64,000 bases of DNA, taken from assembly GCA_030272585.1 (NCBI GenBank), contig BSYQ01000004.1, positions 6,014,001 to 6,078,000 on the forward strand, in the 5' to 3' direction. The stretch is from Bryopsis sp. KO-2023. Lineage: Eukaryota > Chlorophyta > Ulvophyceae > Bryopsidales > Bryopsidaceae. Below the pieces are notes generated by a model. It ran no database searches and had not been told where the DNA came from. It worked only from the letters and a program-made list of their open reading frames with translations. Shown here in pieces: positions 1 through 64,000 of this stretch. The translations under genes and the position numbers were made by a program. Position 1 is the first letter of the stretch. Each line of letters begins with the position of its first letter.

Positions 1-2
1 CA

Positions 3-1232
3 CTCAAAAGCATCAAGGAATTGGCTGCTGGAAGAAAGGTAACTGTCTGGACAGACAGTGAAAGTATTTTCAAAAGATTGAACGGAGGGGTGAAACAGGG
101 GGAAATTACTGACGTTCGAGTCAGCCGAATTTTGGGATGGATCTGGGAAAACTATCCCTCGAGTAGGCTGACTGTGAAGTTCATCCCAGGACAGTATAAT
201 GATCTGGCCGATGTCCTGTCAAGGTGGCAGAAACCGATTACAGCGAAAGTCGGATCTACACAACTGGGTGAAAGGAGGAGTGCGATTGTTGACCTTCATC
301 GTGAAGGACACTGGGGATCCAAGAAGTTGTTGGCGATCGCGAGGGAGCGGGGTCTCGATTTCGGTTTGGAGGAACTGCAGGACGAGGTAATGCGCTGCAG
401 GGTCTGTAATCGTTTTGGACCCCCTAAATCAAAGAGCAGGATCGGAAGTTTCGAAATACCTGGAACGGTAGGAGAACATTTGAGCGTCGATTTTCTGGGA
501 CCACTCAGGGGAGTTGGCGACAAGAAGAAATATATCTTTTGTGTTGTCGATCGACTGAGTCGATTAGGTGGAGCATGGGTTGTCGACAAGGCGAATACAG
601 AGAGTGTTCTTCAGGGATTAGATGCATGGATTAAACGCCAAGGCATCGTGCCGAAGAGGATTCTGAGTGACGGAGCGACATACTTTATGTCGCAAGGGAT
701 GTATGAGTGGGGAAAGAAAAAGGGTGTCGAGATTCAGCATATTCCTGCTCACAGCCATCGCAGCAATGGGTTGGTGGAGCGCTATAACCAATCGATCATC
801 AGTCGATTGCGTCGCCTTTGGAATGAGCGAGGAGGAGAGTGGGAGCGGCATGTGACCACTGCAGTGGAATGGATCAATTCGGCGCCACACACAGCATTGG
901 GGCGAACACCACTGGAAGTCTGGAACGGAGACGAGTCGGTTTTGAACGACGTCAGAGAACGGCTGACCAAGATTGATGAAAAAATAAACAAGAACCGAAA
1001 AGAATGGGCCCACCGATTTTATCGAGGTCAGTACGTTTACGTTTGGGACGCTGTGCGTGATGGCAGGTTGGATAAAAAATTAGAAAATCAATGGAAGGGG
1101 CCATATACACTGACAGAGCAGATTTCCACACATCTGTGGAGGGTGTCAGCTGTGAATGGTCCAAAAGGAAAGCAAAGGGGAAGGAAGGCACGAATGGTCA
1201 TACACACTGACCATTTGAAGCCGTACTACTGA
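3..1232 (+). mobile_element. Ty3/gypsy retrotransposon pol, 3' part (RNase H end plus integrase), 5'-truncated by the window edge
   Basis: The frame is open from base 3 and no start codon is visible, so this is the C-terminal part of a longer polyprotein. The first ~70 residues look like the end of an RNase H domain (TDSES near the start, then a P-G-x-x-N-x-x-A-D-x-L-S-R motif). An HHCC zinc finger follows (His pair in DLHREGHWG, Cys pair in CRVC). The integrase core shows the D,D,E triad: SVDFLGPLRG, then LSDGATYF, then the E of VERYNQS about 35 residues later. A basic tail ends in HTDHLKPYY, typical of gypsy integrases. The enzyme would insert the element's cDNA into the genome. The frame is intact to its TGA, so the copy may be young. 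The LTR downstream cannot be delimited because the partner LTR is outside the window. Confidence 0.9.
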
Positions 1233-2419
1233 AAGAGTTCAGTAAGAGGAGAAATTCGCAGAGAAGCGTGTTGGGCTAAGGATTCTGAAAGGCTAGGGGG
1301 TACAGTCAGTTTAAGTGAATGTGGTGGGTTGAATCATGTTTGTAGCTGGTGGTCATGGTCTAGTCATGGGGAATCGGGAAGGATAAGGTGGCGTCTGTGA
1401 GAGGGAAAACTGACTCTTGTAAAAGTTTGGAAGCAACTTTGTGTGCGAGAGTCTTACACCGGTCTGGTGTCGTGCCATGTGAAGCTGTAAGATCCAAACC
1501 AACAAGACAGCAAGAAGACTCCACAAAAGATAATGGGTGGTGGGGGGGCAACAGGAAACCTGTTGAGTGTGATCTTTACTGTGTTGGGCACCAACTCTAG
1601 CAAGCCAAGCGTAAAAGTAAGAAGCAAAGCCTTTTTCTTTGTTATCATTCATTTTTTCTTGCTTTAAAGAGGGATAATTGCATTGAATAGTTACTCGTTT
1701 GAGCTCCATTTATCCCAATATCCTGAAGGAAGAGTGCCAGTTCAGGTGATTGCGAATTTCCTCAGCAACACAGAAAACTGTTGAAAAATTCCTTTTCGTT
1801 AGAGTTTTGAGTGGAGTCACCCTTTCCAATGAGAGATGCTCATGGGACTGTTCCGTTTTGTTCTCTTTCATTTTCACTTCCTCGTGAATTATAGCTGCAA
1901 CTTTCTTTTTCTCCCAGTAATATGCTCTTGAAACACTGTGGATTTTACAATACATAATGCTCTTTCAAAAGTTTGATTTCTTTGAGGCCATATTTCTCAA
2001 GGCTTTAAAGTCAACTTTCTATTTTTGGCGCAATATTCCACGCAAAAAAACCTGGTGGGGTAACAAAATATGTGAAAATGAACAGGAAAAAAATCTCCTG
2101 GGAGGAAAGTGCCATATTCCCAGCGACCCAAGTTCGGATCTCTGCAGCCCAACATCTTGTATTCACACAAGCAATATGCCATGACTACAACACAATCAAA
2201 ATATGCTTCCAAACTGTGGAATCCCCGATTCAAAAAAAAAGAAAAAAAAGGGCCTGCACACGTTCCCCCTCTCAATGCGATCTTAGCCATTCGACTCCCC
2301 CATATCATATTTCTTCTTTTTTCGCTTTTTTTCACTTGTTCACAAGCTTCACAAAAGAGAGGCGATCCAGCCAACCCCCCCCCCCTTTCCTCAAAAAACA
2401 AAATCAGAAGGGGAAAACA
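1233..2419. other. retroelement 3' flank and gene-free stretch
   Basis: No convincing coding exon. The first few hundred bases after the integrase stop should contain the polypurine tract and 3' LTR. A purine-rich stretch near 1371-1390 followed by TGTGAGAGGG at about 1396 is a possible LTR start, but no second LTR copy is available for comparison. The rest probably includes the 3' UTR of the Prp3 gene, which ends at 2420 on the opposite strand. Confidence 0.4.
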
Positions 2420-5400
2420 TCACACAATTTGACTCTCTTCAGCATTGGCCCTATCAACATCATATCCTTTCGCCAAATCCCAGTAGTTTTTCACATGACA
2501 CTTTTCCAAAAACCGTTTTGCAGCATTTTCCCCGGCGATTTCCTGCGTCTGGAAATCACTGAAGAAAGGCTTTTTCAGCAACCCCTCCCAAACCAAGTAA
2601 CACGCATTGGAGGTTTTCGCCTTCACACCGGCACTGTTCCCGGCAGCATTTTTCCCCTCTGCTTCCTCCTCTTCTTGATCCTCGCTCTTTTTCCACTTGA
2701 TTCTTCTCAGCATCAGTTTCTTATATCGCTTGATGGATTTTGGACAGCCCTCGACGACCACCAAGGAAAAGGCATCCGTGATGAGGCAAACTCCAGTCAT
2801 GCGATTTTCCTCCGCGTTGATGGTGACCTTGTATTTGAATTGCATGTTGGATAAATCCAGGACCTTGAAAACACAGGTCTAGAGAACACCACAATCAACC
2901 ATTCAACAAAAACAGAAGAAGATGGAGTCTGACCAGCTGATTCCCCCAATCACGGCCTCGATAGCTCCAACTTGCATGACAAGATCTACCAGATATAAAC
3001 TCACTTGGAAATCCACACCGCCATCATCGAACAGCTTTCTGAGTTTCTTCTCCTTTCTTTCCTCGGGGGTGAGTTTTCTTGCTAAGTTGCGGTCCTCATG
3101 GGCTTGCTGCCTTTCTTCCATGGCTTTCCGGACCTCCCTTTCGACGGCCGTCGGATCAGCCGCCGCCTCCTCCGCCAGCACTCTCATCATGTTGGAAATT
3201 TTTACCTTAGGTTTCGGCGGCTCCAGCAGACCTTGCCGGATCAACTCCTGCTTTTCCTTCTCCCTCTGCTGGCGGCGCTGGGACCGAAGCTTTTTCATTT
3301 CCTGACAGGATGTTTAAGAAATGTGCAGAAGTGAATACAGAGCCCTTTCCTCTGAGAATTAATTTGCCCCGACGTCAACTGCAAAAAACGCCTTCGATAC
3401 AGTGCTGTTCAATTACCAATGTGATGGAACCTTTTGGCAAAAAATCATCTGATATTACTAATCTCATGGGGGCAATTTCCCTCCTCACCCCCTTAAAAAA
3501 AAAAAAAGGAGAAAGGGGGAAGCTTTATGAAGTCTTTCCGATTTCTGTGGCTGTGGGATGGCTCAACCCCTCAAAAGAATAACCAGCAGAATCATACCAT
3601 TCACTGAAACAGGAGCGGGCTCCATGACACTCCCATCCTCGACGCAAAAATACAAATGTAACCACAACAAACACAAAAGCAAGAACATATGAACCTACAG
3701 CTTTGGTGAGTTTCAGGGGCTGCGGCGGCGGTGGAGCATTTTCTGCCGGCGGCTCTATCGGGACCGGATGCTGGATGTATATCGTAATTCTGTCCGGCTT
3801 GATGTTGGAGGTCTCCTCCCTCACATCGTCATAAGTTCCGTGCACCAACAGAGCTTGGTCCCACCATTCGATGTCCGGAATATCTTCTGGCGGCTCCTCT
3901 ACCTCTGACTCATCACCCACATCCATGTCGTCTTGCTCAGGATCGCCCAGACCTTCCATTTTGGTGGGGTCTGGTTTAGAGTCATTTTTCTTACCGGCAT
4001 CCAAGTACCTGCATGCAATATTGAATCCTCACCCTATCCTCACCCTGTATATATATATATATTTCCTCGAGAGAAAGTGCATGTTGGAAATGAACCTTTG
4101 GTGTTTTATTCGAGGGGGAACATTTGCATACATCGGGATTCAAGGTCTCCATATTGTGTGTGTGGGGGGGGGGAAATCTATTTTCTGAACCTTGGATTAA
4201 AAGGTCAGACAAAGGCCTGGCCATTGATATATAACGCAGAAAAAGATTTGATCGGAGCCCGTGTCAGCACCGCACTCGTAATTGGAAGCTGACAGGGGCG
4301 CCAATTTCAACCGTCGGATGCGCACACATACTTTCAGATTCCTGATGGACAGAAGTGGGGTTCATTCGTGGCGACCTCAAAACTCCGAAGGCAAAAAACG
4401 CACCTCTTGATATCCTCCTTTCTGACCCCCTTCAGCCCGAAAATCCTGCCCGTTTGCAAACGCATGGCCGCTTCATTCCCATACTTGGCTCTGAACCTTT
4501 CCAGCTCAGCTTCTTTTTCGATTTTTGCCTCGTCCAGGAACCAGAAGTTTTTACGAGTTCTGGAATGGCGAGACTGGACGACGCCCATGTGCGGGTCGAA
4601 GAACTTCGATGATTCCGGCTTGGGGGGCAACTGGCTGCCTTGTAGTTGCGATGTCTGACTGAGGCCGCCGGCTGCAGGTCCTGAAGCAAATCTGGGAAAA
4701 AGGTTGCCTTGGTTTGTTAAGCATGGAACAGAGACTTGCCTTCGGAGCAAGAAAATTCAACATTTTCACCCTTGCTGAAACACATTCGAGAAATTCAAGT
4801 GGCAAAGAAACATAGAACGCCAAGGATTGGATATCCTCTTGACCATGTATGTGTAACACAGAAGAGTGAGGGCTCTGACCTCGTGGCGATTGAAGGATTC
4901 GACCCTCTGGCGGCAGCTTCTAGGGCAGATGCTGTGTTTCTGGCGGCAGCATAAATGGAAACTTGTGGGGGCAGAGGATCTCTTTGACCTCCTGCAAATC
5001 AACGGGAGGAGACGAAAAAGCAGACAAAAAAAATTGACCATCTTTTTTGTCAAATGACATCCGCCCAGAGACTTTTTCTTTTCAAAGAAATGACCTTTTC
5101 TGTCTGGGGTCATGCTGTTCAAAATGAAAATAACAGGGGTTGTTTCACATGTGTGTGTGTGCACGCGTTTATTCACAGATATGCATGGATAATAGGCAAT
5201 TGGCAAATGCATGGTTAATACTATGTCAGCAGGCAAGCTGATGAATGCCCAGAAAAAAAAGTCTTCACTTATGCCCCGTTGTCTTTTTCCCTGATTAGTT
5301 TATACCTAGATTTCTTTTTTTGGGGGGGGGGCGGCCGGAATGATGCAATTTGATTCATATGAAACACAAAAAAAAGCACATCACACACTGTCTTGAAGAA

Positions 5401-5626
5401 AATATGCAGTGGTGCTGTTTTTTTTCTTTCTCCACCAACCTTTTTGTGCGGCCTCCTTTGCAGACTTCAGAGCCATAAGTTTGGGGTTCGATTTGATTTT
5501 GTTCTGGAGAGCCATCAGTTTTTCTTTGATCGAAAGCGCCCCCCCGGCGCCTTTCGCGGGAGCAACCTTCGACCGCTTCGCTTCTTCCCTCCCGGACCCA
5601 TTTTCCAAACCACGCTTCTCCGGCAT
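2420..5626 (-). CDS. PRP3: U4/U6 snRNP splicing factor Prp3 (PRPF3), six coding exons
   Basis: Coding exons, 5' to 3' on the minus strand: 5626-5440, 4991-4880, 4691-4404, 4008-3699, 3301-3005 and 2878-2420. All junctions are GT-AG with matching phases, giving about 550 residues. The protein has an Ala-rich N-terminus, then an FFDPHMG motif, then an EWWD motif followed by the Pro-rich PIEPPAE...PPPPQPLKLTK stretch. The basic helical PRP3 domain follows (LRSQRR, EPPKPKVKISNMMRVL, ARKLTPEERKEKK). The C-terminal DUF1115-type domain has NAEENRMTGV, VVVEGCPKSIKRYKKLMLRRI and YWDLA. In the family, Prp3 bridges U4/U6 di-snRNA in the nuclear tri-snRNP. It is shorter than human PRPF3 (683 residues) and I see no N-terminal PWI domain. 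The frame upstream of the chosen ATG is also open, so the start could lie further 5'. The gene is divergent from the carrier gene at 7164. Confidence 0.9.
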
Positions 5627-5799
5627 TTTTTGTTGGAATCCCTCTCTTCTGCGTGTATTTTTTTTTCCCCAACCCACCTTCACCCTATCTGTTTTCTGTA
5701 CCTGCGCGTTCTGTTTGCGAAACGAAACGAAGACCCGACGCCTCAACAAAACGACTTGCTTTATTATTGTACGACAACCTGCAAATCCTTCAAGAGAAT

Positions 5800-5807
5800 T
5801 CGATTTG
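5800..5807. repeat. left target-site duplication of the hAT element
   Basis: TCGATTTG directly abuts the element end and is repeated exactly at 6962-6969. Confidence 0.9.
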
Positions 5808-6961
5808 CAGGCCTTTCTATTTGAGGACACGTGAGGACATTGTCCTCATTTAAGGTCTTCGACCTGTCCTCATTTCACAAAGCTAAATCCAGTCAGCCGC
5901 AGACAAACACGGCCGTTTTGCGGGAAGGCGACTCTGCCCACTCACACAGTTGTTGTCCCTGAGCACCCACAAGGAAAGGAAAGGTGTTTCGCCTGATTTC
6001 ACGACTGCCCCTTTCATTTCGATGGTCCCAACAGCTTTTTCTGTCCATATCGCGCGTTGTAACGAGTGAGTCCGACTCATTTGCGTTTCTACGTCCCTGA
6101 CGTTCGGGGTTGAACGTCCGGGAACAACAATCGCCAAAACGACCTTGATGTTAGGTGCTGGTGGAGTTGGCTGTTTGTTGTCTGTTTTGAGGCTGGGATT
6201 TAAGTGGATATTTTGTCGACTGACGATTGTCAAGGAAAACGTCACCACTTTGGGAGTGCAACGGAGTATAGTTGCGTGTACCAAGGCGACGTGTCGAGCT
6301 TTTCTCGAATTGCTTGTGCAGTTTGCCTTGAGTTTTTCTCGTCTTGTTATATGCAAGGGTGCTTTGGGGTTGCTAGGGTATTATTGCGATGAGTTTTCAC
6401 GTGACAGCAAGCGTTATAGCCAGCACGAGGGGCATTTTGAGAGGGCCCTCTGCTTTCGCACTGCTGTGAAAGTGTGCGGGGTTAGTCGCCTTGCGTCCAA
6501 AGACACATTCACTTGGTTTTTCTGTCGTTTTAGCGCCGTTTTTATTCAACAACAACATAATTACATGCGAAGATGCCGCCCGGCATCTATTGCACAACCA
6601 TTCACAATAATTAGGTCAAGAGAATCCGTCGACGAGCTAAAGATAAACGCCTAAGAAAGGTAGCAACCCGTTTCTGACTATAACAACGAAACAACCGAGG
6701 TATTGACCGATAAGAAACCAAATCTGGAAAACACCTTCGAATGGATGAAAACGCCGGACAAAAAAACAAATGATGAGCCTCATCCTCAATAACTCCCAGC
6801 GAACAACAAGGACAAGAGCGATCCATCACGTGGCTACGATCTATTTTTTTTTTTTTTTTTTTATTCGCTGTCCTCACACAACCCTCAAATAAGCCTCACA
6901 ATGTGTCCTCAAATGCCAGAATGAGGACATTGAGGACAGTGTCCTCAAATAGAAAGGCCTG
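5808..6961. mobile_element. hAT-type non-autonomous DNA transposon (1,154 bp)
   Basis: The ends are perfect 23-bp terminal inverted repeats, 5808-5830 and 6939-6961, beginning CAGGCCTTTC. They are flanked by a perfect 8-bp target-site duplication TCGATTTG at 5800-5807 and 6962-6969. An 8-bp duplication with CAGG...CCTG ends is the hAT signature. GAGGACA/TGTCCTC words cluster just inside both ends, as expected for subterminal transposase-binding motifs. No transposase frame is present, so the element depends on a source elsewhere. The perfect repeats suggest recent insertion. A LINE tail is nested inside it. Confidence 0.9.
6548..6843 (-). mobile_element. 5'-truncated LINE 3' end nested inside the hAT element
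   Basis: Read on the minus strand, this encodes the end of a non-LTR retrotransposon ORF2, including a zinc-knuckle-like motif (CPCC, then HHLFFC). After the stop it ends in ATTATG followed by (TTG)n. The 287 bp at 6557-6843 appear identical to 56286-56572. TTTTTATTC occurs at 6539-6547 and again at 6858-6866 beyond a T-run, which fits a 9-bp target-site duplication. The copy is dead because it lacks the RT and endonuclease regions. Confidence 0.85.
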
Positions 6962-6969
6962 TCGATTTG
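6962..6969. repeat. right target-site duplication of the hAT element
   Basis: TCGATTTG directly follows the right inverted repeat and matches 5800-5807 exactly. Confidence 0.9.
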
Positions 6970-7163
6970 GACTCAAATTTGATTCCAAGGAAAAGGAGTC
7001 TGACTCACATGTGTACCGCCGTACGGGATTCTTTTCACTTTATTCCCCCCCCTCTTCGTTTGTTTTCTGCTCGCAACAGAGAGGAGTATTTTTCAGCGTC
7101 GTTGTCCCAACCGAATTATTTTTCATATTTATGTTTTCACCCTCGTTTTAGTCACGCCGACAA

Positions 7164-9530
7164 ATGTCTGCTCCGGAGGAAATCGACTGGGCGCGGTATG
7201 TCGAAAGCCAAGAAACGAATAATCGATAAATGTCACTAGTTTTTTTTTTTCGTTGTCACTTGGTTTCCCCCCCCGTTCCACACAGTTTGATGTTCGCTAT
7301 GCCTCGTCGTTGATTCGCTGTCCTGGCGCGGATTTGGTGATTCCTGTGTGTGCATTCAAGGCTTGACAAGACCAAATTCTACTTTTACGGAATCGGGCTC
7401 TTCTCGGTGGGTTGGCTGTTAAAATTTATCTGGGCTGCCAGCTCATAAGTAAGGAAAAGGGTCTTCAGTTTTTTTTTTTAGTTTAATACGGAAGAATAAG
7501 AAATAAAAGGTTTTTTTTTAATATTTGAAAAATAATCAACAAATACAAAGAACTTGGCATTTCTCTGATTGGGATCAGTTTCTACTGCCGTAATTCTGCT
7601 TTGATTTTTTCATGAAGATTTTCGAATCAAAATTCAAAATCAAATCAAAATATCGAGAAAGATAAAATTATTACCATAAGTTGATTTTCTTACTTCGATA
7701 ATGAAAAGTTATCGGATTTGTGAATTGGAAATTTGTGCCAAAACCTAGCCAGAATAATTTTTCTGCAGATTGACCCGGTCAGAAATAGACCTTCACACAA
7801 ACACAGAAGAAGATATCGAAATCCAGTTTATTGCGGAAAATCGGTTGGCTGTATTTTTTGTGAATGGTTTTGGACAGGGAGTGACGACATGTCTATATCC
7901 TTTGTCGGTGCTAAAAACTCGGCAAATGGCTCTTCCAGGCCCTGGGGGATTAGGGGTGCGAAAAAACTCCTCCACAAAAATTAGATATGATTTCCTGACA
8001 GAATGAAGGAGGAAAACCAGCAAATGAAAAACAATACGATTCAAGAAAAAACTGGAGAAAAATTGCAAACTCAAATATTTTTTTTCACCTGATTTTGCAC
8101 TTGGAGTGACCGTCCCCATCGGACATCCGTTACTTTTCCTTTTCTTTATCGAATTTCAACTGCGAGCAGCCAAAATAAAAAAAGTTGATTCTTTTGAATC
8201 TCATGGATCATTGTCTCTTTTTCTGGCTAGGGGGTCAAGCAAACAGCGATCACCTTGTGGCGTATGGATGGGATTCGGGCTTTTTACAAAGGATTTGGGA
8301 CGGTCTGCGTGGGGACCATGCCCGCAAGGGTTCTATACATGTCGACTCTGGAATTGGTGAAGACCGGTGTGAATTCGATAACGCATCGATTGCCCATGTC
8401 TGACGTGGGGGCAGCAGGCACAGTGAATTTCCTGGCAGGGGGTCTGGCATCGATGAGTTCGCAACTGGTTTATGTCCCAGTCGATGTGGTAAGCAACACA
8501 CTGAAAACCTCACCATATTCAAATTCGTGTTCTGCCATATGTAATCTGCCATCTGCCTTCATTGCAGTGAAAGTCGTATTTACAGTTTTACAGTGCTAAA
8601 CTTCCCTTCGTCTGTTGCATGTTGTTTCGTGTGGCTTTAGGTGAGTCAGCGGTTGATGGTTTTGAATAACCCCACATGTCAGTCTGGGAAGAGGATGAAT
8701 GGAATATCGATGGCCAGACTGATCATTAGGGAAGAGGGTATACGAGGGCTGTGGAGGGGCTTCTCGGCCTCTTTGATGACTTTTGTTCCCAACAGTGCGC
8801 TGTGGTGGGGGTCTTATGGAGTATGGCAACGGCTGATCTGGCATCAAGTCGATTTCTGGGGGTGAGTCAACAGTGAAGAGCTCAAGTTATCAAGCATTAC
8901 CAAGTGTTCCAAGTTACCAATCTTGGAAGGAAAAAAAGAAAGTAAAACATAAAATTAACATGTTTAGATAATACGTTTTTCTTCCTTTCTTTCTTTTTTC
9001 TTCTGTTTTTTTTTGGGGTGGGGGGGTCTTTTTCTCTCTCTGTAATTTCATCTTGATGGAGGCATAAGCGCCCCTCAAAGAATAACACTGGTTGTTTGCC
9101 TGGGTTTTTCCTTCTAAAAACGAAAAAAATTGGCAGGAGTACTGGGCAAGTCGCTGCCCTTTCGATTTCTGAAGCAGGGGCCGATACCAAGAAGCTGCCG
9201 GCAGAAAACAAACAGGATGAGGTCAGCTTTCCCGATCGCCCGACATCCACCATCGTGGGGGTGCAAACGGGGTCTGCATTGCTGGCTGGAGCCACCTCTG
9301 CTTGCTTCACCACACCTCTGGACGTAATTAAAACTAGATTGCAGTTAGGGGAAATGGAAGACGGGGTTCGGCCAACAATCACCGGCACCGTGAAAAGCAT
9401 ATTCAAGGAGGGGGGATTGAAAGGATTTGCCCGGGGCATTGTGCCGAGAATTGCTAATGTTTCGTTGTGGGGAACATCGATGGTTTCTGCTTACGAGTTG
9501 CTGAAGAGGCTTTCTGTCCGGGATGGCTGA
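7164..9530 (+). CDS. mitochondrial carrier family protein, SLC25A44-like, six exons
   Basis: Exons 7164-7195, 7361-7406, 7878-7955, 8231-8488, 8641-8861 and 9137-9530 join with matching phases and GT-AG borders to give about 342 residues. The N-terminus (IDWARLDKTKFYFYG) matches the plant SLC25A44-like group. Three carrier signatures are visible: YPLSVLKTR near residue 40, VPVDVVSQR near residue 137 and TPLDVIKTR near residue 265, the three P-x-[DS]-x-x-[KR] motifs of the threefold repeat. WRGFSASL and ARGIVPRI follow the later ones. Proteins of this family move metabolites across the mitochondrial inner membrane; animal SLC25A44 carries branched-chain amino acids. The substrate here cannot be told from sequence. 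It is divergent from Prp3, with a transposon in the shared upstream region. Confidence 0.9.
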
Positions 9531-11340
9531 TTTCACATAAAGGGAAAAAACGCGATGGAGGGCTGTTATTGGAAGGGTTCAATTTCTGGATGCCTCGATC
9601 GGGGGAAGATTTAATGCCGGGAAGGGGGCTATGGTTTTGGGATGACTGAGCAGCGTCCGAATTTCGATTTGGGATTACTAATTGGGGCTAGGATGACTTC
9701 AACGAGCAATTTGATGGATCTTTCTCTTTTTCTGCAGCAAAAAATGTCTTATTTCATGGCGCCGGAATGGGAAATTTTAAGGAAATTGGGGAAAACAGTA
9801 AGTGTTGGGAGGGATTCGACACGTTCAATCGCTGTCCCCGAAACACATGCACGGTTGAGAAAAAAAAATGGACCAAAAATTGAGGTTATAAGATTTGATA
9901 TGAAAAACCTTGGTGTATTTTTATAAGGAGGATTGGTTTAAAAAAAAAGAGTATTGCATTTCAAAAAGGATTTATTCTTTCAGGGGGGGTTATTGCAGTC
10001 GATACGCCAATTTACCAAAAAAAAAGTTGAAATTGGGGATGAAATTTTAACATGGATATTTTTTCTTTCGCTGGGTTTAAAATTCTGATAAGGGAAAAAA
10101 AAAAGATATGAGGGAAGCAAAGCCCCACTTGGCAGTGGTGTTTTTTTCTTTCTCAGTTTTTATTAAGTTTTAATTTTTTCACCACATCGTTGAATTCAGT
10201 TGGAAGGTCGAAATGGTGCTACGGCTTTTTTTTTTTTGGCCCCTATATTAAAGAAAACCCAGAAATGTCGAAAATGCAGAAAAAAAACAGGTAATGTCAA
10301 AACACTTTCTTTTACCAATACGACAGGAATTAAAAAAAGCTGTTAAAAATCAGGTGGTGAAATCCAAAAATCGGGAGAACACCACACAGCAATAAAAGAA
10401 AGAAAAAAGTCCGAAAAAACCCCATCATTTTTTCACTGCCTGCAGAATTCGAAGCCCCACCAGCGGATTTTAGCTCGCCAACTGACCCTCATTTTCTTCA
10501 ATTATTGAAACCTGCTCAACCTACGAAAAACCCACCACCTATCAAAGGCTTAGTTTTTTCAACTGTCAGATCCTTTTCTTTTTTTCTTCCCCGAGGTCTC
10601 ACCGAACAGAGGTCTGCCCCCTTCAAGTTCAGAAAATCGAATCAATCGAATCAATGCCCAGTCCAACATATTTATTTCCTTTCTCCAAAAGTATTTTCTA
10701 GCACCGTAGGTAAATTTGGCAGAATATATAGAGAACAACCCCAATTCCCAGAGGCCTACGAAACTGAAAAAAAATAGAAAACGTAACTAAAGTGTAAATA
10801 AAAACAAAATCAACATATCCAACATTATCTTCCAACTTTTTTTTCTTCTCTTTCCTCGCAAGGAAAAAAAAAAAGGATTTCCAATCCTGGAGTCATACAT
10901 ACAGTGTCAAACCATAACCACTATTTTTTTGTTATCCAGTTTGAAGCCCAAAAAAGGAAAAAAGAAGAAGAAAAAATAGACCAGCAAAAAGGGTGCCACC
11001 AAAAATAAAATTTTCCAACCGAAACTGACACCCTTTTCAAAATTCCCAGGCCACTTTTTCTCGTGAGGAGAAAACATAACACACAGCTGATCCAATTACG
11101 ATTTCTTTATCATCACCTCTTCCGTATATATAATATAAACACACACACATTTACCCCTCCTAGAAAAGCCTGAACAAACTATGATACATAAAAGAAAACC
11201 ACCCGGCACAGGATCACCACGGGACCTGGAAATTTCTTTTTTCCATCAGCATTTTAACTAGAACTACGCAAAGTCCTAAAACAAACACAACGCTCCCCAA
11301 AAAAGCACTCCAAAGGCAAAGATGGGGAGCAACTCGGCTT
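9531..11340. other. intergenic, convergent 3' regions
   Basis: AT-rich sequence with many A and T homopolymers between two convergent genes, presumably their 3' UTRs and spacer. A few short open frames have no recognisable content. No RNA gene or repeat family was recognised. Confidence 0.5.
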
Positions 11341-12366
11341 CTACAGTATTAGATAGGTCAGAAGGATCAATCCGAACAAAACCCAAACGCTCCAAGCCCG
11401 GCAATCATTTTTTAAAGCCTCGATTCTCGCCTTTTCCCCCTCCCCCATGATTTGCCTCAGGAAAGATGCCCTGAAGCCAACTTCAGCAACGTACACAAAA
11501 TAGCCCGGGATCAATATCCCCCCCAACATCTGCAAGAACATCATGACAGCCCCGCAATCCAATTTCGGGGGGAAAGCCACCCCAAACGAGTTGAAGGACA
11601 AAACTGACACCACATTCCAATTAAATCCACTGAAAACGTTGAACACGGGGGCGTAATCGGCCCCCGCTCCAGCACCACACGAGCTACAAAAGGTTTTCGA
11701 CCAATACAATCCCCCCATCATGTAAGGGAAGCTGTACAGGAACATGTATCGGAAAACCAACGGGAAAAACACGGAGGCTATGGGGAAGAGGCACATGGGC
11801 GATTTGGACAACCTCGAGAGGATATCTACCATCGTGGAGCCAGGTGGGGGCAAACCTGCTTCTCGAACGAAATGGTAGACCATCGTGGAGGCCATGACGT
11901 ACACGGTGATGTAGGTTCGCCATTTCATGTAGAAATCCCTCTTTCGCATGGTGAGGTAACCCAGAAACGGAGCTTGGATGAAGCAAGTGCACCGCCACCA
12001 AAACTGTAACCAACCTACACTGCCCTCCAGGTTCACCAGCCCTGCAATGATTCCGAAGAAATAGGCAAACTGCTCATGTCCAAGTCGATGTGTCAAGGAT
12101 TCCGTGTGGTACCTCGTCTCCAGTCTGTCATCGTGAAATTTCAGAGTGAAGGGGTTCCACAGGGATTGGCCAACTGGTGGGAGGCTTGCATTTGCTTTGC
12201 ATGTGGTCTGTCCGACACCAGATGGCAGGGAGTCAAACATGCTGTCGAGTTTGCTGTTTTCCCCAGTGGAAATCTGACAATAATAACAGTGCTGAATTAA
12301 AAAAAAACAAAAAAAACATCCAGTGAAGTGGGGTGAAACACCCACCTTTAATAAACAACGGAACAT
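11341..12366 (-). CDS. uncharacterised multi-pass membrane protein, two coding exons
   Basis: The main exon is 12273-11341. A short first exon (12366-12346, encoding MFRCLLK) joins it in phase 0 across a GT-AG intron and has an in-frame stop just upstream of its ATG, giving about 317 residues. A soluble N-terminal ~60 residues is followed by WNPFTLKFHDDRLETRY and then about six or seven hydrophobic segments. These lie roughly at residues 77-92, 96-117, 128-147, 167-199, 228-244, 250-275 and 297-316. A charged loop precedes the last segment. I do not recognise the family; the layout suits a transporter-like or scaffold membrane protein. A different 5' exon further upstream is possible, because a good acceptor-like site lies near 12475. 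Confidence 0.7.
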   Translation of the reverse strand: MFRCLLKVGVSPHFTGCFFCFFLIQHCYYCQISTGENSKLDSMFDSLPSGVGQTTCKANASLPPVGQSLWNPFTLKFHDDRLETRYHTESLTHRLGHEQFAYFFGIIAGLVNLEGSVGWLQFWWRCTCFIQAPFLGYLTMRKRDFYMKWRTYITVYVMASTMVYHFVREAGLPPPGSTMVDILSRLSKSPMCLFPIASVFFPLVFRYMFLYSFPYMMGGLYWSKTFCSSCGAGAGADYAPVFNVFSGFNWNVVSVLSFNSFGVAFPPKLDCGAVMMFLQMLGGILIPGYFVYVAEVGFRASFLRQIMGEGEKARIEALKNDCRAWSVWVLFGLILLTYLIL

Positions 12367-15300
12367 TTTGCGAAAATGTGATTAAAAACGATTAAAAACT
12401 TGATGAAACGAATTCAGCCGGACGACCAACAGGGGTTCGGAGTTGGGGGGGCTGGGTTTTGAAATTCTGCAAGGGGAAGGAAGCTTCGCCGATGGATCCA
12501 GATTGGGGCCACAAGAAAAGAAAAAAAGCGACAAAAAGAAGCTTTGCTTGGCCGTCACCTGCTGTTGTGCCAAGTAACGGGCGGCGCGAGTTGGCAGGCA
12601 AAGAAACCAGGTGCTTCCTTCCTTCCGCACTTGGCGTGAGTTTGATGTCAACCTCGATGATTAAATCTTTCGAGCGTTGCTTCTCGGCGGTTCGAATTGA
12701 ATTCAGTGGGGTCGATGGCATGGAAGGTGGATGGGAAGGGGACGAGAAACAGGACAAAACGTCGTATTTCTAGTTTGTGTGTCGAGGTCTCACAGTCGCG
12801 TCGCCTCCGAAATCGACAGTTCGAAATGACTGCGCCAATTCTCGAAAAGAAATGCTCTCTGTCTGTGTGTGTGTCAGTGTTTGTGTGTGAATAGAGAGGA
12901 TGGGAGTGCAATTCAAACAGTTCATAATGATATGCTGGTCCATCGCTCGCAACTTCTACTCCAAAATTCTGGTGCTTAGTCATACCCGCTCTCACCTTCT
13001 CAAAACGAAGAGTTTTCTTTCTTATCATCAATATTTTTCTAGTCGTCCAAACCTGGTCTCAACTTCTGAGGCGCAGCAGCCGAATGAACTGAATGATAGA
13101 CTCCAGGTTGTTTGACCTGCCAGTTAGTTAGTTGCAAGCACAATTCTCCTGAACTGTATCCCTGCACCCGATATTTTGCCATTATGAAAAAGTTCTCGAC
13201 ACGTACGTTGGTTGAATCTACGCCCCCTCTTCGTTGATTAACTCAAAAACTACTCAAAAACTACTCAAAAACTACGGAAGAGGGTGGAGATGTTTCCGTG
13301 GTTGCTGAAATTGGGAGTAGGATTTTCTTTTGACCTCCCACAGAAACAGAATGACTGTGTCGGTTCGTTCCCTTATGCAAAGAACCATGAAAATAATAAA
13401 AAGACATAGTTCGACAAACCCCATTCTCAAATTCGATGCTTTCAGTTTTCTTCTTCTTTTCTTTTTCTACAATCCAAACATCACATTCCTTTAAAATGAC
13501 CCCAATAAAATCAAAGCAAACGAGAGATGCCTTTTTGACCGACTAGATAAACAAGCAGAAAGGGAAAAAAAAAAGAATCTAAAAGCACCAAGAATGCGAC
13601 CCCTCCACAAAGTTTTCCTTTTTTTTTGTTTTTTCAGGGGTAATAACGTTCATGCTAAGCCATTCTCGGCAGAACGCCACCGTTTCCTGCCTGGAAAAAA
13701 GTAAATACAAACATCTACAGCAATATAATGAAATTTCATTGTTTGCAAGGTCGAGGTCGATATTTGGATCGCATGAAAAAGATAACAAAACCCAATAAAC
13801 ATAATTCTTGCAATCCAAAAGTTCAGTTTTTTTTTCTTTTTCCCTTTTCCTTTCATCCCCTTTTTGTTCAGTTTTTTCGTGTTTCCCCCCCCCCTCCAAT
13901 TTCTCTTTTTTTCTGTTTTTTTTCTTAATTCCTCTATAGACGACAATGCAACAAAGCCCTGTTTGCTATTCACATTACCCAGCAACATCCCATACAACCC
14001 TTCCTCTAACTTGGTTAAAAAAGGGAAAAAAAAAAAGGAAAAAAAAAAGCAGTTGTAGAGAAAACGCTTTCAGAACCCATAAAACTTGCCTCTTTAATTC
14101 TGTCACCATCCCCATTCTTTTATGTTGGGAAAAAAAAAGACATCACACAGGTAAAGCAAAAGAAAAAAAAAGAAAATTTATTCCAGTCCGTTCTATCACA
14201 CTTTTTCTTTCCCCCTTTGGGAAAGTGCCGGTTCAACAAGAAAAAAAAGAAAAACCCGATGTTCGTGGCTAAACGTTTTTTGACGAAAACAAAATTGCAT
14301 TTAGAGAAAAAAACAAACAAACAAAAGGAGGAAAAAACTGACCCCCTCACCAACACCCTGTCGATAATAACTTCCAAACAGTTCAAGATAAGGTCACCTC
14401 CCTTCACCCTCCCTCCCCCCCCCAAAAAAAAGAAAAAAGAAAAAAGAAAAATTGACATTTTTCACACTTTTTTTCTCATGGTGGCATCATTCCCTGTTCT
14501 CCAACCCTGCATTAAATTGCTTTAAGCCCTTTATTTATTCGACCATTTCCCCCCCCGCAGTTCGCTTTTTATCCCCCATTTTTTTTTTCTTGAAAATAAT
14601 GTTGAAGCTCGAGGTCTTTCACTTTTTGCGGTGCAAAAAAAGAAACAAAAAAGAAAAACAAACCAAGAAAATCTCATTTTTTTTTTCCAAAGCAGCAGCA
14701 AAAAAAATCAATCAAAAACCCAACCCCCAGTGCTCCACACAACCATCTCTTCTTTTCCCTTTTCTCCCTTTTCTTTTGCTTGATTTTTTTTTCTTTTTCA
14801 CACCCTGCCTTGTCAAGATCCTCTTCACCATATTCCAAAACCCATCTCGAATCCTTCCGGCTTTCGAAATGCAACCTCTATCATACAAAAAAAGCATCAA
14901 CCCTTCCCCCCTCCCCCCTCCCCCCACCTCTCTAATAATCGACGATTCTTTCGAATGCTATTCCATTTCTAGACACAATTTTCTCCTTTCCACCGGCAAA
15001 AAATTCTATCAACTTCTTCCCCCTCTTCTATATAATTTTTTTTCTCTTTTCCCCATTCCCAGTTCAGTGCCAAATATCACTCGGCCTTTCCAAAGCAACC
15101 CTTTTTTTGCCACATCCCCCAAAACTCGATCCAATCTCTTCGAAACACATTTTGTTTTCCCCAACTTTTCAAAATATGTCTATTTAAAAAAAAGAAAGAT
15201 AGCAGCAAAAAGATATTTCAAAAAAAAAAAGAAAAGAAACAACAAATCTAGTTGGAAAATCACCATTATTCTAAATCTTACTGGAAGTTAATCATCGAAT

Positions 15301-15439
15301 CTTGTTTCTTTTTTCTTCTTCTTCTTTTTTTTGTTCTCTGTTGCATGTTTATTCGTATCATCAATCCGAAAATTCCTTTTTTTTCTGTTTTGTTTTTTTC
15401 AGGTTCTTTTTTTTTTCTTTTCGTCTTGTTGCAGTTTCA
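12367..15439. other. long gene-free stretch upstream of the membrane-protein gene and 3' of gene A
   Basis: The part to about 13.1 kb has mixed composition and may hold 5' UTR exons of the minus-strand gene at 11341-12366. From about 13.4 to 15.4 kb the sequence is dominated by A and T runs and C-rich runs with no credible coding exon. It probably includes the 3' UTR of gene A, which ends at 15440. Confidence 0.45.
13241..13273. repeat. 11-bp tandem repeat, three copies
   Basis: The unit ACTCAAAAACT is repeated three times in perfect register. Confidence 0.9.
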
Positions 15440-18400
15440 TCAGCTGGAGTGGTTCGATTTTCTTCCAAATATACTTTGCATCCCATTTTTAACTCTTTTC
15501 TTGAAAAGATAAGAGTAAAGCTCGGAGTGGTTCATGTCGCTCGCAATATCAATCGCTTTCCTTCCTGTCTCTCCCTTCGGCTGATTTAAATTCATAACAA
15601 AAATAAATAAATCACAAAGAAAAATAAAATAAAATAAAATAAATTGATGGACAAGTTGAAGGGAAGACTTTGTACCAAACCTCTCTGGTTTGCAAAAAAT
15701 AAAAAAAAAGAGACCTGCTAATAAAATAATCAAATCGAACGCTGGATGCTCAGAAAGAAAGAAAAATCGAAGCAACGCTGTATGATGCAGTGAGGCGATA
15801 AAATCTTAAAAAACATTGAATTTTTTTAACTTTTTTTCCTGGATGTGTATTTTGGAGGGTAGCCCCTGTTGGGGGAACCTCATCACTTTTATGGAAAAAA
15901 AGCCAAGATTTCTTTCCCAGACGCAATGTTTCATTCTTTGCACCAGAAACAGCATACCATCGTTTTTCTGTGCAAATCGGCAGCACCCTCTTCGACCAAC
16001 AGCTGTGTAAATTGAATGTGATTCTGAAACGCCGCTCTGTGGAGTGGTGTAATGCCATCCTAGCAATTCGCACAGATTAACCATTCATTTCTGCATCTCC
16101 ATCAGGATGATGAAAAAAAATTGCGCCTTCTTTTTCTGATCGGCAAATTTCTCTGTCATTTATTCACAGAAAAAAATAGAAAAATTATTTTTTATTTTTC
16201 TAGAAACTGACTTGGCCTGCAATATCCGGATCCGCCCCCGACTTCAGAAGCATGCGGCCAATATCGATGTGATCGTTATCTTGAGCTGCATGCAATGCAG
16301 TCCAGCCATCCTTTGAGGGAAAAAAAACCACCACAAGCATTGAGTGTCAATATTATTTTTTCCTCACTGTCCTGCAGCTGGTCCGACCCAATTATGTTCA
16401 ACAATCCCTATCAGCGATTGTGTGTACTGAACTCCATGCACAAATAAAGCTTGAGGGCAATAGAAGTACAGCTAAAATTAGAAAAATAGGGAAAAAGAGT
16501 GACAAAACAAGTGTGAAGGAAAAAGCGTACATTGGATTGTGCGTTGGGATCAGGGTTGGCTTTCAGCAAAATATCGACCACATCTGCTCTTCCATTGTCG
16601 ACGGCTACATGGAGTGGAGTGAAGCCGATCTATCCATACGTAATCCAAACAGGAAAAAAATTAACAGGGATAATGACACTCAGAATTCAACAAAAAAACT
16701 AAAAGATAAATCAATCCCTCAGAAACTTTTTCAAAATTCAAAAAAAAAAGTTCGGGGTGATGCTGTTTCGGTTTTGGTGTAATAAGCATCTTCTTGAATT
16801 TGAGGGAAAAAAGGGGGGGGGGGAGGCGTTGGGCTATGGTATTAAAAAAAATGCTAAACAAAGGAAATTAGAAAAAGGGCTGCCCCTTACAGTAATAACG
16901 AAGAGAAGAAAATGGAGAGGAATGAAAATTCTTCTTTCGAGGGAAAAGTGTGATGTGACCGTGGTTTAGGGATCCATTTCAAAAAAAATTAAAAAATTCA
17001 ACTTTATTTTTTTGAATGACATATCCTACGTTGCATTTGTGGTTCACGTGAGGGAAAAACGGCAAAAGAGTTTTGATGATTTCCAGGTCTCCGCATCGAA
17101 CAGCATAGTGCAAAGCCGTCCATCCAGCCTGACAACACAAAACAGGGAGGGGAAAAGCCCACAATATTTTTTAAAACATATCTGTACATATTTAAAAAAA
17201 AAAACCTTTATTTTGGGTGGAAAACAAAAAAAGCAATGGCTGGGAAAAGAAAAAAAATAAATAAAAATAAATAAATTTGTCCAATGATGCCCCAGGCAGC
17301 GATAAATTGATGATGAATCACAAAACAAAACCTCCCTTTTTTTTGCACATTGGGAGGACTTCAGTTTGTTTCGATGCAACGAACAGAAAGACAACATCCT
17401 GAGAGAATTTTTACCTCAATGGGTTTTTTTTATCAGGTATTTATTTACCTCTGTGGCCAATGTTGGGTACATGATGTGGCGCTCTCGTTCGGCAAAGTCT
17501 AGCAGCAGCCTTACCACGATCCTGTGGCCTGTGTCAGCAGCTGCATGAAGCGGGCTCCACCCGTTCTATCAGTTTGAAAGAAATTTAAAAAAAGGAAAAA
17601 AAAAACCTCAGTGAAAATATCCACAGTACAAGGACCAGTCACTGCCAAATCCATATTTCTGCGAACATATATGTTTTGTGAGTCTTGCTTTCGCCAAAAC
17701 AACAGGCAAAATACAGAGGAAAACTAACCAAAAAAAAAGTGTACAGATTTTTTACTGTGCACGTCGATGCAAAAACTGGTGCGTCATCATTTTACTTTAT
17801 TTTTCTTTGCCATTGAAAACAAGCTGGGGTTCACCTTGTTGGTAATCATTATGTTGGCATTGTGTCTCAGCAACACATCCACCACAGCTCCGTGACCGGA
17901 GCACGCTGCCAAATAGAGCGGAGTCATGGCTGTGGACTGATATGGGGGAAAAAAGAAGGGGGGAGGGGGAAGCAATAACAACACACGTGTTAAAATTCAG
18001 CTGAAACAGCCTCAGACAAAATATACATACCGTGGACACCGCTTTTGTGTGCCACCGGTCAATGTAATCCATCGTTTTTCAAGCCGAAATTGTTAAGAAC
18101 GGAATTTTGTTTATGCTCATCAAAACTAATGTCTAGAACCATGGGGATATGATTATACATCCCAATATGTATATACAGCTTGACTATCACTCCAACAACG
18201 TCCAATAAAAGCAATCAGGCAAAAAATAAAAAACGCCATTGGAAACTGAAAATATCGATTGCATGCGTGGCAGAGCGAGAATCGATTTTGATAAAATGGA
18301 TGACACGTAAAAATATCTGTAAAAAGATTTTCCTCCTGTTTGCTTACACACATGCAATCTGGCATTGATGTTCACTCCTCTTGCCAGCAAAAATTCAACG

Positions 18401-21400
18401 ATAGACAAATGGCCCCCAGCAGATGCACAATGCAGTGCAGTCATTCCTTCCTGAAAAAAAATACATAAAATACATTTAAAAAATAATTAATAAACAAATG
18501 AGTTATAATAAATTACTGCACGCATGTGTTCCAACTTGACTTGAAACAGGATGGTCAAAGCTATGCGAGGCCAAAGCTGTCACTTCTTGGCACCAGAGAA
18601 AAAGAAGAAAAAGGCGAATCAGCAATAAAACTGATAAAAAAAAAAATCACAATTAGCTCGAAAAAAGGTCCTTTAACACAATCGCAATGCCTGGTGCACG
18701 ATCTTTAAAAGGTAATGGTCAAGGTAAATTTTACAGAAAACGCTCATTTTTTCTTCCCCGTTTGTCTGCAGAGATAGCCTCACGTCATTGGAATCATCCA
18801 GCCTCCAGCCTTCCTCTGCCAGGGAAGCCACGCATTCCAGGTCCCCTTGTTCTGCAGCCATCAGCATTTCTCGGACTGCCTGCACAGCACAGTAAGGGCA
18901 CACTTCATGCTGGTTTTTTCTTTTTCTCTTTTTTTTTTTGTCGTTTCCTCAATCTGTCCTACTCAAAAATTACAACGGCATGGGGAAATCTGAAACGATC
19001 AGGGCCAAAAGTTAAAAATTATGCCACTAAATAACATTGTCCGAATACCTTCCCCAATCAACCACCCCCCCCCCCAAAAAAAAAAGAAGAAAAAAGTGTG
19101 AGATAATCGTACTTCAAATTCGTTCACTCAGGACTGCATCTGTAAAGTGTTCTTTGAAGCTTTTCTAACAAAAAAAATAAAGCTTTTTCCCATTCCTGGC
19201 TTCAGGTTTTCAAATGCACACACACAGGGTTTTTTTTTCCCTTTCCCCATCTTTCTCTATTCCTTGAAAGAATACACTTGTTAATTCTATTTTCCTTAGG
19301 AGGTGCTTATGATCAGAAGCCCACCCTTCGAGAAGATCTCTGGTAAGTATTTCCAGAGCGAAGCACTGAACTTCCGCTGGGTGTTTCCTGTCCAGATTTG
19401 CCTCCAAATTCAGATGGTACAAAATGATCGGAGCGGCCGGAGACAGGTTGGGGGATATGTCCAGTCTTGAGTTTGAAAGAATAGGGGGGGAGGCCATCAA
19501 GAAAAGAGCGGACCAAAAAAAAAAAAAAAGAATAAAAAAAAAGAAAAGATAGAATAGAACAAGAAAATATAAGAAAAACAGAAAAGGTGGGGGGAAAGAA
19601 AGAAGCCGTGAATAAGAAGCACAAGAATAAGATATTGACAAGTGGGCACAGCTGACATGAGTTAATTTTTTCAGCCGTTGCTTGAATTATCAGCGAGAAA
19701 AAGATGTTACAGGAAAGCAACAAAAACAGACATCTTTTTGGTTCACATAAAATCTGCGTGCATGCCAAAAACATTCCTCCCTGGTTTTGAGCGAATAGAA
19801 GATTGAGAAAAAGTAACTGTTGACAGAAACTAACTTTTTTTCTCAAGGGGAACTTTTCGCATCTTTATTATCATTATTTTGTTCTTGAGAAAGGTCATTA
19901 GGACATACATCGGATTGACGAACATCCAAGCGCCGCATTTGAATGATTTCTTGTGGATAAACTGGGCATTCATTCTTGGGGCTTGTGATGATCGACTGTC
20001 GACCCTACCAAGCAAAAAAACACAACAAAACAAATAATCAAACAAACAATCTTTTTTCTTTTCCTTTTTTTTTTGTTCCAATTCAGAAGTCCGAAAAAAT
20101 AACAACTATAATAATAACAGAGCCCACCCTCCAGTAAGTGAACACCTGAAAAAAAAGCTTTTTTTAAAACAAAAATCTGAAAATAGAACCAGGATGGAAA
20201 GAAAAGAGGGAAAAAAAATATATCGTCTTACTGATGACATTGGACCAGGGGCAGGGTCCAGAATTTCGGAAGGAATGATGGGATGTGAAATCGGGTTTGG
20301 TAAAGGGATGGTTTGTTGGCCGATGCCATCATCTGAATCCACGCAATCCTCGCTGATAAGCCGATCTTCGGACGCGATTTTGTAAAGATCAGCCTCCTGT
20401 CTGATCGGCTTCTGGGAAGAAATATGAAAAAGAGTCGAAAAAAATAAAAAAAATCAGCATGACAGCTGTTCGAAATCTTTTCCTCCTTTCTGGAAACGGA
20501 CAGAGAGAGCAACAATCCAATGATTTTGCCGTTGATGATAGACAAAACTGACATGAAAATATCAGTCACAACATGGATATATACATATAGATATAAATAT
20601 ATCCATGTCGGATGCTAGAACTGCGTTCCTCAACCCAAAACAGAACACTTTCACCCACAGTGACGAAATAGAAAGTCCAAAAGAAATCCCTCAATAAAAA
20701 AAAAGGGGAAAAAAAGACGAAAAAAACTGATCGCTATGTAATTCCAGGAAGCCATCAAGAATCTGCTCTCAACAAGAAAGCTGGAAAAGCGACGATCAAT
20801 CTCACCTGAATGTATCCGTTCGCACGCTTCCAGTCTTCTATAAGAATTCTCAAGGATTTATTCTCGACATAACCACAAGTGGTGAGCTTCTTTTTGGTGA
20901 CGGGGCATTTCTGAGGCCCATGGGGCGACAGCCAAACCTCCAAACTCTTCCTGTCATAAGTCACGGCCGATTCTGTCAAAACCACTGGGTCGTCCATGAT
21001 TTCCATGTTGATGGGGCAGTAGAATTCTGGAGGAGGGCTCTCCGGACCAGACAGAGCCCAGAAAAGCAATCGAATGTGGTGTTCTCGGGTGGCGTCCTTA
21101 TGGAGGTTCGCAAAATCCATGTCGTAGAAGAGCTGCTTGGCAACTTGTTTCCAATCCGCCTGCACGTGGAGATTCATGCATAACAAAAAACTCAAAAAAC
21201 ATGCATCCAGGAAGGCAGTTCGTCTTTCCCATTTTCCTTTTCGACTTTTTTTGTTTCTTGTGGATGCATGGGGTGAACTCTTGGTGATACCTCGATGTTG
21301 TCTTTTCCCAACGTTTTTTCCAGGATTTTTTGCAGCATTTCTACGCCTTCTTTCATGCTTATTTCGTTCCCGTAGATTCGATCAGCGATCAGCTGACTCT

Positions 21401-22463
21401 CATCAAAAATCCCCTTCTCTCTGTTTCGCAGAGGGAAATTCGCCCTCGAAAAATCGATTGCCAGCGATCGAACGTCGAACCCCATGTCCCTTGCTGGTGG
21501 CGTTAACAACGAGTTCAATTCTGCGTGGAAAGATACAAGGAAAACAAAATAAAAACAAACACAGCAAGGTTCATCCATCAACAGAAACTGCATCCTTTGC
21601 TTTTGCTTCCACCCACTCCCCCAAAAAAAGGGGAAAAAATAAGGGAAACCAGCAGAACGAGTCAGTTCCAACATATTCTCTCATGAGAAATATGACATTA
21701 TGAAATGGTGCAAGTGGAATTAAAAAGTTGATGGTCATCTCACCGTGGAGGGTGGCACCGACATACTGACAAGCATGTTTGAAATCGGTGCTGATTTGAT
21801 AAGCGTTGATCACACGATACATCCGGGGCACCAAACAAGCCCGAGTTATCAAATTTCTCAAAACTCGCATTTGATGCTCCAACCTCTTGAGCACCTGTCA
21901 AGCGATCAACTCGTCAGCTCAACACATCGTCACTGATAACCCCAAATCCTTGTCGAAATAAAAAATAGAACTGTAAACAGGCTACATGCTCCAGAAGCGA
22001 TGGGCTGGACGGTCAAGAATCGTCAGAAGGCAGGTCTATGGAATTCTTTCCCCCACCCCCCCCCCCAAAAAAAAAAAAAAAAAAAAAGAGGAGCAGAACA
22101 GGACCACAACAAGAAGCAATGGAAAAACAATTTTTATAGCTTTTATTTCAGCTGTTTTCAAAACTAATTTTTAAATTCCACGATACAGATCCCAAATATT
22201 CTTTGAGACTCTCACTGGCTTTCGATGAATTTTGGGGTAACTTTTTTCTTCTTTAATTTTTTTCTTGGATTACTCACCCGGAGTGCCCCTTCTCCCAGTG
22301 CATTGACCTCCTCCAATTGTCGGACATTTTCTAGAACCCCCAGAAGCTTGCGCGTCAGCACAGCAATTTGATCACAAGCTGGAACGTTGACGTTGGCCTC
22401 CAAGCATCTTGCCACTATCCTCGAACCCAGGTCAGAAATGACAGCCACAGCACCTACCCTCAT
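15440..22463 (-). CDS. gene A: U-box / ankyrin-repeat protein, probable E3 ubiquitin ligase, 16 exons
   Basis: Exons: 22463-22278, 21894-21744, 21520-21291, 21159-20806, 20411-20232, 20004-19909, 19465-19325, 18879-18784, 18450-18352, 17936-17835, 17565-17449, 17128-17030, 16629-16531, 16310-16212, 16059-15958 and 15580-15440. All are GT-AG with consistent phases, about 763 residues. Residues ~1-190 are helical and resemble the U-box N-terminal region of plant PUBs. The U-box follows (PPEFYCPINMEIMDDPVV, TYDRKSLEVW, CPVTKKKL, IEDWKR). Three exons then encode a Ser/Pro-rich linker of about 139 residues, and the rest is ankyrin repeats, mostly one per exon (for example GITPLHRAAFQNH). U-boxes recruit E2 enzymes; the ankyrin array would bind substrate. 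The first two coding exons together have the same length as the single first exon of gene B, so one intron differs. Divergent from B. Confidence 0.88.
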
Positions 22464-23377
22464 TTCTCAAGTTCTTTCTTTCGATCTCTCTCTTTCGTTC
22501 GAGTCTTGTCGAAAGCCCACCGAAAAAATTGAACTTAACCGAAGGTGCTATGACAGACAGGGCTGTCTCTTCTCTTTCTTGTTGATTTTTCCTCCCCCAG
22601 CGAAGCCGTTGAACTATCGATCGCAGATTTGTTCAGCTATGTGGTTTGGTGGATCACTTTTTGTTTCTTCAGTCTGAAAAAAAAAAACGATGGAAAATTA
22701 TATGTCAAAAATCCCACAGTCGATCGTTCCAAAAAGATCCTTTCCATTGTGCATCGCTTTTTTTTTTCCAAGTCATGGAAAGTTCTTGATTTCAAAAACC
22801 CAACTAGTTGTTTAGTTTGCTTTTCCTATCTTTCTGTAGGACTCGAGCCATGCAACCTTTCTGTTTTCCTTTTGTTTTTTAAACCTTCAGCTGAAGTGCT
22901 TTTCCACCAACAACAAACATAAACAAACACTTTTTGCAGGGTGATCTAAAACAAACCTGTTCTTTTTTTTTCCAACTCCACCGATAGCTATTCAAACATC
23001 TGCTTTGGTAGATCGTCGATTTCTTAGGCAGCGCTCCCCATGCAAGCCAATACTTCCTGCAGACAGACAATAAACCAGCATTCTTCCAAATACTACGCTC
23101 CATTCAATGTCGCATCATAGAATGCTTTCCCCATCCCCCCCCAAAAAAAACAGCACCTCCCAAATGTGCTTGGGGCCTTCAATCCAGGATTTCCTAAATT
23201 CAAACCCACATGCCCCTCCTCTGGTATCTGATTTGAACCAACAAAATGGGAAGAAGAAGGAAAAGCAATACAAAACCAAAATATTGCCCCTCCCCCCCAA
23301 TTCTTTCCCCCGCAAGTCGCTTTCTCGCCTCAAAACCGCACGAGTTGGGTTCGAACAAAAAATCAAGAGCAACGGCT

Positions 23378-24266
23378 ATGTCCCTTCAGACTGCGGTAGC
23401 CCATCTTATGCGCTCCGCAGAATCACCCCCGAACGCAGACTCCTTGAACGAAATATCCCTATTTCCCCCCAAAACCCTCCCTGAACGTATCTCGGAAATT
23501 TTTCGCGCCGAAAATGTGCAGTGGATTTGTAGACGTACAGACCGAGAACACCTCACCTCCAGATTCGCCAAATTCCTGCAAATTCCCGGGGTGGTTCTGC
23601 CCCGCGAGCAACACCTAGGAAAAAAAACCAAGCGTTGCGTGAACAAAAAGTTCTCGCGTTGTGGGACAAGAGCGCAGTACGGATGTGTTGATTACCTTGC
23701 GCACTCCGAAGTCGGGCGAACAGCGGACGTCCGTCTTTCCTTCCGTCAGCTTTTTTCACTGTACTTCGCGTTTCCGCCGGATCTAGATGTGACGGAGCCA
23801 ATGTGTCAACACCTCCAATCGTAGAAGTTCGCTTGAAGTTCAACTCATTGAAAAACTGCTGGTTTCCTTGCTGGTGGCGGCAGGAGCGGAGAACCGACGA
23901 AGAAAAGAAACGGTCGGCGCAAAACCGCAAGTGGAATCCTGGTGCAACAGAGTTTCACCCACACAGTGCCGAAATAGCACCTTTTCCGTGAAAATCTCAG
24001 AGAAAATATCTATCAAGGATGACCTGATCTGTCTGGACAGAGCGCCATCAAACATATTTCGCGTGAGGTCCCTTCCCGAAACTGATAGAAAGGAAACAAC
24101 AAGCAGGACCAGAATCGGGGGGAAGAAAGTGAAATTTGATATTCGCAAGCTGATGCCTAGCAGTAGCACTCCCTGGCGACTAGTGAGGTGCCACTCTGAA
24201 TGTTCCAGCAGTCTGGAATGGCATGTGCATTTTCATGCTCGGATGGCCAACAGGGTGTCTCTCTAG
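23378..24266 (+). CDS. candidate hypothetical gene in the A-B spacer
   Basis: Two stretches read like protein. The first starts at the ATG at 23378 and runs about 70 codons (LPERISEIFRAENVQWICRR, LTSRFAKFLQIPG) up to a GTGGTT donor-like site. The second runs from about 23826 (SSLEVQLIEKLLVSLLVAAG) to 24179 (KVKFDIRKLMPSSSTPWRL), before GTGAGG. I could not find a donor and acceptor pair that joins them in phase, and I do not recognise either part. They could be exons of an unknown gene or GC-rich promoter sequence that happens to be open. Confidence 0.25.
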
Positions 24267-24677
24267 TTGATCCCCTTGACGACCATGCAGCTCCGACCGT
24301 GGGGTGACCCTCTGTTGAAACAAGCGTGAAATGAGAAGGATTGGTTTCTGTTTGGATTGCGCGGGTTGTGTGTGCAAACAAACGAACACTAGTGTGCTCT
24401 CCAGTAAAACGAAACATCAAGAATCGTTCAGCATGCATCTGTTTTTCGCCGGCGACAGGCAACCACTTGTTTCGAGCGTGTTCGTTCGGTTTGTTTGCGC
24501 GCGCGCAAGCAACGCACGAAAATATACCTCTGTTCCGGACTCTTTTTCACGCCCGGAACATGCAAAGGCCTGCTGGCGGTGGAGAGCGCTGGGGGTTTCG
24601 CGAGGCTTGCGGCATGTGGTGGCCTGTGAATACCCACGGCATGCACAGGACCGCAAAGCAATTACAGAAGATGATGA

Positions 24678-24962
24678 CTAATCCAGAGGCAGCCCCCACG
24701 AACAGAAAGCTGGCCAGTCATTGTGCATGACAACATAGAATCTCGTTTTTTCGTTTTTCCGGAGCCAGACAGTTTGTGGATGGAGAACGACCGCTATTTT
24801 TAACGTGCCCCACGTCTTCTTGCGCAATCGCCGTCGCGCGAAAAAGAAAACCTTGTCGGCAACTCGTTTGAACCGGAACTCTCGTTGGAAACGTGGCGTG
24901 CAGGTGTAGAACTTGCGGAGCTGTTCGCATATGGACTCCGCAGTCTCAGGGTTCTCTCGCAT
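24678..24962 (-). CDS. candidate small protein, 94 residues, unrecognised
   Basis: The ATG directly follows an in-frame TGA and the frame runs 94 codons. Composition is protein-like, with ESICEQLRKFYTC near the start, a very basic middle (ARRRLRKKTWGTLKIAVVL) and an aromatic end (HNDWPAFCSWGLPLD). No signal peptide or known motif. It overlaps open frames on the other strand, so the coding strand is not certain. Confidence 0.3.
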   Translation of the reverse strand: MRENPETAESICEQLRKFYTCTPRFQREFRFKRVADKVFFFARRRLRKKTWGTLKIAVVLHPQTVWLRKNEKTRFYVVMHNDWPAFCSWGLPLD

Positions 24963-25740
24963 TCACGCCTCCGCTGGAGGATGGTCTGTCGGAGCTCCAT
25001 CAGAGGCGTTCTCTGTGCTGGGGTATGGATGTGCAGAAGCTGCTTTCGTTCGTTTGTATACGGTAACCCCATCATAGGACAGTTTCTGTCGGGATCCGCC
25101 CTGGCGAGCGCTCAAGGGTGTGAGCGAGGATATTACGTTAGGCTTGCGGGAAGACATTCCAGTGCTCGTTTTAGGGATATTCCGAAAGAGTTGAAAAAGG
25201 TACAAGTGGTGAATAATATTACGGGACCGCTGCGCGAGAAAGGACCTGGCAAAAAAGACGAAACTGTTCTCCCCCCCCCACGTTCGCTCGACAAAGAAAG
25301 CCTCGCGGGCGTAACCACTCAGCCAGTGGTAGAAAATCCTTGGCGATGAGAAAGAGGGGGGGCAAGTATTGATGGGGGCCCTCAGAATGATTGACTAAAG
25401 ATGGATTGACTAATGATTCATGTTGTGGGTTCCACTGACCCTGGTTCAAATCCTGGCGGGTGCTAATACCTAATGAGCATATTCTCATCGGGGAGTGCAC
25501 ACCACAAAGCCCACCAAAACTCAGCAAAACTCGAAACGAACATGCAAGAATGATGATAATAAACCTGACTTTTCGATGATCGGACCCATATCACTCCGAC
25601 TCACTCATTTCTCATTTTTTTTTTTCGGGGGGCGTTGAATGTCAGGGAAACACATTCCCCCCCCCAAAAAAAAAGGGCGAAAAAACATTAATTGAATTTA
25701 TGATGACTGTTTTTGCAGGTCCGTGACAGATGTTGGGGAT

Positions 25741-28700
25741 ATGGAGCGAATGTCGCCGATGACCACTGTGATCACTCTGGGCAGTGAAATCGTTGCGATT
25801 TCCCACAGAAGTTCGGACACCTCCAAGTCATGCAGCCAGTTGGCGAAGTTGATCAACTGGCTGGTGGCGGTGATGGTGAAATTGGACGAGGCCGGCGTTT
25901 TGACCGGCAACGAGGATGGGGAGGGTTTGCTGGAGGATTTAGGCACTCAATTGCAGAACACCAGGCAACTGATGGAAAGAGGAAGCTCCATGCCGTTGGT
26001 GTACAGCATGATAAATGCTTTCCAAATCAATTCGCAATTTCGGAACGCCTGTCATTCCATCGGACTCACTCTGAAAGGTCAAGATTTTATTTTATTTTTT
26101 CTTTTATTTTTTGTCAGTTTATTAAGAAAGGGAGGGAAAAAAAAAATTGGGAGTAACATTGCATTTATTTTTTTTTGCTTTTTAAATACAAATCATGCAA
26201 GGAACCAAAAGCGGCTGGGCGGCCTTTGGAACCAAAGAAAAAGAAAAAGAAGAAAAAAACAAGTATCAGTTTGTTCAGCGCTACATAATTTGGAACCAAT
26301 TGCGCAAAAAAAGGAAAACGGTTTGTTTTTTTTATCGTAAAAAGTAAAATAATAAAATAAGAGAGTGTGTGTGTATATCCGCTTTTAAAATAAATCTAAG
26401 GTACATTCATTAGCAAATCAAACCGTGTCCACAGCTAGGTGATTTTCTTTAAAAAAAGAAAAGAAAAGTGTGTGTGTGTGTGTGTGTGATCAGCTTTGAG
26501 CCTGGTGTTACGCAGCTTTCGCGAAAGCTCCACCCGTAGCCTCCGGGAGGATGTTAAAAAATTGGAGGCTCGATTTTGCAAGGCCGTTTTTCCATTGGAT
26601 GAGCGCGAAATGAAATTTTTCACAGACACTCGCAAAATCACGGGCCAAATTTCGAAGCGAACGATATCTGCAAGGGATGGCATTCTGCAAGTCCAGCAAT
26701 TGCTTAAGGAAATTGTTGATGTGGACCGGATCACGGTGGGGTGCCACTCTGGCGGAGTACCTTCAGTTTCTTTTTTTCCTCCAATGCATGGATATTTATG
26801 AAATAAAAAATAATAGTTGGGTTTTTTTTCTCTTTGGAGTGTATGTAGCCATGCTTTCCAATGTCCCCCTTTTTCTCCCCTCTGGAAAAACAAAAACAAA
26901 ATATTAGACGATATGATTTTGGAAAATCACTAGTCTCATAGCAGAAACACAGGGGAAATATTTTTTATTTAGTATAATAAATGATCTCACTCTTTTTCAT
27001 TTTTCTTCTTTTTTTTTCCCTTGTAACCTGTTGAGAATCTCACTGTGTGAACCCTAATGTCTCCCCCCAAAAAAAATCTCGACACTGGATCCTCTCCTAT
27101 GGAATTTTTCTGAAATGTTGCTCCTGGCGTCAGAAAAAGACTCTTTTATTTTGAGAGGGGGTCATTTTTTTAAATTACCCCCCCCAAAAAAAAAGAAAAG
27201 ATGATTTCTGAAGCTGATTTTTTTTCTCCCTTTCTCTCAGGATGAATGGAAGCAAGTTGCGGAGCAGTTGTTTCACGACATGGACGTCGCTCGCGAAAAG
27301 AAAGATCGAACAGAGGAGCATTTCACTCGACAGCTTTTTCAAGCGATCATCGGCCCCGAAAAGCCTTCTCCAGAATTTTTCTGTCCGATCAGCTTGGAGC
27401 TGATGGATGATCCAGTGGTTTTGATCGACACTGCCATCACTTACGAAAAGAAAAGCATCGATGCTTGGCTGTATGCGTATGGTTCAGCCACCTGTCCAGT
27501 CAGCGGGAAATCCATCAATCTCACGTCGCATGTGCATTACGTGGAAAACAAAGCGTTGCGGAGCTTGATCGATGACTGGAAAAGGGATCATGGTTCACCA
27601 AGAGTGAGTTATTTGTGTTTCTGTTTTTCTTGGAGGGATTCCGCTTTCGATTCGAGAGGAAGAAAAGAAAATCGAAAAGGATGGACACCTGTTTTTTTCC
27701 CCAATTTATTTTTTCCGACTCCTATGCATTTTTTTCACATGCATTTAGGAAGGTAAAAAAAAGAAAATGTTGCAAAATGTTGAAAGATTTCAAAAAGAAA
27801 GTTGTCGATTGGAGCTCCCCCTCCCTCCTCTGCCAAAGGGAAAAAAAGGTTGTGACCCCCCAAAAAATCCTGGAAAAAAAGTGGTCTGAGGAAACAACAA
27901 TCAAGCAAGAAAGATGATAGTAAGAGTGGGACGATTTTGTTCTGACCTGTAACTCTGTGATGTGAGTCAGACCCCGGAAAGCTCTGATAGGGAAGGGGCG
28001 TTGGATGTCAGTCATGCTTCCACCGCGAGCGAGTTTTCCCAAGGCCGTGAGCGGAGCGACAAAGAAAGCGTTTCCGAATCTGGCTCTGCTCCACACTGTC
28101 ATTCTTCTCGACCGAATTCGTCCAATTTCATGCACAGCGGAGTCGAAGATTTTGTGAATGGTCTCAAAGTAAGCTGTGATGAGTGATTTTGGGTTTTTTG
28201 TTTTTTTTAATAATTCAAACCAAATGAAGAGCACAGATAAGAAAAGTTAAAGGTCAATTGTGAACTTAGGGAATTTTTTTTTGTTTTCCTTTTCATTTCA
28301 CCTGTAAAAATGAAGGTGGGCGTTTTCACAGACCGTGAACCAGAAAGCACAGGAGACTGGGCAAGGTTTGTGATGCTCACGGAATCAATCTTTTTTTCTC
28401 CTGGAGGAAACCTCTCATCGAAACGAAAATCGATTCCTGGGGTGTTTTTTTTCTTTGGAGGGTTGCAACCTGGTGTTATTTTTTTTTCCGAATATGTGTG
28501 AGTTTCGATGCAGGAGTCCCCGGCTCACGTGGGCAAGACCCCCCGTCGAAATCAACAAGCGACCCGATCGGTGGCTGTTCAGAATAATGAGTATGATTCT
28601 TATGATAGAGGCACAGACCCGGGTTATTGGACGGTGGCCGAACCCAGCAAGAGGGGTTGGATCCCAGAGGTGAAAAAAAAAAAAAAAAAAACGATTAACT

Positions 28701-31700
28701 TCCTGGAAAGGGGACATATTTTCGCTCGTCGAGTTCACTACATTGATGCCGTCTTTGTTTTTCCCTACGTAAAACTAGGACCGTATTGTTTGAAAATCTT
28801 GGGGTTTTTTTTTGTCTTCGACTTCACAGGCAAACATTTTTTATTTTTATTTAATTTTTTTAATTTGAACACTCGACTTCAAATCCACCTGATTGGTTTT
28901 CGTTCTATATTTTGCAGCGACAGAAAAATTGGCACTCTTTGCTGAAAAGAGTGTGTATATATTTTTGGTACATTTTGACGCACGAGTTTTTCCCCTCCCC
29001 GCTGAACTTTGTCTGTTTTCCTTTTTCGTTTTTTTTTCACCATAAAACAGCTTTTTTTACATTTCTTTTTTATTCAATTCTTTTTTCTTTTCTTTTTCTT
29101 TGGGGGCCCCAGGTGGGCGATGAGATGTCAAGAACCGGCTCGAGTGCAGGGGAGAATATCAATATGCACAATGCAATCCACACCAACACCGAAAGCAGAG
29201 CACCCACCCAGGTGATCAGGCCTCGAAAACACAAAACACGAGACTGTTTTGTTTTTTTTTTGTCAGGGGCCAAGGATTTGTGGGATTTTAGTCATCATAG
29301 CCTCAGAACAAAACTTTGAAGAATTTTAAATGTACAGCGTCAAGTCAGGAGTTTTCAGAAGAAAAAAAAAATTGCGTAATAGATGCATTTTGCAGAAAGG
29401 GGGGAGCAGCTTCTGTTGTTTTTTTGGGGGGCTGATGTCTTGCTTAACACAGGAAATCGGGTTGTGTTTGACAGAGCATTCAGAGTCGAATGCTGGGGTG
29501 TTGTCAGCATGGAGACCTCCGAGGATTGTTCGAGTATGAAGCCAAGGGCTGGAGCCCCATGTATTCAGACGAGGTGAAAACTGCTAGTCCAGAAATCCTC
29601 TTTTTTTTAACGTTTTAAACATTTAAACGTTTTTTTAAACGTTCTTTCGTGGACGTCAACAGAAAGTGGCTTTTTTTTTAAGTAAAACGAAAACAAGATT
29701 TTAATATTTCTAGTTTGCTATAAGAGTAGGTTGTCCAGAACCCCCCCCTCCCCAAAAAAAAATAATAAAAGAAGGAAAAAAGACCTTCTCGAAAACTTTC
29801 TTGGGAGTTGGCTGTTGACCATTTGTTTTCAAAGGATTGATTGTATTTTCGTGACATGCTGGCATATTTTTTGTGTTTGTATGAAGGGGGGACGTACCTG
29901 TTTGCACCTTGCAGCAGCTTATAATCACTTGGAAATTGTGAATCATCTTTTGGAGATGGGTCATAATGTAGATGTCACGACTGAGGTGCGCTATTCCATA
30001 TTGACAAAAAATAAAAATAAAAATTATAGATATATATATTCCTCATTGGAGATCCACCCTAATGACACCGCTTGTCCAAAAAAGCATTCCTAGTTTTTTC
30101 TCCTGCTTGTTCTGTCGTGAGTCCTGAAAACCTCAATAAAACCCCGAAAAAAAAAAAAAAAGAACCAAAAAACCCAAAAAACCCAAAAAAAACCAACTTC
30201 AAAATGCAGTCGGGGAGTGAAGTGTGGTTTGTTTCGTTTTGTCAGGGAGATTTTGCAACGCCGTTGTATATGGCTGCTTGTGGGGGCCACACAGAGATCA
30301 CACGGGCGCTTCTTAGGAAGGAGGCCAACGTTATGATTGTGAATAAGGTGGCTGAGTTTTTTCTTTTAGATGATTTGCAGGAACAACCGTACGCAGGAAA
30401 ATCAAAAATGAAGGCAGTAATGGAGGTTACACTTTTCTCTCACTTTTTTTTTTTTTTTTGATGCGGAAAAAAAAAAGTCCATCCATAACTTGAACAATGG
30501 GTAGTAAACCCAAAAAATTTCATCGATCCTTTCTTATTTTTTAGATTGCTGTTTGTGATGGTATGGAGATGCTGCTTAAAATACTGGTCGTCATTTTGTT
30601 CAATTTTTTTAACTTTTTTCCATTCTTTTTTTTTTTTTTTTTGGTTGTGATAGTATGGTTGGAGCCCTTTGCATGCTGCAGCAGATCAAGGTCACTATGA
30701 AATGGTCAAAGATATTTTGGATCATGCTCTCAGTGCTAAATTGAGGACTTACGTTAATCTTACAACTGAGGTAGAATAAAAACAAAAAAATTATACAGAT
30801 ATCTAAAAAACAAAATGTATTCAAGAAACCACTCATGTTAACTTTGTTCTCGCAAGCAGGAAAAAAAGAAATTCGCTGCAGTTCGTTGAAAGGTCTTTTT
30901 CTTTTCCCTCGAGAATATGGTCGATTACTTCTTCTCCTGTTGTTTTTTTTTCTGGTCCAAACTGCATAGTTTTTTTCTTTTCTTTTTTGAAGTCGTGACA
31001 TTTTCTTTTTTCATCAAACCACAAAAAATTGTTTTTTCAAGATGAATCTTGAGGATGGCATAACATACATTCACTCACCAAATAGGCAAAAAATATGCAT
31101 GCATTCATGTCCACAGTATGTTTTAATTTTATTGGTTTTGTTCTTCGATTGTTTTTTTTTTTTTGGGGGGGGGGGGGGAAGGGGGGCTGGAGGGTTGGCA
31201 CGGACAGTATCATTTTCATGTTGTTGATTGGGTGGAGTTTGTCGATTCTCGCAGGCTGGGTGGAGTGTTTTGCATCATGCCACTAGGTCAGGAAATTTGA
31301 AACTCATTCGACTTCTGCTTCCTCTCTGCGGCAACCATCTCAATCAGCAATGCAACGTAGGTCATATTCTGGAACTCCTTTTCAAAAAGTTTCCACCAAT
31401 CTTTTTCTGCCCAAGGAAATCGTAGAGAGAAAAGAAAGAGAGGAAAAACAGAAAAGACACCTCGAATCTTGATTTCCTTGAACTCAATTGAGTGCTAATC
31501 CAATTTTTAGGCTGCACATGGCTTCTTCAGGGAAATGCCATTGCAGCGTAATTACTTGACCTATTCGTTGTTGTTTTTCTCGTTTTTTTCCCCAAAGGAC
31601 ATCAAAAATATCGGTGAAACGACTAGAGATCGTCTCCGATCGATTCGACATGTTATTTTATTCTTTTGCGAAATATTTTTTTGATGTGTGTGGGCAGGTT

Positions 31701-33209
31701 GGCTACACCCCGCTACATATAGCAGCCGACAATGGTTTGGATGATGTTGCTGAGCTCCTATTGGAAGCAGGTGCCGATGCCAATGTTCAATCAAAGGTAA
31801 TCACAGGTATTGATATTTTCTTTAATATTTTAAAGAGAATTTGAAATATTTTCTTTAACATTTTCAAGAAAATTTAAAATATTTTCTTATTTTATAGGTA
31901 AGAATGTTTTATTTTTTTAACCTTTCGAGTGTTCTTTTTTTTTTGCCTGTTAACTGTGACTGTTCTCTTGACCAAAAAACAATGAACAAATGCAATGTGC
32001 TGTAATGAAGCTTTCATTTTATTTTATTATTTTTCTCTTCTTTAATTCAAACGAGATGTTCTGATGATGTGCTGCATGGAGTTATTATTTTCATTGTGTG
32101 TGCATTTTATCTTTGAAAACTGTTTTTTTTTTTTTTTGGATTTTTTCGCTTTTGAGAAAAAGAGGAGCATTCTCTGTGTTCAAGAAGTGAAAGATGTTTT
32201 TTGTTTTTTTGTTTTGGCATTGTAAGGATGGATGGACTGCCCTCCATGTTGCACAAGATAAGAATAATATTGTCATTTGCCGAATGCTGTTGAGGAAGAA
32301 TGCCAACCCTGATCTCGCTGGACAGGTGCTTTTAAATTGGTTTATGTTTAATTGGTGTTGGGCAAAGTGTTTCAAGGAGGGTTTTGAGTTGTGTTGCCAG
32401 TCGTGCGATTGCTTTAGGGCAAAAATAAGTTGATATTTCCAAGCACTTGATCCGTTTTTTTTTAATTTCATGTTTTCTTTTCTTTATGTATTTTTTTTTT
32501 TCGGCCTCCTTCCCCCCCCCCCCCTTATCCATATTTTTTTTCCTCTCCTATTTTTCCTGAAATCTGTTGATCTGTGAATCTTCAAAAGAAAAAAATAATG
32601 TCCATTATGCAGGACCTCGTTCACAAAACAAAATGGTTTTTCTTTATTATTGCAGTTCTATCGTGGTGTTTTTTAGTTTAGTTTAGTTCCCATTTTTCAA
32701 CTTTTTTTTTCCCTTAAAATAATGGTCAGGATGGCGTTACTGCACTTCACAGAGCTGCTTTTCAGAATCACATAGAGTTTGCAAAGATCTTGGTCAAAGA
32801 GGGAAAAGCGAGTTTGAACAAGAGGACCATGGTAAACCCAGTTCTGCTATGCTCAAAAAAAAACCTTTTTTCTCTGCATGTGATAATATATTTCATTGCA
32901 AATATGTGTGTGGTGATGTGGCAGTTTGTTTTTCTTTTGGAAAACTGATAGGATCTGTTCATCCATGGAGTTTCGTTGTGTTTTTGCCCCCAATGGTTTT
33001 TCTTTTTAGTGTTTTGTCCGCTTGATTTCCTCTGTAACGTGTTTTTCTTGTTTGTTTGTTTGTTTAATCAGCCGAACGGGAGGTCGGGGCGAAAAGCAAT
33101 ACAAATTGCAAGCGATAGAAATCACCATGAACTGCACAATTTCCTCTTCAAATCTGGACTTCAGCGAATGTTTAGAGTGAGCATGGGAGGGTTGAATAGC
33201 AATAGCTAG
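25741..33209 (+). CDS. gene B: U-box / ankyrin-repeat protein, probable E3 ubiquitin ligase, 15 exons
   Basis: Exons: 25741-26077, 26494-26735, 27241-27603, 27971-28168, 28514-28669, 29113-29211, 29475-29573, 29887-29985, 30246-30347, 30654-30770, 31255-31356, 31698-31796, 32227-32325, 32730-32831 and 33072-33209. Every junction is GT-AG with matching phase, about 783 residues. The start was chosen at ATG 25741 because it aligns with gene A's N-terminus; the exon itself begins at 25719. Domain order is the helical region (to ~193), the U-box (SPEFFCPISLELMDDPVV, TYEKKSIDAW, CPVSGKS), a Ser-rich linker encoded by three exons, then about nine ankyrin repeats (GWSPLHAAADQGH, GYTPLHIAADNG, GWTALHVAQDKNN). 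The last exon (GRKAIQIASDRNHHELHNFL) is a degenerate capping repeat. It is the largest paralogue, mainly through its longer linker. Confidence 0.9.
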
Positions 33210-35253
33210 CATGCAAAATGCGTGAAAAAAAAATTGAAAAAAAAGTTGGGGGGGTGGGATAGGGACAAGATTAGAAGCATCAACATTACTAATACCACAA
33301 TCATCAAGCGACTCCTCTCAAAGGGGGGGGAGGGGATTTTGACAATAAATTTTTTAATCTCAACTTTTGGGGGTGGATAGGATAAGAGGGAGTGCACCAG
33401 AACGTTGAAGCAAAAAAAAACCAACCAGGGACAAAAAAAAGAAGCGATACTTTCTCCTCGACTTTTTCTTTTTCTTTTTCTTTTTTGATTTATCTGTATG
33501 ATTTACCTTTTTTTTTTAATTGATCAGGATGATTTCATTTTTCAAGACAAAAAGTGAAAGGTAAAGTCAACCCTTTCCATGTGTGTGTGTGTGTGTGTGA
33601 TTTTTTTTCTTTTATCCTTTTTTTTTTTTTCAACTGACTTGATTTTTGAAGAGGATTGAAAAATTTTACTTTTACACAACAGGTTACAGATCAATTGGAA
33701 TAAATTGGATTGATCTTGAAACTTCTTCCGGGAAAAAGAAAATATCGAAAGGTGAAGCCGTTATTTATTTTGTTTTTATTTCTTCTTTTTTTTCCCTTCA
33801 TTTTCATTCTGTCAGACATAGGGCAAGTTTTTGAGGTTCTCATCTTCTGATTGTGATGGTTTGGTTTTGACTGATTTTCTTCTTCTTTTTATCATGATTT
33901 ATCCACATCAGAAAAGAAACAAATTGTATTTAAGAAAGAAAAAAAAACATAGACTGGGGGTTGAGACAGAGAGACGGTCGATTAAAACCGAACTTTTTTT
34001 TTTAATTCAAATTGGATGCTATTCTGAAGGGAGAGAGGGGGTATGATCATTTTGCAGTTAGCCAATGGAAAGTCATTTTTATTTTGATCTCGTTCATTGT
34101 AGTCTCAAACGTGGAAAAAGAAAGCTGAGAAAAGTATCAAAAACAAAAGGGAGAAAAATTGTCAGGCAATTATTTCGTTGTTTTTTTCTGGGTTTTTTCC
34201 GGTCTTTCTTAAGCAGAAAATGAAAGGGAAGGAGAGAGAATTGCGAACATTTTTAGAAAAAGAAAAAAAACCCGAGCAAAATGAGCAACAGTTTTAGGCT
34301 GTGGTATTTTTTTTTTCCTCTTTTTCCTCCCTTATTTTTCACAGTGATGTTCCTCTGCTTTTTCCTTTTCATCCAGCTGTTTTTTTTTGGTTTTTTTTGC
34401 CTTTGCTCTCGTTTTTTTGATTTGGTATTGCCTGATTTTTTGGGTGTTTTCGTTTTCTATTATTCAAGGTTTTTATTTATGTTTCCCTCTTTTTTTTCCC
34501 TCAAAAGCTCCCGAGCGTCTATATTTTTGTACTGGACCATAGATATTGTATGTGATCGTTTCTAATATGTTCGCTTTTCACCCCAGTTGAAAAATATAAC
34601 AGAAAGACGGGGTGGAAAGAAGAATTGACTCAATAAATAAATCAAGATAGTGCGGTTTCCTTTTTTTAAATTGAATGGACGGAGAGGTGGAAAACATGGA
34701 GGGAAAAAAAAAAGAGAGGGGAGTTGGTAGGATGATTTGTAGACAGCACACAGTGTTGAAGTGGCATTTGGGGGGGGGTCCAGCAGGAGTGGGAGTCGAA
34801 AAAACAACAGAAAACGTAAAATAGATTGAAGAAGAAAGATGGGATGGGTTTATATCTGGAACGATGAGGAAAACCTTTCATTGTGTGGGTCTTATTTTGA
34901 ATGGTCGATTTCTTTCTGCACCGAATAGTTGGAATCATTGTTGAGTGTGTATCATTATGTAAGAATGCCAGGGAAGAAAACGATACTCTTGCCCTCATTG
35001 GTTTGGGACTTTTTTTCTTTCTGATTTTCTGTTTGATTCCTGGCTGTTTCTTCATCTGTCTTTTTGCTTGATTCAAAAACTAGGGAAATGGCTGGGAGAT
35101 GGCTGGGGGGGGGGGGGTCCTATCGTCCTCACAAACCACACAATCGTGGCGGCGGCAGCGTTCCACCTCCACACTGGAAGAGCAACCACCATTTGTAAAA
35201 CTCTCCTGTGTCGCTCGTGAGTCAGTCTATCATACCTCCGTTGAACGCCAGAA
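33210..35253. other. intergenic, 3' of gene B
   Basis: Very T-rich and homopolymer-rich to about 35.0 kb, including a (GT)n run near 33581-33599. It presumably contains the gene B 3' UTR. No credible coding exon or structured RNA was seen. The sequence becomes GC-richer from about 35.1 kb, just before the next small gene. Confidence 0.5.
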
Positions 35254-35670
35254 ATGACCAATCCCAATCAACCCTCGCCGTTCGCGCGGCTCGGTTCTAA
35301 CATCTCATACCGCCTTCCTCAGGTGCCTGGAGGCGCACGGGGGGAAAAAGGGTGTCGTAAAAGAACGTGGCGTAGGAGGTTGGGCGTAGAATTTGAACTA
35401 TTTTTGGAAGCGCTGCCGCAGGTTGACAACTCTGTTCCGGCCCCTCACCACGTCACCTATCTCACAAGAGCTGCAGGACGTATCACCAGAAGGAAAGAAG
35501 GTGAGTGGCAAGGGTTTTTTTTGTCTTTCCTGCCTCTCGCAGCCCTACAAAATATAAGGAAGCACGCGTGGGGACTTTACGACCACGCCGTTCGTGCCGG
35601 AGGGCGTTCTTTTGAACCTTTCCTGTTACGACACACCCTTGTTGGCTTCTGTCGTCGCGAGCTCGGGTAG
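35254..35670 (+). CDS. small unrecognised protein, two exons, 124 residues
   Basis: Exon 1, 35254-35500, ends at AAAGAAG before GTGAGT. Exon 2, 35543-35670, starts after CTCTCGCAG. The phases match. The product is basic (KGCRKRTWRRRLG; RAAGRITRRKE) with a C-terminal part rich in Arg, His and aromatics (KHAWGLYDHAVRAGG, LLRHTLVGFCRRELG). The size and basic character recall small mitochondrial or ribosome-associated proteins, but no family is recognised. A further small intron (CAG/gtgcct at 35324 to ccgcag at about 35427) would also keep the frame and give about 90 residues. The 42-bp second intron is shorter than most introns here. Confidence 0.45.
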   Translation: MTNPNQPSPFARLGSNISYRLPQVPGGARGEKGCRKRTWRRRLGVEFELFLEALPQVDNSVPAPHHVTYLTRAAGRITRRKEGEWQGFFLSFLPLAALQNIRKHAWGLYDHAVRAGGRSFEPFLLRHTLVGFCRRELG

Positions 35671-36899
35671 CGCTGCTTACTATTAAGACAACTCACGAGT
35701 TTCGCCGACACGTCTGCGACACGGGTTTTCGCTTGCTTTGTGTGTGCGTGGAAAGGGGTGGGGGTAAAGTTTCGCTTTGTTTCCTTGCACCGTCGACATC
35801 CGCCCCGACTTTTACGTCCCCGTCACGTGATCCATATTTGCTCGTCGGATAATTGAATGCCGCCCTTCCGTTTTCCGCGACAGCCTGAATTTGCCATCAG
35901 GAAGCGAACGACCTCCGGCTGAGCGTCGCTGATCTTTCGCGGAGGGCGACACCGAAGCAGTTTGACAAATGGCGTGGGTTAGTTTTTCGATCTTGGATTT
36001 GTGTCGACTGAAACGACCGTTACGTTCGACAACGTAACGCCGCACCCCGTAACTCTACAGTAGTTACTGACAGATTGGGCCGTTAGAAATTATGCCTCAG
36101 TATGTTGTCCAGTACAACCTGATTGTCTGGGCAAACCTCGTGTTTGAGAGGACTGTGGGTGCATAATCGCGTAAAAACTCCTTCTGCACTCGCGATCACA
36201 TCACGGCCTCCAGCAAAACCGCGATCGCGGCGTACCCACGAGGAAGAACCGTCGATCGACTGGACAGCGTAAATGAGTCAGAGTGGGAGGGGTTTCGGCG
36301 AGTGGTTAGTTTCGACGCTCAGTGAAATAAAGGTGGGTGGCGGAGGGCAAGCGCCGGCTCTGTCTCCCCCTAGCTTAAATTCAAATTCGTAGGTAAATTG
36401 GGAAGGGAGAAAAACAATACTTGGAATGTTTTTTGAAGCATTTTCTTGTGGAGGGTGATTTCTGTCTGTGGAGATCGACTTACGGAAACAACACCCGCGC
36501 AGCGATCGGATTTCGCTGCGCCATCCGCGCGTTTCCATAACAAAGTATGCGAACAATTTTTTTCTCGCTTCGGCAGCACAGCTTCTCCTCTTTGTGTCGT
36601 TGAATGAAGGGGGGGGAGGGGTCCTTTGTGCGTGTTGTATTTTTTTTTCCATTTCAGAATTCGTCATCGGACGGTTGTGAAATTCCGCGCACGTGTTCGC
36701 TCGGGTGTCGAAAATCCCCGCAGCAGGCTCGCTAGCTTCACCGCGATATAACAGCAACATGAACCCCCCAAAACACCCAAAACACAACCTAGGGTATTTG
36801 TAGTAATAACCTGGCCTCGGCTCAACGAATTGATCTCCGTCCACGAAATCGGCGTGTTCTGACTTCGATCGTTTCCAACGGTCGCAGGAGATTTGCGAC
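35671..36899. promoter_or_regulatory. upstream region of gene C
   Basis: Mixed to GC-rich sequence with no supported exon. It holds the promoter and 5' UTR of gene C. GGTCGCAG at about 36881-36888, just upstream of the ATG, looks like an acceptor and suggests a 5' UTR intron, as in gene B. Confidence 0.4.
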
Positions 36900-39800
36900 A
36901 TGAGCGAAGTGGGGTTGCCTCCACAAGATACGCCCGATCGCGATCGACCGGAGGGGGAGTTTAGTCAGCGCGCATGCGAGCAGCTGGCCATCCTGATTCG
37001 TTGCTTGGTGGATGCACTCCACAAATTTCAGCACCTGGAGGCCGATGTGCTGACGAACAGCGAAGAAGCCCAGCATTTGCTGGAGGAACTCAAGTCACAA
37101 CTGCATCAAGCCAAAACCCTGGTGGACCGCTCCTACAAAATGCCCTGGATGTACAAGATCATCAATGCGTTTCAAATCCGGAGCGAGTTTCGTAATGTCT
37201 GTCATGCGTTGGGCCTCACCCTGGAAGGTAGAAATCGATCAATAGGTTGTTGGAAAAAAACAGACAGAAATTCACACTTTGTATTAGTCATGTCGATGAT
37301 TTTCCCCCCCAGAATTTGTACATTCAGTGTGGAAACCCATCAACAACAGGGCAAATGATTTGTTAGAAGGCGATCGGTTTTCAGTCCATTGTTCAGACAT
37401 GATTACTGAGTGGGTTTGTTTGGGGACGGGAAAATTTTAGGTTTACACTCGCTGCTGTCCTCCGAGAAAAATCAGCTGAAAGACGATCTGAAGAAATTGG
37501 AATGGGCTTTTCGAAACGCAATGTTTCCTATGGATTCCGTGGAGCTGAAAGTTTTCAAAGAGGCCAGGAACATTTCCAGCCAAATCTACAGAGCAACCGT
37601 TACCTTATCCCAGGGTGTCGGGTTGTTGAGGGATATGCTGGAGAAGCTTTTTGGAGTGGAAAATGTCCATGTGAGTTTCAGGAAATACATATGTGCAAAT
37701 GTATTTTTTTTCTCCTCCGATATCCTTCTTTCCTTTCGAAAAACTTTCAGAAAGATTTGCGTCAAATTCAGAGAGTGTTCGAACATCTTTTCAGTCGGAC
37801 AAATGTCTCAATTGATCGATCGACTGGTGAATGAATGCAGGGTCAATGGAAGCTGGTGGCGGAGCATCTGTTTCGGGACATGGATGCTGCAAGGATGAGA
37901 AAAGATCGAATGGAAGAGCATTACCTCCGGCAGCTGGTGTGGGCGATGTCAGGTCAAGAAGCCCCTCCGGAGTTCTATTGTCCGATCAGCTTGGAAATCA
38001 TGGAAGAGCCTGTGGTGCTTTTTGAAACGGCGGTGACTTACGACCGAAAGAGCATCGAAACTTGGCTGTTTGCTTACGGATCGAACAGATGCCCCGTCAG
38101 TGGGAGGATTTTGTCGGAAGCCGTGTTTGTCGAGAATCGACCTTTGCGCAGCTTGATCGAGGAATGGAAGAGGACGCACTTTGCTGTAGATAAGGTACCA
38201 AACAAAATGCATCGGTTGAAAACTGGTGGAATGGCGTGGTTTTTGTGGTGGACAAAATAAGGGGATTTGGAGCAACTAGGAATTTGAGCGAGGGAAAAAA
38301 GTTTTTTCTGCTTTTTATGTTTAGGATGATGTGCCGGACTCTTTGACTTCCAAGTTTTCTGGGGATGAGGAAGAGGAGGAGGATATGCTGAAACAGTGGG
38401 ATACCATCAACAGCATTGAGAAAACCGGGACGGCGAGCTGTGTGGAGGCGGTGAGCTGTCTTTTTCTGGGTTTTTTCGACGCCTGTACTTCAAAGTATAT
38501 CTAAGTAATTATGAATATATATTTGTTGTACAATCTTCATAAACACATGGACATTCAAGATCCCATCCCATCCCAACTGAAGATTTTGCATCCATACATT
38601 ATTATATTTTGAAAGAATGTTTTTTATTTATTTTTAATTATTTATTTATTTATTTTTATTTTTTTGGGGGGGGAAGGGGGGGGGGTATTTTGGTTGTAAT
38701 ACGAAGGAGGTTTTCGTAAACGCCCCAATCAAAAGATACTTCAATGAGAAAAAAGAAAGGATCGAAATACTATATGGCTATGATGAAATCTGAAAGAAAG
38801 TTTAGAAATTTTTTCTCTATGCAAAAAAAAAAATCGAAATTTTTTGCTGACATTAATTGCTATGGAGGTCGATATAGCCATAGCACCATCAATACAATGT
38901 ATAATTTTTTATTTTTTTATTTTTTTTCACAGACTGACACGATGGAGTCTGACCCTCTGGAGTTTCTTACCAACACCGGCGAGGATTGGAATGGGGTGAG
39001 CTGAAGTAAAATGATCCAAAAATATTTCTTGTATTTTTTTTTTTTAATTGAAAGGTCAAAAATTCGGACATAGATTTTCATAATGAAGAGGATTTTATTT
39101 TTATTTTTTAAAACTTTCGAGTCTGCAAGGTTTCGTCTGGTCCTATGGAAGAGTTGAGGTTTTGCTCGTGTGGTGTGTTTTCTACGACAACTTCACCAGA
39201 ATATGACGAGGGGGGGTTCTTTTAAAAGCATGTCGATTCTGTCCACTGGCTCCGGAAGTCGAACAAGACAAAGGCTAAGGGAAAAGGTATGCGTAACGAC
39301 AAGAAAAAAAAAAGGTCAGCACAATTTCGACCCAGCGCCAAGACAAATAAGTAAATGAACAAAATAAGGAAGAAACATAAACACCAGTGCGATCATGAAT
39401 ATTTTTGCTTAAAGTGTTTTTTTGATTATTTTCCTGTGGTGGGAAAAAAAAACAGGAGGTGATGCTGGAAATGATGGCTGCTGCCGAAGATGGGGATCTG
39501 GAGGCCGTTATTGAAATTGGGGATGCTGGCTGGGATTTAGCAAAACGAGATCAGGTTTGTCATTCTCCAGATCGATATTTCTATTTTGACCAACTCTTTG
39601 TGATGAGAGGAAAATGTAAAAAGAACTGTGTTACAGATTTTCACTTTATTTTTTTTGGGGGGGGAATGATTTTCTTTTTGGTATCTGAAATCAATGCACT
39701 CTTCGTAAAGAAATAAATTGGAAGCTCATTTTTTCAGTGGGTGGGGCTATACTCTTGCAGCCTGGATGTTTTCCTAACCACGAAAAAAAGAGGAAAAGAA

Positions 39801-42800
39801 AAGCTATTGGCAGACTTGTTGAAGCGCTCCCTTTTGTGTTTTTTTTTCGTATTGCAGTCAGGGAGGACCGTTCTGCACCTCGCTGCTGCTCAAGATAGAC
39901 CGAAAATTCTCGAATATTTACTTGGCAAGGGATTGGATGTTAATGCTGCAACCACGGTGGGCATTGGGGTTTTTTTTCCCATTAATAGCATTTTTGTGCA
40001 ACACAGCTGGTGGAACATGTCGGTCAACAAAGATCCTATTAGTGATTTGTCATTCTTGTCGCAGCCAATTGCAATTGAAACTTGACTGCACAGCTGTCAG
40101 AAGCTTCCCCATTTCTCAAAGTCCTCCAAAACATTATACCCTGACCCAATCCAGACCCCCGACCCCCCGACCCCCTCCCCCACACACAAAAAAAAAATAG
40201 ACAGCGAAAGATAGTATCAAATGGAACCGCGACATTTGGAAAACTGTTCAGCCCGGAAATTTCCTAAAACAAGAGACGTCGGACTGAAGATGATTTTTCT
40301 GTGTGTTTTTCCCAGGGGGATTGTGCAACATCACTGTATCTGGCAGCATTGGCTGGACATTACGCTTCTGTTGAAGTTTTGCTGGCGCATGGGGCCAATG
40401 TGGCAGGCATTAACCAGGTGTCTCTTCTCTAACGGTTGCACTTGCAATAATCAACTTTCAATAGAACTTGGCCCCCATAACTCCTTGTTTGTTCAAAACT
40501 GTCCTCATTGTTTGTTTTTAACAGCATGGATGGACAGCATTGCATGCAGCTGCTGACCAAGGGCACGGAGATGTCAGCAGGTTATTGTTGGAACATGGGC
40601 AAGAGTGCGGTGTTGCTTTGGGTGAAATGCGATCAGTGGTAAGGCATTCTGGAATCCAGTAATTATGTTTCTGCTTTGGAATCCAGTAATTATGTTTCTG
40701 CTTTTTTTTTTCTGGGCGCAACATGTATATATATATATTTTTCACGCAATTTTTTTTTTAATATTATCTACATGAGTTTTTTGAAGTGTTTTTTTGGTGC
40801 TTGATGTTACCAAAAAAAAAATCTTATTGAGGGAAAAAGAATGACTAAGGGAAGATATGAATACAGGCTTTGTTTTGAAAGCTTTTTTTTTTTTTGCTGG
40901 ATGTATAGTCGGGGTGGACAGCATTGCATCATGCAACTCGCCGAGGGGGGATCAGCACAGTCATGCAGATGTTGCCGTTCTACATCGATGTCAATCTCAA
41001 ATGCGAGGTTTGTTGACGCTCCATCGACCATATATATATACATAATTGTGTCTTTTTTTTTTTTTTACCGAGACTGTTCATGTTCCATCCCGAAAAAAAA
41101 GAGTAAAAGTTGCAAAAAAAAAAGGTGCTTATCTGTCTCAAAAAAAGCAAACTGAATGCTGGATTGAATTGTACGATAACAAAAGGAGTGACATGATTGT
41201 CATGATGTGTTTCACATTTATTGTTCTATGTTTTATTTATTGTTATTATTATTTTATTTTTTTGTGGGGGTAATAGGTTGGCTGGACGCCGTTGCATGTG
41301 GCTGTGGATAATGGGCATCGAGACGTCGTTAAACTCCTTTTGACTGCTACTAACGCTAATCCAAACGTGCAGTCCAAGGTGAACAGTTAGATTCCACACT
41401 GGCATGTGCTCACAATGGCATTTTTCTGGATGCTTCGAGAATTTCAGTTTCTTGGTTTTGCGTATGACAAGCAATTTTTTCGTTTTTTTTTTCTTTTTTC
41501 TTTCTCCCCAGATTTTAATTGTTTCGCACAAAAGAGACCACACCAGCCGAGTGCAAGATTTATCCGGAAAGTTTCATTCAAAAAAAATTTTTTTTGCTCC
41601 GAGTCCAAAAGGTTTATAGAGTTTTTAATTTTCTTTCAACCTCATTCGTAATACCCTTGCCCTGACATGCGGGCAATTTTTTTTTTTGAGACTTGGAGGT
41701 AACGTTTTCAAGTTCCTTCGGTTTCAAGGCATAAAATAGATAGCGTTCGTTTTGCCATAGAAAGACGATGAAAAATAAAAATAAATAGAGAGCGAATCTG
41801 TGTGAATGGAGCTTTTTTTTTCCCTGTTTATTTCCCAAAAAAAGGATGGTTGGACGTCGCTCCATGCTGCTCAAGACAAAAACTACATCGATATTGGGCG
41901 GGTGTTGCTGAAGTATGGTGCAGACCCGGACATTCAATCCGCTGTGAGTCTCTTTTTCCTCGTCATTAACCGAACATATTGCTCTTTTTTTTCTTTTTTT
42001 TTTTTTGCAGTGGTCATCTCTGGAAGAAAAAAAGCAGCAGTGTTTTTGTTGTTGTTTACCTAGAATTTCACGTTCATTTTGGCAGCGTTGAAAATCATGA
42101 TAGGGGCATGGATGCTCTTACGCAAACCACTGTTTGATGTGAACGTGTAAATTTATGTCTGTGTTTATGCTGACTTTTTGTTTTTTTCTGGAACGAGGAT
42201 GAAAAGAAAGGAAAAAATTGTGTCAGATGACTTGGGATGAGCAAAGAGAGTGTAAATCAATGCAAATTTTGGAATTCGATGCTGAAGTTAAGAATATGGA
42301 GGTTGAACAAACAATGACAAAAAAAAAAATGTTGCTTGTTTTAGGAGGGAGTGACCGCCCTGCATAGAGCGACATACCTCAACCATCTGGAATTTGCAAC
42401 AATGCTTGTTTCTGATGGAAAGGCAGACCTCCAAAAGAAAACCAAGGTGGGTTTGGACTGCATGGCTTGACGGTTTTTCGCTTTATTTCAATTGCGATAT
42501 TGTAAAAAGACGCGTTCCTGTTTCAAACCGTGGAAGAATGCGTTTTTTTTATTTCTTTTTGGAGAAGGTTGAAAAAAAAAGGGAAGATGTCGATTCATTT
42601 TCTTATTTATGTTTTTATCTATTTTCTATTTTTGCATTTTTTTTTATTTTTTTTTTGGGGGGGGGCAGGAGGGGAGGATCAAAATTCATCTGATGCTTTT
42701 CTTCATCATTTTTTTTTTTTTGGATATTGCCATTTTGATTGCATTTGTTTTAAATATATTTTTATTTTATTTTTGTTCAGGCGGGCAGGAGAGCCATGCA

Positions 42801-42885
42801 AATCGCAAGCGACCTTGGTCATCAGGAAATCTATAATTATCTCTTCAAGAAAAGCTTGCGGCGAATGTTCAAATCTCGAGGCTGA
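36900..42885 (+). CDS. gene C: U-box / ankyrin-repeat protein, probable E3 ubiquitin ligase, 15 exons
   Basis: Exons: 36900-37227, 37441-37670, 37841-38194, 38325-38450, 38933-38995, 39200-39286, 39456-39554, 39858-39956, 40316-40417, 40525-40638, 40909-41007, 41277-41378, 41845-41943, 42345-42446 and 42781-42885. All GT-AG, phases consistent, about 702 residues. The N-terminal helical region (ACEQLAILIRCLVDALHKF, MPWMYKIINAFQIRSEFRNV) resembles the U-box N-terminal domain. The U-box spans about residues 215-290 (PPEFYCPISLEIMEEPVV, TYDRKSIETWL, CPVSGR, LRSLIEEWKR). A short acidic-to-Ser-rich linker (exons 4-6, 92 residues) leads to ankyrin repeats encoded one per exon, each 99-114 nt and phase 0. 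The acidic run DEEEEEDM is unique to this copy. It is the shortest paralogue and in tandem with B. Confidence 0.9.
40650..40703. repeat. 27-bp direct duplication in a gene C intron
   Basis: A 27-bp unit starting TGGAATCCAGTAATTATG occurs twice back to back with no mismatch, inside the intron after exon 10. Confidence 0.85.
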
Positions 42886-45396
42886 CCGCAGTGGAGGGAC
42901 TTTTTTTTTGTCTCTCATTTTTTATTTCCTTTTTTTTTCTCCTTTTTTCTTGAACTGTATTTTCTTTTTTGACTTTTCTTGTAGGGGTATGGCGAAAGGG
43001 TTTACTCATTCCTCTCCCTTCAGCTCTTTTTTGAAAAAAAAAAGGAAAAGAAAAAAAGAAAAGAAAAAAACTTGTGTAACTACGGAGGGGAAAGGGCAGG
43101 TGCTTGAAGAAGTATTGGTTTTTATTTTTTTGTTTGGTTTATATATTATATATATGTATGGTCACGGAAGAGGGAAAAAAAATTTGATGAGGAAAAAGTT
43201 CTGAAAGAGGGAGGGGGGGGGGGGGGGGGTATTTTTAAAGAAAAATGGAAAAACTGAAAAAAAAATCTTGTTTCGAGAGAGGGGGAAAGAGGTTTGTGGT
43301 TGCTGGTGTTCTGTTTCTATTATTTTTTTCCCCCTTTTTTTTTGATGCCCCTTTTTAAAATATTGGGTGCAGAATGAGGTGCTCTGCAAGAGGGAAAAAA
43401 TTGGCGATCTCTTGCTATGAGATCCATGCTTTAAACAAAAAAGAAGAACCCCAACTGTGTATAACATAATTTGGAAAGCAATTTGAAGGTGGCTAAGAAA
43501 TATTTATAAAAAGTGAAAACTGTTTTTGTATTTTCCCCTCGTGTGTGCGTGTGTTTCTTTTTGTTTCCTTTTTTTTTGATATGATATTATTTTCTTTATT
43601 ATATAAATACATCTGGGCTGTCAAGGGGATTTGAAGCAAGAGAGAGCTGCAAAATTAAAAAAAAAACAAAAAAGAGCCAAAAACACCGTTTCAAGAGCAG
43701 AATCTTTTGGTGAGAGTGATTGGATGATTCTTTTGTTCTTTGAGTCTTCGAAAAACTCTTGTGTATATTGGTAAGCAGGGAAGTGGGGTTGGGCGAGGAA
43801 AGAGAAACCTTTTCAAGAGAAGAGCCCCTTTCAAGAAGACCTTTATTGAATTTTCATTTGGTTGCATTGCCGTGTTTTGTTCAAATTGTGAAGATGTTCG
43901 AGTGGCGCCAGCTGGGTTGGGGGGGAAAGCTATGTGTAAATTTCTTCCTCCATTTTTCTATCCTGTTGTGGTTTTTTTTGTTTTGTTTGGGGGGGGGGTG
44001 CTTTTTTTCTCTCTGTGTTTTTGACTGGCGATGAAGTCTTCGTCTATGAAGTAGAAAACAACGTAAAAAGGGAAAGAAAAAAAAATAATAGGTGCCGAGG
44101 TGAAAATTGTTTATGTTCAATTTCCTTCAGGATAAATTCAAGTTAGATTTGAGAAAGAGAAAAAAAAAGAGAAAACAGTAACTAAACTTTGAGAAAAAAG
44201 GAAATTAAAAAAAAAGAAAAAGAAAAAAAGAAAAAAGAAAAATCAAGAAAAATTAAGAAAAAACAAAGGGAAAGGTACTTGAAAAAATAGAAAAAAAGTG
44301 GGGGGAGACAAGTGTAGGGTGAAAAGATGAACCAAGAGGGGGGGGCTGTTGGAATATTGATAATAAAACTCCATGTAAATCAATACCAGAAATAGTCGAG
44401 TATTGATGCATTGTTGGGGAATGGGGGGGTTGGGGAATTGGGGGGGGGGGGGGGTTAAGAGATTTTTCCCCCCCCTTTTTTTGGGGGGGGTCTCCGGAAG
44501 GGGGCAGGGAAATTAAAGTGTATTTTATGATCTTTTTCGGGTCTGTTGTTTGGCTTCAAGCATTTATAGAATTGGAAAATCAAGTACCTTATGATGTATG
44601 TCTGGAAGTAGTGAAAAGCCACCACCTGTTTTTTTTTTAATGGTTGGAATGAAGATAGAAAAGGGAAGAAAAAGGGAAGGGACTGAAAGGAAAATGTGTT
44701 ATGATTGATGAAAAAGGGGGGAAAAAAACATCTTTTTGTTTTTTGTTTTCAAGAAAGGGGAGGGGGGGGAGATGCTGATCATTGTCTGTTTGAAAATGAA
44801 TGAAATGGATCTACGAGTGGTGAGCTGACAAAAAGGAGAGAAAAGGAAACGGCGCACGTAGGTGGGTTTTGGACTGATCTTGGGCAGCCCCAACATATTG
44901 ATATTGTTGGGTGCAATGCAAACTCCCCTTTTGTGTGCATGAAATCCCAAAATCTGGTGTTGGTATTTGTAGCTGGGGTGGTCTTTGGGGTATTGTATGT
45001 CTTGCGGGGTCTTGTTGTGAATGTTTGGATTTTTTACATGAATCGATAAATATAAATTAATCAATTAATTATTAATAATAGAATGTATTATGGGCACTCT
45101 CTGGAGAGCATGGAGTACGACGGCTAGAACAACACACTCACGTTCAACATCTGCACGGATATTCTACTATGATTTATTTGTGCATTATTTGTCGACATCA
45201 TTATCATCCCCAACACACAAGTCACAAGTTGTGCTGATATCGTAAATGATGATAGCAGCAGAGTATCAAAAAGATCTGCACCATCCAGAACTTCATCCAA
45301 CATGTTTGGACACAAATTTCACAGTCGGACACCACATTCACCTTAAGTCTCAAAACCAAACCAACAGTTCTCACCACTCAAACAAAAGCTTTTACC
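42886..45396. other. intergenic, 3' of gene C
   Basis: AT-rich with long homopolymers, including G-runs of up to about 18 near 43211 and 44440. It includes the gene C 3' UTR. No exon or known repeat is supported. Confidence 0.5.
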
Positions 45397-45680
45397 TTGC
45401 ACTCAGGCTCCAGCCCAATTCTCGAGCGATTCAACATCAAGCGCGCTGCGTGGCTCAAGAACATTGTAGGAGGCCTCTCCTGTATGGGAGGCAATATGTG
45501 TCCTGCGTTTTCTTCCTGGACATTCCCCTGCAAAACTCTTCTTCTTGAGAGTCCGACTTGTACGTATTGTGATTTGGGCGTTCCACAACCTCGACTTCAC
45601 ATTTTGATGGAATGCTTGCTTTACGGTCGTTCCTTCTTCGGGCATCTTCGCATGTAATTATGTTGTTGTTGTTGTCGTTG
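45397..45680 (+). mobile_element. LINE ORF2 3' end with (TTG)n tail
   Basis: The plus-strand frame ends at 45657 and contains a zinc-knuckle-like motif (CTYC, then H-x4-C in HILMEC) like that at the end of LINE reverse transcriptase ORFs. The stop region runs into CATCTTCGCATGTAATTATG and (TTG)n, exactly the terminal sequence of the other LINE copies in this window (minus strand at 6548 and 56270). The body differs from those copies, so this is a related subfamily with the same 3' end. 5'-truncated and inactive. Confidence 0.7.
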
Positions 45681-46229
45681 CTTTGGGGTGATTCGGTTTC
45701 TTTGTTTGTTTTGCGGCTGAGACTTTTGGAGGGTTTTCTTCTGATTGTCAGTTTTTGGTTCGTTCTTTCTCTCGGTCGTTAGCAATTATTCAACATTTAC
45801 CGTTTTCAGTGGTGGTGGAACGGGCATGGCAGCAACTTTCTCTTTCTTTGCATCGATCGCAAGGGTTTGCTTTTTTGGAGCGCTGCCCCATTCATGTTGA
45901 TTCGTTTTCTTTTGATAGGGGCTAGACAGTTGTATGCATCTGGGATTTATAGTTGTGAATAAAAACGGACATGTGTAATTAGTTTCTTACAAGAGGGGGT
46001 GACATCGTTTTTTCTTTTCGAATGACAATCAATGTTTGTTGGTGTGGGCTTGTGGAGTGAAAAAAATTTACTTTCTTTATTGCCGAAACAGAAAAGGCAG
46101 TACTCGAGGGACGGGATGGATGTGACATCAGGTGGGTGGTGCGTTTAAACGCTGCCAACCCTCGATCTTCCAGTCGAAGACCAGCGCCCCTGCAAATCCC
46201 TGGTAGCTACTCCATAGAGAAAGAGAAAA
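45681..46229. other. gene-free stretch before the ankyrin gene
   Basis: T-rich to mixed sequence with no supported exon. It should contain the promoter of the gene at 46230 if that start is right. Confidence 0.35.
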
Positions 46230-46492
46230 ATGTTTCGGAGGCTCGTTTGCTTGCTGTGCTTGTCGGCGGGCGCCGTTGGATCGAGGTTCATCCAAGAGGT
46301 GGGTTTCGTGAAGTTGGGGTTGATCTCGATTGAGGTTGTTGTGAGCTTGCGAGGATCGTTCATGGACAGGCTGCGTCGCGTGACCTCCCCCCGGACACCA
46401 CTGCAACGAGGAGATTGCTTCAAGATGAGGGAGAGGAAGCTACGGTAAACTCGAGCACAGAAAGCGGTCGAGCCTCCGAAACATATTTCTCT
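46222..46492. repeat. 24-bp inverted repeat spanning the proposed start of gene D and its intron
   Basis: 46222-46245 (ending TGTTTCGGAGGCTCG) is the reverse complement of 46469-46492 with one mismatch. The left arm contains the proposed ATG. Confidence 0.85.
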
Positions 46493-47765
46493 AAACCTCC
46501 AGGTCGCGACCTGGAGGTTTATTGTTCACGGACCTTGCGTTATTCCATTCGACCAACTTACTTTAAAATGGTCCGATAGGGAATGTTAAGCTGTTTGGTT
46601 TGTTGCTTGGTGGATACAGAGTGGAACGCTGCAAGAGAGGGATCTCTCGATAGGCGGAGAGAGACTGCTGAAAGCTGCAGCGCTTGGGGATGTCGAAACT
46701 GTGAGCCGTGAGCTTGACAGCGGGGTGGACATCGAGACGAAGACTGACGCTGGTCGAACTGCGCTCCTCGTTGCCGCTGCAAATGGCAAAGCAGATGTCG
46801 TACAGGTTCTGGTGGAGAAAGGTGCAGACCTCCAGGCTACCGACGATGGCGGCGTCAAAGCCATTTCATTTGCAGCCAATTTCTGCCATACTGGAGTCTT
46901 GCGAGTTCTGTTGGAGAATGGAGTGGACGTTGAAGAAAGGACTGAAGATGGAGCACCTCCTTTGTTCCTGGCGGCGCAAGAAGGCTGCTTGGCTACGGTG
47001 AATTTCCTCCTTGAGCAAGGAGCCGATATCGATGCCAAATTCACGAGAAACCGGGCAACTCCGCTCCTCGTTGCCGCCTCAAGAGGCAACGCAGATGTCG
47101 TACAGGTTCTGGTGCAGAAAGGTGCAGACCTCCAGGCCACCGACAACGACGGCTTCAAGGCCATTTCATATGCAGCCAATTTCTGCCATACTGAAGTCTT
47201 GCGAGTTCTGTTGGAGAATGGAGCGGACATTGAAGAAAGAACAGTACCGGGATCGACTCCTTTGTACCAGGCAGCGCAGGAAGGTTGTTCGGCTGCGGTG
47301 AATTTCCTTCTTGAGGAAGGAGCAGATGTCGATGCCCCCTTGAAAAAAACCGGCGCGACTCCGCTTATGATCGCTGCACGCTTTGGACACTTGGCCATTG
47401 TGGAGCAGCTGATTGCTGGAGGCGCGGACGCGAACGCGAAGGACAATAAGGATTTGGCACCGCTGACATATGCTGCTTTGCACGAGGGGAACTCGAAGGT
47501 GATTTTGGCTCTGATCGATGCTGGTGCGGATGTGAACGCAGAAAACGAGTTTGGAAATCCCCCTTTGCACAGTGCATCCATGAATGGACACATAGGCAAC
47601 GCGGAGGCGCTCTTGAGCCGAGGGGCGGACGCCTCTGCTGTCAGTGACGACAATGGAAGAACTGCCAAGGAAGTCGTTTGTTTGTGTGTACTTGAAGAAT
47701 CGGTTTTTTGCAACGTTGTTTTTTGCAATGAGAGGGCGGAGGAGCTCCGCGCCCTCTTCGATTAA
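46230..47765 (+). CDS. gene D: ankyrin-repeat protein, mostly in one exon, with internal duplication
   Basis: The main exon runs from about 46620 (after GGATACAG) to the stop at 47765. It encodes about eleven ankyrin units with good consensus (GRTALLVAAANGKADVVQVL, ATPLMIAARFGHLAIVEQLI). A proposed first exon, 46230-46298, joins it in phase 0 and encodes MFRRLVCLLCLSAGAVGSRF, which looks like a signal peptide or membrane anchor. The full product would be about 404 residues. Two three-repeat blocks (from 46759 and from 47059) are nearly identical in DNA at an exact 300-bp offset. Unlike genes A-C the ankyrin exons are fused, so this is a different lineage. The first exon is less certain, since the start lies inside an inverted repeat. 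No catalytic domain is visible. Confidence 0.75.
46493..46520. repeat. 28-bp perfect palindrome in the first intron of gene D
   Basis: The arms meet at TCGCGA (AAACCTCCAGG on the left, mirrored on the right). No mismatch and no loop. Confidence 0.95.
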
Positions 47766-47970
47766 ACGCACGTGTTGAGAATTTTGCTCGATCAAGGAAT
47801 TCTGTGATTGACTAGATTTGGGGACTTTAGATGGGAGAATTTTTATCTGCACACAGGTGCAGCAGCAGACCACACTCGGCAGTCTTTTTTTTCACAAACT
47901 AATTCCCACCAGCCGGGAATTTTCATCTTTCGTTTCTTCCTTGATCGAACTGTACATGTACTGTACTGTA

Positions 47971-47995
47971 CATGTTGAACAGTATGTTCAACATG
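47971..47995. repeat. hairpin, 10-bp arms
   Basis: CATGTTGAAC, then AGTAT, then GTTCAACATG: perfect arms with a 5-nt loop. It directly follows TGTAC-rich near-palindromic sequence. Confidence 0.8.
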
Positions 47996-49098
47996 TTTGT
48001 TTTGTTTTGTTTTGCTGCATTTCTGAGGGCCAAATTGCTGGGAAACCATGATTCGAGATTGTATTTGAATGAACATTGCCAAGAACTGGAGGGTGGACAT
48101 TGTCCAAGAAAGCACAAGGGCTGGAAATCTGGTGCACATGCTGGCAACAAAGTTATAATAAGCCAGATTATAAGTATGATATTCGCATATGTTTTCGCTC
48201 GACCCCCCAAAACTCAACAGAGCGACTCTTCCCCCTGAAACAAAACAACCCCAAACAAAAGGCAACTCCGGCGTCTGAAAACAAAACCAATGGCAAGGAA
48301 CACCCGACGAGCATAGTATTTTTTGCCTCCCAATTTCTCGCTTCAATCAACGCGCGTTCGTGCAAGAAGGGCAGGAAGCAAACCATTGCAGGCGCACGAC
48401 TCGTCAGGCTTCTATTTCGGATCACTTTAATATAAAACGAGTGGGTCTGGGGCGACGTGGAATAACGTGTCCATTACAATGCTGTGCAACTTCCATAAGT
48501 TCTAAGATTTCTATTCTTCATTATAGATGGAGTCATAATAAACTCTCTCAAGTGAAGTGGATTGCAATCCAATTGTACAATTGTGCAGCATATACGCTGC
48601 AGGATTATATAATAAATGAATGGTAAATAATTTTTTCATTTTTTTTTCTTAAACCAAAAAGAGCTGACACAAACAACACCGACCTTCAAGTCTGCAAGAA
48701 CAACAGATCCAAACAATGCAACCCACACCAACTCCTTCAAGGGGAAAAGTCCCACACATGAGCTTTATGTTTGTGTTTGAAACATGCAGCCTGGCTGCCC
48801 CCCTTCGCAATTTTCAGTTTGACAATTCAAGGAAAGAAAGAGAACCAGACAAAGGAAAAGCATGGACAACTTGCCGAAGAGGCACCTGAGAACGTTTCTT
48901 CACTGAAACAGTTGGAGCACTGTGTCAAAAAAAAAAAGTGCGGGACAGAAAAAGGAAAAAAGCGTGGCGAACAAGCCGGGGAGGAAAGCAGAATCTCTTT
49001 TTCCACATGTTGGCAATCTCGGCCCAACATATATCATGCATGATTTTCATCTTATGTCATATGGCCTTTCACTTTTTCATATGTACGACAGACAATAT

Positions 49099-49120
49099 AA
49101 ATCTACAATATTGTAGATTT
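49099..49120. repeat. 22-bp perfect palindrome
   Basis: AAATCTACAAT is followed immediately by its reverse complement. Confidence 0.9.
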
Positions 49121-49281
49121 TTATCTGGCTCATGGGAGGTACTCAAATTTCAGTAGCCCATACCATCACAAGTTTGTTCAATTTGATTCTTGAAACGCTT
49201 CCCCACCCACTTTCTCCCTTCAAGAAAACATCTTTATCAATCCACCTGCTTTTTAACCACACCCACACATTCCAAAACAAG

Positions 49282-49345
49282 AAATCAATCTTGCAAGTAC
49301 TAAACGCTTGCTTATGTCTTTGTTTAGCACTTGTAAGATTGATTT
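49282..49345. ncRNA. possible miRNA-like or foldback hairpin
   Basis: Arms 49282-49305 and 49322-49345 form a 24-bp stem with one G:U pair and one A-C mismatch around a 16-nt loop. Length and near-perfect pairing fit a miRNA precursor core or a small foldback element. Expression cannot be judged. Confidence 0.3.
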
Positions 49346-49399
49346 GAACCGTTTGCTGTAATTTCAGCAGAAACTCCCGTTTCACGCGGCGGCATCACC

Positions 49400-49785
49400 A
49401 GAGCAAACCGGCTGCCTCCATCCCCAGAGGCTCTGGGCGACAGTCTCCACAGCAGCGTTGGCGTCGCACCACTATCCCTGAAACATCAACGTTGGTGTTG
49501 GCGCTCGCGTCGTCCTGCTTGGTGTCTACTTGGACATCAGCGACGGCACCAGCACCGCTCTCGGCACGATCTGGGTGGGAAGAAAAGCATAACGTATCAC
49601 TTGCTCTGGAAGAATTATTTTTTATTGCTCAGGGGTGATGCTTGCTGCAAATTAATAACTCACTGTTGATAGTGAAAGCTGTTGCTTCATCGATGGCCTC
49701 CACCACAACTGTCGCGCTATGACCCTTGCGGTGGCCTCGGAGGTGACCTTGGCAAATCCCTGGGTGGCTGGAATCGTTTCGAGTG
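49400..49785 (-). pseudogene. GAVADVQVD-family copy 1, probably broken
   Basis: On the minus strand one exon begins after CCCAG at 49570 and reads AESGAGAVADVQVDTKQ, then ASANTNVDVSG, matching copy 3 (58531-58689). The preceding exon-like block, ending before GTGAGT at 49663, matches copy 2 (ATSEATARV region). It carries two extra bases relative to copy 2, which shift the frame. No start or signal peptide was found. Confidence 0.5.
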
Positions 49786-50497
49786 CTGCATGGGTATATG
49801 GTCGAGGAATGATTCGCAGATACTGATTTCAGAAGAAGATTCTTGGGTGAAATGATTTTTTGAAGCAGGTGCAGACTTTATGAGGATGATGGTGCAGATT
49901 TTTGATTGAGACTTGAAACAGGCACCAGGTGAATTCCAGATTTTGTGATTTTGTAAAACACAAAAGGACGAGAACACGATATTATCGCGTGTATGATAAC
50001 CCAGCATTCATCTAAAACATGTTTCGTAGGTTCCTTTCCACACCTAAAAAGGGTGTTCTAGGCCCCAATGGATCTACACTTTGTCTTGAAACCATACTCC
50101 AAAACGTTTTTCTTGGCACAGTTGTTGACTGTCCCAGGCCTGGTGTCTAATTCTGTTTTCAAAATTCCCAGACTGATATTCATCCGGTAACTCAAGGAAG
50201 CCTTGTAGGCCCGGTACGAAATGTTCAAGACTTTGGAAAGAAAGAAAATTGTGTTGCGGAGACATCGGTTGAAAAGATGTCGCATCGCCATCAGTCGACT
50301 AAGCACACACTCTTCGGGCCACAGCCGCGTACAAATACTGACTTCCACCTGTTGTAATCACAAAAAACCCTCCCGAGTTGTCTTCTTTCGATCAGGTTGC
50401 ATTGGCCTCTGGTAGGTGAACGCTTGTGATTTTCACATATTCGTTTGGGATCAGGGGAGGGGTTGATTTGGTTGAGATCTTGGTGTTTGTCGCTCAG

Positions 50498-50977
50498 GCG
50501 CCAGGACCTTGCACCGCAGCGTTGCAATCGCGAGGTCTTCCTCCTAACGAGTTTGATCGTTTCGTTTCGTACGTTATTTCGAGGGAGAACGTGCTGCTGG
50601 GAACGGAGCGTCTGGTTCGACTGCTAAGAACCTTGTGGCCGAGGCTTTCGCTGAAGCAAGGGCTGAAGGTGAAGTTGTCGACCACCCAAGGATTCGCCCA
50701 GGCCACCTCGGAGGCCACAGCAAGGGTCGTCGCAACAGTTGCGGTCGAGGCCATCTGGGAAGCAATCGCTTTCAGTGTCAACAGTGAGTTAATTTTGCAG
50801 CAGGCTTCGTTAAGCACAATGAGAAGACTGCTTTTCATCGATTTTTGTTTTCGCTTGTACCCAGATCGTGCCGAGACGGGGGCCGGAGCCGTGGCTGATG
50901 TCCAAGTAGATCACTGGGACATGTGGCGGCGCCATCAAACCCCAGGATTTGCCAGCCCTCTGTTGCTGTGTTCGTGA
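50498..50977 (+). pseudogene. GAVADVQVD-family copy 2, incomplete
   Basis: It starts after CGCTCAG with a block nearly identical in DNA to exon 2 of copy 3 (58387-58442), but here the frame meets TAA soon after. A second block (about 50583-50785) reads Ala-rich in two frames (LVAEAFAEARAEGE; ATSEATARVVATVAVEA) and ends before GTGAGT. A third block after CCCAG at 50864 reads AETGAGAVADVQVD and then departs from the family. It is probably a decayed or rearranged copy, though an unusual splice pattern could rescue part of it. Confidence 0.45.
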
Positions 50978-51812
50978 TGCTCTGGCGATCGACTTTTTTT
51001 TTGTCCCTGCAGCCAGCGGGATGCCTGTGGGCACGCTGGTGTGCAACGCCGCGCAAGCGAAGGAGCCCACATACTTGAATTTGAGAATTTGAGAAACTTG
51101 AGAATTTGCCACTCCCCTATTACAATGACCTTTAGTAGCCGTTCAGAAAAAAGTTGCGACAAACTAAGCCCATTTAATTCCAGAGAATTCCAGAGATTTC
51201 CTAGTCATCCAGCGTGCAGCAGGACACGCTAAAATTACAAGCCAGGCTAGCTAAAGCCACATTTGGCCTTGCAATTGCACGGAACTGACGCTTTGTGATG
51301 TCTTTGATGTGCTCTGGGGCCCACCTGGAGCATGATTTCTATGTGCGCCGATTATGTTGTACTCAATTTCTTGTGAAAGCAAGAAGAGATGGTTCTTGTT
51401 TTTCCTGCCAGCCAACACCTGGTAGTTGACCCAGCCAGTTCCGCGCTGATGTGTTTTTGAGATGAATCCCTCCCCCCTCCCTTGTTTCTGCACTTCAGTA
51501 GTTAAACCATAGGTGCTACATGTTTCAAGGTTTTATCTGAGGTTTATGGTCATCAGCAAGGGAGTCGAAATTCTTTTTTTCGTCGAGAAATCTTGCTTTC
51601 AAAAGAAATTCAAATTTTGGCAGGAAAAAACACAGTTTAATTTTAAGAAAACTGTGTTTCTTAAAATGACATCCTCCTCCTTTAAGTTTTTTTTTCTTTA
51701 ATCGTTTTTTGAAATGTTTCTCAGATTTGGGTTTGGGATTTCACTTTTTCGCTTGTACCAGTTTTTCGGGATGGGGATTAACACACGTAGGGTTTGCTGT
51801 GGGAAACGACAG

Positions 51813-51932
51813 GCTGTGAGAATTTCCGCATCAACATCTTGCCTGGTTATCGATGTATCCGAGGAGCTCACTACAAAGTGAAAATCGGATTTTCTGAAGA
51901 AGCCCGGGCTGGATTTCGGTGGACATCTGGAG
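51813..51932 (+). CDS. isolated candidate exon, unrecognised
   Basis: An open block between AACGACAG and GTGAGT encodes CENFRINILPGYRCIRGAHY and continues through KVKIGFSEEARAGFRW. It reads like a folded protein segment with two cysteines. A small exon-like block after TTGCCAG near 52138 may follow. The rest of the gene was not found. Confidence 0.3.
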
Positions 51933-52424
51933 GTGAGTTTTCTATTTTATGTTTTTTCATTACTATTTTTTTTTTTCTCTTTAATCATGAATGAGCAGGG
52001 TGGCAAATCAGCAAACCAAAGAAAGGGCTGCAATCAGGATTTTACTCGTTGCAGGAAAAACTTTCTAATTGGATTTTTTGGATTTTTTTTGGGTTTTGCA
52101 CAGTTTCTTACTTCTTGTTTTGGTTTATTTTTGCCAGGAGGCAGAAAGGCATCCCTCAGTCTGGTGATGGTCAGCAGGTAATGTTTTACTTGGGTTTTCT
52201 TTCCACAGTCCACAATCGAGTGGTGAACAGCTGCCCATTGTATTCATTTTCTGTTCAATTTCAGAGGGTTTTTTTCTCATTTTTTCCCTCCTAAACAGGT
52301 GGAACCTGTATCCGATCCCAATTGAAAGCTTTTCTCATTTTTTTAACTTTATTTCTAAAACGAATATAATTATACCTAGTTAAAGCTATATGTGTGCGTA
52401 CATGTGTCTGTTTTTTTTTGGCAG

Positions 52425-52635
52425 ATCAAGTGTGAAGATCATTTTGAAGTGGTTTGCAAGAAAGTTTCGCAGAAAATCTGCAAGCCCGTCGAAAAATGTC
52501 CAAAAGAGGACAAGAGAGGAGTGTGAGGATGTTCCAGAACGACGAACGAGCAGGAAAGTTTCCAAAGGGATTCCGGTGCCGCTGCGAAGAAACTCGTGGC
52601 GGAGGCTTTCGTGAAAGCCCCACGGCCAGGGGAAG
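52425..52635 (+). pseudogene. Cys-patterned exon fused to a LVAEAF-family segment, with in-frame stop
   Basis: After GGCAG the frame reads a C-x7-C-x7-C-x5-C pattern (KCEDHFEVVCKKVSQKIC, then KPVEKC), then TGA at 52524-52526. In the same frame beyond the stop is SGAAAKKLVAEAFVKA, matching copy 2 of the GAVADVQVD family. The block ends at a GGAAG/GTCGTC junction. The stop suggests a dead copy. Confidence 0.4.
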
Positions 52636-53799
52636 GTCGTCACCGTCGTGCCCAAACTCGGATCCCTTCAGCAAGTTTCTTCTCCCTGAGCGTCAGAGTT
52701 TCCCCTTTTCAGCAGAGAGTCGACATGGAAACTTTCAAAGGTCTCTATTTTCGTCGTCGCCTTCCGGATCCGTCTCGGGCTTTCGCTCGTGACCCAAACA
52801 CTTCGAAACCCACGTCTCCTGTCGGGTTGTTTTTGAGTACAGCGTCGCTCGTCCAGGCCCGCAGAAACTCCCGCCGAGGTGACCACCTCCTTCCCACACG
52901 GAGATCTTTCGAAAACAGAATTGTCACACAGAGATCTTCCGAAAACAAAAAAGAGTAAAAAGTAACGCACGAGCGAGCCACGGGCTCCGTGTTCGTCCCA
53001 CAAGTAAAAAGGCCAGGCAACCTCCCTCGCAGAAGCGCGCAAGCCAACACCTTCGGCGAGGGGTTCTTAGAGCATCTCCACCGCTATACTGTAAACGGTA
53101 CTGTAAACGCTATTTTACCGTAATTTCGAAAAATGAATCCCCACCGCCATACTGTAAACGGTAGAGGCTACTGCAAATTAGTAAGCGCTACTGTAAAATA
53201 CGCAAGCAAAACTGAAAATCGGGCCGTTTTACCGTATACGCAAAAAAGTGCGGGAAGGCAGGAAAGGCGGAAACAGGACTTCGCTGGGGTAAAAAGACGC
53301 CGCCCTTTCCCTTGTCGGTTGTCAAGATCTAAGGACGCGTGTTTTCGGGACATATAACGAGGTGGAAGGATTTTGGTCATGGCCTTTGGCGGTTCTCACA
53401 CCCACAGATGTCCCAAACTCGACAGATCCGTGCGTCTTTCGAGACTAACAAACCCAACTGACTTTCCAGTGTGCTTTTAAACGACTCCCAAGCTGCCCTT
53501 CAATACGAATGTCCTTTCGAAACACTTAGAATATTTTGCATACGGTCGCAACGGCCAGCCGATACTCGGAGACGCCTTTTCACGACAGCGTTCCCTCAAA
53601 AAACACTATTATAAGGTGCCGCGCTCCGCGCGCCGGTCTGCGCAACTCCTGTGCGAGCCAGAACACTCGTAACCTATTTTACAGTAAGTGTTTACAATAG
53701 GGATGTTGCGCAAAACTACGTAGCTCCGATTTACGTCGCCACCAGAGGTGGGCGCCCGGCTGGTGGACAGGACCGGACCGGACCGGCAACCACTTTCTG

Positions 53800-53881
53800 G
53801 ACAGGAAATGACCTTTATTGGACAGGTGTCGGACCTGTCCAGACCGGTCCGACACCTGTCCAATAAAGGTCATTTCCTGTC
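53800..53881. repeat. perfect hairpin with 36-bp arms
   Basis: Arms 53800-53835 and 53846-53881 are exact reverse complements with a 10-nt loop (TGTCCAGACC). Confidence 0.95.
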
Positions 53882-53958
53882 TAGTAAAGGTGGACCTTTC
53901 TTAGACCGGGTCGGACCTGTCTAGACCGGCCTACCTTTTTTTTTCTGTTGAGTTGTTT

Positions 53959-54030
53959 CCTGTCCAGACCGGTCTGACCTGTCCAGACCGGTCTGACCTG
54001 TCCAGACCGGTCTGACCTGTCCAGACCGGG
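53959..54030. repeat. 19-bp tandem repeat
   Basis: The unit CCTGTCCAGACCGGTCTGA is present three times perfectly, then partially. Related CCGGTCC words surround it. Confidence 0.9.
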
Positions 54031-54586
54031 CCAAACACCGGTTCTGGACAGGAATTTGCCTTTCTCAGACAGGTTTTAACCTTTCTTAGACAGGTTTCAG
54101 CCTTTCTTAGAAAGGTCTGCAGCCTGTCTGGACAGGTGGTGACCTGTCCGGTTCTTAAAGGACCGGCATTTTTCTGCTGGACCGGACCGGACCGGATCGG
54201 TCCGCCGGTCTTTGGACAGGTTGGACAGGACCGGACCGGTTTTTTACTGCCGGTCCGGTCGGGCCCAGGTCTGGTCGCCACGTCACGTACGACAGCGTAG
54301 TTTCGCGGAAATTTTCACTGATGCTGACAAGGATCCGTTGTTAAACGGAGTCCTGTTTGAAAAAAAATCCAAAATACGTAGGTAGAAAACCTGCATTTCG
54401 CGAAATTACGCTGTCGTACGTGACGTCGCTACGTAAATCGGAGCTACGTAGTTTTGCGCAACATGCCTAGTATCGCCGGTGGGGATAGGTCGACTTTTAC
54501 AGTGCCACGTCGTTTTCGCGTGCTCAGGGTGCCACTGCATATTAGTAATTTACAGTGTCGTTTGCAGTGCAGCGGTGGAGATGCTC

Positions 54587-56264
54587 TTACTCACCTAACG
54601 TCACCTCAAAAGGTGTAGAATTACATCCCCTGCGTGCAGAAGCGCTCCAAAAATGTGGGAGGGGTGGGACTCGAACCCGGGCCGCGGCAACCCCCTTTGG
54701 ATCTCTTGCCGAAGGTAGACCACCACCTTCCAAAGAACTCAGTTTGATGGCGGGCTTCCAACTTCAGGGACCCTTCTGCCTCCCACGTTCAAAACATCGC
54801 TCCAACGTATATACCCCCCAAAATCGAGTCACACACGGAAATGCCCATAACTTTCTTGTTTGAGCCCCGATTTTGCCTCAAACAAAAACCAAAGTGCTTC
54901 GTGTCTCAAGCCTCGTTCTCTCAACCCTCATTGAGATCCAACAACCAACACTCCCGACCCACATCCCTCGGATCCCCTTGGGTAAAGATATGACATCGGG
55001 TTCGGGCAAGATATTTCGTGGACTCTATGTGGCTCTTCCTTCTATGTTCTATGTTTCTGAGGACATAACAAAATGGAAAGCGTTGAGCTAACCAGCAAGG
55101 CTTCGGTTCAAGTATGGGCTGGTCTCTATCGTTTCATGGAAAAAGGGAAATAGGGGGGAGGGAAGAACAAGGACCCTTGGTGGAGGTGCAATTCACCCGA
55201 ATTGATCTTTTGTTTTGGGCTTGTCGATAGAACACGGATACCAAAACACCACGAATGAGTCGACAATTGTTTATACATCGACAGGGAAGACAACAAAGAC
55301 AAGCGTGTTTGATATGGACTGCGATATGGCTCCTTCCATCGATTACACAAATGATCTTCCAGCAAAATACAAGCAACGAAATATGATATTGGCCCAACTG
55401 CCTGAGGAGCGTCTCACATCATCAATAACTCTCACCACAGAGAACGAAAAGCTTCTTGAAATTGCATGAATTTCTACATCCACTACTACTGTAGAGAATT
55501 CTCTAAAGAACTGAAAATTTAACATCAAGAAAGCTGGGATAAACGAGCAGTGAGTTCATCCCAAGAAGCCAGCCACCGGCTGGAATTTCGCTCTGGAAGG
55601 TGGTTACACCCATCATCCGCTCTGGTGCTCTTTGGCTTGAACCCGATGCGCAGAGCAGGTTTCTCGGGATTCTTTACTTCTGAAAATTCTGTTGTAGGAA
55701 TTGTTTGGAAAATGCCCCAGTTGAACAGTAGGCCCTCCCAAAAATTCTTCCTGTTGCTTTCAAGAAACATTCTGTTATATAGAAAAGAAAACAATGGCCT
55801 CACAGTCATACTCGAGCTGCTTCCCCCCTCATTATAATCTGGACGTCAAAAATGTCAAAAATTTTCAGCAAGAAATCAGCCCTGCCTTTCTTTCGCTTTT
55901 CCAAGCAGCCGACGTGGACTCCTCAAATATTTCCAAAAGCAATGTTCAATATTCGCTTTGCTGCTTTTCTGGCATCGACCATTGGCTGACTATTTCCTCC
56001 AGCCCGACCGCATTCCTTCTAGCTTCACTTCAAGTTTCAAAATTCTCGAAATCATTCAGCTCTGCGTGAAGCCTTCCCATCTATTGGATGATTTGAAACA
56101 AATATCATAATAAAAATGAATCGATATCAGTGCACTCCACGAATTATATAAATGATGTTTGTCTGTTTGCACTCCACGAATTCGAGAAATCTCAATTATG
56201 AATGTAAATGAAACAAACAAAATGATTGATGATTTGACCATCATCATTAAATCTATTGCTTAAG
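54587..56264. other. mostly unassigned; contains a tRNA-like B box and weak open frames
   Basis: 54667-54677 on the minus strand reads GGTTCGAGTCC, a perfect Pol III B box. The flanking stem pairs only partly, so it is a tRNA relic or SINE head rather than a tRNA gene. An 85-codon frame at 55215-55469 (plus) and overlapping frames at 55525-55837 on both strands have no recognisable content. Confidence 0.35.
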
Positions 56265-56267
56265 CAC

Positions 56268-57300
56268 ATCAACAACAACAACAACATAATTACATGCGAA
56301 GATGCCGCCCGGCATCTATTGCACAACCATTCACAATAATTAGGTCAAGAGAATCCGTCGACGAGCTAAAGATAAACGCCTAAGAAAGGTAGCAACCCGT
56401 TTCTGACTATAACAACGAAACAACCGAGGTATTGACCGATAAGAAACCAAATCTGGAAAACACCTTCGAATGGATGAAAACGCCGGACAAAAAAACAAAT
56501 GATGAGCCTCATCCTCAATAACTCCCAGCGAACAACAAGGACAAGAGCGATCCATCACGTGGCTACGATCTAATCCGCCATAAACATAAAGATCATGGAG
56601 CCCAACACGAATGTAAAGAACCCGAAGCGAAATTGGGAAAATTCCCGTCAAAGCCACATTAAACCGAAGCTTTGGGTTTAAGCAATGGTAAAACCTCTTG
56701 ATGCTCCCCATATTTCCCTTAAACAGCGATGTCCGAAATTCTTTACGAGCAGCTAAAGACCATAAACGTAAATCCACACTTGCTTCACCATCATAATCTG
56801 GCAAACATCGATGTATCATAAAAAGAACTCGTTGAACCCAAGAACGCCGATGTCGCAAATTCGAGCGCACATAGTCCCATACCCGAACAACTAAATGATC
56901 AGATGGAAGTGTATAAAAAGAATTCAAAAATTTGATAACTTGTCTCTCTAAATTAAAAGCTAAAGGCAAAGCTCCCATCCATAAAGACAAGGTAACGCCG
57001 TTTGAGGCGGCAAACGCAAAACAAATAAGATAAATTTGCGTTGCAGCAATTCAATCTGAAATTTTTGCTGCTGAGTAAGAAAAGGGTACCAAATCGCAGC
57101 TCCATGATTCAAAGTACCTAATACGTACTGCTTGAACAGCCCAAAAGCCACCTTAGGGTTAAAAATAGCATGCCGAGTCAATTTCGAAAATAAATGCCCT
57201 AAAGCTTTTTTTGCTTTGCCAAGAATAAGCACATCGCTGAGCAGCAGCTTTTCATCTCTTGGCACTTGATCGGTCAGACAAAATAAATCACTGAAAAAAA
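56268..57300 (-). mobile_element. LINE 3' half with frameshift and (TTG)n tail
   Basis: On the minus strand, from about 57300, the reading starts in the post-RT region (KAKKALGHLFSKL, LNHGAAIWYPFL, LRLPPQTALPCLYG). It shifts frame near 56975 and continues (GALPLAFNLERQVIKFLNSF) to a zinc-knuckle-like motif (CPCC, HHLFFC) and a stop at 56340. The tail ends ATTATG(TTG)n near 56268. The 5' part of ORF2 is absent and the frame is broken, so this copy is inactive. Its last ~290 bp are indistinguishable from the fragment nested in the hAT element at 6.5 kb. Confidence 0.85.
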
Positions 57301-58228
57301 AAAAAACGAATGGAAACTTCGACCAACAGCATCTAATATTAATAGTGGTGATCTTTTTCTGAAGCTTGTTGCACTGCAGAGGAGAAAGAAAATGCCCCAA
57401 CTGGTGGCTGCTATATATTTCCTTATCAAATTTATATCTTTTTGGACTGTTTTCTTTCCACTTTGCCCGCATTACACGGTGACAGGGAAATTTTTGTGAC
57501 GTGAACCACACATTCACAGCCAAGGATTGCCCTCACTTTGCGATTTATGTGAGTGAATTCATTTCCCCTTCCTGTCCAGATTCCCTCAATGTCTCTGCGC
57601 TTTTCTCCTGATCAGGAGAAAAAAAAATCAGAAACCATGTTTTGGTGTCGATCCAGGGTTTCCTCCAGCCAAAATTTTCATTCAAAGCCGTACCTTGGTC
57701 ATCTGAATTTTCCGAGTTTAATCGAATGTTTTTTGTACATATCAATGTAAGAAAAAAAGCACACGGTGTGTGTGTGTGTTTTTAATAACTCCAAGTGAGA
57801 ATTCCATATTGGTAGGTTGCTCCATGATTCAGTATTAGGAAAAAAAAAAATCGAAAAGCAAGAAAAATGATTTTGCTGTGGTTTCAGAGAATGTCTTACC
57901 CAACATTCCGCCACATCTTTTTCACGCAAAGGGTTTGAATTCTCAGCCAACGAAGTCAAGGAGTTTTGCTTCATTGGCTTTCATTGGCCCTGGTTACACC
58001 CACGAAAGCACAAGAGATCGTCCACGATGTCGCATCGCTGTCGGACTCTCTGGATCGCAAGCGCGTTCAAAAATCCACTGCGGTCGTTGTTGATCACAAA
58101 AAAAAAAAAAAACACTTCTGCTTCTACTCTCCTCTCGAAATTCGTTTTCTCCGGTGTTGAGGCTTTCGGCAATCTAGGGCGTTCTGCTTTTCACTGTGCT
58201 TATCTTTTACTTTTGAGATTCGGGAGAA
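57301..58228. other. unassigned, with a possible coiled-coil exon
   Basis: Mostly unassigned. Around 57975-58093 (plus) a stretch reads TPTKAQEIVHDVASLSDSLD and continues in a charged, helical style. It could be an early exon of the coiled-coil gene further downstream. No splice link was established. Confidence 0.25.
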
Positions 58229-58689
58229 ATGGGCATGCAAAGAGGCGGCGCAGTGATCTTGACCCCCGCCCTCATGGGCTTTGCCTCTGCGTCTGGTAAG
58301 GCGGCAAATTGAATTATTTTATATGTGCGAGTTGCTGTTTGTTTTGAGGACGTCGGTTTCACTGGGATGTTATTATGTTCGTTCAGGCGCCAGGACCTTG
58401 CACCGCAGCGTTGCAATCGCGAGATCTACCTCCTCGTCGGGGGTGAGTTTTGAAGGAGCAACGGCCCCCGCGACAAATCTCATCGTGGAGAGTGCTTGAC
58501 TTGTGTGTGTGTGTGTGTGTGTGCGTTCAGGGCGATTCTGGAGGCTGCGATCGTGCGCGCCACCGCAAACGTGGAGGTGAAACTGTCGACTACCCAAGGA
58601 CTGGGCCAGGAGCTGTCGCCGATGTGCAAGTGGATACCCAGGACGACGCAAACGCCAGCACCAATGTGGATGTCAGTGGGGATGGATAG
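58229..58689 (+). CDS. small predicted secreted protein, GAVADVQVD-family copy 3, three exons
   Basis: Exons 58229-58295, 58387-58442 and 58531-58689 join across GT-AG introns with matching phases to give 93 residues. The N-terminus (MQRGGAVILTPALMGFASAS) looks like a signal peptide with an Ala-x-Ala-type end. The middle is Ser/Arg-rich (ARSTSSSG), then comes a Gly/Arg/His stretch and a C-terminal acidic/Asn tail (GAVADVQVDTQDDANAST, then NVDVSGDG). The intron before exon 3 contains a TG microsatellite. Exon 2 is nearly identical in DNA to part of copy 2 at 50498, and exon 3 matches copy 1 and copy 2 blocks. This is the only copy in the window with an intact frame. Function unknown. Confidence 0.55.
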
Positions 58690-58758
58690 CTCCGCGGATG
58701 CGCCGACGGGTCCGAACGCAGAATTCGTGGGAACGAATCCGAAGGGAAAGATGAGCAG

Positions 58759-61700
58759 GCGTCCCATCTCAAGCTGGGGTTGAACACAGCATTAGAGAAA
58801 ATCAGAATCTTACAGGAAGAGGACCGACCGCTGTCCAGACAGGTACTTCAGGAGGGGGGGGGGGATCATGTGCGAAAAAAAAAAGCCGTCTTGCTATGCG
58901 GAATAGAGTGTGTGAGGAGGAGTAAAATTGACTGGTTAAGAAGATATCTTGAGAGGATAAGCAGAAGCTCCTTGTTCCAGAAAGTGTGAGATGGACATGT
59001 GGTTTGCAATATCACACTTCTCGTGTGGGAAAAGGTGTTTACCATTCCAATCTCAGAAATACTGAAGTAACAACTTCATGGTGTGCAACAGGTGAGTTCA
59101 CTGGAGTCTGAACGAGATGAGCTGTCCCATCGATGTGAATGTCTAGTGACTTCGGAAATCAAAACAGGCGGAAGAGAAGCAGCAAAAGAATCAAAAGAGG
59201 CTGCTGAGGAGCTGGACTCAAAGGTAGAGGCGCTCTCGGAGCAGCTGGCCAACATTTCAATTGCCTGTGCCAGGGACAGGAGCGACTCTCTGATGGATCC
59301 ATTCAAACGTGAAATCCGGGCGAAGGCTGAAATGATTGATGAGCTCATGGTGTGTAAAATGCAAGATGCATGTGTAACAAAACATACCAAACGGTCTTTT
59401 CTGCATGGAATTTTGAATTTTTTTTTACCCAACGAGGATTGGATTGTATTGTATTGTATTCATCCGACACATAAATAATTAAGAAATTCACGCAGAAGTT
59501 TTGGAATTCGTTCTTATTGGGGGGGGGTTAAGGCACAGTATTGAAACTCAGGCATACACAGGATGGACCTCAGAAAAGCTTCTTGAACCCCAAATCAGGT
59601 CAACATGGTGGATTCTTTTTTTTCATTATTATATTTATATAAGAGGGAGCATCTTTGTGGGGTTTTGTGAAAATCAAGAATGCAATGCACTTGATGCGCG
59701 AGGTGGTTGGACATTTTTTTTCCAGGATGATAGCAGTGCCATTTCGGAATCGTTTGAGTGCATGGAGGGTCCGAAAAATGGATTGCCCAACATGGAGAGA
59801 ATTGTGAATCTGTGGAGATCGACCTGCGATGCCTGGCAGCTGAGAGTGAGCGGACTCGAGCAAAGTGTGTCCGATCTCAAGGCCAACAAGAAAAAAGGAA
59901 ATCAAGGAGGTCCAGCTGGAGCTGGAATCGAAACAGGTAAAAGGCACTCCCCCTGCAGTTGGTTTTGCAGCTTCTGCTGGAGTGTCAATGCAGTGATTGA
60001 TTTTGGAGCAAAATGATCCACCAGTTTGATACGTCTGAATCAAAGCCTTTTTGAAAAGTTGGGTTGCCTGTTGGTTTCTCCCTCAGGATGAGGTGCTGAC
60101 TGACTCTACGAAAGGAGATTTCCTCGGTTAAGAGCGAAAACGACAAGGTCATCATGGAGGCCAATGATCTGAGTGTGGAATTGGTCATGGCAAGGAGGGC
60201 CATCGATTCAAAAAGATGCTGAACTGAGCGATGGACTGGATCGATTGGCGAGACCTTTCAGTTTCAGGAGGGAGGTGGAGCAAAGGAGTGGGGCTCTTTT
60301 TTTTCAGAGAAAGAAAGCAAATGTGCCGAGACTTAGCTGGATGAGGTGCAGAGTCAGGCAAAAGCTACGAAGGAGCAGATGCAAGAGTTTGAGGATGCCC
60401 TTCAGGTAATATTCAAACCACATTTTTTTAATATAGATATGTTGTTTCAGGGGAGGGGCGGGATCTTGATGGAATGGGTAAAGACAATAGGTGACTGTCG
60501 ATGGGCATCGATACAACTCAACTCAACTCAGCAAAGTCAACGCTGATGCAGAAATAAATAATGAAGTTCATTGCCGACGACGACAAGATGTTGAAATTGA
60601 TGTTGAATAAATATGGTAATACTTTTTTTCTCCACGGCTTTCCATCCATGATGTCTTGTGAACATTTTTGAACGTCAAGCTTCTCATCCAGTGATTTCTT
60701 GCCAATCCCGAGTGACTGACATCTGTCCCCTTCAAAAAGTCTTGACTGATTTGGCTGCATGTGTGTGAATTTTCGCAGGCGACTCTCGACGAATTGATTG
60801 CAAGTGCCTGATGGAAGTTTGCGAAAAGCAGTCCAGAGATGCCCACCGATACCAAGAAAAGTGTTGCACCTTGGAAAAGGACCTGGATGAGGTGCAAGCA
60901 GTGGTTGACCATTGGAAATCAGAAGTTAACAGAAAGGTAGAGGGCTCAACACCACACACCTTTATTGGGGGGGGGTCAACATGTGAGGTCAGGAGTCTTG
61001 CCGCTGTATGAATAGTGGTGGTGTTTTCAAGGGTAAAAAAAATTCAGGATCACCAGCCCTATGACCAATTCATTGATAAATCTCGGCACAAAAAAATTGT
61101 GTCAGTACTTTTTTTGTGTCATGTTTTTATTCCGGAGTGGTTTGCAGGAGAGTGAGATCACGAAGCTTTCAGAAGAAATGGATTCATTCAGCAGGAGGTC
61201 AGAGGAACTGGGGGCACTGGTGGCTGGGAAAACTGCGGAATGTGCGAAAGCGATTCGTGAGGTTGGAGCATGATCAGCCAGGCTTTTTTTCTTACTTCTA
61301 AGATTTATCCCCCCTCCCCCCGGTCAACAACATAATTATGACAATGCATCTATGTCTTCCCTTTGGAAGAAGCAAAATGACTAGGCTACATTGATGTTGA
61401 ATTTTAGTGATTTTTGATGGGCTAAATATGCACACTTAGTCATGCCAACACATTTACGAACAGGAATTGGTACAAGTGGAATTTGTCCAATGGCCAAGAG
61501 ATCCCTCCTCCCCCCTTCTAAAAAGAAATGACCGTTTCCTGGTTTGTTTTTCCTTTCCCTAGGTGGAACATGCACATCAAGAACTGAAATCTGCAAAAGA
61601 GAAGAACGCAGTCCTGGGTAGGAAGGTGTCTGAGCAGAGGCAGCTTCTCAGCCAGCAAATGCCAGCGAATACGAGAACGCCAAAAAGGACAATAAAGAAG

Positions 61701-62310
61701 TCAAATCTCAGATCCGGTCATGGAAGGAGGAGCTGGAATCGTCTCATTCCAATGCCGACACTCTGGAGGAGGTATGATTCATAACTGAATCCCTGGCTGA
61801 CTGGCATTGTCAATGCTGCCTTTTTGTTTCTGTGCAACTGAAACACACTAATAGGTGTTCTTTTGCACACATACATACATAATGAAATGATTTTGCTACA
61901 CAAGGCATAAAGGCCCGGGGGGGGGGGAAAGGAAACATGTTAATAGGCTGACTCAGAAGTATATCTCAATGTCCATAACATACATATGTGCACATTCCTT
62001 TCCTTTTTTTTTTTTCAACTCTTTTTTTTTTTTTTGGGGGGGGGGGGCGATGCAGAAAGTCCATGGAGATTCGGGAACTCAATCACATGCTGAAAGCTTG
62101 GGAGGCAATGAGAGTGGGCAAAGATGCCCAAATATCAGCCCTCATAGAACGATGCCACAGGCTGGAGCACCCCCGGAAGTCAAAGTCCTCCAGAGCACCG
62201 GAAACAGAATCAAAACTTTGTTCGGAGCAACTGGGGGTCAGAGGTGCCCCTTCAAACCTCGGCAAAATTCTCTTGACGAGGTTTCAGGGGCACCGAGTTG
62301 TGTAAATTAA
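58759..62310 (+). pseudogene. coiled-coil protein gene, decayed by frameshifts and a stop
   Basis: A series of exon-like blocks reads as one long coiled coil: 58759-58842 (TALEKIRILQEEDRPLSRQ), 59092-59349 (AAEELDSKVEALSEQLANI), 59726-59936, about 60087-60190, 60308-60405, about 60780-60938, about 61149-61274, 61561-61770 and 62056-62304 (IRELNHMLKAWEAMRVGKDA). Defects: an extra A in the A6 run at 59891-59896; a CTGA duplication near 60099; TAG at 60334-60336 inside ET-stop-LDEVQ; a shift near 60812; and another near 61660. The parent would be a several-hundred-residue rod-like protein. I do not recognise the family. Homopolymer sequencing error could explain one or two defects but not the TAG and the 4-bp duplication. 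Confidence 0.6.
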
Positions 62311-62458
62311 TGGGACTGGTTATGTCATCTGGGCGTGTGAAATGATTCTGGTGCGTTGGTGTGAGAAGTTTGAGACGGAACAAGCAAGGAGGAAAATTGG
62401 GGGGGGGGGGGGAGGTCGGTTTCAGAACTCGTGGGAATGAATCATTGTTTGATTTCAG

Positions 62459-62775
62459 TTCTGTATGGGTGGAGCTGGAGAACTTCATCGTGTCGGATTG
62501 CGTGACAAGATCTAAACTCACAGCGACAGGCATGGCTGACACAGAAAAAGAGAAGGGTACCGAAACTGGATCCTTGGAGATCACTGGAGTGGATTTCGTC
62601 AAAAATACCAATCTGAATAGATTGACCCGCATTTACGATTCGACAGAATTCTTGGCAGTGACCAGATTTGTATTTTCTAGAAATGTGGGGCCACATTGCA
62701 GGGGGGGTGTTTTTGAATCTACCTGGCATGGTGAGGGGAATAAGCTTCATGTAAAAGTGACCCTCAAGGGAAGGT
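62459..62775 (+). CDS. candidate exon, unrecognised protein
   Basis: The open block begins after TTGATTTCAG (VWVELENFIVSDCVTRSKLT) and continues through SLEITGVDFVKNTNLNRLTR to KLHVKVTLKGR, where GTGAGC follows. It reads like a beta-rich domain. It may be the last part of the preceding coiled-coil gene or a separate gene. Confidence 0.35.
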
Positions 62776-63119
62776 GAGCATGTCTACAGAAACTTATCCA
62801 TTGCTGATATCGCTGTGGAAAAGCCCTCAGTTGTATAAAATGAGGTACTTGAATTACTTCCGGGGAAAAAAAAGGGGAAAAAAAGAAAACGAGGCACAAG
62901 CCTTTTTCAACTGTTTTGCTAAGTTGTCCATGTATTTTTTCTTTTCAGTCTTTCGGTGAGCAGTTGAGCGGTGCATTTATTATACACGTTTAGGGGGTTA
63001 CTACCTGTTTGGAGATAATTTTCACACTTGATGTAGCATTGATTCTTTGTTTGGGAAGGGGAAAAGATTGGCAGCATGGCGATGCTCTGTGTGTGCATGT
63101 GTTTGGGAACTGATGGATG

Positions 63120-63634
63120 AAGAGATTCAAATACGGGTATGAAAGATGGAGCAGCATTGAGATCAACAAATTGCACATCACGGATGCCATCCTTATGACA
63201 TCAAGGGGCCCAAACAGCTGTTCGTTGGCCCCATTAGTAGAGGTTGGAGAAGTGAAATTGATATTCACTGGGACAGTGTTTTCCAATGGAATATGGCCAT
63301 GTCAAATGTGCCATTTGCACGCTGTGAGTCCATCTTCCATTCCCTATTCGATCGAAGTGACATCTTCTCATGTTTCTGCAGATTTGGAGTGATTGGAAGT
63401 GGTTTCTTGTGCGATAAATGAGGCTTTCGAAATGTTTCGTTATTGATTGATATGCATGTATTGGATTATTGTGTAAAGACTCTCTTTCTGAAATGTCGTT
63501 TACATTGTGATAATGCAGTCCTACCAACTTCCACCCCAACAAGAGTCTCCCAGCTGTTAAAGAAGAATTTAACTCGAAAGTATAACTTGAAGTTGGACAG
63601 CATCCCAATGTTTCCTGAAAAACAAAAAAAATAA
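63120..63634 (+). CDS. two further candidate exons, unrecognised
   Basis: 63120-63392 reads WSSIEINKLHITDAILMTSR and LVEVGEVKLIFTGTVFSNGI, similar in style to the preceding block. 63517-63634 reads LPTSTPTRVSQLLKKNLTRK and ends in a Lys-rich stop. Splice borders were not settled. Confidence 0.25.
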
Positions 63635-64000
63635 AAAAAGTCGATTCTAAAGTTGGCGTGAAAAACATTGAGGATGCTGTCCCCAACCTTAAATATTCTC
63701 CTGCAAACCAAGCATTTTAACCAAGTACTCATAAAGACGAGCAAATACATTCACATCAGATATCGACGATCACTCGGCCCCTCCTCCCATTCCATTCCTT
63801 GATTGATTCGACTAAAAGTTCTCGACAAGTCAAATCACTGGGTTCGCGATGTTTCTGGCGACCCATTTGTGCCCAGCCACCCACAATTTCGATCGCAACT
63901 GATCGCAACTCTATCGACGCTCTACAGAAGAGAACGACATCACACGTGAGTCGCCTTGCTCCCCAAGTTCTTCTTTTAGTCCCCCAATACGCTGTGGCCC
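63635..64000. other. unassigned window end
   Basis: No exon, RNA or repeat is supported in the last 366 bases. Confidence 0.4.

Follow-up and report, generated by a model that had tools for sequence, protein, structure and literature searches.

Three neighbouring genes, A, B and C, probably encode green-algal U-box ligases in which an MLKL-type N-terminal bundle is combined with ankyrin repeats, a design that differs from the armadillo version of land plants. They lie in a window of 64,000 nucleotides, the whole stretch of DNA analysed here (C4:6014001-6078000), from a genome of 91,088,769 bases in 28 contigs. With a probability of roughly two in three, and judging from sequence, we read them as single-chain U-box E3 ligases from a family that has expanded in the lineage of this siphonous green alga, most likely a Bryopsis. 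The computed part of this reading comprises the domain order, the exon structure, the family size as a lower bound, the family-level homology to MLKL, and strong purifying selection in one pair of loci.

Gene structure of the cluster

Gene A is on the minus strand, and B and C are on the plus strand (Table 1). All three are intron-rich and follow one order, from an N-terminal helical domain through a U-box and a linker to nine ankyrin units (R0-R8). The ankyrin-scoring open frames in the window form three co-oriented series, each downstream of one of three U-boxes. The initial annotation had described this architecture, with 'about nine' repeats, at 15440..42885. Pfam and the exon models show the architecture to be real in all three genes, the repeats come to nine units per gene with one per phase-0 exon, and both ends of the stretch hold to the base, as the stop codon of A ends at 15440 and that of C at 42885.

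Exons were obtained with a small splice-aware gene finder and by comparison among the three genes. Their final ends were set by hand against the paralogues, and spurious small exons from the single-gene mode of the gene finder were discarded. Each gene begins with N1, which is divided between two exons in A, and N2; the U-box exon (354 nt in both A and C), the linker exons, and the nine repeat exons come after them. The repeat exons before R8 are 81-117 nt long, mostly 99 or 102, and all are divisible by three; the short one is R4 of gene A (81 nt). Among the exon ends checked, AG was present at 34/34 (12/12 in A, 11/11 in B, 11/11 in C) and GT at 33/34 (12/12, 10/11, and 11/11), the miss being the donor of the U-box exon in B; since the ends were set by hand with AG and GT in view, this tally is a check and not independent proof. 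Across six paralogue loci, in-frame AG..GT ends were found for 41/41 R exons before R8, partly by construction, as the script sought in-frame ends only.

The linker exons are the least certain portion of the three models. The linker had been described as Ser-rich, which is true of B (17 Ser among 68 residues in exon 27971-28174) and clear in neither A nor C, where single linker exons hold 5/57 and 5/42 Ser, respectively, and the C exon is acidic.

Table 1. Features of genes A, B and C, in positions of the window.
Feature	Position	Strand	Basis
Gene A	15440..22463	-	splice model, paralogue comparison, Pfam U-box and Ank
A, N-terminal exons	N1 22463-22278 and 21894-21744; N2 21520-21291	-	
A, U-box exon	21159-20806	-	
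A, U-box	20818..21033	-	PF04564, 59.6 bits, genome scan
A, linker (uncertain)	includes 20411-20239	-	
A, ankyrin array	18879-15440	-	
A, ankyrin exons R0-R4	18879-18784, 18450-18352, 17936-17835, 17565-17449, 17128-17048	-	
A, ankyrin exons R5-R8	16629-16531, 16310-16212, 16059-15958, 15580-15440	-	
Gene B	25741..33209	+	splice model, paralogue comparison, Pfam; R8 end includes stop codon
B, N-terminal exons	N1 25741-26077; N2 26494-26735	+	
B, U-box exon	from 27241; donor approximate, near 27592-27604	+	
B, U-box	27370..27591	+	PF04564, 47.2 bits, genome scan
B, linker	27971-28175 and others	+	
B, ankyrin array	29475-33209	+	
B, ankyrin exons R0-R4	29475-29573, 29887-29985, 30246-30347, 30654-30770, 31255-31356	+	
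B, ankyrin exons R5-R8	31698-31796, 32227-32325, 32730-32831, 33072-33209	+	
Gene C	36900..42885	+	splice model, paralogue comparison, Pfam
C, N-terminal exons	N1 36900-37227; N2 37441-37670	+	
C, U-box exon	37841-38194	+	
C, U-box	37961..38179	+	PF04564, 54.3 bits, genome scan
C, linker	38325-38450 and others	+	
C, ankyrin array	39456-42885	+	
C, ankyrin exons R0-R4	39456-39554, 39858-39956, 40316-40417, 40525-40638, 40909-41007	+	
C, ankyrin exons R5-R8	41277-41378, 41845-41943, 42345-42446, 42781-42885	+	

U-box and ankyrin modules

Checked by HMM, the U-box and ankyrin segments proposed in the initial annotation score well above the Pfam cut-off in A, B and C. On the spliced models, the U-box reaches 56.4 bits in A (E = 3.3e-15), 43.8 in B (E = 2.9e-11), and 51.6 in C (E = 1.1e-13), against a cut-off of 21.4. 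The CP[IL] and CPV motifs, which we take to be those of the U-box loops, are kept in 8/8 aligned members. A, B and C are putative U-box E3 ligases, and probably have E3 activity.

The ankyrin segments match Ank_2 with E-values of 2.3e-57 (A), 3e-58 (B), and 3.9e-71 (C). Seven of the nine repeat units in each gene score above the cut-off with PF00023, and the R0 and R8 repeats look degenerate. Downstream of C, at 46590-47762 on the plus strand, the window also holds an intronless frame of 391 aa that is mostly ankyrin, with five two-repeat matches over residues 22-354.

A scan of the window with a typed ARM consensus returned zero matches at E <= 0.1, and a Pfam scan of the spliced models found no NACHT or NB-ARC domain in A, B or C. 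The sole NB-ARC match in the genome at E <= 0.001 is at C1:9949559-9950143 on the plus strand; it is above the cut-off and lies in an open frame of 1639 aa.

The family across the genome

The genome scan gave forty-five U-box matches, and twenty-nine of these places were scanned for further modules (three in the window, twenty with up to ~7 kb downstream, and six as short loci of ~3 kb). Bundle, U-box, and ankyrin repeats occur together in at least ten genes. Eight of them (A, B, C, L009, L010, L011, L013, and L014) lie within C4:5.2-6.1 Mb, so the local expansion originally proposed from A, B and C extends beyond these three. The other two, L025 (C5:1.58 Mb) and L026 (C5:0.11 Mb), are a diverged pair. 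The collinear order N1-N2-U-R0..R8 recurs in the paralogues, with single units undetected in some. Other loci carry parts of it: no N1 was detected in L012 (U-box and ankyrin) or in L016 on C19 (N2, U-box, and ankyrin), and no bundle in the U-box-ankyrin genes L007 and L022. In the stretches scanned, no ankyrin was detected after the bundle and U-box of L017, and L015 (C19) has a U-box only.

Ankyrin exons of the C4 family begin near the start of the repeat, and several of those in the gene-finder models of the C5 pair are 99 nt long and start in its second helix. The two registers suggest more than one acquisition of ankyrin arrays by the bundle-U-box scaffold, or else a second gain of introns in a different register. 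The tree of the U-box exon supports a split between L025/L026 and the rest. Seven of its nine inner branches are open, so that it gives no firm branching order for A, B and C or for the members next to them; the three genes do not group together. Of the two alignments, A1 contains seven members (L012, L013, L015, L016, L017, L025, and L026 are outside it), and A2, made without L011, L012, L015, L016, and L017, was for summary use only.

The initial annotation had ankyrin standing in for ARM repeats in this lineage. That describes A, B and C, though the genome also contains a U-box-ARM gene, L027 (ARM_PUB 48.5 bits against a cut-off of 33, gene-finder model). In L019 and L020, both on C4, ARM repeats precede the U-box, whereas in plants they follow it; ankyrin and ARM ligases thus coexist in this genome. 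At C8:5.88 Mb and C12:0.78 Mb, ankyrin matches lie upstream of a same-strand U-box and may represent an ankyrin-then-U-box order, although the C12 pair may be two genes, given a gap of ~4.4 kb and an L021 model without ankyrin. Elsewhere in the assembly, C28 carries psaA/psaB. A gap of ~2.1 kb separates the two matches to psaA (C28:26106-30404), as would be expected if an intron interrupted the gene. The psaB product matches PDB chain 6igz_B, from photosystem I of Bryopsis corticulans, at 1701 bits, well ahead of the next chain at 1577, so that the alga is most likely a Bryopsis.

The N-terminal bundle

A family-level profile and a predicted fold place the N-terminus among the four-helix bundles of the MLKL/RPW8/HeLo superfamily. 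The region had been recognised as helical; its nearest relative by sequence, the MLKL executioner bundle, had been missed. AlphaFold2 predicts the N1 exon of B (25741-26076, +) to be a four-helix bundle (mean pLDDT 84.4, pTM 0.77), with its main helices at H6-23, H29-51, H58-83, and H93-111 and a short one (H86-91) between the third and the fourth. When this model was searched against 350,542 chains with Foldseek, MLKL (6d74) was at rank 1 (TM-score 0.69, probability 1.00, E = 0.13) and designed helical proteins were at ranks 2 and 3; Rx-CC followed at rank 8 and NRG1 CC-R at rank 26 (TM 0.62), and every match had E > 0.1.

In sequence, a profile of seven N-termini searched against the PDB had MLKL chains as its seven best matches (best E = 1.4e-6). 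A profile of N1 exons from eight sequences, with the C5 pair added and without A, matched MLKL at E = 2.5e-9, and a designed helical protein at E = 5.4e-6, which indicates that helical composition contributes to the score. Individually, eight of the nine N1 sequences have a Pfam MLKL_N match with E <= 1, three of them above the cut-off of 27 bits (C, at 36900-37226, with 28.1, L010 with 30.7, and L025 with 29.3; best E = 2.6e-7). For C, the score is 27.4 bits when N1 is taken with N2 and 26.7, just under the cut-off, in the N1-N2-U protein. N1 of L014 has zero match to MLKL_N, and the matches of A (E = 0.031) and B (E = 0.013) are weak and below the cut-off; the latter two leave the case for MLKL kinship unchanged, as it rests on the family profile and the fold. 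Reversed N-termini gave 0/7 matches to MLKL_N (in Pfam only, not the PDB), and two of the seven had weak unrelated matches.

Other domains match N1 more weakly, among them DUF7792, RPW8, and MCAfunc, all below cut-off; MCAfunc is matched by 3/7 members, with a best E of 0.02. PUB10_N is matched by 0/7 members at E <= 1 and its cut-off is not reached. The one PUB10_N match in the genome is weak and falls where N1 of L017 lies (E = 0.049, 20.3 bits against a cut-off of 32.6).

The link between bundle and U-box recurs across the genome, where 6/6 matches to MLKL_N (E <= 0.1; three over the cut-off) and 9/9 matches to the N1 exon of L014 (E <= 0.1) are upstream of a same-strand U-box. Human MLKL has an IITLG stretch that is retained in the first helix of L009, and the first helix of gene C is diverged. 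Column identity averages 62% in the U-box exon (eight members) and 53% in the bundle (seven members). Outside the linker exons, no (pseudo)kinase was found C-terminal to the bundle in A, B or C, which have the U-box and ankyrin repeats there instead.

Selection and the ankyrin face

L014 (C4:6.00 Mb) and L016 are 87-93% identical by piece (blastn), and C19, which carries the latter, may be a haplotig or a duplication. The two loci were compared over 484 codons, which take in N2, the final 94 codons of the U-box exon, and R0-R8. They differ by twenty-eight synonymous changes and one nonsynonymous change (dS 0.087, dN 0.0009), a dN/dS of 0.01 for one pair that does not cover the bundle, as no N1 exon was found for L016. 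In this pair, U-box and ankyrin exons alike are under strong purifying selection, and the substitution pattern supports the exon models.

We also compared variability between position classes of the repeat in eight related paralogues (without L012, L015, L016, L017, L025, and L026), using concave and outer classes that we assume to be those of designed ankyrin proteins. Mean entropy is lower at concave than at outer-helix positions in R3-R7 (0.427 versus 0.611; 31/20000 permutations as large) and in R1-R7 (0.477 versus 0.664; 5/20000), in a permutation that treats positions as exchangeable. The Trp conserved at ankyrin position 5 may have a structural role. An arms race diversifying the ankyrin face was considered and dropped, as concave positions are less variable than the outer ones and dN/dS is low in the one pair. 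The low ratio and the conserved face fit a constrained E3 family with a shared ligand.

Possible functions

In the reading that we prefer, the U-box would recruit an E2, while the concave ankyrin face, conserved between paralogues, would hold a ligand or substrate class common to them. The four-helix bundle may then act as a membrane, partner-binding, or oligomerisation switch over where or when the ligase acts, a role suggested by that of its relatives in MLKL, RPW8, and HeLo proteins. What distinguishes the paralogues would be their expression, linker, or bundle, with the ligand recognised being common to all.

Much of this is shared by a reading of A, B and C as ordinary PUB13-like regulators, with ankyrin in the role of ARM. 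It has the same E3 core and denies the bundle its switch role, the likeness to MLKL being a matter of common superfamily and mechanistically meaningless. We regard this as a serious possibility, if short of an even chance. The weak MCAfunc matches and the L017 match to PUB10_N speak for it, as does the MCAfunc-U-box-ARM protein of streptophytes, seemingly the most ancient MCAfunc protein according to excerpts of PMC8049495. The MLKL_N signal, with its best E orders of magnitude stronger than anything for MCAfunc or PUB10_N, argues the other way. A different reading makes A, B and C proteins of a cell-death or immune type. The bundle would permeabilise membranes as an executioner, the ankyrin repeats would act as the sensor, and the U-box would be a ubiquitin module for self-limitation or triggering, the whole forming an NLR-like system for an alga in which NLRs are few. 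The family-level homology to MLKL, the fold resemblance to MLKL and, lower down, to Rx-CC and NRG1 CC-R, the IITLG stretch in L009, the local multigene cluster, and the single NB-ARC match in the genome are all consistent with such a role. We nevertheless consider it unlikely, as the dN/dS of 0.01 (one pair, without N1) and the conserved ankyrin face are unlike diversifying immune receptors and the first helix of gene C is diverged. A ubiquitin-gated MLKL-type membrane switch is a long shot: release of a ligand from the ankyrin groove, or autoubiquitination by the U-box, would free the bundle to target or perforate membranes. If it were true, such proteins might, for example, seal off or sacrifice damaged compartments of the giant coenocytic cell, and the fusion of an MLKL bundle to a U-box would exist in chlorophytes and hence possibly date from before the chlorophyte-streptophyte split.

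Two further explanations concern the gene models and their origin. The U-box and ankyrin exons could belong to separate neighbouring genes: the linker exons are uncertain, the multi-gene mode of the gene finder broke the genes at the linker, and L017 and L015 have a U-box without ankyrin in the stretch scanned. The same co-oriented order recurs, however, in C4 paralogues separated by as much as 0.8 Mb, and models of the C5 pair join U-box and ankyrin through short exons (in single-gene mode, which forces one chain), so that we think separate genes highly improbable. What would favour a gene set derived from a virus or a bacterium is the abundance of ankyrin-rich proteins in giant viruses and symbionts. 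With many introns, one per repeat, and 0 of 44 pattern matches confirmed when the U-box exon alignment was compared with viral contigs, such an origin is scarcely credible.

Comparison with known systems

The initial annotation treated the joining of U-box and ankyrin as a novelty, which was over-stated, as five such U-box proteins (CrPUBs), in a family without ARM, are described for Chlamydomonas in the excerpted text of PMC4378952. A U-box with ankyrin repeats in a chlorophyte is common to both systems. As a difference from A, B and C, the same excerpts mention no MLKL-like bundle or tandem family for the CrPUBs. Among open-licence papers, searched by title and the start of the abstract, we found no description of the bundle-U-box-ankyrin architecture, although one may exist elsewhere.

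The parallel drawn earlier with plant U-box-ARM ligases is right in kind. Streptophyte proteins with MCAfunc, U-box, and Arm (the AtPUB13 and AtPUB45 clades) likewise run from an N-terminal domain through a U-box to helical repeats in one chain, as excerpted from PMC8049495. They differ from A, B and C in having ARM where ankyrin is found here, and the N-terminus here scores far higher with MLKL_N than with MCAfunc or PUB10_N. The same excerpts place MCAfunc in streptophytes only, with none in Chlamydomonas and Volvox. Our results link two literatures, that on the MCAfunc N-terminus of streptophyte U-box ligases (PMC8049495, in part) and that on the MLKL executioner bundle, here in a chlorophyte. 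Should a wider tree confirm a common origin, the bundle would have been fused to the U-box before the green lineage split, with the exchange of repeat modules coming later.

Fungal HeLo NLRs with ankyrin repeats and plant RPW8/CC-R NLRs also combine a bundle of the same superfamily with C-terminal repeats, according to portions of PMC9815663 and PMC12881547; A, B and C carry a U-box in place of their NACHT or NB-ARC. The relation of MLKL, HeLo, and RPW8, and NLRs with a Cbl-N bundle in nonflowering plants, are treated in the available parts of PMC12881547 and PMC11218826. With the MLKL executioner domain itself (PDB 6d74, 2msv, 6zvo), the N-terminus shares the four-helix bundle and the profile match, and the short helix between helices 3 and 4 in the model of B N1 is also a feature of the MLKL/HeLo-like models in excerpts of PMC9815663. 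In necroptosis MLKL, the bundle is followed by a pseudokinase, whereas here it is followed by a U-box, and this raises the testable question of whether an MLKL-type bundle linked to a U-box binds or perforates membranes.
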